Of a stretch of 64,000 bases of DNA, positions 1 through 64,000 are shown piece after piece. The translations under genes and the position numbers were made by a program. The notes beneath the pieces were generated by a model. It worked only from the letters and a program-made list of their open reading frames with translations, was not told where the DNA came from and ran no database searches. This DNA is from Lachnospiraceae bacterium (GTDB lineage Bacteria; Bacillota; Clostridia; Lachnospirales; Lachnospiraceae), in contig SVEQ01000011.1 in NCBI GenBank assembly GCA_015057325.1, forward strand, positions 1-64,000, written 5' to 3'. Position 1 is the stretch's first letter; each line of letters begins with the position of its first letter.

Positions 1-71
1 AGCGGGTGATGGGAATCGAACCCACGTATCTAGCTTGGAAGGCTAGTGTTCTACCATTGAACTACACCCGC
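1..71 (-). tRNA. tRNA-Gly (anticodon UCC)
   Basis: The reverse strand folds as a cloverleaf: the acceptor stem GCGGGTG/CACCCGC closes positions 71-65 and 8-2, with discriminator T at position 1. The anticodon stem CTAGC/GCTAG encloses the loop CTTCCAA, giving anticodon TCC, and the T arm carries GGTTCGATTCC. It is 71 nt long, usual for Gly. Whether CCA is encoded cannot be seen because the window begins here. Confidence 0.95.
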
Positions 72-107
72 ATGTTGATGACTATTAAACTCAAGGGCGA
101 TGTAAGA

Positions 108-182
108 TCGGGGTGACAGGATTCGAACCTGCGACCTCTTGATCCCAAATCAAGCGCTCTAGCCAAGCTGAGCCACACCCCG
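108..182 (-). tRNA. tRNA-Pro (anticodon UGG)
   Basis: The reverse strand gives acceptor stem CGGGGTG/CACCCCG, anticodon stem CTTGA/TCAAG around the loop TTTGGGA (anticodon TGG), and a T loop GGTTCGAATCC. The discriminator A is at 108 and no CCA is encoded after it. It lies 36 nt upstream of tRNA-Gly on the same strand, so the two are probably co-transcribed. Confidence 0.95.
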
Positions 183-279
183 TTTTTCAGGTGTCATCGC
201 TGACGCAATGACTACTATAACAAAAGGACTTTGAATTGTCAACAATTATTTTTAATTTTTTTAAATTTTTTTTAATTGT

Positions 280-1212
280 TTATTTTTCAGCCTTGTTACT
301 GACCATGTCACTAACGATATATCGCGGTCTTTGCTTAATTTCTTCATATATTTTTGAAAGGTAATAACCTATTATTCCAAGGCTTAGCATAATAAGACTT
401 CCGACTATCAAAAGTAAAAGAATTACCGTAGTAAAACCTTCCAGTGCCGAACCGTTTGCCCATTTATACAAAGACTGGAAACCCAAAATTACAGCAAATG
501 CAAAGAAAATACAACCCGATACAGTAATAAGCTGCATCGGCGCAGTGGTAAATGAACAAATACTGCCTACTGCGTATTTTACAAGCGACTTAAGTGACCA
601 CTTTGTTCTCCCTGATGCTCTTTCGTGCACATCAAACTCAACAGTTGCACACTTATAGCCCATCCATGAAGATACTGCTCTGAAAAAGATATTTCTTTCC
701 GGAAGTTTGATATATTCATCAACAACTTTGCGATCCATCATTTTGAAATCAGATGCACGCTCCATATTAACTCCGGTTGACTTTGTGATAAGTTTATAAA
801 AGAGTTTTGCGAAATCTCTATATAGAAAGTTTTCCTTACCTCTTGTTCTCTTAACACCCTCTATCACTTCAAAGCCCTGTTCCCACATTCTGTACATGGA
901 AACCAAAACCTCCGGCGGATGCTGAAGATCACAATCCATAACTGCACACACATCACCACCGGCATGCGTAAGTCCTGCAAGAATTGCAGCCTCTTTACCG
1001 AAATTTCTGGAAAACGATACACCCGTAATAATACCTTTGTCCGCTTTTTTTGATAATTCTTTGACTTTATCAAAGCTTGAATCTCTAGAGCCATCATTGA
1101 CATACACAAGTTCAAAATCAATACCCTCCGGATTCAACACCTCACAAACTGCGGTATAGACCTTTTCTATATTATCTTCTTCATTGTATGTAGGTAAAAT
1201 AACCGATAACAT
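280..1212 (-). CDS. GtrB/DPMS-like family 2 glycosyltransferase with two C-terminal membrane helices
   Basis: Probably transfers a sugar from a nucleotide donor to a polyprenyl phosphate at the cytoplasmic face of the membrane. The N-terminal half is a GT-A domain: it opens LSVILPTYNEEDNIE, has VNDGSRD near residue 40 and the metal-binding DCDLQHPP near residue 95. Residues about 230-290 hold two hydrophobic helices, the layout of bactoprenol glucosyltransferases (GtrB, YkcC). I place the start at ATG 1212, six bases after TTGGAG; an in-frame TTG four codons earlier overlaps that ribosome site. The acceptor is not evident: no flippase or lipid-linked partner lies next to it. A terminator separates it from the gene at 1338. 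Confidence 0.85.
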   Translation of the reverse strand: MLSVILPTYNEEDNIEKVYTAVCEVLNPEGIDFELVYVNDGSRDSSFDKVKELSKKADKGIITGVSFSRNFGKEAAILAGLTHAGGDVCAVMDCDLQHPPEVLVSMYRMWEQGFEVIEGVKRTRGKENFLYRDFAKLFYKLITKSTGVNMERASDFKMMDRKVVDEYIKLPERNIFFRAVSSWMGYKCATVEFDVHERASGRTKWSLKSLVKYAVGSICSFTTAPMQLITVSGCIFFAFAVILGFQSLYKWANGSALEGFTTVILLLLIVGSLIMLSLGIIGYYLSKIYEEIKQRPRYIVSDMVSNKAEK

Positions 1213-1273
1213 GCTTATCTCCAAGTTGACATAACATCATTTGCTGGTTTCTAAATAATTTTTACAAAAAATT

Positions 1274-1309
1274 AACCGTTCCGAAAATCATTCAGACTCC
1301 GGAACGGTT
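1274..1309 (-). terminator. Rho-independent terminator after the 1338-1616 gene
   Basis: A 10-bp perfect stem (AACCGTTCCG/CGGAACGGTT) is followed on the minus strand by AATTTTTTG. It sits 29 bases past the stop of the small membrane protein gene. Confidence 0.8.
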
Positions 1310-1337
1310 CTTATTCTTTGAATCAAAAACTTCCGAA

Positions 1338-1616
1338 TTATGCTTCCGGAACTGCCGATGGCTTTGCTGCCGGCTTAACATCCTCATCATCAAAAAAGTC
1401 ATCATCAAAATCGTCATCAAAATCATCATCGAAATCATCAAGATAATCCGGTGTGAGATAACAATATACTGCATAAGCAATTGCTGCGATTGCTGTTATT
1501 GCACCAACGATAGCAAGTACCCATACTATTCTTCTTGTTGCTTTCTGCTGAGGATCCTCACGCTTAATAAGTTCCTGAATCTTAGCTGCATTAATTAAAT
1601 CGTCAAAATTCTTCAT
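1338..1616 (-). CDS. Small single-pass membrane protein with an Asp/Phe-repeat tail
   Basis: Function not recognised. The product is about 92 residues. It has a short charged N-terminus (MKNFDDLINAAKIQEL), one hydrophobic helix near residues 30-54, then an acidic tail in which DDFDD recurs four times before a PAAKPSAVPEA end. The tail DNA is a run of imperfect 12-base units, so its length may vary between strains. The start is ATG 1616, preceded by GGGAGG six bases upstream; an earlier in-frame ATG overlaps that ribosome site. It is monocistronic, with its own terminator at 1274-1309. A DUF4366-like or envelope-stress role is possible but not shown. Confidence 0.7.
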   Translation of the reverse strand: MKNFDDLINAAKIQELIKREDPQQKATRRIVWVLAIVGAITAIAAIAYAVYCYLTPDYLDDFDDDFDDDFDDDFFDDEDVKPAAKPSAVPEA

Positions 1617-1736
1617 GTAATACCTCCCTTTCATATAACACAGTTAATGAACAAACGTCCAATCTGTCATTTAGTATAACACAATTTGTCAGAATATACT
1701 ATATGTATTATATATTTTTTTCAAGTTTTTATAACC

Positions 1737-3971
1737 TTAATCAATTTTCTTAAGCTTTGCAAACGAAGCAAACATTTTCTTAATGCCGTATTTTTCGTTA
1801 TCAAACTCAACCTTCACTTCGTAATCGCGTCCGCCCTTTTCAAGTTCAAGAACAGTTCCGTCTCCAAACTTAATATGTCTTACCCTGTCACCAACAGCAT
1901 AATCAATCGAAACCTCGGTAATAACAAACTCCTTGCCAAACGAAGGCTTTGCTGAATATGGCTTTTGCTTTGCGTAGGATTTGATCTGGGCCATGCTCTT
2001 ATCAGCATTTGCAGCTGCTTCCTCCTGACGTTTCATTGCAAATGAACCATTACCGTTCATAGTAATTATTTCCTTAGGAATCTCCTTAACAAAACGTGAA
2101 ATCGGATTATAGCTTGTACTTCCCTGCATCATACGCTGACTTGCAGCTGTCATGTACAATCTCTTTTCAGCTCTTGTTATACCGACATAGCACAATCTTC
2201 TTTCTTCTTCTATCGCATCAGGGTCCTCTGAATTAAGCGCCATTCCGCTCGGGAAGAGCCTATCCTCCATTCCGCCTAAAAATACATAAGGAAACTCAAG
2301 ACCCTTAGCACTATGAAGAGTCATAAGTAAGACGACATCCTCATTCTCTACCATGCTATCAATGTCAGCCACAAGCGCAATTTCCTCTAAAAGTCCCGAA
2401 AGCGATGGTTCTGAGTTTTCCTGCTCATACGTTACAATCTTATTCTTAAGTTCTGTTATATTCTCCATTCGAACTTCTGCTTCTTCTGTTCCTTCAGCAA
2501 TAAGCTCATCCCAATATCCGGTGCGTTCTAATATTTCATCGAAAAGCTCTTCAAGGCTTGTCCCTCTATCAAGTTCTTCCCGAAGTTCATCTATAAGACC
2601 TGTAAATGACAGGATTTTACCGGCAGTTTTCCCTAATGTTGTTATACTGTCTGCCTCACAAAGTGCCTCATAAAGACTCATTCCATAGGTGTCCGCATAA
2701 GCCGCCACTTTATCTATACTTGCTGCACCTATTCCACGTTTGGGTACATTAACAACTCGTCTTACTGCAATCTCATCCTGACCGTTATCAATAATCTTTA
2801 AGTACGCAATTATATCCTTAACCTCTTTTCTTCCGTAGAAGTTCTGTCCACCTATTATCTTGTAGGGAACATTTCTAAGAAGAAGTTTCTCCTCAAAGAT
2901 ACGCGATTGTGCGTTGGTTCTGTATAGTATTGCAAAGTTATGATATGCAAGCCCTTCCCTGTGACATTTTACAATCTCGGAAACGACGCCCTCAGCCTCC
3001 TGATATTCATTATCATATAGAGAAAATGATACCTCTTCGCCACTCTCCTTATCTGTCCAAAGCGCCTTATCTTTTCTGCCTTCATTGTTGGAAATAACAC
3101 TGTTTGCAGCCTTAAGAATATTACCTGTCGATCTGTAATTCTGCTCTAACTTAATTACTTTTGCATCAGGATACTCCTCTTCAAAATTAAGAATATTATA
3201 TATATTAGCTCCTCTAAACTTATATATAGACTGATCATCATCACCGACTACACAAAGATTTCTGTATTTTGAAGCAAGCAGTTTCACAAGCAAAAACTGT
3301 ATGTGATTGGTATCCTGGTACTCATCAATCATAATATATAGAAATCGCTCCTGATAGTCCCTTAACACATCCGGATGAAACTGAAAAAGTTCAACCGTCT
3401 TATACAACAAATCGTCAAAATCTAACGCATTGCTAGCCTTAAGACGGTTCTGATACTCAGTATAAATCCTTGCTATCTGCATCTTTCTATACTGTCCACT
3501 AGCCTCCCTGTCATATTCTGCGGGCGAAACAAAACGTTCCTTTGCTTTGGAAATTTCAGAGAGCACCATGCGTTCCGGATACTGCTTTGAATCAATATTA
3601 AGCTTCTTAAGACACGCCTTAACCGCAGCCTTCTGGTCATCAGTATCGTAAATAGTAAATCCGGGCTCATAACCTAGTCTGTCTATATATCTTCGAAGAA
3701 TACGTACACAAAGAGCATGAAATGTTGATACCCATACCTGTGAAGCACCATGAGATACAATACGGTCAACCCTGTCTCTCATTTCTCCCGCTGCCTTATT
3801 GGTAAATGTTATCGCTAATATATTGTATGGATTCACACCCTTTTCTTCTATAAGATAAGCCACTCTGTGTGTTAACACCCTCGTCTTGCCACTCCCTGCA
3901 CCGGCAAGCAAAAGAAGCGGTCCTTCAGTATATTCAACAGCTTCCTTCTGTCTGTCATTTAATCCTTCCAT
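1737..3971 (-). CDS. pcrA: ATP-dependent DNA helicase PcrA/UvrD
   Basis: A superfamily 1A 3'-5' DNA helicase for nucleotide excision repair and clearing of replication forks. The 744-residue length matches PcrA. Visible motifs include LNDRQKEAV (Q motif), GAGSGKT (Walker A), DEYQDTN (Walker B), GDDDQSIYKFRGA (III), QNYRSTGNI (IV), TLHSAKGLEF (V) and CYVGITRAEKRL (VI). The C-terminus has the DRVRHIKFGDGTV Tudor-like segment that contacts RNA polymerase in PcrA. The start ATG 3971 follows AAGGAGAACCGTCAT; an upstream in-frame extension lacks a ribosome site. A TTGCAT-17-TATACT promoter lies at 4008-4036. Confidence 0.97.
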   Translation of the reverse strand: MEGLNDRQKEAVEYTEGPLLLLAGAGSGKTRVLTHRVAYLIEEKGVNPYNILAITFTNKAAGEMRDRVDRIVSHGASQVWVSTFHALCVRILRRYIDRLGYEPGFTIYDTDDQKAAVKACLKKLNIDSKQYPERMVLSEISKAKERFVSPAEYDREASGQYRKMQIARIYTEYQNRLKASNALDFDDLLYKTVELFQFHPDVLRDYQERFLYIMIDEYQDTNHIQFLLVKLLASKYRNLCVVGDDDQSIYKFRGANIYNILNFEEEYPDAKVIKLEQNYRSTGNILKAANSVISNNEGRKDKALWTDKESGEEVSFSLYDNEYQEAEGVVSEIVKCHREGLAYHNFAILYRTNAQSRIFEEKLLLRNVPYKIIGGQNFYGRKEVKDIIAYLKIIDNGQDEIAVRRVVNVPKRGIGAASIDKVAAYADTYGMSLYEALCEADSITTLGKTAGKILSFTGLIDELREELDRGTSLEELFDEILERTGYWDELIAEGTEEAEVRMENITELKNKIVTYEQENSEPSLSGLLEEIALVADIDSMVENEDVVLLMTLHSAKGLEFPYVFLGGMEDRLFPSGMALNSEDPDAIEEERRLCYVGITRAEKRLYMTAASQRMMQGSTSYNPISRFVKEIPKEIITMNGNGSFAMKRQEEAAANADKSMAQIKSYAKQKPYSAKPSFGKEFVITEVSIDYAVGDRVRHIKFGDGTVLELEKGGRDYEVKVEFDNEKYGIKKMFASFAKLKKID

Positions 3972-4007
3972 ATGACGGTTCTCCTTAATCGTACATTTGT
4001 TCTTATC

Positions 4008-4036
4008 AGTATAAATGATTTTATTCCGGCATGCAA
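4008..4036 (-). promoter_or_regulatory. pcrA promoter
   Basis: On the minus strand, TTGCAT (4031-4036), 17 bases, TATACT (4008-4013), 37 bases before the pcrA start. It is back to back with the divergent promoter at 4044-4072. Confidence 0.7.
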
Positions 4037-4043
4037 GATATAC

Positions 4044-4072
4044 TTGCAATATAGTATTGAAAACTATATAAT
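4044..4072 (+). promoter_or_regulatory. Promoter of the DUF1836 gene
   Basis: TTGCAA (4044-4049), 17 bases, TATAAT (4067-4072), 37 bases ahead of the DUF1836 start. It is divergent from the pcrA promoter, with only seven bases between the two -35 boxes, so the two may interfere. Confidence 0.75.
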
Positions 4073-4108
4073 AGCCATATTAATACCTTAAGATTGTGGG
4101 GATATGAT

Positions 4109-4774
4109 ATGAACTCATTTCAATTTGATGAGATAACAAAACACATAGAAGAATGGACAAAGCTTGACTATATTACTCCTGAGGATATCCCATCTATCGA
4201 GCTTTATATGGATCAGATAACAACATTTATGGATAGCAAATTATCAGGAACCAAGAGACGTGAAGACGACAAGATTTTGACTAAAACCATGATTAATAAC
4301 TATTCCAAGAATGATCTTCTTCCCCCGTCGGACAAGAAGAAATATTCAAAAGATCATATTATATTGCTTATCTACATATACTACATGAAAAATTTCCTTT
4401 CGATAAGTGATATTAATAATCTGCTATCACCTATGACAGAGAATCATTTCCATACCGATAGCGGAATAACAATGTCTGATATATACAAAGATTTATTTGA
4501 GTTAGAACAACAACACAAACAAAGTATTCAGGAAAACATCGAAGATATCTGCAAAATTGCCGACAGCGAATTTCCTGAAGATTCCGATTATCTTAAGACT
4601 TTTGCATTGGTTGCCATGTTAAGTTATGATATTTATGCAAAAAAGCAACTAATTGAGCGATTGATAGATTTCTCAACACCCAAGGAGCCTAGTAAAGCTG
4701 ATATAAAAGAAGCAAAGGAACTGGCAAAAAAGAAGGAAAAACTTGCCAAAGAACAGGCAAAACACAACAAATAG
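4109..4774 (+). CDS. DUF1836 domain protein (YkrK type)
   Basis: A 221-residue protein. I recognise the DUF1836 pattern: an N-terminal region with ITPEDIPSIELYMDQITTFMD, a segment around KMINNYSKNDLLPPSDKKKYSKDH, then ILLIYIYYMKNFLSISDINNLL, resembling the MerR-like wing-and-helix arrangement of this family. It is therefore a probable DNA-binding regulator, target unknown. The C-terminus is a Lys/Ala/Glu-rich tail that looks helical. The start is ATG 4109 after GTGGGGATATG; a TTG five codons earlier is less likely. It diverges from pcrA and converges with the YerC gene, sharing a bidirectional terminator. Confidence 0.75.
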   Translation: MNSFQFDEITKHIEEWTKLDYITPEDIPSIELYMDQITTFMDSKLSGTKRREDDKILTKTMINNYSKNDLLPPSDKKKYSKDHIILLIYIYYMKNFLSISDINNLLSPMTENHFHTDSGITMSDIYKDLFELEQQHKQSIQENIEDICKIADSEFPEDSDYLKTFALVAMLSYDIYAKKQLIERLIDFSTPKEPSKADIKEAKELAKKKEKLAKEQAKHNK

Positions 4775-4776
4775 TT

Positions 4777-4808
4777 AAGAAGGACAGGTATTACTACCTG
4801 TCCTTCTT
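4777..4808. terminator. Bidirectional terminator between convergent genes
   Basis: A perfect 14-bp stem (AAGAAGGACAGGTA and its complement) with a 4-base TTAC loop. It begins two bases past the DUF1836 stop and overlaps the last codons of the YerC gene on the other strand. The U-rich tail is weak in both directions, but the stem is long. Confidence 0.7.
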
Positions 4809-5090
4809 CATTCTATCAAAAACTATCTCATATCCGGAACCGCCACCATAATTAAGTGACCTGTTAACCCTTGAAATTGTTGCTGTTGATGCTCCGGTCT
4901 CCTCTGCAACTTCAAGATATGTATGACCTTCCGTAAGCATCTTTGCAACTTCAAATCGTTGAGCTAACGTAAGAAGCTCATTTACAGTACACACGTCTTC
5001 AAAAAACGCGAAACATTCGTCTTCATTCTCCAATGTAAGAATAGCTTCAAACATTTCTTTTACTTCTTTTGTCCTAATCTCTTTGCCCAT
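4794..5090 (-). CDS. yerC: YerC/YecD family TrpR-related regulator
   Basis: 98 residues, the usual size. The helix-turn-helix reads LTLAQRFEVAKMLTEGHTYLEV followed by EETGASTATISRVNRSL, the signature of the TrpR-superfamily YerC group, and the tail GGGSGYEIVFDRMK is also typical. It probably binds DNA; family ligands are poorly known. It starts 14 bases after the alpha-amylase stop with GGAGAATACT before the ATG, so it is probably co-transcribed with the amylase gene. Confidence 0.88.
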   Translation of the reverse strand: MGKEIRTKEVKEMFEAILTLENEDECFAFFEDVCTVNELLTLAQRFEVAKMLTEGHTYLEVAEETGASTATISRVNRSLNYGGGSGYEIVFDRMKKDR

Positions 5091-5104
5091 AGTATTCTCC
5101 TATA

Positions 5105-6562
5105 TTACAGTTTTACATCTTCACAAATCCAAACCGAAACCGTCTCACGGTTAACATAAAAATCACCGCATCCGTCATCACCGATTTTGATATTGTATTT
5201 GGCGTTGCCTAAAACATCTTTGAAGAACTTTCCTGCAAACTTGTGTCCCACATACATGTGCTTACTTCCGCCTGTGCTGTCTGACATAATAACTGCAAGT
5301 CCTGAATTCTTATGCTCTTCGTCTCCCTCTCGTGTCCATCCGATTACATTGAAATCATCAAAATAATCATGCTGTACTCCGTAAGAAAGGCGCTTTCTTA
5401 TCTTCATCATTTTGTTAAGCATTGTTTTCTTTGCGGAAATGTTATCATGCGGTATTCCGTAATAATCTCCGTAGAACAAACATGGATATCCATCCTGTCT
5501 TAACAAAGTAAGTGCATATGCATGAGGCTTAAACCAATCATCTACCCAAGACTGTAGTGCCTGTCCCGGCTGTGTATCATGATTATCAACGAATGTCACT
5601 GCATGCATAGGATGACGCGCAACCAATGTATTATCAAGAATTGTTGACATATTATAATCGCCATGGGCAACAGATGCATCATGGAAATGCAAATGAAGCG
5701 GCACATCAAACAGAGACATCTCATAATTAACATTAGCAAGATAACGCTCTAAATGACCAATATCCCAATGCCAGTACTCACCTACGGCAAACAAATCCTT
5801 ACCTACGGTCTCACGCATAACAGGGAGCCAATCTTTGTAGAAGTAGAAGCCGATATGCTTAACAGCGTCAAGTCTTATACCGTTAACTCCCGTCATTTTA
5901 AGGTACCATTTACCCCACTTATATAATTCATCTCTTACTTCAGGGTTCTCAAAATCAATATCAGCGCCCATCAGATAGTCATAATTACCGTTTTCTTCGT
6001 CAACGGAATTATCCCACTCTTTGCCTGTGAATCTGTAAAGAGCGTTTTTCATCTCTTCCTGATTCCAGTCAATGCCGTCAAAGTGAGTCCAATTCCATGT
6101 AAAATCAGAATACTTTCCTTTTCTTCCGGGGAAGTTGAATTTGGTCCAGCCGCATATGGTTTTCTCTTCTCCAACCATCTGATTTCTGCTGAACTTGTTA
6201 AACTCCTCTGCACTGATAAGTTCCGTTTCGTCAGCACCTATTTTATGATTAAGAACAATGTCCGCATATATATCAACGCCCTTCTTCTGAACAGCGTCAA
6301 TCATTTCTATGTATTCTTTTTTAGTTCCGTATTTGGTAGGCACGCTTCCTTTTTGTTTGAACTCTCCAAGATCGTATAAATCATATACTCCGTATCCAAC
6401 ATCTTTATCGCCGCCCGCGCCTTTGTAAGCCGGTGGCATCCATAATGCGCTAACTCCCAAAGTCTTAAGCTTAGAAACATCCTCCATAGCCTGTTTCCAT
6501 AAGCTGTGGTTCTCCGGAAGATACCACTCAAAATACTGCATCATCAAACCATTGTTACTCAT
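5105..6562 (-). CDS. amyA: Cytoplasmic alpha-amylase (GH13_5)
   Basis: Hydrolyses internal alpha-1,4 bonds of glucans. The N-terminus NGLMMQYFEWYLPENHSLW is that of the AmyA/BLA-like subfamily. The four GH13 regions are present: DIVLNHK (I), GIRLDAVKHI with the nucleophile Asp (II), GEYW with the acid/base Glu (III) and FVDNHDT (IV). There is no signal peptide, so like E. coli AmyA it probably works on internal glycogen or imported dextrins. Length 485 is normal. AGGAGGGG precedes the ATG by a usual distance. The regulator gene yerC follows in the same unit. Confidence 0.95.
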   Translation of the reverse strand: MSNNGLMMQYFEWYLPENHSLWKQAMEDVSKLKTLGVSALWMPPAYKGAGGDKDVGYGVYDLYDLGEFKQKGSVPTKYGTKKEYIEMIDAVQKKGVDIYADIVLNHKIGADETELISAEEFNKFSRNQMVGEEKTICGWTKFNFPGRKGKYSDFTWNWTHFDGIDWNQEEMKNALYRFTGKEWDNSVDEENGNYDYLMGADIDFENPEVRDELYKWGKWYLKMTGVNGIRLDAVKHIGFYFYKDWLPVMRETVGKDLFAVGEYWHWDIGHLERYLANVNYEMSLFDVPLHLHFHDASVAHGDYNMSTILDNTLVARHPMHAVTFVDNHDTQPGQALQSWVDDWFKPHAYALTLLRQDGYPCLFYGDYYGIPHDNISAKKTMLNKMMKIRKRLSYGVQHDYFDDFNVIGWTREGDEEHKNSGLAVIMSDSTGGSKHMYVGHKFAGKFFKDVLGNAKYNIKIGDDGCGDFYVNRETVSVWICEDVKL

Positions 6563-6717
6563 CCATACCCCTCCTGAAAACGGAAATTAACTTCTGCAAT
6601 CTTTTGCAGACTCACATAGAGTAAGTATAGCAAAAAAAGCCGTCGACTTCAAGAGTCATACATGACACATTTAACATAGTTATGAATATAATACTACAAA
6701 AAGCATAGGAGTTTTTT

Positions 6718-7734
6718 ATGCGATTAAGAAAGCTTTTGCGCCCTATTCCTTCGGTAGCACTCGCCATTGCATTGATTATGTCAATGCTTACCGGCTGCTC
6801 GACAAGTGAGGGCAATTTAACTCATGTAACCTTAAATGAGGTTGCACATTCCATCTTCTACGCACCTCAATATGTAGCCATCGAAAAAGGGTATTTCAAA
6901 GAGGAAGGTATTGACCTTGAACTCGTAACCGGTTTTGGTGCTGACAAAACAATGTCCGCTCTTGTATCAGGTGAAGCAGACATTGGATTTATGGGTGCTG
7001 AATCATCAATTTATCTCTACAGCGAAGGGGCGTCCGATTATGCCGTAAACTTCGCACAACTAACACAAAGAGCAGGTAATTTCCTAGTCGCAAGAAAGCC
7101 TATTGATGATTTTTCATGGGATATGTTAAAAGGCAAAACCGTTCTTGGTGGAAGAAAAGGCGGCATGCCGGAAATGGTATTTGAGTATATCTTAAAGAAA
7201 AATAATTTGGATCCGGCTACAGATATAGACATCAATCAGAGCATTGATTTCGGTAGTACCGCTGCTGCATTTTCAGGTGGGCAGGGTGACTATACTGTTG
7301 AGTTTGAGCCTGCCGCAACAGCACTTGAATCGGCAGGAGAAGGCTACGTTGTTGCGTCCCTCGGTGTAGATTCCGGATATGTTCCTTACACTTCCTACTG
7401 TACTACCAAATCATATCTTGCAGAAAACGAAGAGATTATTGAGAAGTTTACGAAAGCCTTACAAAAAGGAATGGAATATGTCAACACTCATACTCCTGCC
7501 GAGATTGCAGAGGTTATCGCACCTCAATTTGAGGAAACTGATGTTGCAACAATTGAAGCCATTGTAACAAGATATTATGAACAGGATACATGGAAGGATA
7601 ATCTGGTATTTGAAGAAAGCAGTTTTGATCTTCTCCAAAACATCTTAAGTGATGCCGGCGAATTAAATAACCGCGTTCCGTATGACAAACTAGTCGATAC
7701 CAGTTATGCGGAAAAAGCCAAGAATACAAAATAA
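6718..7734 (+). CDS. NMT1/SsuA-like ABC substrate-binding lipoprotein
   Basis: A 338-residue extracytoplasmic binding protein. The N-terminus has Arg/Lys, a hydrophobic helix and the lipobox LTGC, so it should be lipid-anchored. The body follows the NMT1/THI5-like fold: APQYVAIEKGYFKEEGIDLELV, then SALVSGEADIGFMGAE, then LKGKTVLGGRKGGMPEMVFEYIL. Family ligands include pyrimidine precursors of thiamine, sulfonates, nitrate and bicarbonate; I cannot choose among them. No permease or ATPase gene lies beside it. A possible promoter (ATGACA, 19 bases, TATAAT at 6687-6692) precedes it and a terminator follows at 7751-7790, so it appears monocistronic. Confidence 0.88.
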   Translation: MRLRKLLRPIPSVALAIALIMSMLTGCSTSEGNLTHVTLNEVAHSIFYAPQYVAIEKGYFKEEGIDLELVTGFGADKTMSALVSGEADIGFMGAESSIYLYSEGASDYAVNFAQLTQRAGNFLVARKPIDDFSWDMLKGKTVLGGRKGGMPEMVFEYILKKNNLDPATDIDINQSIDFGSTAAAFSGGQGDYTVEFEPAATALESAGEGYVVASLGVDSGYVPYTSYCTTKSYLAENEEIIEKFTKALQKGMEYVNTHTPAEIAEVIAPQFEETDVATIEAIVTRYYEQDTWKDNLVFEESSFDLLQNILSDAGELNNRVPYDKLVDTSYAEKAKNTK

Positions 7735-7750
7735 TCATTTAACCTGTATT

Positions 7751-7790
7751 ATATGCCGAGACTGTAACAAATATGACAGTTTCGGCATAT
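7751..7790 (+). terminator. Terminator after the NMT1-like lipoprotein gene
   Basis: A 15-bp stem (ATATGCCGAGACTGT against ACAGTTTCGGCATAT, one G-T pair) with a 10-base loop, followed by TTTTATATT. It begins 16 bases past the stop. Confidence 0.85.
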
Positions 7791-7822
7791 TTTATATTAT
7801 AAAAAAAATAAGGAGATATGTT

Positions 7823-8110
7823 GTGGAATGTAATTGTAACAACAATCGTGCGGGATACATGACAAGACCGCAGACATATGCAGGTGCTAGACAAAACCCA
7901 TGTCAGCAGCCCTGCTTAAAATACCAAAATAAAAACCCTTATCAAATGATGAAGCAAAACACGCCACCAAAGATTACAGGAGATTATCCGCCTGTGATGG
8001 CGTATGTGCCATGGCAGCAATGGGGTGACTTATACGAACCGGATTGCGGTCTTAAACAGGGTACCATTTTCAAGGACTTAAATTATATATTCTGCGGAAC
8101 GAGGTGCTGA
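7823..8110 (+). CDS. cotJA: Spore coat-associated protein CotJA
   Basis: 95 residues beginning with a Cys/Asn-rich head and ending in the CotJA core PVMAYVPWQQWGDLYEP, then GLKQGTIFKDLNYIFCG. The start is GTG 7823, seven bases after AGGAG; no in-frame ATG fits that ribosome site, and the frame upstream of it runs through the preceding terminator. It heads the cotJABC operon, whose products assemble in the inner coat of B. subtilis spores in mother-cell expression. Its presence argues that this lineage sporulates or descends from sporulating ancestors. Confidence 0.9.
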   Translation: MECNCNNNRAGYMTRPQTYAGARQNPCQQPCLKYQNKNPYQMMKQNTPPKITGDYPPVMAYVPWQQWGDLYEPDCGLKQGTIFKDLNYIFCGTRC

Positions 8111-8111
8111 T

Positions 8112-8372
8112 ATGGAAAATATGTGTAGAGAAGATCTTATGAAAATTATTCAGAGCACCAATTTTACAGTAGTGGAGCTAGGAATGTATTTAGATACCCA
8201 CCCCGAATGTCCTTGGGGGCTAGCCGCATATGAAGAAGCCTGCCACACACTTAAAACGGCATCAAAAATATATGAAAAGAACTTCGGTCCTCTAACCATT
8301 CATGGAGTAGAGGCAGAAAACGGCTGGTCATGGACAGCAACCCCTTGGCCATGGCAGAAAGGATGTGATTGA
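8112..8372 (+). CDS. cotJB: Spore coat protein CotJB
   Basis: 86 residues. The family core is visible: ELGMYLDTHPECPWGLAAYE near residues 20-40 and a C-terminus NGWSWTATPWPWQKGCD rich in Trp. It starts one base after the cotJA stop and ends two bases before the preferred cotJC start, so the three genes are translationally coupled. No catalytic role is known; it is taken to be structural. Confidence 0.92.
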   Translation: MENMCREDLMKIIQSTNFTVVELGMYLDTHPECPWGLAAYEEACHTLKTASKIYEKNFGPLTIHGVEAENGWSWTATPWPWQKGCD

Positions 8373-8374
8373 TA

Positions 8375-8989
8375 ATGTGGACATATATAAAAATGCTTGA
8401 GTACCCTGTTAATATCAAAACCACAAGTGCAAAACTTGCTACTGCCATAATGAGTCAGTTGGGAGGTCCTGATGGTGAAAAAGGTGCTGCAACAAGGTAT
8501 CTTTCTCAAAGATACGCCATGCCTGACAAACGGGTTTGCGGTATTTTAACGGATATCGGTACAGAAGAACTTGGTCACGAAGAAATGGTATCGACAATTA
8601 TTACCATGCTTACCAAGAATTTAACCATGGATGAAATTGAGAAATCAGGCTTTGCACCCTACTATGTAGACCACACCATCGGCATTTATCCGCAAGCCGC
8701 GTCAGGTGTACCATTTAGTGCGGCAACCATCCAATCTACAGGTGATCCGATAGCTGATCTTCACGAAGACTTAGCTGCTGAGCAAAAGGCAAGACTTACA
8801 TACGATAACATCTTAAGACTATGCAAAGACGAACCGGACGTATATGATGCAATTAAATTCTTACGTGCAAGAGAAATGGTTCACTACCAAAGATTTGGTG
8901 AAAGCCTGCGTCTTATCCAAGATAATCTTGATTCAAAAAACTTCTATGCATTTAATCCTGCTTTTGATAAAGGTGAAAATTGTTTGTAA
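8375..8989 (+). CDS. cotJC: Spore coat protein CotJC, manganese catalase family
   Basis: 204 residues of the ferritin-like dimanganese catalase family. Glu and His ligand positions are visible in DIGTEELGHEEMV (about residues 64-76) and in DLAAEQKARLTYDNIL and RAREMVHYQRFGE further on, so the metal site looks intact. I take ATG 8375 after AAAGGATG as the start; a TTG two codons earlier overlaps the cotJB stop. A terminator hairpin follows at 9009-9031. Confidence 0.93.
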   Translation: MWTYIKMLEYPVNIKTTSAKLATAIMSQLGGPDGEKGAATRYLSQRYAMPDKRVCGILTDIGTEELGHEEMVSTIITMLTKNLTMDEIEKSGFAPYYVDHTIGIYPQAASGVPFSAATIQSTGDPIADLHEDLAAEQKARLTYDNILRLCKDEPDVYDAIKFLRAREMVHYQRFGESLRLIQDNLDSKNFYAFNPAFDKGENCL

Positions 8990-9008
8990 TAGTTCTTGGC
9001 ATAACAAA

Positions 9009-9031
9009 AGGGCATATCGTTGATATGCCCT
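9009..9031. terminator. Shared terminator of cotJABC and degV
   Basis: A 10-bp perfect stem (AGGGCATATC/GATATGCCCT) with a 3-base loop lies between convergent stops at 8989 and 9037. The minus-strand copy continues into TTTTGTTAT, so it should work best for degV. Confidence 0.8.
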
Positions 9032-9036
9032 AACTC

Positions 9037-9894
9037 TTATTTCTCGTATAATACTGCAAGCATTCCCGGTCCTGTATGTGTTCCGATTATAGGTCCGATT
9101 TTGGTTATGCCAACTTCTGTCGCATCAGTTTCTGCTTTGATTCTTTCCGCCAAAGCAAGCGCTCTGTCTTCACAATCTCCATGAGCTACAAACACGGTAC
9201 GATTCTCCGCCGACTGCTCCTCTTTTATCTTGTTAATCATGAACTCTTCGCTCTTCTTATTGCCTCGAACTTTGGCTGCGGCATAAAGCTTACCCTCTTC
9301 ATCAACACTAAGTATCGGTTTAATCTTAAGAGCGCTTCCAACCATTGCTTCCGCAATACTTAAACGTCCGCCTTTTTGGAGATGGAACAAATCATCAACA
9401 GTAAACCAGTGTGCGATATTTTGCTGATGAGCCGTTACCCAATCGAAAAGTTCTTCAACACTTAAACCTTCTTCTTTTTTCTTACATGCAAGTTTTACGC
9501 AATATCCAAGTCCGGCAGATGCACAAAATGATTCAACAATCATAATCTTTCTATCAGGAAAATCATCTTCAAGCATTCCCTTTGCAATATTAGCTGACTG
9601 ATATGTTCCACTAAGACCTGATGTAAGTCCCATATATATAATGTCCTCACCCGCTTCAAGAATAGGTGTAAAATGTTCTATATACAAATTAGGATTAATC
9701 TGCGAGGTTGTAGAAGATTTGCCTTCCCTTAAAGCATTGTAAAAATCCTTAATTGTAAGATTACTCTCACTCGGCTCATACTCTATCTCTTTGCCGTCCA
9801 AAATGATAGTCATAGGAATAACATAAACATTGTATTTTTCAATTATCTCCATAGGAAGATCCAATGTCGCATCACTAACTATACGGTAACTCAT
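9037..9894 (-). CDS. DegV family fatty-acid-binding protein
   Basis: 285 residues with the DegV layout. The N-terminus is YRIVSDATLDLPMEIIEKYNVYVIPM. The lipid-binding Thr-Ser region is GKSSTTSQINP near residue 65, followed by MGLTSGLSGTYQSA and a C-terminal IGPIIGTHTGPGMLAVLY. In related organisms such proteins (FakB) present fatty acids to the kinase FakA; no FakA gene is in the window. The start is ATG 9894 behind AAAGGAGAAAAGAG; an open reading frame extends further upstream but has no ribosome site. Confidence 0.9.
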   Translation of the reverse strand: MSYRIVSDATLDLPMEIIEKYNVYVIPMTIILDGKEIEYEPSESNLTIKDFYNALREGKSSTTSQINPNLYIEHFTPILEAGEDIIYMGLTSGLSGTYQSANIAKGMLEDDFPDRKIMIVESFCASAGLGYCVKLACKKKEEGLSVEELFDWVTAHQQNIAHWFTVDDLFHLQKGGRLSIAEAMVGSALKIKPILSVDEEGKLYAAAKVRGNKKSEEFMINKIKEEQSAENRTVFVAHGDCEDRALALAERIKAETDATEVGITKIGPIIGTHTGPGMLAVLYEK

Positions 9895-9970
9895 CTCTTT
9901 TCTCCTTTTTCCCCATATTACACTGCATGCCATTGTACACCAGTAACCCCTTAATTGTAAAGCACAAAAA

Positions 9971-12382
9971 TCAATCTGCTTGCTTGATATATCTCGAAAG
10001 CACCCTGTAAAGAGTATCCACATCAACCGGTTTTGAAAGTTGTGCCTGCATTCCGGCTTTGATGGATTCCTCTACATCCTTCTCGGTACTTTCCGTCATC
10101 AAACCAATTATAGGAAGAGTTTCTCCATCTTCCTTTCCGGAGATTCTGATACATTTTGCAGCTTCTCGTCCGTCCATAAACGGCATATGAATATCCATAA
10201 TTACTGCATCATACGTAAATGCAGGCTGCGATACGAATTGTATAACAGCCTTTCTGCCGTTCTCGACTGCGTCCACCTCAAAGCCAACAACCTCAAGTAC
10301 TGCAGATATAGCATCCTTGGAAAGTTCACTGTCCTCTGCCACAAGAATCCTCTTACCTGTAAAGTCGCCAACCTTAGCTCTGGAAAGCTTCTTCTTGACA
10401 GGCTTTGCATCCTCTTCTTGTATATCAAACGGTAGGTTAAAATTAAGATGTGTTCCCTCTCCGTCGACATTAACACCAATACTTCCACCCATCAATTCTA
10501 TTATTCTTGAAGCAAGCGATAGGTTAAAATGTTCCGCATCAACAGCAATGCTCGGATCACCTTCATTCATACCGAAAATACTTTCTTTCATTTTGGTAGA
10601 CATACTGTTACCGGTATCTTCAAGCATAAACCTTATAAAAATACGCTTATTGTCTGCCGCCACCTGTGTAGCAGAAAGTTTGATTTCCCCCGAAATCGGA
10701 GTAAACTCTATTGCATTGTTAATAAGTGCCACCAAAGCCTGCTGAAGTCTTACTGCATCGCCCATAAGTGTGTCATACTGACACTTACACTCAAGTTTGA
10801 AATTAACATTCTTTTTCTCGATTTTCTCACGAACCGCAATATCAATCTTATTAAGAAAACCCTTAAGTCTGAACGGTTGCTTAGCAATGACTATTGAATC
10901 CTGATCTACCTTAACAGTTTCAAGCAAGGAATCCATTACCTGCACCATATGGTCAGCATAATTATCAATATTGGAAAGACACTCTAGAAGTCGGTCCTCC
11001 TGCTTATACACCTGCCTTGCAACACTTGACATACTCATAATACCGTTAATCGGTGTACGAATCTCATGAGAAATGTTGGCAAGCACCTGTCCCTTTATTT
11101 CTGCGGCAGAACGTGACGCCATCAAAGAATCAAACATTTGCTTACTCTCTTCAATCTGACGGCTTCTAACCTGCTCAACATCCTGGAACAATATAAATAC
11201 CGTAACCTCTTTGTTGCTGTTATGATCGAAGATTATATCTCCGTTCATGCAATGATATTCGCCCTCATGGGTACGATATCTAAAATCAATACTCTTCTTG
11301 GTCTCGCCATTTTGATATGCATTTTGCAAAAAGCTGATATCAAAGGTCTCAAGAAACTTCTGCTTATCATCTAAATGAACCTTCGAAAGCCACTTTAGTA
11401 CAAAATCCATACTGTAAGAAAACCTGTTATCAACCTGTTGTGAAAATAAGTTATAGAAAATATCACGTCTTATCTCGACCGCAATAGCATCTTTGTACAA
11501 AGTCTTTAATGCAAAAACAAACTTCTTACCTGTGGTTCCACGTCTTTCGACCTGTTGCAACCTATCCTGACTCTGCAAAGTCATTAGATAACCCGCACGG
11601 TTATCCTCTAATTGAACCTTAGCAGAGCTGATAAAAAATGATTCCTCAAGATACGGAAGATATAATCTGTCCTCATGTACGCCACCGATTTCAAGTTCCC
11701 TAAAAGGACATTTTTCGCAAGGCTCGTTCCTGTCTTTTAACATTTTATAACAGAAATCGCCTATCTTAATCTCCGGATTATGTGTCTTTCCGTATGTGTT
11801 AATATACTGTACTCTGTACTCATCATCAATAAGATATACGAGCGTCCTTGTGATATCTCCGGCTATTCTAAACATGTTAGCATCGCTCTGTCCCATAACC
11901 TCACGACTAAATTGTTTGATAAGGACTTCATTCATAAGTTTGAGTAACACGTGGAGATTCTTAAGTTCATCGTCATCAATACTTCTTATATGATTCCACC
12001 CAAGGAAAATATAACCAATAACGCGGCCATGATTAGTCATCTGATATTCGACAACCGCTTCATAAGACTGATTATGATAAAATGCCCTTTCTAACGAAGG
12101 CAAAACCATTGTAGCCTTGGCAACAAACATATCATCCTCGTCAAAATGATAACACTCTCTTATCATGTTGATATACTCATCAAAATCAATATTTCTTTTG
12201 ACATTGTCCATTTCCCATTCAAAAACAACCTCTGCTCTTGCAATCTCATCACGATATTTGACAATGTACATACTGTCCATTTCAAGTTCATGCAGCATAC
12301 ATTCCATCGTACGCTCTACGCCTTTGGAAATGCTGGAACTGTGCAACAGATTCTCTATAACATCAGCATCCAATAACCCCAT
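9971..12382 (-). CDS. Hybrid sensor kinase-response regulator with a degenerate ATP-binding domain
   Basis: 803 residues, soluble, no membrane helix seen. The N-terminal 180 residues look GAF-like; PAS-like segments follow, including one with Cys pairs (FCYKMLKDRNEPCEKC). HisKA has the phosphorylatable His in NISHEIRTPINGI, near residue 440. The HATPase keeps an N box (INNAIEFTP), but the G1 box reads EDTGNS instead of DxGxG and the G2 position reads EHFNLSLA where GTGLGLA is expected. The C-terminal receiver (about 677-803) is complete, with VAEDSE, the acceptor Asp in VIMDIHMP near residue 730, and Lys in SKPV. It may therefore bind ATP poorly and act as a phosphotransfer or scaffold protein. 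The degV gene follows 76 bases downstream. Confidence 0.88.
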   Translation of the reverse strand: MGLLDADVIENLLHSSSISKGVERTMECMLHELEMDSMYIVKYRDEIARAEVVFEWEMDNVKRNIDFDEYINMIRECYHFDEDDMFVAKATMVLPSLERAFYHNQSYEAVVEYQMTNHGRVIGYIFLGWNHIRSIDDDELKNLHVLLKLMNEVLIKQFSREVMGQSDANMFRIAGDITRTLVYLIDDEYRVQYINTYGKTHNPEIKIGDFCYKMLKDRNEPCEKCPFRELEIGGVHEDRLYLPYLEESFFISSAKVQLEDNRAGYLMTLQSQDRLQQVERRGTTGKKFVFALKTLYKDAIAVEIRRDIFYNLFSQQVDNRFSYSMDFVLKWLSKVHLDDKQKFLETFDISFLQNAYQNGETKKSIDFRYRTHEGEYHCMNGDIIFDHNSNKEVTVFILFQDVEQVRSRQIEESKQMFDSLMASRSAAEIKGQVLANISHEIRTPINGIMSMSSVARQVYKQEDRLLECLSNIDNYADHMVQVMDSLLETVKVDQDSIVIAKQPFRLKGFLNKIDIAVREKIEKKNVNFKLECKCQYDTLMGDAVRLQQALVALINNAIEFTPISGEIKLSATQVAADNKRIFIRFMLEDTGNSMSTKMKESIFGMNEGDPSIAVDAEHFNLSLASRIIELMGGSIGVNVDGEGTHLNFNLPFDIQEEDAKPVKKKLSRAKVGDFTGKRILVAEDSELSKDAISAVLEVVGFEVDAVENGRKAVIQFVSQPAFTYDAVIMDIHMPFMDGREAAKCIRISGKEDGETLPIIGLMTESTEKDVEESIKAGMQAQLSKPVDVDTLYRVLSRYIKQAD

Positions 12383-12439
12383 TTATATATCCCTCACTTA
12401 TCGTAAAATTAACCACAGTTAATATGTATATTTCAAAAT

Positions 12440-13054
12440 TTATTCTTCATAAAAAAGCTTTGTTTCATCAATAACAGTATATCCTTTTTTGTCATAATTG
12501 ACAATAATAACATTGCAGTTCTTCTGCAATCCTCCTGACCAAAACTTATCCACTCCGTGCTTTTTTACATGACACATTATTGCCTTATTAAGCGCACCGT
12601 GGCCTACGATCATAATTCTTTCATAACGGTCAACATCAGGTTCTACTACTTCTTCCATAAAACTCTTGGCACGCTTACATATATGCTCTAATGTCTCACC
12701 ATCTTCAGGTGCCATGTATTTATCCGGTGCCTTAAAGAAATAATGAAACGGAGTACTTGTATCTTCCAGAAGTTTAGAGAAGTTTTTTCCTTCATTTATT
12801 CCAAAACGAAGTTCTCTTAACCTGTCGTCGCGTATTATCGGTATATTGCGATATCCTCTTATAAGACATGCTGTTTCATACGCTCTAATAAGCGGAGAAC
12901 TGTATATCACGTCAAAGTTCATATCAGACAAATTGCGTCCTGTCTCCCCCGCAAGTCTTCGTCCGTTTTCATTAAGTTCTACATCAACACTACCCTGAAG
13001 TTTCTTTGCGGCATTCCATATTGTTTCTCCATGCCGTACTATATATATTTCCAC
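12440..13054 (-). CDS. Histidine phosphatase family protein (phosphoglycerate mutase-like)
   Basis: 204 residues. The catalytic RHGET sits at residues 7-11 (IYIVRHGETIWN), the second active-site region is SSPLIRAYETA, the general acid Glu is in RELRFGINEG, and the second His is in MIVGHGALNKA. The substrate cannot be told from this; cobalamin-biosynthesis phosphatases and broad phosphatases share the motif. It starts 15 bases after the ung stop and is probably co-transcribed with it. Confidence 0.9.
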   Translation of the reverse strand: MEIYIVRHGETIWNAAKKLQGSVDVELNENGRRLAGETGRNLSDMNFDVIYSSPLIRAYETACLIRGYRNIPIIRDDRLRELRFGINEGKNFSKLLEDTSTPFHYFFKAPDKYMAPEDGETLEHICKRAKSFMEEVVEPDVDRYERIMIVGHGALNKAIMCHVKKHGVDKFWSGGLQKNCNVIIVNYDKKGYTVIDETKLFYEE

Positions 13055-13069
13055 TTAAGTTACCTCTTT

Positions 13070-13747
13070 TCACACATTTTCTATCTGCCAATCAATCGGT
13101 GCAAGTCCATGTTCTTCAAGGAACTGATTAGCCTTGCTAAAATGCTTACATCCAAAGAATCCTCTGTATGCAGATAGCGGACTTGGATGCGGTGCTTTCA
13201 ATATTAGGTGATTTGGATTGTTAAGACGTGCCGCTTTATTCTGTGCAGGCTTGCCCCAAAGCAAGAACACTATCGGTCTGTCCTGTTCATTTAAAATATC
13301 CATAACGGCATCCGTGAACTTCTCCCAACCGATTCCCTGATGAGAAAATGCCTGATGTGCCCTAACCGTAAGCACACTGTTAAGCAACAAAACTCCCTGT
13401 TTTGCCCATTTCACGAGATAACCATTATTTGGAATGTCACACCCGAGATCGTCATTTAGTTCTTTGTAAATGTTAACCAACGACGGAGGAATATCCACAT
13501 CCGGTCTCACAGAAAAGCAAAGGCCGTGTGCCTGTCCATCTCCATGATAAGGGTCCTGACCTATTATTACGCATTTAACCTCAGATAAAGGTGTCAAATG
13601 AAAGGCATTAAAAATATCATCGGCAGGTGGAAAGATTGTTCCTCCGCTGCCGTACTCTTCATTAACTTTAATATATAAATCTTTGTAATATTGTTTCTTA
13701 TATTCGGGCTTTAAGGCTTCGGCCCAATCATTTGTTATTTGGGGCAT
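13070..13747 (-). CDS. ung: Uracil-DNA glycosylase, family 1
   Basis: Removes uracil from DNA to start base excision repair. 225 residues, the normal size. The water-activating loop GQDPYHG is near residues 63-69, followed by GLCFSV, LLLNSVLTV and the Leu intercalation loop HPSPLSAYRGFFGC. The catalytic Asp and His are therefore present. It is upstream of the histidine phosphatase gene in the same unit. Confidence 0.97.
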   Translation of the reverse strand: MPQITNDWAEALKPEYKKQYYKDLYIKVNEEYGSGGTIFPPADDIFNAFHLTPLSEVKCVIIGQDPYHGDGQAHGLCFSVRPDVDIPPSLVNIYKELNDDLGCDIPNNGYLVKWAKQGVLLLNSVLTVRAHQAFSHQGIGWEKFTDAVMDILNEQDRPIVFLLWGKPAQNKAARLNNPNHLILKAPHPSPLSAYRGFFGCKHFSKANQFLEEHGLAPIDWQIENV

Positions 13748-13811
13748 TTGATGTCATCCTTTCGTAAATCATATACAATTTTCATAATATGTACAAAGCA
13801 GTATACTATAT

Positions 13812-14408
13812 TCAAAAAAACAAGTTACGTACGCTATGCTCTCCTTCAAAAAGGATTCCTTCCATGCCGACTTTACGAGCAGCGTCGACGTTTTCTTGGC
13901 GGTCATCGAAGAATACACACTCTTCGGGTTTTAGATTGTAGCGTTCGCAAAGTAAATTGTATATAGCAGGGTTTGGTTTACATAACTTCTCCACTGCTGA
14001 TACAATATAGCCATCTACCTTACTGTAAAAGTCGAATAATGGCCAATGTATCTTATAAAGTCCGAGTGGATAATTGGATAACAAGTAGACATAATATCCT
14101 TTTTCATGTAATTCATCCACAAGTGGTGATGCAAAGTCATATTCACGCACCAATTTCTCCGGGTGCTCCCAGAACCTATCTATTTCTTTGACATATTGAG
14201 GCATTTCCTCTTTAAACTTAAGAAGTGCGTCTTCTTCGGTAAGAAGTCCTTCATCCATAAGTCCCCAATATTTTGAATTAATCATGTATTTTTCAAAGGT
14301 CTTAATTATTTCATCAGAAAGACCGATATCTCTGCAATGTTTCTCCCAACAGAAATCAATAAGAACCATTCCCACATCAAATACAACATTTTTTATCTTT
14401 TCATTCAT
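13812..14408 (-). CDS. HAD family hydrolase (YihX-like subfamily IA)
   Basis: 198 residues. Motif I is FDVGMVLIDF, with the nucleophile Asp but Gly at the second-Asp position, as is common in the YihX-like variant whose following DxD provides the acid. Motif II is LLSNYP, the motif III Lys is in EKLCKPNPAIY and motif IV is VFFDDRQENVDAA. It probably dephosphorylates sugar phosphates or nucleotides; the substrate is unknown. It is 24 bases downstream of the MecA-like gene. Confidence 0.88.
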   Translation of the reverse strand: MNEKIKNVVFDVGMVLIDFCWEKHCRDIGLSDEIIKTFEKYMINSKYWGLMDEGLLTEEDALLKFKEEMPQYVKEIDRFWEHPEKLVREYDFASPLVDELHEKGYYVYLLSNYPLGLYKIHWPLFDFYSKVDGYIVSAVEKLCKPNPAIYNLLCERYNLKPEECVFFDDRQENVDAARKVGMEGILFEGEHSVRNLFF

Positions 14409-14432
14409 AATTACTTATCCTTTGTGTGTATT

Positions 14433-14834
14433 TTATTCTGCAACTAATTTAACATTCTCTTCAAATCGGCGTATCATTTCTCTTGCCTCATCTTCTTCTG
14501 CCATTGATACAAAAGCAATCATTTTATCCATTGCAGCAGCCTGTTCTTTGGGTAGGGCAGCCGACGAACTTCGCAAATTATATAGATAATCGTCTATTCT
14601 TTCCGAAAAGACAAGTACAACATTATTGTTATATATGTCCATCTGCATGGAATATGCACACCCCGGCCATTCGTAATCAGTGCTTTCCTTTGACAACTCA
14701 CTTGCCTTTTTAATAAACATACGTCCAAGAGGCGTGCGATTCATCAAATCATCAAGCGTTACACCGTGTTGTCTCAAATCAGCTCTGTCAACTGTACAAG
14801 ACACCTTATACAAATCCATTTCAACTATATGCAC
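14433..14834 (-). CDS. MecA N-terminal-domain-like protein
   Basis: 133 residues. The start resembles the substrate-binding domain of the ClpC adaptor MecA: a short strand, then VSCTVDRADLRQHGVTLDDL, the MecA-type TREDLEERGISLEDL pattern, followed by RTPLGRMFIKKASEL and a strand-rich VVLVFSERIDD. Full MecA has a second domain of about 100 residues that binds ClpC. Here it is replaced by a short helical tail rich in Glu and Arg. It may be an adaptor fragment for another partner or a diverged stand-alone domain. Family assignment is by eye only. Confidence 0.55.
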   Translation of the reverse strand: MHIVEMDLYKVSCTVDRADLRQHGVTLDDLMNRTPLGRMFIKKASELSKESTDYEWPGCAYSMQMDIYNNNVVLVFSERIDDYLYNLRSSSAALPKEQAAAMDKMIAFVSMAEEDEAREMIRRFEENVKLVAE

Positions 14835-14943
14835 ACTCCCACCTCCGACCGTGTATTATGTAAACCGCATCGACAATTAAAAACATCTTATATATAATAC
14901 CATAATTTAAAAATCTTTGCCAACAATTCTTGATTTTGTGCCA

Positions 14944-14972
14944 TTGCAAACACTAATCTCTTTTGATATAAT
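14944..14972 (+). promoter_or_regulatory. ugd promoter
   Basis: TTGCAA (14944-14949), 17 bases, TATAAT (14967-14972), 27 bases before the ATG. The ribosome site GGAAGGAGG lies at about 14982-14990. Confidence 0.8.
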
Positions 14973-14999
14973 TACTACGTTTGGAAGGAGGATATTTTT

Positions 15000-16253
15000 A
15001 TGAGTACACAGGCAACCAATATTGCTGTTGCAGGAACAGGATACGTTGGACTTTCAATCGCAACATTGCTTTCACAGAACAACAACGTAACAGCAGTTGA
15101 CATAATACCAGAAAAGGTTGAAATGATTAACAATCGGATTTCACCGATTCAAGATGAATATATTGAGAAATATCTTAAAGAAAAAGATTTAAAACTAACT
15201 GCAACCCTTGATGGCAATGAGGCATATAAAAATGCCGAGTTTGTGGTAATCGCTGCTCCTACAAACTATGACAGTGCCAAGAATTATTTTGATACAAGTG
15301 CTGTAGAAAGCGTAATTGAACTTGTACTTTCGGTTAATCCCAATGCCATCATGGTTATTAAGAGCACAATTCCTGTAGGTTATACCGAATCTGTCAAAAA
15401 GAAATATAACACGGATAATATTATATTCAGTCCTGAGTTCTTAAGAGAATCCAAGGCTTTGTATGATAATCTTTATCCATCAAGAATCATTGTTTCTACA
15501 GATGAATCCAACGAAACAATCGTTAAAGCTTCAAAGAAGTTTGCTTCTCTCCTTTGTGAAGGTGCAATCAAAGAAGACATTGATGTTTTATTTATGGGTT
15601 CTACAGAAGCAGAGGCCGTCAAACTTTTCGCCAATACTTATTTGGCACTTCGTGTCTCATATTTCAACGAACTCGACACATATGCAGAAATGAAAGGTCT
15701 TAACACCAAGAATATTATTGACGGCGTATGTCTTGACCCCCGTATTGGTTCGCATTATAACAATCCATCATTTGGTTATGGTGGATATTGTCTTCCAAAG
15801 GACACAAAACAATTACTTGCCAATTATGCAGATGTACCACAGAACATGATGAGTGCAATCGTTGAGAGTAACAGAACGAGAAAAGATTTCATAGCTGACC
15901 AAGTGCTTCATATAGCCGGCTATTATGACTACTATAACCGTGGCGATTTTGACAGCAATCAGGAAAAAGAATGTATAATCGGCGTTTACCGTTTGACAAT
16001 GAAATCAAACTCTGACAATTTCCGTCAGTCATCAATACAAGGAGTAATGAAACGAATCAAAGCAAAGGGTGCAACCGTTATAATATATGAGCCTACCCTT
16101 CCTAACGGCTCAACATTTTTCGGGAGCAAGGTTGTAAATGATATTGAAACATTCAAAAAACAAAGTCATGCAATAATTGCAAACCGTTATGATGATTGCC
16201 TTGACGATGTTGAAAACAAAGTATATACAAGAGACCTTTTCAGAAGAGACTAA
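15000..16253 (+). CDS. ugd: UDP-glucose 6-dehydrogenase
   Basis: Oxidises UDP-glucose to UDP-glucuronate with two NAD+. The Rossmann motif is [12 protein letters not shown] near residue 10; [16 protein letters not shown] and FSPEFLRES follow. The catalytic Cys is in [14 protein letters not shown] near residue 262, and the C-terminal UDP-binding domain includes IYEPTL. 417 residues is usual for the type without an extra tail. It stands alone, with no capsule or lipid sugar genes beside it, and has its own strong promoter. Confidence 0.95.
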
Positions 16254-16267
16254 AAAAAAACATAAAA

Positions 16268-16299
16268 CTACCCGTGATAATGTTCATTAACACGGGTAG
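16268..16299 (-). terminator. Terminator after the 16347 gene, possibly also serving ugd
   Basis: A 9-bp stem CTACCCGTG/CACGGGTAG is extended inside by TAATG/CATTA after an A-A mismatch. On the minus strand it runs into TTTTATGTTTTTTTTT, a strong terminator. The plus direction, after ugd, lacks a U tract. Confidence 0.8.
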
Positions 16300-16346
16300 C
16301 CTTAGTTCGATATTCTATTCATATATGATTCTCCTTATCATATTAT

Positions 16347-16550
16347 TTATGCGTTAAAGCTTATATGCTTGCGTCCCTCTTCATCCGTTTCGTAATGAAG
16401 TTCCCCAACTCCAACAAACATTGATGCAAAAGGATCTAATCTTTTGGCTTTTTTCTTTGCCTTAGAAGCACGATACTTCTCATCCTTGTTCTTATCCTTA
16501 TAAAAAAGGTCTGAACCTAATTCAATGGGGATTACTTTGTATTCCGTCAT
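16347..16550 (-). CDS. Small conserved-looking basic protein, function unknown
   Basis: 67 residues from ATG 16550, which follows GGGAGTTGATTACC. It starts MTEYKVIPIELGSDLFYKD, has a Lys/Arg-rich stretch (ASKAKKKAKRLDP) in the middle, then FASMFVGVGELHYETDEEG. No family is recognised. The basic middle could bind nucleic acid, but nothing else supports this. It has a clear terminator and its own ribosome site, which argues that it is expressed. Confidence 0.6.
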   Translation of the reverse strand: MTEYKVIPIELGSDLFYKDKNKDEKYRASKAKKKAKRLDPFASMFVGVGELHYETDEEGRKHISFNA

Positions 16551-16689
16551 GGTAATCAACTCCCTTCTTTCCCATGCAGCCTACTTAATATAATCTTATC
16601 TATTAACTTGTTGTGAAGGAGAGTCTTTCGCATCCTTGCCAGAATCCCTTTCACTTATTATATCGGTACAACAATCCCCATTGTTAATA

Positions 16690-18000
16690 TCAATTATCTT
16701 TTTTATCAGACGCAAGCGAAGCAATAGCGCGTCTTATATTTGAAGCACACTCCTCAACTCCCATTTTATCGAAGATGTATTCGTCAGCACCGCTTTTAAA
16801 TGCATCTATAATCTTCTCATTCTCCATATTGGGAATGATAAGACTCATTTCGTAATTGTGTTCTTTCATCTCCTGAATTGCAATATATTCTGTTGATTCT
16901 GCAAGTCCGTCTTGCTTCAGCGCTTCTACTGCTGAATTACTTACAGGTACACCTTTTTCCGTCTGCTGAAGTCTTGCCATTTCCGGATCATTTAAAAGGA
17001 AGTTAACCAGCTTCGCTGAAGCAACAGGATCACTTGTATCCGCACCGATTGCCCACATAGTAGCAGGTTTGATATACCAGCCTGTCCTCTTTGCACCCGG
17101 TACCATTGGATAATCAACTCTTATTACATTAACACCTTTTTGTGCCAAACTATCATGATATATTTTAGTATCACTTACCCAGCACATAGTTCCGATCATT
17201 TCTCCGGACAAATAACTGTTTCTCTCAAATAAATCTATAGGACATACAACATTATGTTCAATCAAATCCTTATAGAAAACAAGAATATCCTGCACATCCT
17301 GTTCATTCAAATTAAATGTTCCATCTTCGTTAAACATTGCTTTATCATGACTCTGTTCAAAATAGGCAACCAGGAATATGAAAAACTGCTTCTTACTCAT
17401 TCCAAGAACATATTTTCCATGCTTCTTGACAATGTCCCCCATCTCAAACAAATCATCCCATGTTCCCGGAACCGATAATCCATATTTATCAAGCAAATCC
17501 TTATTATAGTAAAATACATGAGTATTCATCGCAATGGGGATTGCATTAAGTTTTCCGTTTTGCGTTCCGTAACTTAGTTCCTCTTCAGTGAAATTATCTA
17601 AGTCAATATAATCCGACAATTCATTAAGATCATAAAAACCATTACCATCCGGTGAATACTGATCTATCCACGCATAGTTAATCTGCATTACATCCGCCTC
17701 ATTATGTGATTCCATCCACACATGATTTCTATCCTCATAACCTGTCCATTCACCATAGCGGAATGACACATTAATATCGGTGTTTTTCTCCTTGAATAGT
17801 TCAACACCTTCCATAGTATATATATGTCTTACATCATTGCCCCACCATGAAAGTTTTATATTTGTCTGCTCATCGTGAGCAGTTATTGTGTCAGCATTAT
17901 CAGGGTTTGAACTAAGTTTTATTATAAGAACTACCATACATACTGCAAATGCCAAAACCAAAACATGGGGAATAATTCTCTTGATTTTTGTCTTCATCAT
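16690..18000 (-). CDS. Membrane-anchored family 1 solute-binding protein coupled to a diguanylate cyclase
   Basis: 436 residues with the extracellular family 1 fold: KLSWWGNDVRHIYTMEGVELF, YGEWTGYEDRN, IPIAMNTHVFYYNKDLLDKYGL and GTWDDLFEMG are typical of sugar-binding proteins. The N-terminal helix (about residues 10-28) has no lipobox, so it looks like an uncleaved anchor or a plain signal peptide. Its ATG overlaps the stop of the upstream GGDEF gene (ATGA), giving tight coupling. No permease or ATPase is near. The context suggests that it senses a ligand for the cyclase rather than feeding a transporter. Confidence 0.85.
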   Translation of the reverse strand: MMKTKIKRIIPHVLVLAFAVCMVVLIIKLSSNPDNADTITAHDEQTNIKLSWWGNDVRHIYTMEGVELFKEKNTDINVSFRYGEWTGYEDRNHVWMESHNEADVMQINYAWIDQYSPDGNGFYDLNELSDYIDLDNFTEEELSYGTQNGKLNAIPIAMNTHVFYYNKDLLDKYGLSVPGTWDDLFEMGDIVKKHGKYVLGMSKKQFFIFLVAYFEQSHDKAMFNEDGTFNLNEQDVQDILVFYKDLIEHNVVCPIDLFERNSYLSGEMIGTMCWVSDTKIYHDSLAQKGVNVIRVDYPMVPGAKRTGWYIKPATMWAIGADTSDPVASAKLVNFLLNDPEMARLQQTEKGVPVSNSAVEALKQDGLAESTEYIAIQEMKEHNYEMSLIIPNMENEKIIDAFKSGADEYIFDKMGVEECASNIRRAIASLASDKKDN

Positions 18001-19511
18001 TCATCCCCCTCTCTGTAAAAGTTAAAGCAATTCTTACCGCTATTCTTTGACTTATAAAGGGCCTTATCAGCCTTACCATATAATGCTTCGAAATCTTCTG
18101 ACATGTCATCTGTCATATACACTCCTGCACTCATGGAAACATTACACTGTTCACGTTCAAGTTCAAACTCAATTAAGAACTCTTCTAACACATACTCAAC
18201 CTGCGTGCTTACAGCATCCTTAACAGCAATAAAATCAACACCGACACATTCTGTATATAATGCAAACTCATCACCGCCAAGACGACCTATGAGAGTCTCC
18301 TCATTGTACATTCTCTTTAATAATTTACCAACGCGGATAATAACCTGGTCTCCATAAATGTGACCTAACTTATCATTGATCTGCTTGAAATTATCCATAT
18401 CCAGCATTACAAACACTGAAATTCTTTCCTTGGCTTCCTTTGCAAGAATCTTTTCGACCTCATCCTGAAATGTCGCCTTATTCATAACACCTGACAGTCG
18501 GTCTATCTCTGCTCGATTTTCAAGTGTTGTTACCATACCATCAACAGGTTTTGATATATTAATTATAAGCATTAATCCGATTAACACAAAAAGAGCAGCA
18601 AGACATATAGATACCCTCACAGTAAATCCTCTAAGTCTGATATTCTCCTCAAGAATAATGCGTGTAGGTATCGAACATACCACCTGCCAATCATTAGGAC
18701 ATACGTTAGAATTGATAATATAATCACTACTTATAACCGTTCTTGAATTAGTAACATCTGTAGCTGCCTGATTAAGTTCAGCTGCAATATCGCCCGGAAG
18801 TGAACTTCCTATTTCGTCAGTGTTGACAGAAAACATTATTATTCCATTATCATCTACGAAACGTACAGTCATAGAATCAAGCTGTTCAGGATATACAAAA
18901 ACAGATGCCAATTCCCTTGTATAAATTGATGAAACAAGTATCGCATCGGGATTTAATCTCTTGAAATAAAACATACGGTCAGTGTTACCGTTAATACCAA
19001 AGCCCCAACCGTCTTTTTTCCTCTCATTGACAATATATGACGCAAAGGTATCGTACATACCACCGTCAGGAAACAAATCATCAGTGCCATGCGAAATCCA
19101 GCCAACCTTGTGATCATCAGAATAAACAATTCCAAAATCGGCATAGTTATCCATAAGTCCGATATCCACTATACGAGATCTTATAAGTTCTTCAGTCTTA
19201 ACCTTGTCGTACTCTTCCATGCTCTCATCCGTGGCATCATATTCATAGTAAGCCTCATCAGAAAACATTAAAGTGGCAGTTGTCTCCATTCTTTGCAAAT
19301 ACGAATTAATATTAAGCTCTAACTGTCTGCTGTCTGCCGCAACAAGTTTTGAGACCGTCTCTTTCATAGCACGATCAGAACGCTGCAATATCATATAATC
19401 AAGAAAGATTGTAACAATTGCAATCAGTGCCGAAAAAATTATTAATATTTCAATTTGGAACAGACGAAAACGATGTCCCGAGCGTTCCTGCCTTTTATCT
19501 TTTCCTGCCAA
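17997..19511 (-). CDS. Membrane diguanylate cyclase with an extracytoplasmic sensor domain
   Basis: 504 residues. A helix at about 20-42 and another at about 295-318 bracket a 250-residue outside domain resembling dCache. The GGDEF domain fills the C-terminus: the metal-binding DMDNFKQINDKLGH is followed by the intact active site RLGGDEFALY, so it should make cyclic-di-GMP. I see no RxxD inhibitory site just before the motif. The only fitting start is TTG 19511, ten bases after AAGG. It forms a two-gene unit with the binding protein that follows. Confidence 0.9.
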   Translation of the reverse strand: MAGKDKRQERSGHRFRLFQIEILIIFSALIAIVTIFLDYMILQRSDRAMKETVSKLVAADSRQLELNINSYLQRMETTATLMFSDEAYYEYDATDESMEEYDKVKTEELIRSRIVDIGLMDNYADFGIVYSDDHKVGWISHGTDDLFPDGGMYDTFASYIVNERKKDGWGFGINGNTDRMFYFKRLNPDAILVSSIYTRELASVFVYPEQLDSMTVRFVDDNGIIMFSVNTDEIGSSLPGDIAAELNQAATDVTNSRTVISSDYIINSNVCPNDWQVVCSIPTRIILEENIRLRGFTVRVSICLAALFVLIGLMLIINISKPVDGMVTTLENRAEIDRLSGVMNKATFQDEVEKILAKEAKERISVFVMLDMDNFKQINDKLGHIYGDQVIIRVGKLLKRMYNEETLIGRLGGDEFALYTECVGVDFIAVKDAVSTQVEYVLEEFLIEFELEREQCNVSMSAGVYMTDDMSEDFEALYGKADKALYKSKNSGKNCFNFYREGDE

Positions 19512-19644
19512 AATCCGCTAACCTTCTCTCATAAATAAAAAAAATAATCAATAGGCCCAAATATCTGTTAATTTTACCACATTTCATATAAAATCTCAAC
19601 ATTTTCCATGAACATGAAATCAATCCACTTATTGTATTTTCCAA

Positions 19645-19673
19645 TTGAGAATTGTCTCATTTTTTGTTATGAT
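19645..19673 (+). promoter_or_regulatory. hydCBA promoter with an inverted repeat at the -35 box
   Basis: TTGAGA (19645-19650), 17 bases, TATGAT (19668-19673). A perfect inverted repeat TGAGA-N4-TCTCA covers 19646-19659 and overlaps the -35 box, so it could be an operator. It does not match the Rex consensus TTGTGAA-N4-TTCACAA. Confidence 0.65.
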
Positions 19674-19711
19674 ATTGACAGATATATTCACTTTTACAAG
19701 GAGGATAATTT

Positions 19712-20215
19712 ATGGGGAAATTAAATGCTGCAGCAGTAGCACAAATTGAATCCATCTGTACCCGTTACAAAGACGAAAAAACGCCGCTTATGATGATTCT
19801 TAGCGACATCCAGAACGAGTATGGGTATATTCCGCTAGAGGTTCAGGAAATCGTGTCGAAGCACACCGGTATTTCTGTAGCGGAAATCTATGGGGTTGTT
19901 ACATTCTATTCTTTCTTTTCACTTACACCCAAAGGCAAATATGTTATCGGTTGCTGTTTAGGAACTGCCTGTTATGTCAAGGGGGCTCAGCAGGTAATTG
20001 ATAAGTTTTCGGAACTTCTTCACATCAAGCCCGGAGAAACAACAGACGATGGACTATTTACACTGGACGCACTTAGATGTATCGGAGCGTGTGGTATTGC
20101 GCCCGCTGTTTCTATCAACGGTAAGGTATATCCAAAAATGACCGTTTCACAGGTAAATGAAGTCATTGCAAGCTACCTTATTTCCGAAGAAAAGGGACAG
20201 GAGGTGACCGTATGA
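19712..20215 (+). CDS. hydC: Trimeric [FeFe]-hydrogenase subunit HydC (NuoE-like)
   Basis: 167 residues. A thioredoxin-fold [2Fe-2S] protein: Cys ligands lie in GCCLGTACYVKG and in RCIGACGIAP, the usual CX4C...CX3C pattern of NuoE. The N-terminus has MMILSDIQNEYGYIPLEVQEI and GVVTFYSFF, as in the family. It passes electrons between HydB and HydA. It has an AGGAGG ribosome site and overlaps hydB by four bases (ATGA). Confidence 0.95.
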   Translation: MGKLNAAAVAQIESICTRYKDEKTPLMMILSDIQNEYGYIPLEVQEIVSKHTGISVAEIYGVVTFYSFFSLTPKGKYVIGCCLGTACYVKGAQQVIDKFSELLHIKPGETTDDGLFTLDALRCIGACGIAPAVSINGKVYPKMTVSQVNEVIASYLISEEKGQEVTV

Positions 20216-22098
20216 TTATAGACTCAATTGACAAATTAGACGAACGTGCTGCCGCTTGCACAAGATGTTTTGATGACAAATTAAAAGGTTCGGACGGAAA
20301 GCGACACATCGTTATTTGCGGCGGTACAGGATGTCTTTCCAATAATTCAAAAGAAATCAAAGAGAAATTTGAAAAGCGTCTTGAAGAAAAAGATGTTTCC
20401 TACAAAACGACCGTCAATATTGTCGGATGTTTTGGGTTCTGTTCTCAGGGACCTTTCGTGAAGATATATCCTGAAGATACTCTATACCGGCTTGTCACTG
20501 TTGATGATGTTTCCGAAATTGTTGACTCCGACATAGTAAACGGTGTTGTAGTTGAAAGACTTCTATATCAAGATCCTTCAACCGGAGCAAAAGTAACCAA
20601 ACAGGACGATATCAATTTCTATAAAAAACAACATAGAATTGCCCTTCATGGATGCGGCGAGATTAACCCTGAAGACATCAATGAAGCATTAGGCTACGGT
20701 GCATTTATGGGTCTTAAGAAAGCCCTTTCAATGTCAAGACAGGAAGTTATTGACGAAGTACTTGCTTCAGGAATCAGAGGACGAGGCGGCGCAGGATTTC
20801 CTTCAGGAAGAAAATGGCAGTTTGCCTATAACGTTGACAGCGATGAAAAATACGTTGTATGTAACGGCGACGAGGGTGACCCCGGTGCATTCATGGATAG
20901 AAGTATATTAGAGGGCAATCCATTAAGCGTTATAGAAGGCATGATGATTGCAGGATATGCAATTGGTGCAAAGAACGGATACTTCTATGTTCGTGCCGAA
21001 TATCCTATTGCCGTAAACAGATTAAAAGAAGCTATCAAACAGGCTGAAGACCTAGGTCTTATCGGTGATAACATTTTAGGAACAGACTTCTCTTTCCGTT
21101 GCCACTTACGACTTGGCGCAGGCGCATTTGTATGCGGAGAAGAAACAGCCCTTCTTAATTCTATTGAAGGCAAACGAGGCAACCCAAGGCCAAGACCACC
21201 ATTTCCTGCACTTAAAGGATTGTGGGGACAGCCAACCATTATTAACAACGTGGAAACACTTGCGTGTATTCCTTTCATTTTAAGAGAAGGTGCTGCTACT
21301 TTCTCAAGTGTTGGAACCGAAAACTCAAAAGGCACCAAAGTATTTGCACTCGGTGGCAAAGTTAAAAATGTCGGACTTGTTGAAGTTCCGATGGGAACAA
21401 CTCTTCGCGAATTAATCTTCGATATCGGTGGCGGAATACCGGACGGAAAGAAATTCAAAGCCATTCAGACGGGTGGTCCTTCCGGCGGATGTCTTACCGA
21501 GGAGTTTCTCGATGAGCCTATCGACTTTGACAACTTAGTCCAGAAAGGTTCCATGATGGGCTCAGGTGGCGCAATCGTAATGGACGAAGACAACTGCATG
21601 GTCGATGTCGCTAAATTCTATATGGAATTTATTTGCGACGAGTCGTGTGGTAAATGTTCCCCATGCCGTATAGGTACAAAGCGCATGTTAGAGATACTTA
21701 CACGCATTACAGAAGGTAACGGTACTATGCAGGATCTTGAAGACCTTGAGGAATTAAGTGCGACCGTAAAGACCAATTCCTTATGTGCTTTAGGACAAAC
21801 AGCCGCTAACCCTGTAACATCAACACTTACACACTTTAGAGACGAATACATAGCGCATATCGTTGATAAGAAATGTCCTGCTCATGTGTGTAAAAACCTT
21901 ATGGAATACCATATTGATCCGGATAAATGTATCGGATGTGGCATGTGCGCCAAAGGTTGCCCTACCGATTGTATCAAACGAACCGAGTATATTCCCGAGG
22001 GTCACAAATTGGCATCATTTAAGATTAATACATCTGAGTGTGTCAAGTGTGGTTCCTGCATAAGCGGATGTCGACTTGGTGCAATTTCCAAGAGATAA
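20212..22098 (+). CDS. hydB: Trimeric [FeFe]-hydrogenase subunit HydB (NuoF-like, NAD and FMN binding)
   Basis: 628 residues. An N-terminal [2Fe-2S] ferredoxin-like domain (CGGTGCLSNN, then VGCFGFCSQGP) precedes the NuoF core with the NADH/FMN site GRGGAGFPSGRKW near residue 187 and GDEGDPGAFMDR. The [4Fe-4S] N3-type ligands are in ESCGKCSPCRIGT. Two further [4Fe-4S] clusters form at the end, CIGCGMCAKGCPTDC and CVKCGSCISGC. This is the layout of electron-bifurcating or NAD-linked hydrogenases, where HydB is the site at which NAD(H) and ferredoxin exchange electrons. Confidence 0.96.
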   Translation: MIIDSIDKLDERAAACTRCFDDKLKGSDGKRHIVICGGTGCLSNNSKEIKEKFEKRLEEKDVSYKTTVNIVGCFGFCSQGPFVKIYPEDTLYRLVTVDDVSEIVDSDIVNGVVVERLLYQDPSTGAKVTKQDDINFYKKQHRIALHGCGEINPEDINEALGYGAFMGLKKALSMSRQEVIDEVLASGIRGRGGAGFPSGRKWQFAYNVDSDEKYVVCNGDEGDPGAFMDRSILEGNPLSVIEGMMIAGYAIGAKNGYFYVRAEYPIAVNRLKEAIKQAEDLGLIGDNILGTDFSFRCHLRLGAGAFVCGEETALLNSIEGKRGNPRPRPPFPALKGLWGQPTIINNVETLACIPFILREGAATFSSVGTENSKGTKVFALGGKVKNVGLVEVPMGTTLRELIFDIGGGIPDGKKFKAIQTGGPSGGCLTEEFLDEPIDFDNLVQKGSMMGSGGAIVMDEDNCMVDVAKFYMEFICDESCGKCSPCRIGTKRMLEILTRITEGNGTMQDLEDLEELSATVKTNSLCALGQTAANPVTSTLTHFRDEYIAHIVDKKCPAHVCKNLMEYHIDPDKCIGCGMCAKGCPTDCIKRTEYIPEGHKLASFKINTSECVKCGSCISGCRLGAISKR

Positions 22099-22110
22099 GG
22101 GGGTATATAC

Positions 22111-23889
22111 ATGGGATTAATTAATATCAAAATAGAAGGCATCTCCTATCAGGTTGAGGAGGGCCAGACAATACTTGAAGCTGCAAAAAAATGCGGATAT
22201 GAAATTCCTTCTCTTTGCACCTTCAATCATGGTGAGTGTAACCAAGGCTCCTGTCGTGTATGTCTAGTAGAAGCTACCGGTGCAAGAGGTCTTGTTGCAA
22301 GTTGCGTTTATCCTATTTCCGACGGTATGGAGATTACAATTTCCTCTCCCAAAGCAGTTGAGGCAAGAAGAAACAGTGTTGAATTGCTTCTCTCCGACCA
22401 CAATCAAAACTGCCAGCAGTGCGACAAGAACGGAAAATGCGAACTCTTGCGAGTTGCATCCATAACCGGTTCTCGTGAGCTTAAGTTCTCCGGCAGTCAT
22501 TCTGAAACACATCTTGATACATTAGCACCCGGACTTGTCCGTGATACATCAAAATGTATTCTTTGCGGAAGATGTATCGCAAGGTGCGAAAACGCACAGG
22601 GCATAGGAATACTAGGCTTTGAAAACCGAGGTTTTGACACATTTGTTTCCCCTGCAGGCGACAGAAGTTTTGCAGATTCACCATGTATCCAATGCGGACA
22701 ATGTGTAAATGTATGTCCTACAGGTGCACTTATGGAACATTCCGAAATTGACCTTGTAGATGAAGCCTTCAAAAAAGGTAAAACAGTTATTGTTCAGGCA
22801 GCCCCTGCAGTCCGAGCAGCGCTTGGCGAAGAGTTTGACTATCCAATAGGTACTCCTGTCACAGGCAAAATGATTGCAGCACTTAGAAGACTTGGTTTTT
22901 ACAGAGTTTATGACGTTAATTTCGGTGCAGACTTAACTATTATGGAGGAGGGCACCGAACTTCTTAACCGTATTACGAACAATGGCGTTCTTCCTATGAT
23001 AACCTCTTGTTCTCCGGGATGGATTAACTATGCCGAATACAACTACGGTGACCTTCTTCCTCATTTATCATCTTGTAAGTCACCTCACCAAATGCAAGGT
23101 GCAATTATTAAGTCCTACTGGGCAAAGCAAAATAATATTGACCCTAAGGATATCTTTGTTGTTTCTGTCATGCCGTGTATTGCCAAGAAGTTTGAGAAGC
23201 AAAGATACCAACTAAGAGTAAACGACATTCCTGATGTTGACGCTGTTATTACAACAAGAGAGCTTGCACGAATGATAAAACGTGCGGGTATAGTTTTCGA
23301 CAAGCTCCCTGATGAAGAATGGGATGCCGACATAATGGGTGATTATTCCGGTGCAGGCGTTATCTTCGGTGTAACCGGTGGTGTTATGGAAGCTGCGCTT
23401 CGTACTGTATATTACAAGCTTACCGGCAAGGAAAAGGACGAAATAACCTTTACCGAAGTAAGAGGTCATGAGGCAGGTATTCGTGAGGCTTCAATTGATG
23501 TTAACGGCACAACAATTAACGTTGCAATGGCTTCGGGAATGCGATCGGCAAAGATTCTTCTAGATGATATCAAAGCCGGCAAATCAAAATATCATTTTAT
23601 AGAAATAATGGGGTGTCCTGGTGGTTGCATCAACGGTGGCGGACAGCCATATGTAAGAAGTTGTTTCCTTCCTAACGAAGATGATAACATAATGGACACC
23701 TACAAAGAAAAACGTGCACAGGCTCTTTACAAAGAGGACGAAGGTAGACCTATTCGTCAATCACATAACAATCCTCAGATAAAGGAGCTTTACGATAAGT
23801 TCTTAGAGGAGCCCAATTCTCACAAAGCACATGAACTGTTACACACAACTTACAAAGCACGAGAAGGCTTTAATGAAATAGAACAATAA
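22111..23889 (+). CDS. hydA: [FeFe]-hydrogenase catalytic subunit HydA
   Basis: 592 residues. Domains in order: a [2Fe-2S] ferredoxin (CTFNHGECNQGSCRVCLVE), a His/Cys3 cluster (DHNQNCQQCDKNGKC), two [4Fe-4S] motifs (CILCGRCIARC and CIQCGQCVNVCP), then the H-cluster domain. L2 is MPCIAKKFE and L3 is IMGCPGGCINGGGQP, both complete. L1 reads TSCSPGW where TSCCPGW is usual, and a Cys appears shortly after it in LSSCKSP. A short C-terminal SSU-like region follows. With hydC and hydB it should form the soluble trimeric enzyme that links H2 to NAD(H) and ferredoxin. Confidence 0.96.
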   Translation: MGLINIKIEGISYQVEEGQTILEAAKKCGYEIPSLCTFNHGECNQGSCRVCLVEATGARGLVASCVYPISDGMEITISSPKAVEARRNSVELLLSDHNQNCQQCDKNGKCELLRVASITGSRELKFSGSHSETHLDTLAPGLVRDTSKCILCGRCIARCENAQGIGILGFENRGFDTFVSPAGDRSFADSPCIQCGQCVNVCPTGALMEHSEIDLVDEAFKKGKTVIVQAAPAVRAALGEEFDYPIGTPVTGKMIAALRRLGFYRVYDVNFGADLTIMEEGTELLNRITNNGVLPMITSCSPGWINYAEYNYGDLLPHLSSCKSPHQMQGAIIKSYWAKQNNIDPKDIFVVSVMPCIAKKFEKQRYQLRVNDIPDVDAVITTRELARMIKRAGIVFDKLPDEEWDADIMGDYSGAGVIFGVTGGVMEAALRTVYYKLTGKEKDEITFTEVRGHEAGIREASIDVNGTTINVAMASGMRSAKILLDDIKAGKSKYHFIEIMGCPGGCINGGGQPYVRSCFLPNEDDNIMDTYKEKRAQALYKEDEGRPIRQSHNNPQIKELYDKFLEEPNSHKAHELLHTTYKAREGFNEIEQ

Positions 23890-23902
23890 AGCATACAAAA
23901 AA

Positions 23903-23926
23903 AGAGACGGGATAAAACCCGTCTCT
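23903..23926. terminator. Terminator between hydA and the GGDEF gene
   Basis: A 9-bp perfect stem (AGAGACGGG/CCCGTCTCT) with a six-base loop lies between convergent stops at 23889 and 23941. On the minus strand it is followed by TTTTTTTGTA, so it terminates the GGDEF gene best; for hydA the tail is poor. Confidence 0.8.
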
Positions 23927-23940
23927 TGCTAGTTATGTAA

Positions 23941-25341
23941 TTAAAAAAGTAATCCTCTTCTCTCTTGACCCGGATGCTTTCTGTAAAACTCTTCCATATC
24001 CGAGTACATCTGCTCATCCGCACTTTTGAGTGCTTTGCGAAGATTTTCACCATCCTCGCCATAGCAACTTCCAACAGCAAAATTAACACCACCGTCAACC
24101 TTATAATTATCTCTAAGAGTTTTTGTCAGTTTATCAAAATAATTCTTGGATATACCATCACAGAAGACGAGAAACTCATCTCCACCGGCTCTGTAAACCT
24201 CGTACCCCTCAAATATCTTACTCAAAGTGTCTGCCGCACGCTTTATTAGTTCATCACCCGCATGATGACCAATATTGTCATTCAACGTACGAAGTCCTTT
24301 GATACCCGCAAATACAACACCATATGTTCCGATAAGTGTATCCTCTCCGAGAACAATTCTATCTATCCTTATGTTCATAGCGTTACGATTCATAACACTG
24401 GTGAGCAGATCATAACGGCTTGTAAGTTCCATATGTTCATATAATTGATGACTCGCAATCTCTGAAGAAAGAATAAATGTAGTAACCTCAAGTATCTCCT
24501 TAATAACCTGTGTTCTTTCAACATCAAAATTGATTGCCCACATATATCCCAATGTCTGTCCGTTGCCCTTAAGCGGATATAGTACTACACTCTCCGCGCC
24601 GGCACTCATTAAAGAAGCCGTCCATTCAGGATTACGTTTTGAGAGTTCTCTCATATCACGATCGTCTGATACAACACAACAATTACTTCCACCTACCGTA
24701 TCCGGCCAAGTTGCAACTATATCAAAAAAATCAGGTCCAAGATAAGTATTCATTGGGAGAAGTCCGCTGCCTTCCCTAATATACTCTGATAAAACACTGC
24801 ACACTCTCTTTTTAAAATCAGTAAGTAATATACAGCAATGACTCGAATCGCAAAGCAAACCGATATCACGTACTATAGATGTCATGGCAACCTTAAAATC
24901 ATCGGTTTCACGAAGTTTTAAACATGTCTTAAGAACATGCGAAGCCGTATCCCCTGAGATATCAGCAAGCTTATCAACATCAACATCCGGAGTTAGTTCA
25001 AACGAGAATAGGCAATACCCCAACTTATCATCATCACTCTTAAGCGGCAGTACATTGATATCCATCCATGCATCTAAGCCCACTGCATTAATATACGAAT
25101 GCAATGGTCTTTTCTCTGTTATGCATTTGTAAACAAGATTTTCAAAGTTCATATCCTTGGGTATATAGTCTGTATATAGACCACCCGGAACATAAAAATC
25201 CCCAAGATTATCAACATAATCCCGATATGCCTGATTGCCGTATTCGATTCGAATGTCCCCATAATCCCCATTAATTAACGGGTCCATCGAAACCACGCAC
25301 GCAATCTGTTCAAAATTCTCAGCACACTCTTTGTAATCCAT
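23941..25341 (-). CDS. Soluble diguanylate cyclase (PAS-GAF-GGDEF)
   Basis: 466 residues from ATG 25341, five bases after GGAGGGG. The first 120 residues look PAS-like, residues about 135-290 GAF-like with several Cys (DSSHCCILL, GGSNCCVVSD), and the C-terminal 165 residues are GGDEF. The active site is RAGGDEFLVF. The substrate-Asp segment reads FAGIKGLRTLNDNIGH, with Gly where the first metal Asp usually sits, so activity is likely but not certain. It converges on hydA. Confidence 0.85.
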   Translation of the reverse strand: MDYKECAENFEQIACVVSMDPLINGDYGDIRIEYGNQAYRDYVDNLGDFYVPGGLYTDYIPKDMNFENLVYKCITEKRPLHSYINAVGLDAWMDINVLPLKSDDDKLGYCLFSFELTPDVDVDKLADISGDTASHVLKTCLKLRETDDFKVAMTSIVRDIGLLCDSSHCCILLTDFKKRVCSVLSEYIREGSGLLPMNTYLGPDFFDIVATWPDTVGGSNCCVVSDDRDMRELSKRNPEWTASLMSAGAESVVLYPLKGNGQTLGYMWAINFDVERTQVIKEILEVTTFILSSEIASHQLYEHMELTSRYDLLTSVMNRNAMNIRIDRIVLGEDTLIGTYGVVFAGIKGLRTLNDNIGHHAGDELIKRAADTLSKIFEGYEVYRAGGDEFLVFCDGISKNYFDKLTKTLRDNYKVDGGVNFAVGSCYGEDGENLRKALKSADEQMYSDMEEFYRKHPGQERRGLLF

Positions 25342-25451
25342 GAACACCCCTCCAAGCAACTACATCTAATACATCATAATACACTATTTTACACGATTTT
25401 ACCCAATAATTCAATCAAAATATGTAAACGTTGTTTCCTTGAACGCCCTCT

Positions 25452-26267
25452 CTACTGCTTATTTCTATAGTACGCAAACATATATTGCTGGTACACGCCA
25501 TTATAAGGACTGTATAACTCAAAAGGATACTGATTATTATATTCACTCTCTAAAACCCGCTTAATCCAAACATCTATAGGAAATGCATCAAGCCTATGAA
25601 AACCAAAAAGCAGCATACAACTTGCAACCTTTTTGCCTACCCCGTAAATGCCGGTAAGCCCCTTTAAGACTTCATCATCAGTTCCGACGTTAAGTCCATT
25701 CAAATCTATTGTTTTATCTACAACAGATTTTGCAAACCTCATTATATACTTATCTCTATAACCCAATTTGCAGTATGCCATATCTTCTTCATTCATATCT
25801 GCTATAGCTTGTGGTGTAGGAAATGTATAATATACTTCTCCCCTTTTGTCTTCTTGACACACGCCCGCTTTTTCGCAAAGTTTCTCTATGGATGCCTTTA
25901 TTGCAGGAATATTGCGATTCTGGGATATAATAAAACTTATCAAAGCCTCCCACGGATCCTGTCTAAGAATTCTTATACCCAATTCATGCTCAGCCGCCTC
26001 GTACAAAAACGGATCAGATACCTTGTCTATCCTTTTCCTAATACTCTCATAATCTTCTGTCAAATCCAAATACGTACTCCATACAGACAAATACTCATCC
26101 TCTGTACAATCAAGTTCATAAGAATGCTCACCCTTTTTATATATACAAAGGCATTTGTCACGATGAATTATTCTATATCCGTCGTTTTCTATTGGCTGCC
26201 AGCGAAAACACTGTCCGCTATCCGCTATTTTCTTAAGATCAAAATCATCTTTTATCTCTATTATCAT
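25452..26267 (-). CDS. ogg: OGG1-type 8-oxoguanine DNA glycosylase
   Basis: 271 residues. The N-terminal OGG_N domain contains the DSGQCFRW signature, and the helix-hairpin-helix is LTGIYGVGKKVASCMLLFG. The Schiff-base Lys (in GKKVAS) and the catalytic Asp (in AFPIDVWIKR) are both present, so it should have glycosylase and lyase activity on oxidised guanine. SQNRNIPAIKASIEKL is the other family signature. No ferredoxin-like FeS loop is seen. The gene stands between signalling genes, with no obvious operon partner. Confidence 0.92.
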   Translation of the reverse strand: MIIEIKDDFDLKKIADSGQCFRWQPIENDGYRIIHRDKCLCIYKKGEHSYELDCTEDEYLSVWSTYLDLTEDYESIRKRIDKVSDPFLYEAAEHELGIRILRQDPWEALISFIISQNRNIPAIKASIEKLCEKAGVCQEDKRGEVYYTFPTPQAIADMNEEDMAYCKLGYRDKYIMRFAKSVVDKTIDLNGLNVGTDDEVLKGLTGIYGVGKKVASCMLLFGFHRLDAFPIDVWIKRVLESEYNNQYPFELYSPYNGVYQQYMFAYYRNKQ

Positions 26268-26305
26268 TTGTATATCCTCTTAACCATACAGGCTATGCAA
26301 CAAGT

Positions 26306-26333
26306 AAAGGACCGACTAAACTGACGGTCCTTT
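26306..26333 (-). terminator. Terminator after the MshEN/CheX-like gene
   Basis: A 9-bp perfect stem (AAAGGACCG/CGGTCCTTT) with a ten-base loop, 26 bases past the stop at 26359. The U tract is short (TTTACTTG). Confidence 0.65.
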
Positions 26334-26358
26334 ATTGTAAAAATATAATCAATTAATT

Positions 26359-27273
26359 TTATTTGTCACTCAAATCAAAGTTCTCATCATAACAAACTAT
26401 GAGATCTACAGATTCATCTTCAACAAAAAGCGGAACCTTATACATATGAGCACTTGCTTTTAAAATAGAATGATTCTTCTTCATTACAGGAGACTCTAGA
26501 ATCGCACTAACATTCTGATCACTTAGTCCTGTAACAAACAAACCATTATTACAGTTAAGGAACTCATTTACAGCATCCAAAGTGTCAACCGACTGTTCAA
26601 AGGTATTATTGTCAAAAGCTTTGCTCGCAAAACCTCTGGCGACCTTACCAATTCCCTCTTCATTGCCACATAAAGCTGTATAGAAACGATAATCTCCAAC
26701 AATGTGCTGGGTTGCACAGTGTATTGCATCATACTCTGTAATTCTCTCAATCTTCTCCATACGGAAGAATCTGTCAACAAATCTTACAATATTTCTAGAA
26801 GTTAACATAATATAGTCTTTGATATAGGAAGGCATTTCATCGTCCTTGACAAATATCGGAATAATCCTATCAACATCGCCCGTCTTAATTGCTTCCAGTT
26901 CCAGCGTTGAAAGCCCCTTGTATTTTCTGTAGTTGACAAGCTCCTCTCTTATCTGATCCATCGTCAATACATCATTTTCAAGAAGCGCCTGTATAAATAA
27001 CAGATAAGAATCACCCTGTCTGTCAAGCAAATCAGATACGTCAGTCTCGGTTAGATATCCCTTGTCTATCGCTATATCTCCAAACCTCTTATCTTCCTGT
27101 TGCTGTAACAAATTGACCTCGCGTGTTTGTTCTTCAGTCATTAACCCCGTTTCAACTGCGAGCAAACCCATCTGCACTTTACTGTTCTTAGTATTCTCTA
27201 CAAGATCATTGTATTTGTCATGCGAAATAATCCCCTGATCTACGAGATACTTGCCAAAATAGATTCCAAACAT
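26359..27273 (-). CDS. MshEN-like and CheX-like two-domain protein
   Basis: 304 residues from ATG 27273 after a G-rich ribosome site (AAGGTGGGGG). Residues 1-120 contain repeated units of the MshEN type: GKYLVDQGIISHDKY, MGLLAVETGLMTEEQ and FGDIAIDKGYLTETD. MshEN motifs bind cyclic-di-GMP in type II/IV secretion ATPases. The second half resembles the CheX/CheC phosphatase fold, with the ExxN pair in VNEFLNCNNGLF followed by a conserved-looking Pro in ESPVM. No ATPase or membrane part is present. It may couple cyclic-di-GMP to a receiver phosphatase; both domain calls are by eye. Confidence 0.6.
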   Translation of the reverse strand: MFGIYFGKYLVDQGIISHDKYNDLVENTKNSKVQMGLLAVETGLMTEEQTREVNLLQQQEDKRFGDIAIDKGYLTETDVSDLLDRQGDSYLLFIQALLENDVLTMDQIREELVNYRKYKGLSTLELEAIKTGDVDRIIPIFVKDDEMPSYIKDYIMLTSRNIVRFVDRFFRMEKIERITEYDAIHCATQHIVGDYRFYTALCGNEEGIGKVARGFASKAFDNNTFEQSVDTLDAVNEFLNCNNGLFVTGLSDQNVSAILESPVMKKNHSILKASAHMYKVPLFVEDESVDLIVCYDENFDLSDK

Positions 27274-27365
27274 AGAGCCCCCACCTTCCTTTGTATATAT
27301 ACTCATTATACATAACCGTGCATTTTTTTGCAACCGGATAAATGTTGTTTCACCCCAGTAAAACC

Positions 27366-29024
27366 TTATACTTCAGCGCCCAAATTATCCCATCTTCGTT
27401 CAAACTCAATAATCGACATTGGTCTTGCAAAATAGAATCCCTGGAACATATAACAGCCAAGTTCTATCATCTTATCAAGCTGTTTCTTAGTCTCGACGCC
27501 CTCAGTAATAACACGCATCGACAAACGATCTGACATATCAATAACCGTACCTAAGATATCCTCACTTCGCTTGCTGTTTTCTGTCTCCTGAAGAAATTCT
27601 TTATCAATCTTAAGAACATCTGCATTAATGTCCTTAAGAAGACTAAGCGATGAATAGCCTTTTCCAAAATCATCGATCTCGATATCAAATCCTTCATCAT
27701 GAAGTCTGTTTACAAGTGCAAGTTGTTTTAACGCATCCTGCATAAGAATAGTTTCCGTAATCTCAAGTTTGAGCTTCTTCTTATTAATACCATACTTTTC
27801 AACCAAGTCTGTCATAAATGTATAAACATCCATGTAGAAGAAGTCTTTCGGCGAAATATTGACAGAAATATATAAATCTTCCTTATCCGTACCTTTCCAT
27901 GAAGCAAGAGTTTTTGCTGCTTCCTCCCAAATAAACTTATCCAAATCCGTTATAAGATCTGTTCTCTCTAACACATCTAAGAATTCTCCCGGGGCAACAA
28001 TTTCGCCTGTTTTTCTAATCCAACGAATAAGTGCCTCAGCACCCTTAACTATACCTCGGTGAGAAACCTGTGGCTGAAGGAACATATGAAACTCTCCGTC
28101 AACTAATGCACGTCTGAAATCAGTAATAATCTGCTGCTCCTTAAGAACCTTTTCCATAAGATTTTCATCAAACTCCACAAGTCTCTGCTCACTACTACCC
28201 TTAATTGTAGAAAGTGCAAGCTGCGCTCTGTCAACCATTGCAGATACCATAAGTGACCTGTCTGTAACAACATAAACGCCTCCCTGAATATGCAGGTGAA
28301 ACTGAGGACTGTCTATTATTCCCGGAAGCTCCTTTGATGCTGATATGATAAACGAATTATCAAAATTCTCCTTATGAATACAAACAGCATACAAGTCTCC
28401 TCTAAGACGTGCACACACCTCGTCAGGAGCACATTTGGACTTGATAAGATTACCTACAGCCTTAAGAACCTCGTCTCCCTTCTCTTCACCGAAAAGATCG
28501 TTAACAAGCTTAAAGCTCATAATATCGTACGCGATGATGACCCATTCTTTATCCCATTGTTCATCCATCGTTTCTCTTGCCTTTTCAAAAAATCCGTCCC
28601 AATTATACAAACCTGTAAGAGGATCTTTGATTGAACGTTTCGCGCTTCCTCGTTTTGTGTTCTCTTCCGCATTATAATCAACGCCCTCGATTCTTGTCAC
28701 ACATTCAAGAACACATCTGACTGTTTCAGTATCGGAAACATAATCCACCGGAACCATAAGGATATGATATGTGTTTCCATCATATTCCATAACACGCTCT
28801 ATTCTTTTCCCTTTGACACAGGCAGCAGCCACATCCATGTTACGATTATCTTCTCCACCGTCCCATATATGACAACCGAAAATTTCTGTCTCTATTTCTC
28901 TGTTGTCATTTATGTGCCACTCCTCATTCCTATCGGGATTGATCACACTCACATAGTCATACAATTCTGTCATCTGACTCATTATAATTGTAAGTTCTGA
29001 AAGCGTATGTTTCTTAACTGTCAT
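27366..29024 (-). CDS. GGDEF-EAL protein, probable cyclic-di-GMP phosphodiesterase
   Basis: 552 residues from ATG 29024, nine bases after TAGGAG. A short PAS-like N-terminus is followed by a GGDEF domain whose signature has decayed to RLRGDLYAVC, so it cannot be an active cyclase but could bind GTP. The EAL domain (about 310-545) keeps its catalytic residues: EALIRW, NISPKDF, LEITET, IDDFGKGYSSL, LKIDKEF, EGVETKKQ and QGFYFARP. I infer phosphodiesterase activity. A possible -10 box TATAAT lies at 29061-29066 on the same strand. Confidence 0.92.
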   Translation of the reverse strand: MTVKKHTLSELTIIMSQMTELYDYVSVINPDRNEEWHINDNREIETEIFGCHIWDGGEDNRNMDVAAACVKGKRIERVMEYDGNTYHILMVPVDYVSDTETVRCVLECVTRIEGVDYNAEENTKRGSAKRSIKDPLTGLYNWDGFFEKARETMDEQWDKEWVIIAYDIMSFKLVNDLFGEEKGDEVLKAVGNLIKSKCAPDEVCARLRGDLYAVCIHKENFDNSFIISASKELPGIIDSPQFHLHIQGGVYVVTDRSLMVSAMVDRAQLALSTIKGSSEQRLVEFDENLMEKVLKEQQIITDFRRALVDGEFHMFLQPQVSHRGIVKGAEALIRWIRKTGEIVAPGEFLDVLERTDLITDLDKFIWEEAAKTLASWKGTDKEDLYISVNISPKDFFYMDVYTFMTDLVEKYGINKKKLKLEITETILMQDALKQLALVNRLHDEGFDIEIDDFGKGYSSLSLLKDINADVLKIDKEFLQETENSKRSEDILGTVIDMSDRLSMRVITEGVETKKQLDKMIELGCYMFQGFYFARPMSIIEFERRWDNLGAEV

Positions 29025-29190
29025 CGTTTGCAACTCCTAATCAATTCAAAATCTGTGTATATTATACAATAAACGCGCAGCCTTGCCTACTGATTTTTGT
29101 GATTTTGAATAAAATAGTGAAATTTAATAAAAATTCACTCTTTTTTTAATAACATTACCAAGTCATGTAGAAACACCTTTTTTTCAACAA

Positions 29191-30249
29191 TTATTTACAA
29201 AAATCCGGGTGATCGCCTCGACTATTCGATAAATGATACCCTATATTTTCCACTCTTCTCTTAAGACACTCTACGCACTCTGCCGACTCTTCACCTGTAC
29301 AAATCTTGCCGTCATAAAGCAAATATTTGTCTCTCACATCAACAGGCGAGAGATTAGGCATTAGCACATTTGCACCAGCAAGTATTCCCTTTTCTCTACC
29401 GCTAACATCCGCCGTTCCAAGTGCTGTTGTTGCCGGAAGCAACACATCAGGGAATATTAATCTTAAGATTGAAAGCAGCTTAAGTGTGAGCTCAACACTT
29501 CCCATAGGCTCATTGGCAAAAGGTGTATCCTTGTGCGGAATAAACGGCCCTATACCAATCATGTGTGGCTTTAGCTCCTTCATAAAACATATATCCTCAT
29601 ATATATTCTCCACAGTCTGATGGGGCGTTCCAACCATAATACCGCACCCCACCTGATACCCGATTTCTTTGAGGTCCTTCAAACATTTCTTTCGATTATC
29701 ACAGGAAAGTGTATGCGGATGAAGTTTTTCATAATGTTCCTTATTAGCGGTCTCATGTCTTAAAAGATACCTGTCAGCACCTGCATTAAAATATTCGAGA
29801 TAGCTCTCATGCGACTTCTCGCCGATAGACAGGGTAACTGCACATCCGGGATTTTCCTGCTTAATTTGTCTTACAATATCGCAAATCATATCGTCGTTAT
29901 AATAGTTGTCTTCACCGCCCTGAAGGACAAAAGTTCTAAAACCCAACTCATAACCTTTTTTGCAGCAGGCAAGAATATCTTCCTTACTCATGCGATATCT
30001 GTCTGCATAAAAATTACTGCAGCGAATTCCACAATAATAGCAATCATTCCTGCAGTAATTGGTAAATTCAATAAGTCCCCTAAGATAAACCTCTTTGTTA
30101 TAGATTCTTTGTGCAACTTCGCTTGCTTTTTGATACAAATAATCCGGATCATCTTTATAATTCAGAATATATTCAAGTTGTTCCTTAGTTATATCCTGCT
30201 TATTTCTTATTGAAGCTATAATATTCTTAAACTCAGTTGTATTATACAT
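29191..30249 (-). CDS. hydE: [FeFe]-hydrogenase maturation radical SAM protein HydE
   Basis: HydE acts on a Cys-derived Fe complex to help build the azadithiolate-bridged diiron site of HydA. 352 residues. The radical SAM motif is CRNDCYYCGIR near residue 65, and the conserved RHETAN, GCGIMVGTPHQT, GIGPFIPHKDTPF and MPNLSP segments follow. The likely start is ATG 30249 (GGAG eight bases upstream), five bases after the previous stop. It is the last gene of an operon with the FIST-EAL and LacI-type sensor genes. hydF and hydG are not in the window. Confidence 0.95.
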   Translation of the reverse strand: MYNTTEFKNIIASIRNKQDITKEQLEYILNYKDDPDYLYQKASEVAQRIYNKEVYLRGLIEFTNYCRNDCYYCGIRCSNFYADRYRMSKEDILACCKKGYELGFRTFVLQGGEDNYYNDDMICDIVRQIKQENPGCAVTLSIGEKSHESYLEYFNAGADRYLLRHETANKEHYEKLHPHTLSCDNRKKCLKDLKEIGYQVGCGIMVGTPHQTVENIYEDICFMKELKPHMIGIGPFIPHKDTPFANEPMGSVELTLKLLSILRLIFPDVLLPATTALGTADVSGREKGILAGANVLMPNLSPVDVRDKYLLYDGKICTGEESAECVECLKRRVENIGYHLSNSRGDHPDFCK

Positions 30250-30254
30250 GTATG

Positions 30255-31982
30255 TCACTCCAAAAAGCCCCAGTTCGTATGTATTATTCTGCTAATCTGC
30301 AATGTTAAAAACTCACCGGTTTCTATAAGGCTTCGGTCAACACCGCATACTAATATTCCAAACACGTAATTACCGAAAAATAACGGGAATCCTATGTATC
30401 CTTTCTTAACCTCAGGAAGCTCTGATCTTCTGTAGATATCTCCAACACTGCACTCCTGTCGCTCTTCAGGGATTTGATACAATTCTCCATCACGCAAAAC
30501 GCACTTAAGATAAATGTTGCCTTTTAAGCCTTCTGTCGAACTGCCCTCGTATTTCACAGGTGACTTATACAAATATAACGCAGCATTTGGAAAACCTGTT
30601 TTACCAAAGTTCTCAAACAAATAATCAAGAGCTTTCTCACCCGTTTCACCATAATTGGTTGTGCACGCCATAAGGTCATGCATTCTACCTCTACCGGCTG
30701 TATATCCCTTTGTCTGCATATTCCTTGCATATGCCTGAGCCTGTATTGCATTGTCCTTCATATATGAAAACAGACGGTTATTCCTCGTATTAACAAACAC
30801 AAGTTTCTGTGTCTCATTCATACTTTTTTGAAGTCTTTCAACACTAGCCAAAAACTTGTTGGGATCAGTGTATTTCATAGCACCATTCTGGAAGAAGATC
30901 GTAATAAGTCTTTTTATTTCGTAGAACTGGTCCTCGCCCATATATCTGTTCTTAAGAGCATATAACATCTTTGATATAATCTCATAAAACAATCTCTTCA
31001 AATTGATAGAATTGCGGTCTAACACTTCATTCCTATAGCGATAGAAACAATCATCAAACATCCTGTATATAAATGCAGTATCAATGTTAAGCATTTCTAT
31101 TGTGGTATATTCATACATATCATATGGCAACGAATCTCTACCGTACAGACACGTCGGAACGACCTCCGATTCCACTTCCTGACCGTTCATCTTATCGATA
31201 AGCATTTCCAACGCACGTTGTCCCAAAGTAACACCATCAGCGCCTATTGATGCAAGTGTCGGAACTAATTCTGTTGCCATCGAAGTATTATCAAAACCAA
31301 ATACAATTATATCTTTTCCGGGAACAAGTCCTTTTTGTCTCATAACATCATAAAGTCCCGAAGCAGTCTGGTCATTTACACAGAATATCGCCTGAACTCC
31401 CGGATTCTTTGTCAAAAGTCTCTCTGCAGCTTCATGGGAATTAACCGACATATCCGACTTCTCATACAAGCGTGGAGAGTAAGCAAGACCGTTTTCGCAA
31501 AGACAATCTTCAAATATTCGTTTCCTCTTCTGTGCATCGGCATTGTCATCACGACCACCAATCATACAGATATTAATTATTCCCCTGATTTTAACGAGAT
31601 AATCAATCGTTTCTCTTATGCCCATCTCATCATTGTAGTTGACAGTGAGTTCATTCTCCATCGTAGTAGCAATGAACACTTTAGGTACATCTTTGAAAAT
31701 CTCATAGAGTTCTTTGTCAATATTAGGCAAAGTAAATAAAAGCCCGTCAAATCTGCACACGCCATTAATGTCATATATTGAATTATAGACCTGTTTATAT
31801 CGATGAAGTCTATCTTCCGGATCCTCACAGTCATCATGGCGTCCGGCAATAACAACAAGTCGTATATTATTATAGCCTGCTATTGCATGAGCTACACTGT
31901 GAAGTATTTCTTTTGTAAAGTCTGTGTCAACGTCTTCGACAACGACACCGATATATTTGACTTTTTCTTCTCTTTGCTTCAT
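30255..31982 (-). CDS. Cytoplasmic LacI-type ligand-binding sensor protein without DNA-binding domain
   Basis: 575 residues from ATG 31982 (AGGGTGG eight bases upstream). Residues about 10-285 are a periplasmic-binding-protein-like domain of the LacI family: YIGVVVEDVDTDF, DGLLFTLPN, GVQAIFCVNDQTASGLYDVM and DIIVFGFDNTSMATELVPTLASIG. There is no helix-turn-helix before it and no signal peptide. The C-terminal 290 residues have a helical linker and a GAF-like end (GYIGFPLFFGNYVFGILVCG). Related Lachnospiraceae proteins often end in GGDEF; this one does not. It probably senses a sugar and passes the signal by protein contact, perhaps to the EAL protein encoded 32 bases upstream. Confidence 0.75.
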   Translation of the reverse strand: MKQREEKVKYIGVVVEDVDTDFTKEILHSVAHAIAGYNNIRLVVIAGRHDDCEDPEDRLHRYKQVYNSIYDINGVCRFDGLLFTLPNIDKELYEIFKDVPKVFIATTMENELTVNYNDEMGIRETIDYLVKIRGIINICMIGGRDDNADAQKRKRIFEDCLCENGLAYSPRLYEKSDMSVNSHEAAERLLTKNPGVQAIFCVNDQTASGLYDVMRQKGLVPGKDIIVFGFDNTSMATELVPTLASIGADGVTLGQRALEMLIDKMNGQEVESEVVPTCLYGRDSLPYDMYEYTTIEMLNIDTAFIYRMFDDCFYRYRNEVLDRNSINLKRLFYEIISKMLYALKNRYMGEDQFYEIKRLITIFFQNGAMKYTDPNKFLASVERLQKSMNETQKLVFVNTRNNRLFSYMKDNAIQAQAYARNMQTKGYTAGRGRMHDLMACTTNYGETGEKALDYLFENFGKTGFPNAALYLYKSPVKYEGSSTEGLKGNIYLKCVLRDGELYQIPEERQECSVGDIYRRSELPEVKKGYIGFPLFFGNYVFGILVCGVDRSLIETGEFLTLQISRIIHTNWGFLE

Positions 31983-32014
31983 ATAACTTTCCACCCTGTA
32001 AGAACAATCACAAA

Positions 32015-34537
32015 CTACATTCCGTCAATATCCGGAGAAGGCTCAGAAAACAAATAGCCCTGCGAATAATCAATATTATATTCCATAATCTTTGCTTGTA
32101 TATCTTCGTTCTCCACGTATTCTGCAACAATCTCAACACTACGATCAGACAACTTCTTCCAACCCGACATCAATGCAACAAGGTTCTCCGAATCCGTACT
32201 GTTGCAGCAATTCCTTACAATTGAACCATCAATCTTAATGAAATCAGAATGAATGCTGGCTATATGCTGAAGATTTGAATATCCGCTTCCGAAGTCGTCT
32301 ATCGATATCTTGCCGCCCAATCTATGTATATTATCAACAAACATAACAAGAGATTCGTAATCATCAACATCTTCGTTCTCGAGAATCTCGAATATAAAGT
32401 TGTTCGGATACTTAGCCGTTGCAAGAAATCCGTAAACATACTTAATCAGCTCATCATTCCTGATATCACGCATACTTATATTAATACTAACACTCTTGTC
32501 TGCCACTTTCTTGAATGCTTTTAAAACTTTTTTGATCATAACAAGCGACAATGAATCATAAAGCACGCCGAAGTTTCTTGCCACATCAAGAAAACTACCC
32601 GGGTTATATACTTTTCCATCCTCGTCCATAAGTCTCATTAACGATTCGTAATGATGAATGCTACCCAACTTATTATCATATATACCCTGATAATAAGGTA
32701 TTACCTTATCATGAGAAAGCGCATAGTTAATGACATTAACCATGTGATATTTCTCGCGAATGCTTTCCTCATCTAACATTCCTTCATTAGCTTCACATAC
32801 ATAAAACTGTATATTTCTATTGAGCATTTCCAAACGCGCTGCATTATATACCGTTCTGATATTGTCAACATTACATTCATTTATAACGCAAAAGACAGGT
32901 ACTATCGCTATGAAATCAGCTGCAGTCTCAAACAACTCTTCATGCAGTTGTTTCATATCATCCTCAAAGCCCTGTAACGATACCATATACGACGGTGCCG
33001 CAATCGCAATACGCCATGAATCAAGAACGTATAAACGATAATCATGCTGTGAGACAAACGCAGAACACTTTGAAACGTATTCCTTATATGTCATATCTAT
33101 TTTCTGCGGTGCAAACACGGTACGCATGCTGGAAGTATCCAATACATCGATAAGACAAACCCTGTCATAACCGCCGATCTTGATATCCATATTAAGTGCT
33201 GCTTCATTGGGAAGTTCCTCATTCTCCGAACGAAGAAGCTTAAGCTCACAAGCCCTTACGAATGCCTTGAAACTTTCATTCATCGTTCTATCTACACTTT
33301 TGTCGCGCTCTTCTTCTACTTCCATAAGGTATGAAAGTAACCTTCTGTTATCAGCCGACAACGACTCGGTGTGAAGAAAGACATACGGATTGTAATGCTG
33401 AATAACTTCATTCTCACCTATCGCAGATATTGCGAACACACAATTGGCAAATACATTCTTATCTCCATCGTATATTATTTCTCCATCCGTAACACATCCA
33501 CTCATAATGGAATTATCATAAGTTGAGAGCTCCCATTTAACTATGTTTGGAAATGTCTTTAATCTGACCTTGCTGACATAACCGAATATAGTCTCCGCTT
33601 TCTCGAACATCTCAAACTGACTAAACATCGACCTATTGGAAATGATTGTTTTCCTGTCATAGATAAATGCTCTTTTTATCTTGCTGCCCTTAACAACATT
33701 GTGACTTGTATATAATCCTTCTTCACTGTATCTGACAACATAGGGCACTTTGACATTATCGGAATATACAAAAGGAAACAATCCGGCGATTTCCGGCTTT
33801 TTGCGTATTTCCTCTCCTACGCATTCGCGATACACTTCCGCTGCCGATACACCATCAAGCGAAATGATTCTGTTGCCATCAGCTTCCGTTATGGTCATCT
33901 CCTCGCCGGCTTCCTGGACACCGGAAGCAAAAGCACTTCGACTTTCCACCTTGGCTCCACCAAACGAAGCAAGAAGTATGCTACTGTTCGACCAACCATT
34001 CTCATCAAAAACGAAACCATAAGCATCCTCATCAGGATCTATCATATCTGAACTGCAGGCAATACCACCTGCCATCTGAACCCCTGGGAATGATTTGTTA
34101 CAGGCATCCACAAACTCATTGATAGCTTGATATTTCCTACTTGTAAATGCAAGTAACAAACGGGTATCATTATCAATAACCGTATTCTTAACATTCTCAC
34201 AAAGAACACGTGGTTCTATAGCATCTTCCGAGCGATGCGAAAATGTTGGGAGCATTGCTGTTTTGAGATGACCTCCCGAAAACTGTGTCACTGATATAAC
34301 ACACTGGTCATGTGCAAGTTTGCCCCAACTGATTACTGCCGACGTGCTCGTTCCCAAAATATGAGCCCCCGGAACCAATTCTTTAATAAATGCAGCCAAT
34401 TCCACCGCCTTGTTACCAGGATGAAATGCTGTATGTATTCTTATAAGTATGTCTCCCTTGTCAGAATCAAGTGTTAACTGCTTAAAAGTATCAGCTATTC
34501 TCGTCTTAGAAACATACTGAAAATTCCATGTAAACAT
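32015..34537 (-). CDS. FIST-EAL protein, probable cyclic-di-GMP phosphodiesterase
   Basis: 840 residues, soluble. The first 380 residues match the FIST sensory fold: GAHILGTSTSAVIS, VQMAGGIACSSDM, AEVYRECVGEEI, and a C-terminal FIST_C part ending in GENEVIQHYNPYVF. A degenerate GGDEF-like segment without a signature follows. The EAL domain covers about 610-835 with ESLMRL in place of EALxRW, and intact INISMRD, FEILENEDV, IDDFGSGYSNL, IKIDGSI, EYVEN and QGYLFSEP. FIST domains are thought to bind amino acids or other small ligands. It heads the operon with the LacI-type sensor and hydE. Confidence 0.88.
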   Translation of the reverse strand: MFTWNFQYVSKTRIADTFKQLTLDSDKGDILIRIHTAFHPGNKAVELAAFIKELVPGAHILGTSTSAVISWGKLAHDQCVISVTQFSGGHLKTAMLPTFSHRSEDAIEPRVLCENVKNTVIDNDTRLLLAFTSRKYQAINEFVDACNKSFPGVQMAGGIACSSDMIDPDEDAYGFVFDENGWSNSSILLASFGGAKVESRSAFASGVQEAGEEMTITEADGNRIISLDGVSAAEVYRECVGEEIRKKPEIAGLFPFVYSDNVKVPYVVRYSEEGLYTSHNVVKGSKIKRAFIYDRKTIISNRSMFSQFEMFEKAETIFGYVSKVRLKTFPNIVKWELSTYDNSIMSGCVTDGEIIYDGDKNVFANCVFAISAIGENEVIQHYNPYVFLHTESLSADNRRLLSYLMEVEEERDKSVDRTMNESFKAFVRACELKLLRSENEELPNEAALNMDIKIGGYDRVCLIDVLDTSSMRTVFAPQKIDMTYKEYVSKCSAFVSQHDYRLYVLDSWRIAIAAPSYMVSLQGFEDDMKQLHEELFETAADFIAIVPVFCVINECNVDNIRTVYNAARLEMLNRNIQFYVCEANEGMLDEESIREKYHMVNVINYALSHDKVIPYYQGIYDNKLGSIHHYESLMRLMDEDGKVYNPGSFLDVARNFGVLYDSLSLVMIKKVLKAFKKVADKSVSINISMRDIRNDELIKYVYGFLATAKYPNNFIFEILENEDVDDYESLVMFVDNIHRLGGKISIDDFGSGYSNLQHIASIHSDFIKIDGSIVRNCCNSTDSENLVALMSGWKKLSDRSVEIVAEYVENEDIQAKIMEYNIDYSQGYLFSEPSPDIDGM

Positions 34538-34580
34538 ATTCTCAACCCCTCAATATCTACAACCGAAAAAAAACAAAATA

Positions 34581-34635
34581 AAAAAACGGTAACCATGTGA
34601 CATACTCTAAATAATACCACATTTTACCGTTTTTT
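34581..34635 (-). terminator. Terminator of the sulfur/PLP cluster after the pyridoxal kinase gene
   Basis: An outer stem AAAAAACGGTA/TACCGTTTTTT and an inner ATGTG/CACAT arm lie 44 bases past the stop at 34679. On the minus strand the stem runs into a long U-rich tail (TTTTTTTATTTTG). Confidence 0.85.
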
Positions 34636-34678
34636 ACAATATTTTCAACAGCCTGTAAGGCTAATAAAACTGCGATTT

Positions 34679-35503
34679 TTACATAAGCACAAGTTCTTGT
34701 ATAGTCGCTTCGAAGTCAACACCATACCATGGTTTTTCCGGGTTGTTAAGAGTGACTTCTATCGTATGAACAGTGTAATCCGCAGCGATACGCATTGCCT
34801 CTTTCCAATCCTTACCTTTCATTATTTCACCGACACATGTACTTGAGAACACATCTCCTGTTCCATGGAACGAAGAAGCTATTTTCTTATTCTGATACAA
34901 ATAATACTCCTTGCTTTCTCTGTCATATCCCATGACTCCGATTTTGCCTTCTTCAAGAGAAACGCCGGTAAGTACACTCACCTTGGCACCAAGCTCACTT
35001 AATTTTGCAAGCATTGTCTTGATATATTCTTCATCATGCTCTGTTCTATACTCCATGCCTGTCATAAGAGAGGCTTCTGTTATGTTAGGAACAATTATAT
35101 CTGCCTTTTCGCAAAGAGTTGCATTGGCCTTAACATAGTCCATATCAAATGCCGGATATAACTTACCGTTATCCGCCATAACAGGATCAATAAACACAAG
35201 AGTATTATCATCTTTGAAACTGTCAATCAAACCCTTTATCTGTTCTATCTGCTCAATGGTTCCAAGATACCCCGTATATATGGCATCAAATCTGACATTC
35301 TGACTAAGCCAATGGTCTTTAATCGGGTCAATCTGGTCTGACAAATCCTTACAGGTAAAATCCTTAAATGCTGTATGTGTTGACAAAACGGCTGTCGGTA
35401 AAATTACTGTTTCCGAACCGAGTGCCGAAATTATCGGCAATGCAACCGTAAGCGAACATTTTCCCAAGCATGAAATATCCTGCACTGTTAATACTCTTTT
35501 CAT
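34679..35503 (-). CDS. Pyridoxamine/pyridoxal kinase (PdxY/PdxK type)
   Basis: Phosphorylates B6 vitamers to make PLP. 274 residues of the ribokinase-like fold: VLTVQDISCLGKCSLTVALP at the start, GYLGTIEQI, DPVMADNGKLYP, VPNITEASLMTG and the anion-hole and catalytic SSFHGTGDVFSS near residue 220. It is the last gene of a run that includes two PLP enzymes, a sulfhydrylase and a desulfurase, and directly follows an ECF S component gene by 28 bases. Confidence 0.9.
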   Translation of the reverse strand: MKRVLTVQDISCLGKCSLTVALPIISALGSETVILPTAVLSTHTAFKDFTCKDLSDQIDPIKDHWLSQNVRFDAIYTGYLGTIEQIEQIKGLIDSFKDDNTLVFIDPVMADNGKLYPAFDMDYVKANATLCEKADIIVPNITEASLMTGMEYRTEHDEEYIKTMLAKLSELGAKVSVLTGVSLEEGKIGVMGYDRESKEYYLYQNKKIASSFHGTGDVFSSTCVGEIMKGKDWKEAMRIAADYTVHTIEVTLNNPEKPWYGVDFEATIQELVLM

Positions 35504-35531
35504 TGATAAAGCCTCCGCAACATTATGTAAA

Positions 35532-36044
35532 CTAGCGTCTGTTAAGGTAAACCTTCTTTACTGTCGGATATAAAGCAAAGAAGATAACAACTCCTGAAAT
35601 ACCCTGAACAACATTCCACGGAACACTTACAAATGCAGCTTTTCCGTACAAAATAAGCTCGTAGAAGAAATATCCGCCGACATTAATAATTACAGATATT
35701 ACAGCGCCAATAACAGCACCTGTCTTCTCATGATCTTTTTGTGTCTTAAATATCTCAAGTATTTTACCTACCGAAAATGCCATAAGCGCTTTAACCAAAA
35801 ATGTTACCGGCGCATACAACGCATAACCGCCCAGAAGGTCTGCTGTAGCTCCGCCTATACCTGAAGCAACTGCTCCAAATACCGGTCCCAATAACGCACC
35901 TGATAAAACAACAAATCCGTCTCCCGGATGAATATATCCATTAGTTGCAGGAATGGGAATCTTAATGAAAAATGTAGCAACACAAATTATTGCCGCAAAC
36001 AATGCTGTTATAGTTATTTTCTGTGTATTAATATTCTGTTTCAT
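35532..36044 (-). CDS. ECF transporter S component, probably for a B6 vitamer
   Basis: 170 residues, about five or six membrane helices, with the S-component features of a short polar N-terminus, an Ala-rich first helix (ITALFAAIICVATFF), IHPGDGFVVLSGALLGPVFGAVASG and GGATADLLGGYALYAP. It gives specificity to an energy-coupling-factor uptake complex; the EcfA/A'/T genes are elsewhere. The ligand is inferred from the neighbouring pyridoxal kinase. Its ATG overlaps the last 17 bases of gshA, so translation is coupled. Confidence 0.82.
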   Translation of the reverse strand: MKQNINTQKITITALFAAIICVATFFIKIPIPATNGYIHPGDGFVVLSGALLGPVFGAVASGIGGATADLLGGYALYAPVTFLVKALMAFSVGKILEIFKTQKDHEKTGAVIGAVISVIINVGGYFFYELILYGKAAFVSVPWNVVQGISGVVIFFALYPTVKKVYLNRR

Positions 36045-37338
36045 TTATCATACTCTCCTTTTCTTTGCATAGTTGTAATCCTTTTTTGACGAAACCGTCA
36101 TCAAACACTTTACGTACCTTCCATGCGTATCTGTTGTCTGCATCTTCAAACTTTGCAATCTGGTATAAAACTATATCCATTATAAAATCTTTTAAAACGT
36201 CATCAACCGTATTCTCATAAAATGACTTCATGCTTTGAAGAACTTCTACCGCAGCATCCGCCACCCACAAAGTTCTATGGTCAGTTGTTATGACATTAAT
36301 TGTCTTTAAGTCATAATGTGCCGCATTTTTTGTATTCTGTATTGCAAATACCTGCTCACCCGGACTGATATCCACTTCCGGTATAGTTGCAAGATAAACA
36401 AGCAACAACTTAATAAAATGCACATCGCGTTCATCTATTCCCCACGGTGAAAGCGGATTAAGATCTATCATTCTAAGTTCAATATGGCTCACGCCTTCAT
36501 CTTTTAAGGAATTAAGTTCGTACTTTCCGGCAGGCTTTAATCTTACCGGATAATAAAGTTCTGCCGAGGAATGAATCAACCCCTGCTCAACGTACTTTAC
36601 AATACTATCAACGTATTTGTCAATATCACTGTAATCAAGTATCGGTGTGAACATATTCCAATATCCAAGTTCGGAACATCTGCTGCTTCCCATGCCATTG
36701 AAAATATCCTTACCGTATACTCCCTTTTCAAAATACGAACTGTCTAACAACGGACTAGCCGCAGTCACCGCAACAACAAGCCAGTTATAAACCTGCGCCT
36801 TTGCCGCCAGTGAAACATAGAATCGGTTTTTGTAGTCCCTATATGATTCTTCACCATTTTTATCGATTTTGTACGCCGCCTGCAACAGCTCCTCTGAAAA
36901 GGAATAATTAAAATGAATACCGGAAAATGTCATCTTATATCTCCCGTATCTTTCCGATAAATAATCACGATAATGCTGTTTATGTATCTCATCACCATCA
37001 TATTGTGCAATTGGGATCTCATCCTCTTTTCTTATGTACGGAGGGTTAGAAAAAGGCCATAGGTACTCAGGCTCATTTAATTGCGAAAGCGTTCTGCATA
37101 TTCGCAACGTATGAGTTTTCAACTGATCCATAGCCTCCCCAACACTGTCACAGACATCTGTATTAATTTCTGTTTGATTTTCGCAAAAATCTCTTACGAT
37201 ATTCTTATCGTTCTTGTCGAAAGGATGTTTTGTACGTGCAAAAAAACCATTTTTGTCAATTCGTAAGCTTTCCTTTTCAAGTCCGATGCTGCCTTTTAGA
37301 ATACAGCGTTTTACTTCGTTGTCACTTACATCTAACAT
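36028..37338 (-). CDS. gshA: Glutamate-cysteine ligase, E. coli-like type
   Basis: Makes gamma-glutamylcysteine from Glu, Cys and ATP. 436 residues from ATG 37338 (AAGGAG six bases before); an in-frame ATG ten codons earlier has a poorer ribosome site. Visible family segments are GSIGLEKESLRID, FCENQTEINTDV, YLWPFSNPP, MTFSGIHFNYSF, GSSRCSELGYWN and HIELRMIDLNPLSPWGI. There is no fused ATP-grasp domain, so it is not the bifunctional GshAB, and no gshB is in the window. It is tightly packed between the amidotransferase and ECF genes. Confidence 0.92.
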   Translation of the reverse strand: MLDVSDNEVKRCILKGSIGLEKESLRIDKNGFFARTKHPFDKNDKNIVRDFCENQTEINTDVCDSVGEAMDQLKTHTLRICRTLSQLNEPEYLWPFSNPPYIRKEDEIPIAQYDGDEIHKQHYRDYLSERYGRYKMTFSGIHFNYSFSEELLQAAYKIDKNGEESYRDYKNRFYVSLAAKAQVYNWLVVAVTAASPLLDSSYFEKGVYGKDIFNGMGSSRCSELGYWNMFTPILDYSDIDKYVDSIVKYVEQGLIHSSAELYYPVRLKPAGKYELNSLKDEGVSHIELRMIDLNPLSPWGIDERDVHFIKLLLVYLATIPEVDISPGEQVFAIQNTKNAAHYDLKTINVITTDHRTLWVADAAVEVLQSMKSFYENTVDDVLKDFIMDIVLYQIAKFEDADNRYAWKVRKVFDDGFVKKGLQLCKEKESMINETEY

Positions 37339-37382
37339 CGCATGCTCCTTACCTTTATTCTCACACATTACATATACAGTTC

Positions 37383-38207
37383 CTACAGATTTGCATATGC
37401 CATATATATATGCTTTAAAGCCTCGGCATCTTCATGATATTCTATACCATGACGTTGTCCCTCAAACTCAAGTTCCGCGCCTTTGTAGGCAACAAGTGTT
37501 GTAATCGGCAGCGGCTTCCAATCCTTTGCCGAAAATCTCTTTTCTCCCGGATGACCGTCTCCATAGAAAATGCTACTGTTAACGAGCGGTTCGGTAGAAA
37601 AAAGCACTCCGCAATTTCCTTTGTAATAATGCAGGGAATCTTTGAAATTTGAGTGAACATACATAAGTTCTCCGTCATATATGATAAGATTCAACTTGTT
37701 GTTTTCAGACATTTCACATATGTATTCATCCAGCACATCGAATCTTTCCCTGCTTGTCAAAGGACTTTCCTTTTGACTTCGCTTGCCATTTATCTTGTCA
37801 ATCAGATATAATAGAATCCTCTCACTGTCAGTATCACCTTTTTGTTTTCTTATGTATTCGTCCATAGGCGTATAATCAAAAATAGTGCCGTTATGAATGA
37901 GTGTCCATCTTCTTCCATCGGCATCTATCTTGGTAAACGGATGACAATTCTTAAGTTCAACATTACCTATTGTCGCATATCGTATATGTGCAAGGACAGC
38001 CGTTGCCTTCACTTTATCTTTAAGGCGTCCCGCAAGGTACTCACTTTTATTAGCCGCAATAACTTCTCTTTCGATATTTGCATGTGTTCCGTCAAGGAGT
38101 GCAAGTCCCCAGCCATTTGGATGCTTATCGCTATGAGAATAGAACTCTTTTAACACATTATTAAGTTCAAGATGTTCATTCCCACTGAATCCAAAAAGCT
38201 GGCACAT
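37383..38207 (-). CDS. EgtC/YafJ-like class II glutamine amidotransferase
   Basis: 274 residues. After Met removal Cys2 is the N-terminal nucleophile (MCQLFGFSGN). Other Ntn-hydrolase positions are HPNGWGLALL, AHIRYATIG, NCHPFTK, LIHNGTIFDY and the acidic DTDSERILLYL. There is no synthase domain, so it should hydrolyse a gamma-glutamyl amide on its own. The nearest characterised relative is EgtC, which removes the gamma-Glu group in ergothioneine synthesis; YafJ is another. It sits 23 bases after the sulfhydrylase and 44 before gshA. Confidence 0.85.
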   Translation of the reverse strand: MCQLFGFSGNEHLELNNVLKEFYSHSDKHPNGWGLALLDGTHANIEREVIAANKSEYLAGRLKDKVKATAVLAHIRYATIGNVELKNCHPFTKIDADGRRWTLIHNGTIFDYTPMDEYIRKQKGDTDSERILLYLIDKINGKRSQKESPLTSRERFDVLDEYICEMSENNKLNLIIYDGELMYVHSNFKDSLHYYKGNCGVLFSTEPLVNSSIFYGDGHPGEKRFSAKDWKPLPITTLVAYKGAELEFEGQRHGIEYHEDAEALKHIYMAYANL

Positions 38208-38230
38208 AACACTCTCTCCTTAATTATTTA

Positions 38231-39511
38231 CTAGATAGCAGCAAATCCTTTCTCAAGGTCTGCAATTATATCATCGATATGCTCTGTTCCGATAGAAAGA
38301 CGTATCGTATTCTTACCGATTCCCTGATCTGCAAGCTCCTCATCAGAAAGCTGTGAATGAGTTGTTGACGCAGGGTGAATAACCAAACTCTTAACATCTG
38401 CAACATTGGCAAGCAATGAGAATATCTCAAGATTGTCGATAAACTTCCATGCTTCATCCTGGCCGCCCTTGATTTCGAAAGTAAATATTGATGCTCCGCC
38501 ATTAGGGAAATACTTCTCATAAAGTGCGTGATCCGGATGGTCAGAAAGTGAAGGATGATTAACCTTCTCAACCTTTGGATGATTACTCAAAAACTCAACA
38601 ACCTTCTTTGTATTCTCTGCATGGCGCTCAAGACGAAGCGATAATGTCTCAACACCCTGAAGAAGAAGGAATGCATTAAACGGTGAAATAGTTGCTCCTG
38701 TATCTCTTAAAAGAATTGCTCTGATGTATGTTACAAATGCTGCAGGTCCAACTACATCATAGAAAGATACTCCATGATAGCTTGGGTTAGGTGCTGCAAT
38801 ATTAGGATACTTGCCGCTTGCCTTCCAATCAAACTTACCTGCCTCAACGATAATTCCACCAAGTGTTGTACCATGACCACCGATGAACTTTGTTGCTGAA
38901 TGAACAACGATATCTGCACCGTGCTCAATTGGTCTTATAAGATATGGTGTTCCGAATGTGTTATCTACAACAAGTGGAAGTCCATGCTTGTGTGCAATCT
39001 CTGCTATCGCATCAATGTCAGGAATATCACTGTTCGGATTACCAAGTGTTTCAATGTAGATTGCTCTTGTATTGTCCTTGATTGCCCCTTCAACCTCTGA
39101 AAGATTGTGAGCATCAACAAATGTTGTCTCAATGCCATACTGTGGAAGTGTGTGTGCTAAAAGATTGTAGCTTCCTCCGTATATAGTCTTCTGTGCAACA
39201 ATGTGTCCACCGTTTGCAGCGAGTGCTTCTATAGTATATGTAATTGCTGCTGCTCCTGATGCAAGTGCAAGTGCTGCGCTACCACCCTCTAATGCTGCAA
39301 GTCTCTTCTCAAGAACATCCTGTGTAGAGTTTGTAAGACGTCCGTAAATGTTACCTGCATCAGCAAGTCCGAATCTGTCTGCAGCATGCTTGCTGTTATG
39401 GAACACATATGATGTTGTCTGGTAAATAGGAACTGCTCTTGAGTCCGAAGTCGGATCCGGTTGCTCCTGTCCTACGTGTAACTGTAATGTTTCAAATCTG
39501 TAATCGCTCAT
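38231..39511 (-). CDS. metY: O-acetylhomoserine sulfhydrylase (PLP-dependent)
   Basis: 426 residues of the Cys/Met metabolism PLP family. The start YRFETLQLHVGQEQPDP and the length fit MetY better than MetB. The PLP Lys is in VHSATKFIGGHGTTLGG near residue 210, with NTFGTPYLIRP just before it and HPASTTHSQLSDEE in the C-terminal domain. It condenses O-acetylhomoserine with sulfide to give homocysteine; some homologues also use O-acetylserine. AGGAGAATG precedes the ATG. The amidotransferase gene follows after 23 bases. Confidence 0.94.
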   Translation of the reverse strand: MSDYRFETLQLHVGQEQPDPTSDSRAVPIYQTTSYVFHNSKHAADRFGLADAGNIYGRLTNSTQDVLEKRLAALEGGSAALALASGAAAITYTIEALAANGGHIVAQKTIYGGSYNLLAHTLPQYGIETTFVDAHNLSEVEGAIKDNTRAIYIETLGNPNSDIPDIDAIAEIAHKHGLPLVVDNTFGTPYLIRPIEHGADIVVHSATKFIGGHGTTLGGIIVEAGKFDWKASGKYPNIAAPNPSYHGVSFYDVVGPAAFVTYIRAILLRDTGATISPFNAFLLLQGVETLSLRLERHAENTKKVVEFLSNHPKVEKVNHPSLSDHPDHALYEKYFPNGGASIFTFEIKGGQDEAWKFIDNLEIFSLLANVADVKSLVIHPASTTHSQLSDEELADQGIGKNTIRLSIGTEHIDDIIADLEKGFAAI

Positions 39512-39552
39512 AATTTCATTCTCCTTTTCTTTTTCATATTAATTTGATATGT

Positions 39553-39640
39553 TTTATGAGCTTATATTATCACACCATCTTTGACTTGTATAATTCTTAA
39601 ATACTATCATTGGTTATAGGCACTACCTATAGCTCATAAA
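39553..39640. promoter_or_regulatory. Inverted repeat in the metY upstream region
   Basis: TTTATGAGCT (39553-39562) and its exact complement AGCTCATAAA (39631-39640) flank 68 bases that also hold a small repeat ATAGG-N5-CCTAT. The minus strand inside has TATACA, 17 bases, TAATAT, a weak promoter candidate for metY. I see no riboswitch core. Confidence 0.4.
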
Positions 39641-39648
39641 TCCTTTTA

Positions 39649-41064
39649 TTAACATGCCCAGACATCCTCATATGTCTTTGCGTGTGTAAGCTTGGCATAC
39701 TCTCTGATATACTCCGACATCTGCCTTCCCGATTCCAAGCCCTCCACCATCTTAAGTGCAGGTGATTCAAGACATGCCGCTCGTTCAAACAATGGTTCAA
39801 TAAACCGCTCTTCACCGTATCCTCGTTCACTCAAGCCTTTTTTCGCAAGTTCAAGGACTTTTTCACATAGTCGTTCTAGTCTTACTCTGTTAACAAACTC
39901 AGGAAGATATCTTTTATTCATTAGTTTTCTTAACTCAGATGCTGTATACCCACGATGATGCAAAACAGTATCATTTGCTATCAAATCTATAATTTCCTGT
40001 GTCTTGTTTGAAAGTCCTACATGAAATGCCGCAACAGACATGGCATCCGCAAACGGCTGGCAACAACCACTCCTGTATTCTATCGTTCCTCTGTATGTCA
40101 GATCTTCAAACTTATAAGTTCTTAAAAATCTTATATCCTCGTTTTCAGGTGTAAACACATATTTGTGATATATCCCATTTTCAAAATACTCGCCTTCGAC
40201 ATAGTCACGTGCAAAATATTCTATTATCGGAATCGGTTTGAAATGAAGATAATGCCCGTCCCGTTCCGTACAGAATATACTTGTACGACTTATGTATTCC
40301 ATCAGTTCATACACATTTTCAGGTATATGCTCAAACATACCTATATTATGAGGATTGATTCCATGAGTACTGTTCTCCCAGAACATATCTCTTACACACA
40401 GATTATCAGGTTCTGCTTCCATCCATGCATTTGCAAAAATCAGACTTTTAATCGGTTCAAGGAGTGAAAACGCCTTGATTGTACTAATCAGCTTTTCTCT
40501 TGTAACATCTAATTGGACCTGAGAGGCGCATGCATAGGTTGCAAACTCCGGATACGGATGAAAGTACATCGGATACTCCCAAGCCTTACTTCTTTTGAGG
40601 AATCCTTCTAACATCCGGTATCTTGGAACCGGCAGAAATTCAGTACTGTTTGCTTTCAATCCCGGATTAACTCCCATTCCCGTAAGTATATGTCCGTACT
40701 TGGAAAGTTCATCATTTAACTCGCTGATATACGATGAAAACCTATCCCATATAGCCGTTAAGGTTTTCTCCTTTCCGAATGAAATCTCGAGATTATTATA
40801 TGAACAGTCAAACGAAATATTATCTCCAGTTAATTTTTCTGTTGCAGAGTAACAATAACCGTTTAAATCTATGCCCACAGGTTCAAAGCCATTCTTTTTC
40901 CTGAACTCTTCAACCACTTTTTGAGTCACTTCAAAATCAGTCGCCTCACCGTTTAAATTAACAACCGGCATTTCAATTTCTATTCCTATACTGCTTTCTT
41001 TCTTATTCTCTGTCGGTACAATATATCTGTTATAAAGCACCTCTTTAATCTGTTCTCTGTTCAT
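39649..41064 (-). CDS. GCS2-family glutamate-cysteine ligase-like enzyme
   Basis: 471 residues, unrelated in sequence style to the gshA product 2 kb away. GIEIEMPVVNLNGEATDFE near residue 27 and LEISFGKEKTLTAIWDRF match the GCS2 (plant and EgtA-like) ligase family, with SQVQLDVTREKLISTI and RGTIEYRSGCCQPFADAMS further on. The expected reaction is ATP-dependent joining of the Glu gamma-carboxyl to an amine, Cys in known members. It follows iscU by 36 bases. Having both ligase families side by side suggests that one acts on something other than Cys. Confidence 0.82.
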   Translation of the reverse strand: MNREQIKEVLYNRYIVPTENKKESSIGIEIEMPVVNLNGEATDFEVTQKVVEEFRKKNGFEPVGIDLNGYCYSATEKLTGDNISFDCSYNNLEISFGKEKTLTAIWDRFSSYISELNDELSKYGHILTGMGVNPGLKANSTEFLPVPRYRMLEGFLKRSKAWEYPMYFHPYPEFATYACASQVQLDVTREKLISTIKAFSLLEPIKSLIFANAWMEAEPDNLCVRDMFWENSTHGINPHNIGMFEHIPENVYELMEYISRTSIFCTERDGHYLHFKPIPIIEYFARDYVEGEYFENGIYHKYVFTPENEDIRFLRTYKFEDLTYRGTIEYRSGCCQPFADAMSVAAFHVGLSNKTQEIIDLIANDTVLHHRGYTASELRKLMNKRYLPEFVNRVRLERLCEKVLELAKKGLSERGYGEERFIEPLFERAACLESPALKMVEGLESGRQMSEYIREYAKLTHAKTYEDVWAC

Positions 41065-41100
41065 ACGAAAACCTCTCTGCCATTTTTCAAAATATTGAAA

Positions 41101-41538
41101 TTAATAGTCTTCATCCTCAATCTTTTCTTCGATGTCGTTGACAGGCTTCTCAAGCCCCTCTATCTTAATTCCATTCTTTTCTGCATAGTCCCAGAGGGCT
41201 GCATGGATTGCTTCCTCTGCAAGAAGCGAACAGTGAACTTTGATAGGTGGAAGTCCGTCAAGTGCCTCCATAACCGCTTTGTTAGTTACCTTTAATGCCT
41301 CATTAACACTTTTACCTTTCACAAGTTCTGTAGCCATTGAACTTGTAGCAACAGCTGCACCACAGCCGAAGGTTTTGAACTTAACATCCTGTATAATTTG
41401 ATTTTCATCAACATCTAAATATATTCTCATGATATCGCCACACTTGGCATTGCCAACTGTACCGACACCGCTGGCATTCTCTATTTCACCGACATTTCTT
41501 GGGTTATTAAAATGATCCATTACTTTTTCGCTATACAT
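41101..41538 (-). CDS. iscU: Fe-S cluster scaffold protein IscU
   Basis: 145 residues. The three scaffold Cys are in GNAKCGDIMRIYL, FKTFGCGAAVATSSMATEL and KVHCSLLAEEAIHAAL, with the usual Asp after the first Cys. The start MYSEKVMDHFNNPRNVGE is a family hallmark. It receives sulfur from IscS encoded upstream. An unusual 253-base gap with two hairpins separates it from iscS. Confidence 0.96.
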   Translation of the reverse strand: MYSEKVMDHFNNPRNVGEIENASGVGTVGNAKCGDIMRIYLDVDENQIIQDVKFKTFGCGAAVATSSMATELVKGKSVNEALKVTNKAVMEALDGLPPIKVHCSLLAEEAIHAALWDYAEKNGIKIEGLEKPVNDIEEKIEDEDY

Positions 41539-41617
41539 ATTATTTCTCCTTTATAATTAGTTTTACTAATGTGCTTATCCATCGTAGTTTCAACGCAGAC
41601 ACGCAGCACAAGGCATG

Positions 41618-41660
41618 CCCTGTCTCTAAGCTCGTGTTAAACACTCGCTAAGAGAGAGGG
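41618..41660. repeat. Imperfect hairpin 1 in the iscS-iscU gap
   Basis: CCCTGTCTCTAAGC pairs with GCTAAGAGAGAGGG (12 of 14 positions), with an inner GTGTT/AACAC arm. It shares CTCGCTAAG and the GTGT/ACAC core with hairpin 2, so the two look like diverged copies of one element. Confidence 0.6.
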
Positions 41661-41684
41661 AATCTCGCTCGATTTTTCACGCAG

Positions 41685-41721
41685 CGGTACTAACCTCACA
41701 CTTTGTGTTCGCTAAGTACCG
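41685..41721. repeat. Hairpin 2 in the iscS-iscU gap
   Basis: CGGTACT/AGTACCG arms enclose a CACAC/GTGTT core and the segment TTCGCTAAG. The surrounding 41590-41740 stretch is visibly more GC-rich than other gaps here. Neither hairpin has a U tract on the gene strand, so they are not ordinary terminators. Confidence 0.6.
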
Positions 41722-41791
41722 GCGGTCAAAAACGGTCTGCTTTTGAAAACTACAATGGCCAATCACATTATCAACATCTATCTTATTTAAA

Positions 41792-42979
41792 TTACTTACT
41801 TTTTTCTTTATTTACGAAGTCTTCGTATAACGGGGACATCTTGCGGAGACGCTCGACGATTTTGACAAGTTCGTCTACAACAAAGTCGATGTCCTCAAGG
41901 GTGGTTTCCTCGGATAGTGTAAGACGTAATGAGCCGTGTGCTATCTCGTGAGGAAGTCCGATTGCAAGCAATACATGACTTGGATCAAGAGAGCCTGATG
42001 TACATGCCGAACCGCTTGAAGCACATACGCCCAACTGGTCAAGCAGAATAAGTAACGACTCACCTTCAATGAATCTAAAGCAGAAGTTTGCGTTACCCGG
42101 AAGTCTGTCCTCTTTATGTCCGTTAAGTCTTGAATACGGAATCTCTGCAAGAACTCGTTCTATCAAGTGATTTCTGAGTTCTTCCTGCTTTGCCTTATTC
42201 TTCTCCAAATCCTGTCCTGCAAGTTTTGCAGCTGTACCGATTCCGATAATACCTGTTGTGTTATGAGTTCCGGCACGTCTGCTTCTTTCCTGTGCTCCAC
42301 CGTGTATGAACGAACGAATCTTTACTCCCTTTCTTATATACATAAGTCCTATTCCTTTGGGACCACCAAACTTGTGTCCGCTGGCAGAGAGCATATCGAT
42401 ATTCATCTCATCTACATTTAACGGAATATGACCATATGCCTGAACCGCATCTGTATGGAATAACACACCATGCTCATGTGCTATTCTTCCTATCTCGGCG
42501 AGTGGCTCTATTGTTCCAATCTCATTATTTGCCGCCATAATACTGATTAAAATGGTATCTTCTCTTATTGCTTTCTCAAGTTCCTCAAGAGATATCTTGC
42601 CTTCACTGTCAACATCAAGGTATGTTACTTCAAAACCTTTCTTCTCAAGATATTCACAGGTATGAAGTATTGCATGATGCTCAATCTTACTTGTTATTAT
42701 GTGTTTTCCCTTGTCTGCGTAGGCATCTGCTGTCGCCTTAAGTGCCCAGTTATCAGACTCACTTCCGCCTGCTGTAAAATACATCTCATCAGGTGTTGCT
42801 CCAATAAGTTCTGCCACCTGACTTCTGGCTGTATCTACGGCCTTGCGTGTCTTCTGTGCAAATGTATATATTGCTGAAGGATTACCGTATTCTTCTGTAA
42901 AATACGGAAGCATCTCTTTAAGCACCTCATCCTTTACCTTTGTTGTTGCTGCGTTGTCTAAGTATATTAGTTTACTCAT
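41792..42979 (-). CDS. iscS: Cysteine desulfurase IscS/NifS
   Basis: A PLP enzyme that converts Cys to Ala and a persulfide for Fe-S and other sulfur transfers. 395 residues. The start is IYLDNAATTKV; the PLP Lys is in SASGHKFGGPKGIGLMYI near residue 205, and the persulfide-bearing Cys is in CASSGSACTSGSLDPSHV near residue 325. SGSACTSG is the IscS/NifS (group I) loop. It starts 17 bases after iscR and is in one unit with it. Confidence 0.96.
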   Translation of the reverse strand: MSKLIYLDNAATTKVKDEVLKEMLPYFTEEYGNPSAIYTFAQKTRKAVDTARSQVAELIGATPDEMYFTAGGSESDNWALKATADAYADKGKHIITSKIEHHAILHTCEYLEKKGFEVTYLDVDSEGKISLEELEKAIREDTILISIMAANNEIGTIEPLAEIGRIAHEHGVLFHTDAVQAYGHIPLNVDEMNIDMLSASGHKFGGPKGIGLMYIRKGVKIRSFIHGGAQERSRRAGTHNTTGIIGIGTAAKLAGQDLEKNKAKQEELRNHLIERVLAEIPYSRLNGHKEDRLPGNANFCFRFIEGESLLILLDQLGVCASSGSACTSGSLDPSHVLLAIGLPHEIAHGSLRLTLSEETTLEDIDFVVDELVKIVERLRKMSPLYEDFVNKEKSK

Positions 42980-42996
42980 GTCTTTTCTCCTTTTCT

Positions 42997-43434
42997 TTAT
43001 ATATTGATATTCTCAGTGTATATTTCCTGCTGCCACGATAACATGTCCGCAAGTGTAATCCCTTCTAACACATCATTAAGTGCGTCATCAAGCCTTCCCC
43101 ATAGCCTGTAATTAACACATGTGGATTTGTTAGGACACGGTGCACTGTTTTCTCCAAAACAATCTGTCGGATTCATATTACTCTCAACTGCCCTTACAAT
43201 TTGCCCAACTGTGTATTCCTCCGGAGGATACTTAAGTGAATAACCTCCGTTTTTGCCCCTTACACTGTTAACCAGGCCTCTCTTGTGTAATCCGGAAACA
43301 ATCTGTTCAAGATATTTTTCCGAAATATTCTGCCTATCCGCCACATCTTTAAGCCTGACCATGTCTTTCGTTTTGATCTCTGCTAAATCAAGCATGAGCT
43401 TCAAAGCATTCTTTCCTCTTGTTGATATAATCAT
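42997..43434 (-). CDS. iscR: Rrf2-family regulator IscR
   Basis: 145 residues. The winged helix-turn-helix occupies the first 80 (ISTRGKNALKLMLDLAE, ISEKYLEQIVSGLHKRGLVNSVRGKNGGY). Three Cys that can hold a [2Fe-2S] cluster lie in TDCFGENSAPCPNKSTCVNY. With iscS and iscU next, IscR is the best call; CymR is the main alternative, but it normally lacks these Cys. The probable autoregulated promoter is at 43497-43525. GTAGGGAGAAGTT precedes the ATG. Confidence 0.92.
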   Translation of the reverse strand: MIISTRGKNALKLMLDLAEIKTKDMVRLKDVADRQNISEKYLEQIVSGLHKRGLVNSVRGKNGGYSLKYPPEEYTVGQIVRAVESNMNPTDCFGENSAPCPNKSTCVNYRLWGRLDDALNDVLEGITLADMLSWQQEIYTENINI

Positions 43435-43460
43435 AACTTCTCCCTACTTTTGCTAAAAAA

Positions 43461-43495
43461 ATATGCAAATGAAGAACAAATCCTCATTTGCATAT
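43461..43495 (-). promoter_or_regulatory. Hairpin with U tract in the iscR leader
   Basis: A 12-bp perfect inverted repeat (ATATGCAAATGA/TCATTTGCATAT) is followed on the minus strand by TTTTTTTAGC, 27 bases before the iscR start. It begins right after the -10 box, so it is either an attenuator-like element in the leader or an insulating terminator for transcripts from upstream. Confidence 0.55.
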
Positions 43496-43496
43496 T

Positions 43497-43525
43497 ATCA
43501 TACTATGTTAGTAGGTATTTGTAAA
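43497..43525 (-). promoter_or_regulatory. iscR promoter with a palindromic operator candidate
   Basis: On the minus strand, TTTACA (43520-43525), 17 bases, TATGAT (43497-43502). The spacer contains TACTA-ACA-TAGTA (43501-43513), which with its flank ATACC resembles IscR-type boxes of the ATACC...ACTA-N-TAGT kind. This suggests IscR controls the isc operon. Confidence 0.65.
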
Positions 43526-43548
43526 GCAGTATTTTTTATTTTAAAAAA

Positions 43549-43585
43549 AACTCCCCAAAGAAGTTTGTAACTTCTCTGAGGAGTT
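43549..43585 (-). terminator. Terminator after the Pr6Pr gene and its short downstream frame
   Basis: The stem AACTCCTCAGAGAAGTT against AACTTCTTTGGGGAGTT, with small mismatches and a 3-base loop, runs on the minus strand into TTTTTTTTAAAA. It insulates the isc cluster from the unit upstream. Confidence 0.85.
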
Positions 43586-43757
43586 ATATAAAATATATGT
43601 TTTTATAATCCGATTGTTCCTGTATATGTAGGCACTTCTTTTCAGCCTTTTGTACTGCTTCTTCCAGTTCCATCCCTACATATGATTGTGCCGAAAAACA
43701 TCTTCCGGATTTCTTATCATTTATAAATGCTCCTAAAACAACTCCGTGGGTAACTAC
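43584..43757 (-). other. Short open frame without a clear start codon, possible small gene or remnant
   Basis: An open frame ends at TAA 43584, exactly at the terminator. It reads GVVLGAFINDKKSGRCF, then AQSYVGMELEEAVQKAEKK, then CLHIQEQSDYKNIYFI. AGGAGG lies just before its 5' end, inside the last codons of the Pr6Pr gene, but no ATG, GTG or TTG follows at a usable distance. It could use an unusual start, be reached by a frameshift, or be a remnant. Confidence 0.3.
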
Positions 43758-44440
43758 CTCCTGTTGATTCGTTTTGTTATAACATCAACTATCACAAGAT
43801 AGCAAAGTCCAACTACAATCAAAAATACCATAAGCACAAGCATCCACCATGCACTTCCCATGAAAGGAAGCTCATTTACAAAACCGAAAGCACCGGCTTT
43901 ACTTCCCCAGTTAAGGAAGAAATACGGATAGTTGTATCCTTCTGCAAACTGCCAACCCTTCACGTATCCTATTCCGGCATAAATAGCGTATAATATAGGT
44001 GGAATTGTTACAAAGAGCACATTTATCTTCTCTATACTCTTTGCACTGCTTACAACAAAAAAGTCAATAATAGACACAATAGGCACAACCACATGTGTAA
44101 GCACATTCTGAATATTCCATGCCGATTCACCAAAAGTAGGTGCTAACACAAAACAGAAAACAAATCCTGTCAGAGTAATTGAAACCGTTCCTACAAACTT
44201 AATGATGTACCAAAGTTTGCTAATTTCCTTATTCTTAAGAAACAGCACAAGACCTATCAAGCATATAATAGCAATAGCAATATTGGACTGGGTAGTAAAA
44301 TACATAAAAACTCTGCTTCCACCCATAAATGTCTTGCGTCCGGCAAGATAACTAAGTGTTGTTCCGGTAAATGCAGATATCGCCACTATAAGTTTTAATA
44401 CATAACTTATATATTTCTGCTTATTACTAATATTATTCAT
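43754..44440 (-). CDS. Pr6Pr/AIG1-like six-helix membrane protein
   Basis: 228 residues with about six hydrophobic helices. It resembles the Pr6Pr group related to the FAR-17a/AIG1 family: FMYFTTQSNIAIAII and LTHVVVPIVSIIDFF contain the Thr and His that act as catalytic residues in AIG1/ADTRP lipid hydrolases. NYPYFFLNWG and FVNELPFMGSAWW near the end also fit. A hydrolase of membrane lipid esters is possible but unproven in bacteria. It is separated from trmH by a terminator. Confidence 0.7.
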   Translation of the reverse strand: MNNISNKQKYISYVLKLIVAISAFTGTTLSYLAGRKTFMGGSRVFMYFTTQSNIAIAIICLIGLVLFLKNKEISKLWYIIKFVGTVSITLTGFVFCFVLAPTFGESAWNIQNVLTHVVVPIVSIIDFFVVSSAKSIEKINVLFVTIPPILYAIYAGIGYVKGWQFAEGYNYPYFFLNWGSKAGAFGFVNELPFMGSAWWMLVLMVFLIVVGLCYLVIVDVITKRINRR

Positions 44441-44501
44441 ACTAAAGACCTCCTACCTTTTGTTTTATATTAAATGAATAATATGGATTTCATATGAAAA
44501 A

Positions 44502-44546
44502 AACTTCCTGTTAAAACAGGTATATATACCTGTTTAACAAGAAGTT
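44502..44546 (-). terminator. Terminator overlapping the end of the TrmH-family gene
   Basis: A long stem of about 20 bp (AACTTC, TGTTAAA, ACAGGTA and complements, one mismatch and one bulge) is closed by a short loop and followed on the minus strand by TTTTTTTCATATG. The stop codon at 44545 lies in the first arm. Confidence 0.9.
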
Positions 44547-45384
44547 ATAATCTGTCACGCATAAGTTCCCAAAACATAACAGCACTGGCTGCTCCGACAT
44601 TTAGGGAATCTACTGCAGGATTCATTGGTATCATTGAAACATAATCACTTCGTTTAATTGTATCACTGCATAATCCATATCCTTCATTGCCAAGGATGAT
44701 TGCAAGTTTATCACATTCCTTTATTCCAGGATTATCAATGCGTACCGCATCATCACGAAGTGCCATGGCAACTGTAGTAAAGCCGTTATCTGATAATTCT
44801 TCTATATAATCCGTCTTCTTATCGATTTTCGTCCATGGGATTTGAAATACCGTTCCCATACTGACACGCTCTGCTCTTCTGTATAACGGATCAGAACAAT
44901 CATAAGTAAGTATAATTGCTTCCACACCCATAGCAGCCGCTGAACGAAATATTGCTCCTACATTGGTTGGATTTTGAACGTTTTCAAGAACGGCAATAAG
45001 TTTCTTGCCTGATACTATCTCTTTAATCGAGTCAAGAGGTTTTCTTCTCATTGCAGAAAAAACTCCTCCTGTTAACGCATAGCCCGACAACTCTCTTAAT
45101 ATTTCATCCGTTCCATAATAGATAGGAACATCCTTGCAGGCATCATAGACATACCGGGTATCTTCATCCGGATTATTAACCGCAGTCAAAATTGATATCG
45201 GTTCATATCCCGCCTCAATAGCACGCCTTATAACCTTGGCACTCTCACAGATAAATATTCCCGGAGCAGGTTCATTTATTCTAAGTAACCTCACCTCGTT
45301 ACGCTGCTTATATGCATCAAGTTCCGGCAAATCAAGATTACTAATCTCTATAAAATTGTGTGGATTATCGGTCTTTGGTGGCAT
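44545..45384 (-). CDS. SpoU/TrmH-family RNA 2'-O-methyltransferase
   Basis: 279 residues. An N-terminal substrate-binding part precedes the SPOUT knot with its three motifs: ENVQNPTNVGAIFRSAAAMG (1), IILGNEGYGLCSD (2) and IPMNPAVDSLNVGAASAVMFWE (3). The catalytic Arg is in the first. It uses S-adenosylmethionine to methylate ribose in tRNA or rRNA; the site cannot be read from sequence alone. The promoter is at 45426-45454. Confidence 0.92.
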   Translation of the reverse strand: MPPKTDNPHNFIEISNLDLPELDAYKQRNEVRLLRINEPAPGIFICESAKVIRRAIEAGYEPISILTAVNNPDEDTRYVYDACKDVPIYYGTDEILRELSGYALTGGVFSAMRRKPLDSIKEIVSGKKLIAVLENVQNPTNVGAIFRSAAAMGVEAIILTYDCSDPLYRRAERVSMGTVFQIPWTKIDKKTDYIEELSDNGFTTVAMALRDDAVRIDNPGIKECDKLAIILGNEGYGLCSDTIKRSDYVSMIPMNPAVDSLNVGAASAVMFWELMRDRL

Positions 45385-45425
45385 CTGTTAATTCTTTTCT
45401 CCAGGTTTCATAAATGATGCAATAT

Positions 45426-45454
45426 ACTATACCACATTATTTATCTTCTGTCAG
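45426..45454 (-). promoter_or_regulatory. Promoter of the TrmH-family gene
   Basis: On the minus strand, CTGACA (45449-45454), 17 bases, TATAGT (45426-45431), 42 bases before the ATG at 45384. Confidence 0.7.
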
Positions 45455-45458
45455 CAAA

Positions 45459-45722
45459 CTATACTACTTCCCACATTTGACCCATGTTATTAAATCCGTC
45501 CTCAGGTAGGCATCCTTTACACACTGTCTGATTTCCTTTTGAGGGACATCCTGTACAACTTGAACATCCTTTTACATTAAATGATACCTTTCGTATAACG
45601 CCCATCTTTTCGAGATACTCAATTTTTCTCTCAACATCCTCCCTGCTTGTATTCAGTTCCATAGCAAGAAGTTCCGTCGTTCTGGCATGTCCATCTTTTA
45701 GAAGTGTTAGCAATTCCTCCAT
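45459..45722 (-). CDS. feoC: FeoC-like winged-helix protein
   Basis: 87 residues. A winged helix of the FeoC kind (LLTLLKDGHARTTELLAMELNTSREDVERKIEYLEKMGVIRKV) is followed by a Cys cluster CSSCTGCPSKGNQTVCKGC that could hold a [4Fe-4S] centre. It lies 15 bases after feoB. FeoC proteins control FeoB turnover or transcription according to iron or oxygen state. Confidence 0.85.
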   Translation of the reverse strand: MEELLTLLKDGHARTTELLAMELNTSREDVERKIEYLEKMGVIRKVSFNVKGCSSCTGCPSKGNQTVCKGCLPEDGFNNMGQMWEVV

Positions 45723-45737
45723 ATCATGTCGCCTCCC

Positions 45738-47756
45738 TTAAAATATTAAGAGACCGACATGATATGCAAGGAACGCAAGGAGTAGAGAACCAACAGTATA
45801 ATAAAGCACAATTCGTGCTGTCCACTTGGCAGAATGTGTTTCCTGATATGTTGCTGCAAGAGCAACAACACAAGGCATATTGAAAGTCATGGCAAATATA
45901 AATGCAAGTGCTTCCGGCTTGGTAACATTTGCAAGAAGAAGCGTACTCAAATTAGCTTTATCCGCTCCACCACTCATGGCATCGGTAAATGCAGCACCAT
46001 AACTGCCACCGCTATATAAAGCACTTATAACTCCAACTGCTCCCTCTTTTCCTACTGCAGATGCCACATAAGAGAGGAATAACTGCCAAGGCATTCCAAA
46101 CACCTTTGTAACAGGCTCGATAGCAACACCTATACTATATAAAATGCCACCGTTTCCTCCGTTCGGAGAGTATGAAAGAAGCCAGAAGACACCGCATACA
46201 AGCAATACAACTTTTGCAACGCGGAAAAATGTCTCTTTTGTTCTTCCAAATACATATCTAAAAAGTGCACCCCATTTAGGTTTATGATACGGAGGAAGCT
46301 CCATTATCATTCCATATCTATCTTTGGTTTTTACAAGATGTCTTCCAAAAATCTTTGCTGTTATCCACATATGAAGTAGCATTGTAATTAGTATCGCAAT
46401 TATTACAAATACCGCAGATGGTCCAAAGAATATTGTGGAGAGCATAGGAATTGTTGCCCACGCAGCACCACAAGGAACAGCCCACGCCAACGCAATTGTA
46501 AGCACCTTCTGCCCCCAATTGTCGATTACTCGCGAGCCTGCTGCACCACCCATAGTACATCCGAAGCTGACAAGAAACGGCATTACAGACTTACCTTGAA
46601 GTCCCAATTTTCCCATTGTGTTATCAAAAACATATGAAATACGTGCCATAACTCCGACCTCTTCTAAAAGTCCAAAGACAAGAGTTACTCCAAACACAAA
46701 ACCAAGCATTTGGAATATGTATGAGAACGACTGAATAATTACATCAGTAACAATAAGCCTTACCACTTCCGGGCATCCCACAGATGAAAGTCCCGCTGCC
46801 ACAGGAGCTTTAAGCATAAGTATTCCCTGTCCAACACCCATAAGAGGCAATGCAGGTATAAATGATGCTATAAGTCCTAACAAAACAGTAAGTATTACAG
46901 CAGGCTTTCCCCAAATCTTACTTGTAAATATCTTGTCCAGTTTTCCAAGTTTTACAGTACTTTTCTTCGAACTGACCGCACCGTCGATAACATCATCAAT
47001 CCATGCGAACTTACATCCGCCTGTTGCTACCGCACCTTTTTTATCCGCAGTCAATTTTTCTATCTTTCCATATACTTCCGCACTCAATGATTCCTTAAGT
47101 TTTGCCATAACAACTCTATCATTTTCAAGTGCTTTAACCGCAAGCCACATAGGTGAGTAACCGGGTATTGCATTTTCCGGAATAAGATTAACTATCTCCT
47201 GATATCCTTTTATTTCTTCATACTGCTTTTCAAGATTGTCTACAGATATTCTCTCGTTCTTGCTTACTGCACGTTCCAATGTCTTATAGAAATCAGCATA
47301 AGACTTCACATCAGTTGCCGAGAACGGAATTACGGGAATACCCAACTTCTTTTCTATAGTCTTTGCATCTATTGTTTTTCCCTGATCTTTCGCAACATCT
47401 GCCATGTTAAGAAGTAGAAAACACGGTGCATCTATTCCCGCATAATCTGCAAGCATATAAAGACTTCTCTGCAACTGCGAGCTGTCCGCAAGAATACATA
47501 CGACATCCGCCTTTCCCGATGCAATAAAATCTCGGGTAATAACCTCTTCATCAGAGTTAGCAGAAAGACTGTAAGAACCCGGAAGGTCTGCAACATTATA
47601 TTCCTTTCCGTTATGTGTAAATGATCCCTCTTTCTTTTCAACCGTTTTTCCCGGCCAGTTACCAACATGCTGGCGTAATCCTGTCAGTGCATTAAACAAA
47701 GTTGATTTTCCCGAATTGGGCTGTCCTAAAAGTGCTATTGTTGCACACGCATTCAT
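45738..47756 (-). CDS. feoB: Ferrous iron transporter FeoB
   Basis: 672 residues. The N-terminal G domain has GQPNSGKSTLFNALTG (G1), DLPGSYSL (G3), NMAD (G4) and FSATD (G5). A helical GDI region follows, then a membrane part with two Gate motifs, including SFGCTMGGAAGSRV and MTFNMPCVVALAAT, whose Cys are part of the pore. It imports Fe2+. Its ATG overlaps the feoA stop (ATGA). The promoter ahead of feoA carries two tandem operators. Confidence 0.96.
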   Translation of the reverse strand: MNACATIALLGQPNSGKSTLFNALTGLRQHVGNWPGKTVEKKEGSFTHNGKEYNVADLPGSYSLSANSDEEVITRDFIASGKADVVCILADSSQLQRSLYMLADYAGIDAPCFLLLNMADVAKDQGKTIDAKTIEKKLGIPVIPFSATDVKSYADFYKTLERAVSKNERISVDNLEKQYEEIKGYQEIVNLIPENAIPGYSPMWLAVKALENDRVVMAKLKESLSAEVYGKIEKLTADKKGAVATGGCKFAWIDDVIDGAVSSKKSTVKLGKLDKIFTSKIWGKPAVILTVLLGLIASFIPALPLMGVGQGILMLKAPVAAGLSSVGCPEVVRLIVTDVIIQSFSYIFQMLGFVFGVTLVFGLLEEVGVMARISYVFDNTMGKLGLQGKSVMPFLVSFGCTMGGAAGSRVIDNWGQKVLTIALAWAVPCGAAWATIPMLSTIFFGPSAVFVIIAILITMLLHMWITAKIFGRHLVKTKDRYGMIMELPPYHKPKWGALFRYVFGRTKETFFRVAKVVLLVCGVFWLLSYSPNGGNGGILYSIGVAIEPVTKVFGMPWQLFLSYVASAVGKEGAVGVISALYSGGSYGAAFTDAMSGGADKANLSTLLLANVTKPEALAFIFAMTFNMPCVVALAATYQETHSAKWTARIVLYYTVGSLLLAFLAYHVGLLIF

Positions 47757-47980
47757 ACTGCCACCTCCTCAACCATAATCCCTTTACACTCATTTCTGTT
47801 AAGTGCAATCATCGTATCTCTGGAATACACAAGAATAGGTCTATTCTTATCATTCTTTACAACGTTAACTTTACATCCGGGTGTTAACCCTATAGATGTA
47901 ATACGGCTCATAAAACGTGTATCTCCTTCTATTGAGGAGATGATTGCCTCCCTGTTCTCCTTAACCTCACTTAAACTCAT
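47753..47980 (-). CDS. feoA: Ferrous iron transport protein FeoA
   Basis: 75 residues from ATG 47980, five bases after AAGGAGG; a weak in-frame start six codons earlier overlaps the ribosome site. The SH3-like fold is recognisable from RFMSRITSIGLTPGCKVNVVKND and a C-terminal MIALNRNECKGIMVEE. It binds FeoB and is required for uptake. Confidence 0.92.
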   Translation of the reverse strand: MSLSEVKENREAIISSIEGDTRFMSRITSIGLTPGCKVNVVKNDKNRPILVYSRDTMIALNRNECKGIMVEEVAV

Positions 47981-48020
47981 AATTTCCTCCTTACCCATAC
48001 AAGGTATGTTACAGATGTTT

Positions 48021-48058
48021 GGTTAGTTTTCACTAACCAGCAGTTAGTATAGACTAAC
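48021..48058. promoter_or_regulatory. Two tandem iron-type operators before feoA
   Basis: GGTTAGT-TTTC-ACTAACC (48021-48038) and GTTAGT-ATAG-ACTAAC (48043-48058), centres 21 bases apart (two helical turns). The second covers the feoA -10 box and the first the transcription start. The motif resembles DtxR/IdeR-family sites (TTAG...CTAA). Confidence 0.8.
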
Positions 48059-48074
48059 AACAACTCATTGTCAA
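48046..48074 (-). promoter_or_regulatory. feoABC promoter
   Basis: On the minus strand, TTGACA (48069-48074), exactly 17 bases, TATACT (48046-48051). It is the strongest promoter seen in the window and is overlapped by the operators at 48021-48058, which suggests repression when iron is sufficient. Confidence 0.85.
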
Positions 48075-48120
48075 TAGTATACAACAGCTTTTCTATCAAA
48101 TGTTTTTTCCTCAAAATTTT

Positions 48121-50853
48121 TTATTCCCTGTTTTTCAAAATTTCAGCCGGTGTATATTTATCCAATCTCTTTACAAGAATCTTATTTATTATCAGATATA
48201 GCACTATTATTACCGCATATACAATAACAAAGAACAACTTAGGAACATAAACATTGAGACCGCAAGTAACATTAGAAATCATAAAAGGAAACATGGAATT
48301 CATGATTATCTTCGAAAGCGGCAATACGATCAATGCGCCTATAGCGATAACGTAAAAGTTTCCGTCCAAGTATAGTTTTCTTATTTCTTTACGTCTGTAT
48401 CCAAACACTTTAATCAGCGAGATATTTTGTGCACTTCTGTCAATCATAACCTTCATCATAAGATACATGACCACACAGAATATAACCGCCGAGGCGATAG
48501 AAAGCGTGTATATCATCGGCATCATAAGATCTGTAAATACTGTCGTGCCCTTTACTACATCCTCTCTGCTCGTCGTTGAATAGAGTCTGCCCGGTTCAAT
48601 ATCCAATTTTTTGTCAGAAAAAAGTACATTGTAGTAATCCCCTGTTTCACCCATCATATCCCTCATTTCATCTATATCCATGAAAATGTAGAATCCCGCA
48701 GAATACTGGGCGATGTCCTTAACTAAAAACGCATATTTCATTTCCTTTTCATCATCAGTAACTACAAATTCCTCACCCTTCTTAATTCCAAACTTTTCCG
48801 CAAATGCATTTGATACCACCACGTCCGTTCTGCTGTTACCGGGTTCAACATCAAAGAACCTGTTGTCATCATCAATTCCAAGAATTGTAACATCAAAGTT
48901 AAAGCCCATTGTGTTCTTCTTACAAGTATAGGCATAAGCAGCTTCCGCATCCTTTGGCGCTTCCTTCTCCGGATACTTTAATGTATACATATATTCAAAC
49001 TTCGTATCATTAGCATAATCTATAGCAATATTATTACAAAGAGAATAACAGTTAACAGCAATCATGAATATAAGAAGCGCTAAGAACATGCCAAGAACAA
49101 CTGCAACTGTCGATCTCATTTCGCGAACCATCTGTCTGATTCTGAAAGCCTTTACAAAATCCATCTTCCCAAGTTTTATCTTCTTATTATTTCCCTGCTT
49201 AACTTCATTTCTGATGAGTGAAAGCGCTGTTCTGTTAAGCTTTGTTCTGATAACAAGAACATTTACAATAACTGCCATAAGCGGCGGGCACACCAGGGAA
49301 TAAATAAATAGATAGTTAGGAATGCTAAATGAAAACTCAGGTATTGAAAAGTATTGGTATGAACTCTCCGCTATCATTGGCGCCATGATACCGGTCGATG
49401 CTATTAAGAGTCCTGCAAGTCCCGCAATAAATGTTACCGCAACCGGAAGTGATATGTAATGCAATAAAAGATCATTTCTTGTCACGCCCATAGAATAAAG
49501 AGTTCCTATGATACTGCTTTCTTTTTCGATAGAGTGCACAACAAATACCGAGATTACATACGCCAAAAGAATAAATATAATGACACCTGCGATTATACCC
49601 ACTTCAATATCAACAATCTTATCATTCTTTGTTGCAAAGATTCGCGGATTATCAGAACGTTTCAAAAACGAAGTAAGATTGGACAGACCAAAATCAAACT
49701 CATCAAGTGCTTCATCAACTTCAACATCTAATCTTTGCACACCGTACGCCATATCATCCGTGCCGTCATACAGTTTATCTACTCCATCTGTATAACTCCT
49801 AATCCCGTCCTTATATTCCTTAAGGTTATCCAGTTGATATTTTGTATTGGAAAGAGACATCCTCATGATACCATTATCATTTTCGTCAATTATTCGTTCC
49901 AACTCTTTATCAAAATTGTCTTCAGTTAAACTAACCTTAATTCCGTATTTGTTAAGGGCTTCTGAAGTCTCTTCAAGGTAAGAATCCAGAAGTTTTGATG
50001 TCGACCTGTTAATGTCGTCATTGTTGTCGGATAGTTCTTTCAAACCATCACGAACATCCTCTGTAGCATCCCGAAGTTTAACAATAGCATCCTTAAGTTC
50101 ATCTGCCACTCCGCCCGTTCTTTCCCAATATTCCTTAAAAAACTTATCATCAACTAACGACGCATCAATCTTTGAATCCCTCAGATAATGCTTCAAATCC
50201 AAGTCTTCTTTGTCGTTACCAAGCTTATAAGCATAGGTGTAATCCTCTGATTTTTGAGCATTTCCCGAAGCTTTGAAATCCTCATATGCTTCTTTAGTAA
50301 AAAATACAAGACCAAATGTCTTCGAATTACATGATGTATCAGATATCTCTTTAAATGGTCCATCATAATCCGACACCACACCAATTCCGGAAATATTATA
50401 GTTTTCTCCGGCTATTTCAAAGCTGTCTCCCAACTTAATATCATGCTCTTGAGCGTATCTTTTTTCGATAACAATGTCATTCTTATCAGAAGGCAGTTTT
50501 CCGGATATGCAATGTATCGTATTAATGTTATCACGAACCTTAAATATCCTTAAAGTTCCCATATCTTCATCCGCCATCTGATAATCAAAGTAAAATTGTT
50601 CTTCGATACTTATCCCCATATCTTTGATATGTTCTATCTCGCTATCATTTAACGGAACAAACACTTCAAACTCTCCGTCTTCAAGATTAGTTTCATCTGC
50701 CAGTTTTACCGTTCCTCTCGAAAGAGTTTCGCCTGAACCTACAATAGTCACCACGAGAAATATACCCATAGCAATCATTATTCCAAGCATAAAATATCTG
50801 ACAAAGTGTTTTCTGAGATTTCTAAAAACCCTCTTTCTTAATACTTTCTGCAT
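48121..50853 (-). CDS. FtsX-type ABC transporter permease (system 1)
   Basis: 910 residues from ATG 50853, with GGAGG upstream; an open frame extends into the ATPase gene but lacks a ribosome site. The start MQKVLRKRVFRNLRKHFVRYFMLG is the usual N-cytoplasmic anchor. A large outside region with a helical coiled part (about residues 270-400, many Asp/Leu) precedes three helices near 430-530. A second FtsX domain ends the protein with VMIDRSAQNISLIKVFGYRRKEIRKLY and four helices. Partner of the ATPase one base upstream; likely substrates are peptides or lipids. Confidence 0.88.
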   Translation of the reverse strand: MQKVLRKRVFRNLRKHFVRYFMLGIMIAMGIFLVVTIVGSGETLSRGTVKLADETNLEDGEFEVFVPLNDSEIEHIKDMGISIEEQFYFDYQMADEDMGTLRIFKVRDNINTIHCISGKLPSDKNDIVIEKRYAQEHDIKLGDSFEIAGENYNISGIGVVSDYDGPFKEISDTSCNSKTFGLVFFTKEAYEDFKASGNAQKSEDYTYAYKLGNDKEDLDLKHYLRDSKIDASLVDDKFFKEYWERTGGVADELKDAIVKLRDATEDVRDGLKELSDNNDDINRSTSKLLDSYLEETSEALNKYGIKVSLTEDNFDKELERIIDENDNGIMRMSLSNTKYQLDNLKEYKDGIRSYTDGVDKLYDGTDDMAYGVQRLDVEVDEALDEFDFGLSNLTSFLKRSDNPRIFATKNDKIVDIEVGIIAGVIIFILLAYVISVFVVHSIEKESSIIGTLYSMGVTRNDLLLHYISLPVAVTFIAGLAGLLIASTGIMAPMIAESSYQYFSIPEFSFSIPNYLFIYSLVCPPLMAVIVNVLVIRTKLNRTALSLIRNEVKQGNNKKIKLGKMDFVKAFRIRQMVREMRSTVAVVLGMFLALLIFMIAVNCYSLCNNIAIDYANDTKFEYMYTLKYPEKEAPKDAEAAYAYTCKKNTMGFNFDVTILGIDDDNRFFDVEPGNSRTDVVVSNAFAEKFGIKKGEEFVVTDDEKEMKYAFLVKDIAQYSAGFYIFMDIDEMRDMMGETGDYYNVLFSDKKLDIEPGRLYSTTSREDVVKGTTVFTDLMMPMIYTLSIASAVIFCVVMYLMMKVMIDRSAQNISLIKVFGYRRKEIRKLYLDGNFYVIAIGALIVLPLSKIIMNSMFPFMISNVTCGLNVYVPKLFFVIVYAVIIVLYLIINKILVKRLDKYTPAEILKNRE

Positions 50854-50854
50854 A

Positions 50855-51562
50855 TTATAAATCCTCCAATTCTTCTGCGGGTATCCTGTTCTCGTTTGTA
50901 TAGTGCTTACCAATCTCTCCATCCTTTATGTAGATGACCCTGTGGACCATATCTTTAATGGAATTATTGTGCGTAACAATTAACATGGTTGTTCCGTATT
51001 TTTTATTTATCTTCTCAAGAAGAATTAAAATATCTTTTGAGGTTTTTGAGTCAAGTGCACCGGTCGGTTCATCGCAAAGAAGAAGCTTTGGATTTTTGAT
51101 AAGTGCTCTCGCAATTGCTGTACGTTGCTGCTGTCCTCCGGACAGTTGAGATGGAAATTTATCTGCATGTTCTTTAAGCCCTAACGTTTCAAGAAGTTCG
51201 TCCATATCAAGCGGATCCTTTGTAAGATATCTGCACACCTCAATGTTTTCTCTAACCGTAAGATTTGGAACAAGATTGTAAAACTGAAAAATAAATCCTA
51301 ATGTGTCCCTACGGTAATCAGAAAGCGCATCCTTCTTAAGACCGGATATCTCAAGTCCATCCACTTTGCACGAACCTGAATCAATATCATCAAGTCCGCC
51401 TATACAGTTAAGAAGCGTGGATTTTCCCGAACCCGAAGTTCCTTGAATAACACACATTTCTCCGCGTTCCACACCAACCGTCACGCCTTTTAATACCTGT
51501 ACAAAACTTCCACCTTCACCATAGCTTTTCTTTAAATCTTTTACTTCAACATACATATCCAT
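50855..51562 (-). CDS. LolD/MacB-type ABC ATPase (system 1)
   Basis: 235 residues. Walker A GTSGSGKST, Q loop in [10 protein letters not shown], signature LSGGQQQRTAIARAL, Walker [14 protein letters not shown] and H-loop IVTHN are complete. The type pairs with FtsX-like permeases. Its promoter has a TetR-type operator in the spacer (51624-51640), so the operon should answer to the TetR gene at 51741. Confidence 0.93.
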   Translation of the reverse strand: MDMYVEVKDLKKSYGEGGSFVQVLKGVTVGVERGEMCVIQGTSGSGKSTLLNCIGGLDDIDSGSCKVDGLEISGLKKDALSDYRRDTLGFIFQFYNLVPNLTVRENIEVCRYLTKDPLDMDELLETLGLKEHADKFPSQLSGGQQQRTAIARALIKNPKLLLCDEPTGALDSKTSKDILILLEKINKKYGTTMLIVTHNNSIKDMVHRVIYIKDGEIGKHYTNENRIPAEELEDL

Positions 51563-51614
51563 TACCTTCCTTTTATAAATCTATTCACTTCTCATCTTTA
51601 CAATGATAGTGCAT

Positions 51615-51643
51615 TTATTATTTACATAACATCGTTATGTTAA
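51615..51643 (-). promoter_or_regulatory. Promoter of the system 1 ABC operon with operator A
   Basis: On the minus strand, TTAACA (51638-51643), 17 bases, TAATAA (51615-51620). The palindrome ACATAAC-ATC-GTTATGT (51624-51640) fills the spacer and touches the -35 box. Confidence 0.75.
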
Positions 51644-51650
51644 AGGCCTT

Positions 51651-51679
51651 TTTAAAGGGCGACTTCGCCGCCCTTTAAA
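51651..51679. repeat. Perfect 11-bp hairpin between operators A and B
   Basis: TTTAAAGGGCG (51651-51661) pairs with CGCCCTTTAAA (51669-51679) around a 7-base loop. There is no clean U tract on either strand. It is flanked symmetrically by the two TetR operators. Confidence 0.65.
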
Positions 51680-51696
51680 CATAACAACGTTATGTT
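51678..51696. promoter_or_regulatory. TetR operator B
   Basis: AACATAAC-AAC-GTTATGTT, perfect 8-base arms. It has the same core as operator A, 38 bases upstream of the promoter -35 box. Confidence 0.75.
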
Positions 51697-51708
51697 GTTC
51701 TCATTTTT

Positions 51709-51732
51709 AAGTGGGACATATATGTCCCACTT
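51709..51732. terminator. Self-complementary 24-bp element after the TetR gene
   Basis: AAGTGGGACATA and its exact complement abut with no spacer, eight bases past the TetR stop at 51741. It could terminate TetR transcription, but the tail on that strand is A-rich, so this is uncertain. Confidence 0.5.
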
Positions 51733-51740
51733 TCTATACC

Positions 51741-52376
51741 TTATGTATTATTTATTACACCAAACCATCCACCGATTATATAAGCAAACATTCCCTTAAG
51801 CTGTTTCAGCGCTTCTTTTTCATTTTTACAATGTGTAAGTAAATGAACAAATATTTCAACCTGATCATGCGCCATCCAGTGAACTATGAACTTATCCTCT
51901 TTCGTCATCTGTTTCTTAGATTTGTACCCCTTCATATTCCAAAACATGTCAGAATAATGTCTGTTCATCATATCCGCGATATCATCAATAATGTTTTCCA
52001 AACTTGACCCTTGTGCCTTGGTTATAAGAATCTCAAAAATATCTTTATGCTTAAAAAGTATCTTAACCGCCTCCGTAGCTGCAGCCATATCATCTTCAAG
52101 ATTAACGTCCATACCCGGCGTATAGTTATCTAATTCTTTCAGTTCTTCCGACATATGTTTTTCTATGCATGTTTTTAGTTCCATCAGCGGACCACCTACA
52201 ACTCCTCTAAAGAGATCATCCTTGTCCTTAAAGAAAAAATAAAGTGCTCCGGTTGTCACACCTGCTTCCCTACAGATGTTTCTAAGAGATGCTTTCATAT
52301 ATCCTTTTTGGGCAAATTCCTTCTCTGCACTCTTAAGAAGGTTTTCAATCGTTTCCTTACTATTATCATTTCCCAT
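51741..52376 (-). CDS. TetR-family regulator (TetR1)
   Basis: 211 residues. The N-terminal helix-turn-helix is typical: LLKSAEKEFAQKGYMKASLRNICREAG, then VTTGALYFFFKDKDDLF. The C-terminal ligand domain is diverged, as usual. Copies of a CATAAC-N3-GTTATG palindrome stand in its own promoter and before the system 1 ABC operon, so it probably represses both until it binds an inducer. The inducer is not known. Confidence 0.93.
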   Translation of the reverse strand: MGNDNSKETIENLLKSAEKEFAQKGYMKASLRNICREAGVTTGALYFFFKDKDDLFRGVVGGPLMELKTCIEKHMSEELKELDNYTPGMDVNLEDDMAAATEAVKILFKHKDIFEILITKAQGSSLENIIDDIADMMNRHYSDMFWNMKGYKSKKQMTKEDKFIVHWMAHDQVEIFVHLLTHCKNEKEALKQLKGMFAYIIGGWFGVINNT

Positions 52377-52399
52377 AATAAACCTCTTTGATATACATA

Positions 52400-52450
52400 A
52401 AATAACACTGTTATGTAACGATTTATATTATATACATAACAGTGTTATCT
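52400..52450 (-). promoter_or_regulatory. TetR1 promoter with operators C and D
   Basis: On the minus strand, TTGACA (52451-52456), 18 bases, TATAAT (52427-52432). Operator D (ACATAAC-AGT-GTTATCT, 52434-52450) fills the spacer; operator C (AAATAAC-ACT-GTTATGT, 52400-52416) lies just after the start point. Confidence 0.8.
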
Positions 52451-52522
52451 TGTCAATCTTTTTTTCAGACACCTAGATTATTTTAATTTATTATTACTTA
52501 TTGTCATTAATAGAATGTTCCT

Positions 52523-54271
52523 TTATGCAGGGTTATTTCCGATTTTCCATGTAGTCGCTTTATTTCGTTCGGATATAAAGTTCTTATATATGCCCTCTTT
52601 TTTCATCAGCTCATCATGAGTACCTTGCTGCGCGATTTGTCCCTTATCAATAACAAAAATCTGATTCGCATTCCTCACGGTCTTTAATCTGTGAGCAATC
52701 ATCACGATAGTTTTCTCGCTTGTCAGAGCTTCTACCGCCTTCATTAGTTTCTCTTCATTTTCCGGATCCACATTGGCGGTTGCCTCATCTAAAATGATAA
52801 TCGGTGCATCCTTCATAATTGCTCTCGCTATAGAAATACGTTGTCTTTCACCTCCTGACAAACTTACTCCACCTTCACCGATTATTGTGTCATATCCATC
52901 AGGAAGCTCCATAATAAATTCATGACAGCAGGCCTTTTTGGCCGCATCAATTACTTCTTCCCTCGAAGCGTCAGGCTTACCAAAACGTATATTGTTCTCA
53001 ATTGTATCATTGAAAAGATATACATTTTGGAATACAAAGGCAAAATTCTTCATAAGGCTGTCGTAGTTGTATTCCCTTACATCAATACCTCCCAATGATA
53101 CTGTTCCCTCATCAATATCCCAGAATCTGGCAAGCAGCTGTGTAAGAGTTGTTTTTCCTCCGCCTGACGGTCCCACAAAAGCCGTCTGTGTTTTTTCAGG
53201 TATTTCAAATGTTATATCATCGATTATTCTTTTCTCCTCATAAGAGAAATCAACATTTTTCATTGCAAGCGTCATTGTATCCGGACTAACTTCCTTCCCT
53301 TCTATTTTCATAACAGGCGAAGAAAGCGCCTCATTTGCCTTATCCACGCAGTTTTCTATGGCACGGGTAAGTCCGTTAAATGATCCGACCTGATCAAGAG
53401 ACTCAAATATCATAAACGAGCATATAATCATCATTACGGCATAAATCAGACTCATAGAGCCATTTAGATAAAAGGTTATACTCATGATTGTAATAACTAC
53501 ACCCGACAGTTTATTCAATATATTTAATAAGAACATCATAATTTCATAGGTTGTCTCCATACTTGTACTGTACTTTGCAAAGCGGTCTATGGAATCATCA
53601 ACATCCGTCACCTTACTTCCGAACAGGTTAAAATTCCTAATTTCCGCAATTCCTCTTACATATTCAAGTATTCTAGACACCATCTCATCCTGGGATTTTG
53701 TGAAATGATCTGCATCATTACTTTCAAGTCTGATCATAAGTTCAGTGCCCAAAAGATATATCACTAGTGTTATCAACGCAACCATAGCTATTCTCACATC
53801 AAAGAAAAACATTGATAGAATGATTACTGCACTTGTTATGACTCCCTTGGATACCACCATGATGCACCTTGAAGCCATGCCCGACATGCTCTCCATTGTA
53901 TTGGTTGCAATCGATGTCACTTTACCAAGTCCCTCGCTGTTAAAGTACCCCATAGGCACGTATCTTAAATGCTCAGCAATCTCCATTCGCTTTATGGAAG
54001 CGGTATTGTATCCGGCTCTTGTCTGTAGCATGGTAGTTTTCATAGAAACAATTGTCTGTAGGAAAATGGATGATATCATTATCGCTACAGCTATGTATGC
54101 ATCCCTTGCCGATAGATTGTTTTCTACAATCTTTCCGATTACTAAATAAATCGCCGGTATCCTCATGGCAACAAATATCGCATTAAAGACCCCCAAAAAT
54201 ATCGCAAGATAGAACTGTTTTCTCTCTTTCTCGGCGCAAAAATCAAAAAACTTCTTTATCGTCCTTAACAT
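52523..54271 (-). CDS. ABC transporter with fused permease and ATPase, second half-transporter
   Basis: 582 residues from ATG 54271 (GGGAGGAAG upstream), two bases past the stop of its partner. Six helices fill the first 310 residues, then an ATPase: Walker A GPSGGGKTT, signature LSGGERQRISIARAI, Walker B IIILDEATANVDPENE. The D loop reads NVDP where multidrug exporters have SALD; this DEATxxxDPE variant is what I know from siderophore importers of exporter fold (YbtPQ, IrtAB). With an iron-type operator before the pair, Fe-siderophore or heme-related import is my inference. A multidrug or peptide exporter remains the main alternative. Confidence 0.85.
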   Translation of the reverse strand: MLRTIKKFFDFCAEKERKQFYLAIFLGVFNAIFVAMRIPAIYLVIGKIVENNLSARDAYIAVAIMISSIFLQTIVSMKTTMLQTRAGYNTASIKRMEIAEHLRYVPMGYFNSEGLGKVTSIATNTMESMSGMASRCIMVVSKGVITSAVIILSMFFFDVRIAMVALITLVIYLLGTELMIRLESNDADHFTKSQDEMVSRILEYVRGIAEIRNFNLFGSKVTDVDDSIDRFAKYSTSMETTYEIMMFLLNILNKLSGVVITIMSITFYLNGSMSLIYAVMMIICSFMIFESLDQVGSFNGLTRAIENCVDKANEALSSPVMKIEGKEVSPDTMTLAMKNVDFSYEEKRIIDDITFEIPEKTQTAFVGPSGGGKTTLTQLLARFWDIDEGTVSLGGIDVREYNYDSLMKNFAFVFQNVYLFNDTIENNIRFGKPDASREEVIDAAKKACCHEFIMELPDGYDTIIGEGGVSLSGGERQRISIARAIMKDAPIIILDEATANVDPENEEKLMKAVEALTSEKTIVMIAHRLKTVRNANQIFVIDKGQIAQQGTHDELMKKEGIYKNFISERNKATTWKIGNNPA

Positions 54272-54272
54272 A

Positions 54273-56060
54273 TTATGCTTCCTCCCTTCTGACTGCAATA
54301 TGGCTCTCCCACATACTCTTGTAGAGCGGACTTTCGTTAAGCAGTTCTTCCTGTGTACCGGAGGCCTCAACATTTCCGTCGTGGATTAAGAATATCCTGT
54401 CAGCATCCGCAATGGTTGACAGCCTGTGTGCGATAACAATCAGTGTTTTTCCTGCTGTCAGTTTTGAAAGCGCACTCTGTATAACCGCTTCGCTTTCAGG
54501 ATCCGTATAACTTGTCGCCTCATCAAGAATTACAATCGGCGCATCCTTCAACATAGCCCTGGCAATTGATATCCTCTGTCTCTCACCGCCCGAAAGATGC
54601 CCTCCCGAACCTCCACAGATTGTCTGATATCCTTTTTCAAGAGAAATGATAAAATCATGGCATCCGCATTTCTTTGCAGCTTCAATTACCTCTTCATCCG
54701 TCGCACCCTCTCTTCCCATGCGAATATTATCCATAACCGTCTGGTCAAACAGATAGTTTTCCTGAGAAACATAGGCTACATGCCTATTGTATTCAACAAG
54801 CGGCATATCCTTGATATTAACGCCGCCAATCATTATTTCACCCGAGTCCACATCCCAAAGAGAAGCAATCAGTCTGGCGATCGTAGATTTACCTGAACCG
54901 GAAGGGCCAACAAGCGCATTCACACTTCCATCCTTTATTTCCATATTGATACCGTGAAGTACCTCTTTATCTTTATACGAAAAATGTACATCTTTAAGTA
55001 CGATTCCATAATCAGAAGGTTGCTTTGTTACACTGTCAGGTCTTACCAAATCCTTTTCATCCATAACGTCGGAAATATCGCTAATAATTTCTCCCACTTT
55101 CGTTATGTCATCAAAATACGAAAATACCGTTATAAGCGGAGCAATAGTTCCAAAAGAAAGAATGATAAGTACAATAAAGTTCGCAGGCGACAGACTTCCA
55201 TTCAGACAATAGATAACTCCTGACGGAAGAAGTCCTAACATCGTTGCAGGAAAACAAGCCATACCAAAGTTCTGCCAAAAATTCTCCTTCTGCATCCAAT
55301 CTATAAAGCAGTCTGCTCCTTCTTTTGCAGCCTTTACAAATTTACCGTAAGAAGTCTTGCTCTGCCCAAAAGCCTTGATAACCTCGATTCCTCCAATATA
55401 TTCGACCGCAACAGCATTAAGCGCTTTGGTCTTTTCAATCGTAACCGGATAATATTTGGGAGTACTTGCCATCATGATTGAGAAAGCAATAAAACCAGCC
55501 GGAATACATATGAGCTGCCATAAGCCCACACGCCAGTCTATACTCATCATATATATGAACATGAGAGTGGCACCTACAATGTTTGCAGTAAACTCAGGTG
55601 TAACATGAGCAAGTGTCATCTCTATCTGGTCAACTCTGTCGCATATGATATTCTTATATTCACCAGAAGACCGGCTCTGTACGGTGCCAAGCGGCATCGT
55701 ATTAAGCTTCTTTAACAATAATTTACGTGCCGATCCGATAAGTCCGAAGGTCGCAACATGAGAAGACATAGTTGAAAAGCCGTGAAAAGCATATCGTAAC
55801 ACCCATAATATGCCTATCTGAGCCCCTCGCTGTATATAGAAACTCATATCACGATTTCCGCCGACAAGTTCCCGTATCAGCTCTGCCAGGCATACATACA
55901 CAAGCATCATACAAGCCACACCAAGCAAAGCGAGTATAATACTCCTTAAATACACACTTCTTTTCCCTTCGGTAAATTTCCAGAGCCAGGCAAAAGTATT
56001 TTTGTTTAACACCTGTGCATCTGTCTCCGTACTACCATTCTTACTTTGTTCTTTTTCCAT
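54273..56060 (-). CDS. ABC transporter with fused permease and ATPase, first half-transporter
   Basis: 595 residues. The N-terminal cytoplasmic lead is followed by six helices (about 35-320), then an ATPase with Walker A GPSGSGKST, Q loop YVSQENYLF, signature HLSGGERQRISIARAM and Walker B VILDEATSYTDPESE, and the H-loop IAHRLS. The D loop YTDP again departs from SALD. It forms a heterodimer with the downstream product. The promoter region has TTAGT-TGCA-ACTAA at 56091-56104, and the TetR2 gene lies just upstream. Confidence 0.87.
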   Translation of the reverse strand: MEKEQSKNGSTETDAQVLNKNTFAWLWKFTEGKRSVYLRSIILALLGVACMMLVYVCLAELIRELVGGNRDMSFYIQRGAQIGILWVLRYAFHGFSTMSSHVATFGLIGSARKLLLKKLNTMPLGTVQSRSSGEYKNIICDRVDQIEMTLAHVTPEFTANIVGATLMFIYMMSIDWRVGLWQLICIPAGFIAFSIMMASTPKYYPVTIEKTKALNAVAVEYIGGIEVIKAFGQSKTSYGKFVKAAKEGADCFIDWMQKENFWQNFGMACFPATMLGLLPSGVIYCLNGSLSPANFIVLIILSFGTIAPLITVFSYFDDITKVGEIISDISDVMDEKDLVRPDSVTKQPSDYGIVLKDVHFSYKDKEVLHGINMEIKDGSVNALVGPSGSGKSTIARLIASLWDVDSGEIMIGGVNIKDMPLVEYNRHVAYVSQENYLFDQTVMDNIRMGREGATDEEVIEAAKKCGCHDFIISLEKGYQTICGGSGGHLSGGERQRISIARAMLKDAPIVILDEATSYTDPESEAVIQSALSKLTAGKTLIVIAHRLSTIADADRIFLIHDGNVEASGTQEELLNESPLYKSMWESHIAVRREEA

Positions 56061-56089
56061 TATTTCTAATCCTTTCTATTTATATTTTG

Positions 56090-56105
56090 ATTAGTTGCAA
56101 CTAAC
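56090..56105. promoter_or_regulatory. Iron-type operator before the ABC pair
   Basis: ATTAGT-TGCA-ACTAAC, one mismatch from the feo operators, lies six bases upstream of a TATAAA -10 candidate (56079-56084) and about 30 bases before the ATG at 56060. Confidence 0.7.
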
Positions 56106-56195
56106 CATATGGCTTATTTTATGCCCCGCTTTTAAGCGGAGCGTCTCATCATAAACATAACGTTTTGCTTAGTCAGGGTAAAGACTCCGAGTAAC

Positions 56196-56810
56196 CTATA
56201 TTCCGAGCAATTCCTTCCATGCCGGTTTATAAAAAATCTGAAGCGTCGAAGCGTAGTGCAAAGCCTCATCCCTTTCAAGACCATGTACTACTGCTTGAAA
56301 TACCGCTTCCACATAGGTTGTTGTCAATAGATGGAACTCCAATGGATCAACATCCTTGACCGGATATCCTTTTTTCTTCAGCACTTTTGTGTAGCGAAGA
56401 GTTACTTCTTCTTCAAGCCTCGCCACCTCATGTATAAAATCCGCATATTTTGTACCTTGGGAACTAAAAACCAGAAGCTTAAATTCATCCAGATGTTCAT
56501 AAATATATTTCATGCCGCGAACAGTCTCATCTTCCCCCTCCCATTCATAATCATCTCCTATACTTTCAAGTTCGTCAAAGTAGACGCCCTCAATCTCATG
56601 ATAGAGTGCATAAAAGCCCTCTATCGCAGGTTCTACAAGAGAAGCAAACATCTCTTCTTTGTTTGCAAAATGCTTATACAGTCCACCGACCTGTATTCCG
56701 GCTTTTGTTGCGATTCTCCTTAAGGAAGCCTCACTGTATCCGTATTCAAGAAATTCTTCTCTTGCAGCTTCCGTTATTCTTCTGTGGCTTTCCGTTTTAT
56801 CTCTTGGCAT
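56196..56810 (-). CDS. TetR-family regulator (TetR2)
   Basis: 204 residues. Helix-turn-helix: ITEAAREEFLEYGYSEASLRRIATKAG, then IQVGGLYKHFANKEEMF. The C-terminal domain has an acidic loop (ESIGDDYEWEGEDETV). Two copies of a GTGAAC-type palindrome stand in its promoter (56842-56882), pointing to autorepression. It is directly upstream of the ABC pair and may also control it, although no second copy is seen there. Confidence 0.92.
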   Translation of the reverse strand: MPRDKTESHRRITEAAREEFLEYGYSEASLRRIATKAGIQVGGLYKHFANKEEMFASLVEPAIEGFYALYHEIEGVYFDELESIGDDYEWEGEDETVRGMKYIYEHLDEFKLLVFSSQGTKYADFIHEVARLEEEVTLRYTKVLKKKGYPVKDVDPLEFHLLTTTYVEAVFQAVVHGLERDEALHYASTLQIFYKPAWKELLGI

Positions 56811-56841
56811 TATCTTTCTCCTATTATCTCACAAAACAAAA

Positions 56842-56882
56842 TGAACAGTGTTCACTTACGCTAGTTAGTGTACACCGTTCAC
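56842..56882. promoter_or_regulatory. Two TetR2 operators
   Basis: TGAACA-G-TGTTCA (56842-56854) and GTGTACACCGTTCAC (56868-56882, the inverse of GTGAACGGTGTACAC). The second overlaps the -10 box, the first the leader. Confidence 0.75.
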
Positions 56883-56895
56883 TTATATTTGTCAA
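56867..56895 (-). promoter_or_regulatory. TetR2 promoter
   Basis: On the minus strand, TTGACA (56890-56895), 17 bases, TACACT (56867-56872), about 57 bases before the ATG at 56810. Confidence 0.75.
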
Positions 56896-56942
56896 CACCT
56901 TTTGGGAATTACTCGGTTTTCATGTATTACCTCCTGTGAATC

Positions 56943-57479
56943 TCATTCTTTCCTGATACAGCGCTGTATATTTTGGGGTATCCTTTTCCATGGTATACAT
57001 CTATTGACATTTTTCTTATATTCTTCATACTCTGCACCGTACAAATCCGCAAGCCATTTTTCTTCAGTATTCTTAAGTACAATAGTCATAACACCCCAGT
57101 TGATAAAGAAAACCGGAATCATACACGCATTATGCCACAAGAAACTTATTCCGGTAAGAGCTATCCACCAACCACTATACATCGGATTTCTGACCCACGC
57201 ATATATGCCGTCCGTTTTCAGTTTGTTTTCGGTAATACTCTCATCCATGCCGGATTTCAACGCTCCGACAAACCAAATGATAATACCGAAAATGATAAGA
57301 GCAACGCCCAATATCCCAAATCCCCACGTCCAAAAACCTGTCAGGGTTCCAATCTCAAAAACGTATGCAAACAAAATGATACAGATTGCAGTAAACAATC
57401 CTATCCCATAGATTAGGTACGGTCCAACCCCAAAAAGAGGCAATTTCTGGCCTTCTTTCATGTAGTTTTTAAGTTTCAT
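56943..57479 (-). CDS. ICMT/PEMT-like membrane methyltransferase
   Basis: 178 residues from ATG 57479 (GAGGTG nine bases upstream). About four helices, then the cofactor and substrate motif of the isoprenylcysteine carboxyl methyltransferase superfamily: TDGIYAWVRNPMYSGWW, and the later NTEEKWLADLYGAEYEEYKKNVNRCIPW. Such enzymes methylate lipids or small hydrophobic acids or amines with S-adenosylmethionine; the substrate is unknown. It is the last gene of the system 2 ABC unit, 61 bases after the LCM-type methyltransferase. Confidence 0.8.
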   Translation of the reverse strand: MKLKNYMKEGQKLPLFGVGPYLIYGIGLFTAICIILFAYVFEIGTLTGFWTWGFGILGVALIIFGIIIWFVGALKSGMDESITENKLKTDGIYAWVRNPMYSGWWIALTGISFLWHNACMIPVFFINWGVMTIVLKNTEEKWLADLYGAEYEEYKKNVNRCIPWKRIPQNIQRCIRKE

Positions 57480-57540
57480 TTTTATTGTCACCTCATCATA
57501 TTAATATCATTTTTGCTCTCTTCTCCAAATCCATTTACTT

Positions 57541-58353
57541 TCATGCCTCTCTTTCATCCCATTCGAAGGTTGCCCATCTGTTATTTATCTTGGGCAACAG
57601 CAAAGCAAATAATCTCCCACGAATACTGTATTTCTTCATCTCCTCATTAAAACTATGCTCCTCGACAAGTCTTATTCCAGATACTAGATTTGCAATCTCT
57701 TGTGCGGAATCTGTTCCCGAGACAAAATGAGCATTCGTATTTTTTACTGCATCATGATATTTCTCATTTTTAACCATCATTTTGCAGTTTTGCTCTGCGA
57801 TGAGAGTCCCTCCATCCGAGAAACATTCCTTCAGATTCTCAAGAAGCGTTTTTATTTGTGGAAAGGTAAGGTACATGAACAATCCTTCTGCAATAAATAT
57901 AGGTTTTGATTTCCTTCCTTCGAGCGATTTTTTAACTTGCGCACACCACTCTTTTTCCAGTGCATTCCCCGCAATCATAGTCACCCGTTCCTGCTCAGGA
58001 AAGGCCTTCGTGCGCACAGCAATCGCATCCGGAAGATCAAGGTCAAACCATAGTATCTTTCCATTGTCCACCCGTGAGAATCTGTTATCAAATCCCGCGC
58101 CAATGTTGACTATCACAACATCCGGGGTTTTCTCTATCATTTTCTTTAACTGACGATCCAACATGATCGTACGCGCAACTACGCCCTCATGGGACATGAA
58201 CTTGTCATATTGTTTTGTATCAAGGCCCAAATGCTCTATTATCTCCACGGCTTTGGTATCTCTGATACGCGGTTTTTTCCTCATGGTTTCACTTGCTTTC
58301 ACAGCAAGCGGTATCAAAGCAGTAGTCTGAACATCCCCTAATTGTATTTCCAT
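57541..58353 (-). CDS. LCM/TcmP-type S-adenosylmethionine methyltransferase
   Basis: About 270 residues; the start is ATG 58353 or an ATG three codons earlier, both near AAGGAG. Leucine carboxyl methyltransferase-like features: ALIPLAVKASETMRKKPRIRD at the N-terminus, the cofactor motif VNIGAGFDNRFSRVDNG, WFDLDLPDAI and EGLFMYLTFPQIKTLL. In bacteria, members such as TcmP O-methylate carboxyl groups of polyketides. No biosynthetic gene is next to it, so the substrate is open. It lies eight to 17 bases after the permease gene. Confidence 0.85.
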   Translation of the reverse strand: MEIQLGDVQTTALIPLAVKASETMRKKPRIRDTKAVEIIEHLGLDTKQYDKFMSHEGVVARTIMLDRQLKKMIEKTPDVVIVNIGAGFDNRFSRVDNGKILWFDLDLPDAIAVRTKAFPEQERVTMIAGNALEKEWCAQVKKSLEGRKSKPIFIAEGLFMYLTFPQIKTLLENLKECFSDGGTLIAEQNCKMMVKNEKYHDAVKNTNAHFVSGTDSAQEIANLVSGIRLVEEHSFNEEMKKYSIRGRLFALLLPKINNRWATFEWDEREA

Positions 58354-58370
58354 TTTAATCATTCTCCTTC

Positions 58371-60821
58371 TTATTCTAATCCCTTCAAAGTTTCCACCAT
58401 ATCAAGCTTCTTTATCCTCCTTGAAAACAGCATACTTACAGCAACTGCAACAAACAGAATAAATACTCCTGATAATATGTACAGATACATCGGAACGTTA
58501 ATATAATAATCAAAATTGTCTCCATTACTATTCATCATAGCTATAAGCGATGGTTTCCCAAACGGGGAGCCCACAATAATTCCAAGTACGGCAAACCAAA
58601 TGTTTTCCTGATTCAGTATTCGCCGGATTTTCTTAGTGGAAAGCCCCATAACCTTAAGTGTGGCAAATTCCTTAAGTCTCTCATGAAACGAAAGATTTCC
58701 GGAATTATAAAGAACTACTACCACTGTAATTATCGAAAAGAGCATCATCATATAAAAAAGATATTTGATAACTTCATATCCATCCACGAAGACCTTCTTG
58801 ATCTTTTCCATATCATAAACACCGGCTACGCCTTCCCTGTCATCATATTTCATTATATTCTTATTCGTTATAATAAAACTCGGAACATACTCACAACCCG
58901 TTCTTTCAAAATCTTCTCGCAAAATCGTGATTCCCGCAGTTTCGGGTGATCTGTTTATTAGTCCAATCTCTGACATATACCAGTCATTTTTTGAATAGAT
59001 ATGCCAGTATATCCTATCGCCTACTCCAACACCCATTTCCTTAGCTAACCGGCTCGTTATTGCCACTTTCCCGGGAATCATTGATGTAATATTGGTTTTC
59101 TCGTCAGTTATATTCTGAAGTCCCTTACCCTCAATTACTGTTATGGTCTGTTTGCGTTTTTCCATTGATGGAGCATTTGGTTTTTTGGCCAATTCTATCT
59201 GATCAGTCATTATCATCTCACCATCTACCTCATCACATAGCTCATCAAAATATTCAACTTTTTTATCATCCGAAAGTACCATCTGATAACCATAATTCTG
59301 TAATTTTTCAAAGTTCCAGTCTACAACATCATCAACCAGTATGTAACATCCAAATGCATATATTACAAGAACAGTTCCAACCGCTGTACCAACAACACCC
59401 ATTACCGCTCTAAGAGGTGCTCTTGAAACATCTCTCATATTATACTGAGTGCTAAAACTTAGTTTGTTCCAAAACGGAAGCCTTTCGGCAAGAATTCTTT
59501 TTGCTTTCTTTGGCGCCGCAGGTCTTAGAGCTGCAGCCGGCGGAACTTTTAGAAGTTTTCTACAGCTGACATATGAAGATAACACGCATACAACAACCAC
59601 TACAGCTGCCACCACATAAAACAGCACATTTGAACCTGCACTGACATCGGGAATTATATACCATTCCATAACCATACTGATTATCAGTTCACCTACAACC
59701 TTTGGTCCTGCTATAAGTCCCGCTAACGCCCCAATAAAAGAAACAAGAAAACTATAACTCATATAATGAACGGCCACTTTACCCCTCTTCATTCCCAAGG
59801 CATTCATGGTTCCTATCTGGGTACGCTGTCTCTCAACAAGCCTGCTCATTGTAGTTGATATTACAAGAATCGCAACCACTAAGAAGATAAATGCAAACGC
59901 ATACGAGAAAGTATCATGCTGACTAAGTTCATCGGCGATTCTCTTAATTCCAATAACGCTATCCTTGTCTATCATTACGGCATAATTCTTATCTATAGCA
60001 TCCGATATTTGCGATTCATAATACATTGCTTCACTAATACTGCTCTTCTCCGCCTTTATCTTTTCTGCAGCAGTCTTCTTCGCATCATCAGTAAATGTAA
60101 CAAGCATCGTTGAGTACGGAATAAGTTCGTCCGAATCTTTCAGTTTCTCAGCATCGATTTTCCCGCTTTCTACCTGATTTTGTACATACTCTCTAATCGG
60201 AAATGCTTTGTAACTCATATACACATAGGCTAACGTTTTAAAGTTTATATCGCTGTCTTTTTCAGCTTTAGTATATTCATACTCAGGCTCCATAATCAGT
60301 CCGCGCACTATTCTTTCAAACTTAACACCGCTATATTCCAGTTTAATCTTATCCCCTACAGATATGTTCCACTCATTGGCAAACGACCAATTAAGCCATA
60401 CTCCGTTTTCATCCTCGCTATCAAATTCAACACTTTTTGATTCCTTTAACCTGTCTAGAGCTCCTTCTTTACCTTTATACAGGTATGGTTTAAGAATTAT
60501 GCTTTCGTCCATAAGATAAATATCCAGTTGAGCACCGTCATAATCAACTGTAGTACCTCGTACCTCGGTTCTGAACTGCGCATCCTTAACAAAATCAAGT
60601 TTTTTTACCTCTTCCAGATTTTCCTTCTTAAACCCTTCACTGTATATCCATGCATCTGCACAATTTGTTTCTCTATGAAAATTCTCAACAGCGTTTCCAC
60701 TTCCAACTACATTTGATTCAAATCCTGCATAAATAAATGTTGCAAGAAACGAAAGAACCATTACCGAAATGAACTGTCCCAGATTACCTCTCATCTCTCT
60801 AAACATTTTTCTAAATAACAT
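58371..60821 (-). CDS. FtsX-type ABC transporter permease (system 2)
   Basis: 816 residues with two FtsX units. N-terminal anchor MLFRKMFREMRGNLGQF and a first helix to about residue 35, then a long outside region, three helices near 310-430, a cytoplasmic linker with AAALRPAAPKKAKRIL, then a further outside region and three last helices. It starts directly on the ATPase stop (ATG immediately before TAA in genome order), so it is tightly coupled. The system 2 unit carries an iron-type operator and ends with two methyltransferases. Confidence 0.88.
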   Translation of the reverse strand: MLFRKMFREMRGNLGQFISVMVLSFLATFIYAGFESNVVGSGNAVENFHRETNCADAWIYSEGFKKENLEEVKKLDFVKDAQFRTEVRGTTVDYDGAQLDIYLMDESIILKPYLYKGKEGALDRLKESKSVEFDSEDENGVWLNWSFANEWNISVGDKIKLEYSGVKFERIVRGLIMEPEYEYTKAEKDSDINFKTLAYVYMSYKAFPIREYVQNQVESGKIDAEKLKDSDELIPYSTMLVTFTDDAKKTAAEKIKAEKSSISEAMYYESQISDAIDKNYAVMIDKDSVIGIKRIADELSQHDTFSYAFAFIFLVVAILVISTTMSRLVERQRTQIGTMNALGMKRGKVAVHYMSYSFLVSFIGALAGLIAGPKVVGELIISMVMEWYIIPDVSAGSNVLFYVVAAVVVVVCVLSSYVSCRKLLKVPPAAALRPAAPKKAKRILAERLPFWNKLSFSTQYNMRDVSRAPLRAVMGVVGTAVGTVLVIYAFGCYILVDDVVDWNFEKLQNYGYQMVLSDDKKVEYFDELCDEVDGEMIMTDQIELAKKPNAPSMEKRKQTITVIEGKGLQNITDEKTNITSMIPGKVAITSRLAKEMGVGVGDRIYWHIYSKNDWYMSEIGLINRSPETAGITILREDFERTGCEYVPSFIITNKNIMKYDDREGVAGVYDMEKIKKVFVDGYEVIKYLFYMMMLFSIITVVVVLYNSGNLSFHERLKEFATLKVMGLSTKKIRRILNQENIWFAVLGIIVGSPFGKPSLIAMMNSNGDNFDYYINVPMYLYILSGVFILFVAVAVSMLFSRRIKKLDMVETLKGLE

Positions 60822-61529
60822 TTACCACTCTACCTCCTCTACGGGTATCGGAGCATCATTTATCTTAATCTCTCTGATTTTGCCGTTTTTCATTCTTATA
60901 ACCTTATCCGCACATTTTGCTATATCTGCATTATGAGTTACCACTATTACGGTGTTTCCATAATTATGAGACATATCTACCAGCAGTTCCAGCACCTTAA
61001 CACCCGTCTCTGAATCAAGAGCGCCTGTCGGCTCGTCCCCAAGAATTATCTTTGGATTTTTAGCAATCGCTCTCGCGATTGATACTCTCTGCTGTTCTCC
61101 ACCGGACATCTGTGACGGGAATTTCTTAGCATGATCCATTAATCCCACCCGCTTTAACATGTCCATCGGATCAAGCGCGTCATTGACTATGCTTTTTGTC
61201 AGTGCTACATTTTCATAAGCCGTAAGGCTGGGAATCAGATTGTAAAATTGAAATATAAAACCGATCTTCTCAGCTCTATAATCCGATAGTTTCTTATCAT
61301 TCATTGCCGAAACTTCCAAACCATCTACCATAACTGTTCCTGAAGTCGGCGTGTCCATTCCGCCAAGCATGTTTAGAACGGTGGATTTGCCTGCTCCCGA
61401 CTGTCCCAGAATTACAACAAACTCCCCTTCTTCTATTGTGAAGTTCACATGGTTTACAGCCACCTGCTTGCCTTCCCCTTGTCCATATTCCTTCACAACA
61501 TCTTTAAACTCAACAATTGTTTTTCCCAT
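60822..61529 (-). CDS. LolD/MacB-type ABC ATPase (system 2)
   Basis: 235 residues from ATG 61529 (GGAGGG eight bases before; an in-frame ATG upstream overlaps that site). Walker [11 protein letters not shown] loop [10 protein letters not shown], signature [15 protein letters not shown], Walker [14 protein letters not shown] and H-loop VVTHN are intact. It drives the FtsX permease downstream. It is similar in layout to the system 1 ATPase but clearly not a recent copy. Confidence 0.93.
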
Positions 61530-61594
61530 GTTAATTTCCCTCCATAACATACTTTTTATGCACCATCATTCTTTAGGAATCAGTTAATCTTCGA

Positions 61595-61610
61595 GTTAGT
61601 CTTCACTAAC
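61595..61610. promoter_or_regulatory. Iron-type operator before the system 2 ABC operon
   Basis: GTTAGT-CTTC-ACTAAC, extended to 7-base arms by A/T flanks. It is immediately downstream of a TATACT -10 candidate (61613-61618 on the minus strand), that is at the transcription start, 66 bases before the ATG. Confidence 0.8.
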
Positions 61611-61673
61611 TTAGTATAGTAACACCTTTATGGAGTTTTGTCCATATTAATCCTAAAAAAAGCTAATAAATAA

Positions 61674-61719
61674 AGGATTCTTTGAAAGACCACTTTCATG
61701 GTCATATTCAAAGAATCCT
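61674..61719 (-). terminator. Terminator of the DUF3793-flavodoxin operon
   Basis: A 13-bp perfect stem (AGGATTCTTTGAA/TTCAAAGAATCCT) with an inner ACCA/TGGT pair, followed on the minus strand by TTTATTTATTAGCTTTTTTT. It is 82 bases past the flavodoxin stop. Confidence 0.85.
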
Positions 61720-61800
61720 AATATATCCACACCCCTGCCTATTATGTGTGTTTTAGTTCAAATCACTAGTAATGTAAATCACATAACCTAACAAATCATA

Positions 61801-62223
61801 TTATACAAGTGCTCTTCCTAGCGATTTGCATTCCTCAAGGTCATCATCGTTAGGGGCATTGTTTGCCATCACACATTCATATGCGAGTTGGGCACCTGCC
61901 GCATTTGCACGTTCCTCCCAATCTCTCATCCACTGTCCGTCTCCCCATCCGTAAGAACCAAACAGAGCTATCTTTTTTCCCGACAATGAACCTTCAACAT
62001 CTATGAACATTGGCTCGTACTCATTCTCTTCTAATACCTCTGCTCCCATAGCCGGACATCCGAATGCAACTCCATCATAATCCGCAAGCATACTACTGTT
62101 AAACTCTGACGGTCCGAATACGGAAACCTCTGCTCCGGCAGACTTTGCGCCTTCCTCTACCGCTGCTGCCATAGCCGCTGTATTACCTGTACCACTCCAA
62201 AAAACTACTGCTACTTTACTCAT
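61801..62223 (-). CDS. Flavodoxin
   Basis: 140 residues. The phosphate loop is WSGTGNTAAMA at residues 9-19; the FMN-contacting loops are GCPAMGAEVLEE and FGSYGWGDGQWM, the latter with Tyr and Trp stacking residues. It carries electrons in place of ferredoxin. It follows DUF3793 by 56 bases with AAAAGGAGG before its ATG, and the unit has an iron-type operator, as expected of a flavodoxin induced in iron shortage. Confidence 0.95.
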   Translation of the reverse strand: MSKVAVVFWSGTGNTAAMAAAVEEGAKSAGAEVSVFGPSEFNSSMLADYDGVAFGCPAMGAEVLEENEYEPMFIDVEGSLSGKKIALFGSYGWGDGQWMRDWEERANAAGAQLAYECVMANNAPNDDDLEECKSLGRALV

Positions 62224-62279
62224 TGATGTTATCCTCCTTTTATTTTAATCCTCTTTAGGGATTTTTATTTACTTTATGA

Positions 62280-62831
62280 CTACGCTGTTACTATTAGCTG
62301 CTCCAACGATTTACCATGTTTCAGTGCCTTGCAATAGACCTCCGTACACTTGTTGAATATCTTAAATGTCTGTTCTGCTTCTTCAACATCTCCATAGACT
62401 TTCCAATATCCTATGCTCAGTACACCCTCTTCCGGACTATTCATAAAACCCTTCACATCCTTTTCCGGGTAACCAAGAAAAAAACCTATCTCATGCGGAA
62501 AATCCTTGTCATCTTTTATATGTTTCACAAGCTGTACAACGCATTTATCAGGATCCGTACAGTTATATCCTTTTTTACAGAGAATACTTCTCGTCACGGA
62601 ACGCATAAGATCCTTTTTCAGATTCTCCAATCTATACAAATAAATCAAAACGTACTTATCAGTATATCTTAACGGAATTACCCTAAGACCCTTCCTGCGT
62701 AATATTTCATTAAGACAACGCAGGTCAGAGTTTAATTTTTCCTTAGACTCTCCCGAAACAGAAAACAGACTTCCCGTCTTTAATCCTGCTAGCGTAGGGG
62801 AACAGTGTTTTACAATATATTGATCCTTCAT
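62280..62831 (-). CDS. DUF3793 family protein
   Basis: 183 residues, soluble. I recognise DUF3793 from the opening HCSPTLAGLKTGSLFSV, the Arg-rich ILRRKGLRVIPLR, then VLIYLYRLENLKKDL and the C-terminal HEIGFFLGYPEKDVKGFM and SIGYWKVYGDVEEAEQTF. In many Clostridia this family sits beside a flavodoxin, as here. The function is not known; the promoter region suggests expression when iron is scarce. AGAGGTG precedes the ATG by eight bases. Confidence 0.85.
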   Translation of the reverse strand: MKDQYIVKHCSPTLAGLKTGSLFSVSGESKEKLNSDLRCLNEILRRKGLRVIPLRYTDKYVLIYLYRLENLKKDLMRSVTRSILCKKGYNCTDPDKCVVQLVKHIKDDKDFPHEIGFFLGYPEKDVKGFMNSPEEGVLSIGYWKVYGDVEEAEQTFKIFNKCTEVYCKALKHGKSLEQLIVTA

Positions 62832-62921
62832 GCAAATGACACCTCTTTATTGTTTTCTAACTGAAATTTATTATTTAACACATCAATACAAGTTATTCTT
62901 ATTATAAATTTCATAAATAGC

Positions 62922-62945
62922 TTAAGTTAGTTGTAACTAACTTAA
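62922..62945. promoter_or_regulatory. Iron-type operator before DUF3793-flavodoxin
   Basis: TTAAGTTAGT-TGTA-ACTAACTTAA, perfect 10-base arms around the shared GTTAGT-N4-ACTAAC core, the most symmetrical copy in the window. It lies between the enolase terminator and the DUF3793 start, about 90 bases before the ATG. Confidence 0.8.
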
Positions 62946-62957
62946 CTTTCAAAATAA

Positions 62958-62992
62958 ACCATCCATTATGTGTATGATTTATAATGGATGGT
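62958..62992 (-). terminator. Enolase terminator
   Basis: A 12-bp perfect stem (ACCATCCATTAT/ATAATGGATGGT), 8 bases after the enolase stop, followed on the minus strand by TTTATTTTG. Confidence 0.85.
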
Positions 62993-62999
62993 ATTATTA

Positions 63000-64000
<1,001 letters not shown>

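Follow-up and report, generated by a model that had tools for sequence, protein, structure and literature searches.

In low-GC Gram-positive bacteria, Fur is described as the regulator of iron, and DtxR proteins are described as regulators of manganese (available text of the review PMC10317159). The RNA MrsI is predicted to be switched by IdeR, a member of the DtxR family (accessible part of PMC9410917). In C. difficile, FezA and FezB are repressed by Fur (excerpt of PMC12574912), and DUF6110 accompanies P1B6 ATPases (excerpt of PMC9374683). The Lachnospiraceae locus analysed here has an operator of the DtxR type and an enolase leader that is antisense to another mRNA. A DtxR-controlled low-iron regulon with an iron-sparing antisense enolase leader, as read from the sequence, would probably explain these features together.

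Operator sites and the genes behind them

The window (the whole 64,000-nucleotide stretch of DNA analysed) contains five operator copies, at 48022, 48043, 56090, 61595 and 62926, of which four are exact and that at 56090 has one mismatch. The initial annotation had listed five GTTAGT-N4-ACTAAC copies, and each was found within a few bases of its listed place. All window genes named below are on the minus strand. Two exact copies (48022..48037 and 48043..48058) belong to feoA (47753..47998; PF04023, 59 bits), which is followed by the ferrous iron transporter gene feoB (45738..47756; TIGR00437, 364.6 bits), both matches being above cut-off. The promoter proposed earlier for feoA was confirmed (48046..48074, minus strand), with TTGACA at 48069-48074, a 17-base spacer and TATACT at 48046-48051, and this −10 element lies inside the second copy. 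Both double operator sites beyond the window have the same promoter layout.

An FtsX-type ABC permease (48121..50922; PF02687, 63.6 bits), an ABC ATPase (50855..51562; PF00005, 118.8 bits) and a TetR-type regulator (51741..52376; PF00440, 52.3 bits) come next. The copy with one outer mismatch (56090..56105) precedes a pair of ABC half transporters, A (54273..56060) and B (52523..54373), whose NCBIfam matches were of the ABC exporter type, those shown being below cut-offs. A second TetR-type regulator (56196..56810; PF00440, 55.4 bits), a PEMT/ICMT-type methyltransferase (56943..57491; PF04191 and PF04140, both above cut-off) and a leucine carboxyl methyltransferase-type gene (57541..58362; PF04072, above cut-off) are followed by a second FtsX-type permease (58371..60821; PF02687, 109 bits) and ATPase (60822..61550; PF00005, 122.6 bits), with an exact copy at 61595..61610. 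The last exact copy (62926..62941) precedes a DUF3793 gene (62280..62831; PF12672, 185.7 bits) and a flavodoxin gene (61801..62223; PF00258, and TIGR01753 above cut-off). Relatives of three of these genes also sit behind the operator, namely feoA (55–57% identity, G012 and G024), half transporter A (39%, G056) and the second ATPase (74%, G008).

Taken alone, the window is weak evidence for the motif. With up to two mismatches, 5 matches were found against 2.57 expected, and 5 were reached in 11 of 100 shuffles. The genome-wide counts are strong evidence for the operator. The exact form has 8 sites in the genome and its reversed control none, and across 60 genomes including this one the numbers are 75 and 12. 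The genome scan for the motif and its promoter matches suggested by the initial annotation gave 12 sites for GTTAG-N6-CTAAC against 3 for the reversed control, and all 12 are intergenic. This spelling is better than TTAGYNNNNRCTAA, which was rejected as too loose because the control outnumbers its sites (20 against 13). With at most one mismatch allowed, 14 genomic sites stood against 15 in the control, and a site with a single mismatch, like that at 56090, therefore has to be judged by its context. The one-mismatch sites C7:307045 and C12:196576 were rejected, both being intragenic.

The GTTAG-N6-CTAAC sites precede feoAB, a second feoA/feoB, DUF3793-flavodoxin, ABC and FtsX transporters and enolase. 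The operator also precedes an HMA/DUF6110/P-type-ATPase operon (PF19605 and a heavy-metal P-type ATPase match), with an ABC pair behind it. The sequence supports the idea of one operator shared by low-iron genes. The regulon exceeds the four operons counted earlier and probably has nine transcription units, by a reading of gene order. The uncharacterized transporters and methyltransferases, for which iron control had been predicted, belong to the operator set. Similar kinds are induced at low iron in Porphyromonas gingivalis, where TetR with ABC ATP-binding proteins, ICMT-type and class I SAM methyltransferases and flavodoxin respond (available portion of PMC10434189).

The DtxR-family gene

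One DtxR-family gene was found in the genome, encoding 121 aa (C9:193441-193806, the single PF01325 match). It lies outside the window, as the initial annotation had implied, and its protein has PF01325 (40 bits) and PF02742 (48.4 bits) domains, both above cut-off. Fur was rejected as the regulator in this genome, where PF01475 had no match. In relatives, a Fur-type gene adjoins dtxR (L123; PF01475, 42.2 bits).

Of 79 named loci, 42 have an operator with at most two mismatches in the 400 bp upstream of dtxR, and the control occurs there in none of the 79. Where a feo or Fur-like gene diverges from dtxR, the operator lies between the two in 39 of 43 loci, and 3 of the 36 other loci have it; the DtxR-family gene is therefore the likely regulator of the operator set. 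L206, with too little upstream sequence, was excluded from both counts. The DtxR type assigned to the operator at the outset is supported by this linkage, together with the gene itself. The dtxR of the present genome has no operator of its own, so that its link was drawn from orthology and from shared synteny with pta.

The enolase leader and its proposed target

The enolase gene (whole gene C11:63000-64301, minus strand) is truncated by the window, which contains 63000..64000 of it. Its two operators are at C11:64427 and C11:64448, the seed core is at C11:64409-64422 and the hairpin arms are within C11:64348-64404. The operator lies 427 bases beyond the window end, where it and the antisense leader were invisible to the initial annotation.

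The first part of the leader is antisense to the start region of a NifU-like gene, covering both its ribosome-binding site and its start codon; a GGGtGRT gene follows the NifU-like gene. The 14-mer TGAATAAATCATGT has exact matches in the genome at the target and the leader only. The operator appears to precede the seed directly in this genome and in relatives, and the two are found again ahead of enolase or flavodoxin-enolase in 24 genera. For enolase of kind A, the operator (at most two mismatches, within 400 bp upstream) was found in 9 of 24 loci, 5 of them exact, and in 0 of 20 of the control set, a subset of lower-identity copies that includes one 70% copy from G009. The remaining 15 loci had no operator within 400 bp; in L094 and L096, it lies farther upstream, before flavodoxin. 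The count used 24 of 30 loci (L103 is cut and L116–L120 are distant), and another scan took all 30. L373 was left out of the leader and linkage analyses of relatives. In three genomes that yielded no enolase of kind A (G007, G018 and G021), the stretches read had no seed beside operator-type sites. Matches to the family pattern in G136, G253, G161 and G380 (two) were rejected, because enolase does not adjoin them and their hairpins are not stable (z −0.7 or weaker).

The leader hairpin has a z-score of −4.6, and none of 200 shuffles was as stable. The anti-Shine-Dalgarno part is folded into it, and the fold predicted for G012 has the seed itself paired. The hairpin of G010 carries TTTTGTTTT and that of G002 does not. 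Assignment of the leader to a riboswitch or any other RNA already described was rejected for lack of a sensible Rfam match. Eight enolase loci gave only two matches up to E 1, both to human-type microRNA models far below gathering scores. Among the literature matches listed, no title or abstract opening names an enolase leader RNA as part of a DtxR regulon.

The NifU-like identity of the target is a weak match (E 5.7e-4, below cut-off), and its protein had no Pfam match. The leader–target duplex was −37.5 kcal/mol, against a mean of −13.1 for shuffles, and none of 500 was as low. Over true pairs the mean was −30.8 kcal/mol, against −24.3 for reshuffled pairs, and 0 of 20,000 reshufflings were as good. 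Leader and target covary. A synonymous change in the target was matched by the leader in 29 of 30 genomes; behind this TAT/TAC signal stand 5 changes on the target tree, of which well-supported branches force 3. The pairing set held 30 leaders, mostly picked by patterns containing AAATCAT, and 31 targets, G002 being a target with no leader entry; G136 was excluded from the Fisher and pair tests. Five of the 30 pairs (G116, G136, G175, G253 and G004) were not better than all 100 shuffles; in a separate run, G004 was better than 500 of 500, and 1 of 500 was better than G013. The true target took the top rank in 7 of 30 and was placed 16th or worse in G014, G175, G224 and G253 (4 of 30). G009 has a leader, and no target was found there.

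Proposed mechanism and comparison with known systems

We propose that the 121-aa repressor would bind GTTAGY-N4-RCTAAC-like sites when it carries ferrous iron, or possibly manganese, and so keep a single low-iron regulon shut off at its promoters. Scarcity of the metal would release these promoters, and ferrous iron uptake, transporters, flavodoxin, enolase and the metal P-type ATPase operon would be expressed. In the enolase transcript, the antisense seed would come first and the hairpin after it. The seed would pair with the Shine-Dalgarno sequence and AUG of the NifU-like/GGGtGRT mRNA, stop its translation and so spare iron; the protein shut off would be of the iron-sulfur type. The leader is probably a family-wide dual-purpose RNA, both a glycolytic mRNA and a trans-acting iron-sparing antisense of the NifU-like/GGGtGRT operon, under a DtxR-type repressor that replaces Fur in Lachnospiraceae. 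Published data on Clostridium pasteurianum in early phase (flattened table of PMC5395762) fit this model, with enolase 4.1–4.8-fold and flavodoxin 14.3-fold higher without iron, and the GGGtGRT protein 7.1-fold and a NifU-related protein 2.4–3.7-fold higher with iron. Bacteroides thetaiotaomicron, for which GGGtGRT-NifU is given as −11 to −12.8 fold (accessible part of PMC10434189), fits as well.

Enolase uses Mg/Mn, which counts for a regulon that is real and DtxR-controlled, yet whose sensor answers manganese like MntR, with a manganese or mixed manganese/iron response. ZIP transporters are found close to the operator in G004, G017 and G050, which points the same way, as do the top matches of the regulator among NCBIfam (below cut-off) and solved structures, which were MntR. 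Its metal ligands are mixed, with Cys100 as in IdeR and Asp9 as in MntR; position 9, where Met would be expected, is Asn in 73 and Asp in 7 of 80 relatives. Of the IdeR ligand pair Met10 and Cys102 (available text of PMC10317159), Cys is present here and Met is absent. We consider the manganese response unlikely, since Cys100, an IdeR-type ligand (same source), is invariant in 80 of 80 relatives, as are Glu12, His78, Glu103 and His104, and feoA/feoB, flavodoxin and the NifU-like target indicate iron. We infer that iron, not manganese, is the signal.

The leader–target pairing is symmetric, the leader is the 5′ part of the enolase mRNA and its hairpin is not followed by a U-run, so that the NifU-like mRNA could instead act on the leader and tune enolase. 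This reverse direction is improbable, because it is with the Shine-Dalgarno sequence and start codon of the target that the leader pairs, and G002 and G010 keep operator, seed and hairpin without enolase. Ownership of the motif by the TetR regulators adjoining the transporters was rejected as very improbable. There are two TetR genes in the window, and some relatives have TetR-like genes close to sites; however, sites also occur where no TetR gene was read nearby (C23 and the dtxR-feo loci, for example), and the operator is linked to dtxR (39/43 against 3/36).

With the DtxR-controlled iron regulon, a large gut family would gain a testable system whose regulator gene and operator are named, where the review PMC10317159, in its available text, expects Fur. 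DUF3793, the methyltransferases, the ABC pairs and GGGtGRT would be placed in iron physiology, and the rise of enolase and fall of the GGGtGRT protein without iron, measured in another clostridium (PMC5395762, flattened table), would have a possible reason.

The iron regulons of DtxR/IdeR in Actinobacteria are alike in the PF01325 and PF02742 domains and in the overlap of promoter and operator. The IdeR box of 19 bp, TTAGGTTAGSCTAACCTAA (PMC10317159, available text), contains TTAG-N6-CTAA, the spacing of the present operator; the 16-bp GTTAGT-N4-ACTAAC has this part alone in common with it and does not match the 19-bp box. The present protein is also short, with no room for an SH3 domain, and its host is a Lachnospiraceae bacterium. 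MntR is alike in top matches, size and Asp/Asn as the first ligand, whereas the present protein has Cys where the MntR ligand is Glu, and its targets are of the iron type. Ferrosome fez operons likewise join membrane partners to a metal P-type ATPase, and they are controlled by iron, as is predicted for the present operon; their ATPases are of the P1B6 kind. The present operon differs in its DtxR-type operator and the ABC pair behind it. In the tro operon of Treponema pallidum, a DtxR-like repressor gene and the glycolytic gene gpm form one unit, although enzyme and operator differ and no antisense leader is described in the available part of PMC2628430.

RyhB, PrrF, FsrA, IsrR and MrsI have an iron regulator as the switch and mRNAs of iron proteins as targets, and IsrR acts on Shine-Dalgarno and AUG (accessible part of PMC9410917); the same is proposed for the present RNA. 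In contrast to them, it forms the 5′ leader of an enolase or flavodoxin-enolase transcript, with one known target and no sequence kinship shown to these RNAs. If this reading is true, the leader of a housekeeping mRNA would perform the job of RyhB.

Operator sites and the extent of the regulon

Scanning the window (C11:1-64000) for the pattern GTTAGT-N4-ACTAAC showed exact sites at 48022, 48043, 61595 and 62926, and a copy with one mismatch at 56090. Because 2.57 sites with up to two mismatches are expected there by chance, the scan was extended to the whole genome (3.05 Mb, 24 contigs). The exact operator occurred at 8 sites versus 0 for the backwards pattern, and GTTAG-N6-CTAAC at 12 sites versus 3 for the control; all 12 were intergenic. 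These counts support the proposal of the initial annotation that a shared operator marks a low-iron regulon. On contig C11, the sites precede feoA-feoB (48022 and 48043), an FtsX/ABC operon with two methyltransferases (61595), DUF3793-flavodoxin (62926), enolase (64427 and 64448), a second ABC pair (68030), and HMA, DUF6110, P-type ATPase and third ABC pair genes (74539 and 74560); the mismatched copy at 56090 precedes the first ABC pair. Elsewhere they precede a third FtsX/ABC pair (C9:189511) and a second feoA and feoB (C23:100060 and 100375). Read from gene order and with 56090 counted, the regulon comprises nine transcription units, so the four operons originally proposed were too few. TTGACA-17-TATACT is common to all three double sites, with the -10 within one operator copy. 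Judged by sequence, this arrangement is the layout of a repressor site, and the operator would act by repression.

The HMA-type, DUF6110 and heavy-metal P-type ATPase genes lie beyond the window (C11:71631-74492; L015:11632-14493), with the double operator, and are followed by an ABC pair. We take this to be a possible ferrosome (fez) operon.

The exact operator was found in 30 of 60 genomes, our own included (75 sites versus 12 for the control). The relatives' sites precede feoA/feoB, DUF3793, FtsX/ABC genes, ABC pairs, dtxR and enolase; others are near ZIP transporters, Trep_Strep (ECF-type) genes, an HMA gene and Fur-like genes, and several in the 60-genome set have no clear target gene. 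The Trep_Strep membrane genes (PF09605; L063:2347-2940, L087:3031-3657, L088:2395-3000) belong to ECF-type transporter operons that, in G024 and G056, lie downstream of the operator. Genes for ZIP metal transporters (PF02535) are close to it at L034:1537-2331, L073:3345-4178 and L048:644-1438.

A candidate DtxR-family regulator

A search for a DtxR/MntR-type gene, suggested earlier, returned a single Fe_dep_repress match in the genome, outside the window at C9:193450; profile search for FUR gave no match in the genome. The gene (dtxR) encodes 121 aa with both DtxR domains and adjoins pta (PF01515), as do its orthologues in many relatives. In many relatives the orthologue is divergent from feoA-feoA-feoB or a Fur-like gene, with the operator between. 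Short Fur-type genes are so placed at L123:805-1254 (PF01475), L126:821-1288 and L127:794-1255. A single contig scan covered 79 named loci (the best 80 of 511, minus one that was left out), mostly from Lachnospiraceae MAGs and isolates. Among these best matches, the operator (up to two mismatches) lay within 400 bp of dtxR in 42/79 loci versus 0 for the control, and was present in 39/43 loci with a divergent feo/Fur-like gene versus 3/36 without (Fisher 2e-14, kinship ignored). Our own dtxR has no operator site, so the case for this genome rests on orthology. The newly found gene is the likely regulator of the operator regulon.

Glu12, His78, Cys100, Glu103 and His104 are invariant in 80/80 relatives, and position 9 is Asn or Asp. 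A review gives Met and Cys as IdeR ligands and Asp/Asn and Glu as MntR ligands (PMC10317159). Since the present ligand set mixes IdeR (Cys) and MntR (Asn/Asp) features, it does not fix the metal. The regulon genes point to iron as the probable metal.

Enolase and its predicted antisense leader

Relatives carry two enolase kinds, of which kind A is the sole match in our genome. Kind A had the operator within 400 bp in 9/24 loci (5 exact) versus 0/20 in the other-copy control set; in G013 and G029 (L094, L096) it lies farther upstream, ahead of flavodoxin. By these sequence comparisons, enolase is a new member of the regulon beyond the genes first proposed. Both kinds often occur within one genome of the genus, and in the sets read the operator is tied only to kind A.

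Downstream of the enolase operator, our genome and seven relatives carry a recognisable form of GTGAATAAATCATGTGAA, then a hairpin-folding stretch of varying sequence. The seed core TGAATAAATCATGT occurs twice in our genome, once in this leader and once, on the other strand, across the beginning of gene C2:19084-19788. Its 235-aa product matches NifU weakly, below threshold, and a GGGtGRT gene (PF14057, E 2.8e-190) lies downstream. The leader is complementary, with one bulge, to UGAAAGGAGUUUCAACAUGAUUUAUUCAC, the target's ribosome-binding site and start codon, and is thus antisense to both. The 14-mer core was found in 20/60 genomes, all within our genus (versus 1 site for the backward control). 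As a rule it occurs once per genome, at the same NifU-like gene; it is also in operator-linked leaders of enolase (G000, G004, G012, G014) and flavodoxin (G003). AGGACTAGATTTTTT lies upstream of the NifU-like gene at L276:5893-5907 (minus strand), with similar forms in many genus members. A hairpin at 62959-62991, between enolase and the DUF3793 operator, is likely a terminator; its minus-strand loop region contains ATAAATCAT, the core part of the leader's seed, perhaps by chance.

In a family-wide scan (the family taken as Lachnospiraceae), the operator followed by AAATCAT occurred in 41/397 genomes (48 sites versus 2 for the control). Thirty of these loci were fetched, 14 before enolase and 2 before flavodoxin-enolase. 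Among ten further stretches, hairpins are stable (z -2.6 to -4.4) in the five that have enolase behind and not stable in the other five. Together with the other genomes examined, operator and seed precede enolase or flavodoxin-enolase in 24 genera by genus codes, among them Candidatus Galacturonibacter soehngenii (L196/L327).

Our leader folds into a hairpin of -24.2 kcal/mol (z -4.6) with 10 unpaired seed bases ahead when the stretch starts at the core; G014 is similar, and the G012 seed is predicted to be paired. Thirty-five leaders and pattern hits were folded against 100 single-base shuffles. Of the 30 that are leaders by context, 27 had z <= -2 (exceptions G066, G352, G116). No Rfam family matches the leaders of the eight enolase loci searched. 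In G002 and G010, operator, seed and hairpin lie behind DUF3793-flavodoxin, before a 105-aa gene, and kind A enolase was not found (G010 is only 70% complete). The leader RNA thus seems able to outlive its enolase.

The leader-target duplex of our genome reached -37.5 kcal/mol versus a shuffle mean of -13.1 (0/500 as low). Over 30 pairs, true duplexes averaged -30.6 versus -25.1 (sd 0.7) when partners were reshuffled, and over 25 pairs, one per genus, -30.8 versus -24.3; in both cases 0/20,000 were as good. Some cases are weak: the true target ranked first in 7/30 and 16th or worse in 4/30, and for G116, G136, G175, G253 and G004 at least one of 100 shuffles did as well as the true duplex. At target codon 3, 23 sequences read TAT and 7 read TAC; opposite this position the leader carries A in 22/23 and G in 7/7, respectively (Fisher 6e-7 on these 29, kinship ignored). 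This change is synonymous, so protein constraint does not explain the leader match. Mapped on the target tree, each of the two labels changes 5 times, and well-supported branches force 3 of these changes. All 3 independent pairs run in the same direction; three alone cannot reach significance. These comparisons demonstrate complementarity and covariation of leader and target at the sequence level. The antisense leader of enolase is new; its transcription start is predicted, and it would block translation of the target.

Comparison with published iron responses

One report states that Clostridium pasteurianum without iron raises enolase and flavodoxin and lowers GGGtGRT and NifU-related protein; according to it, triosephosphate isomerase and GAPDH do not rise alongside enolase (PMC5395762). 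Another gives GGGtGRT-NifU at -11 to -12.8 fold in Bacteroides thetaiotaomicron, and a rise of TetR/ABC, ICMT and SAM methyltransferase genes and flavodoxin in Porphyromonas gingivalis (PMC10434189). These three species need not use the present leader RNA. Iron-sparing RNAs are known in other organisms, and one is predicted to be under IdeR control (PMC9410917).
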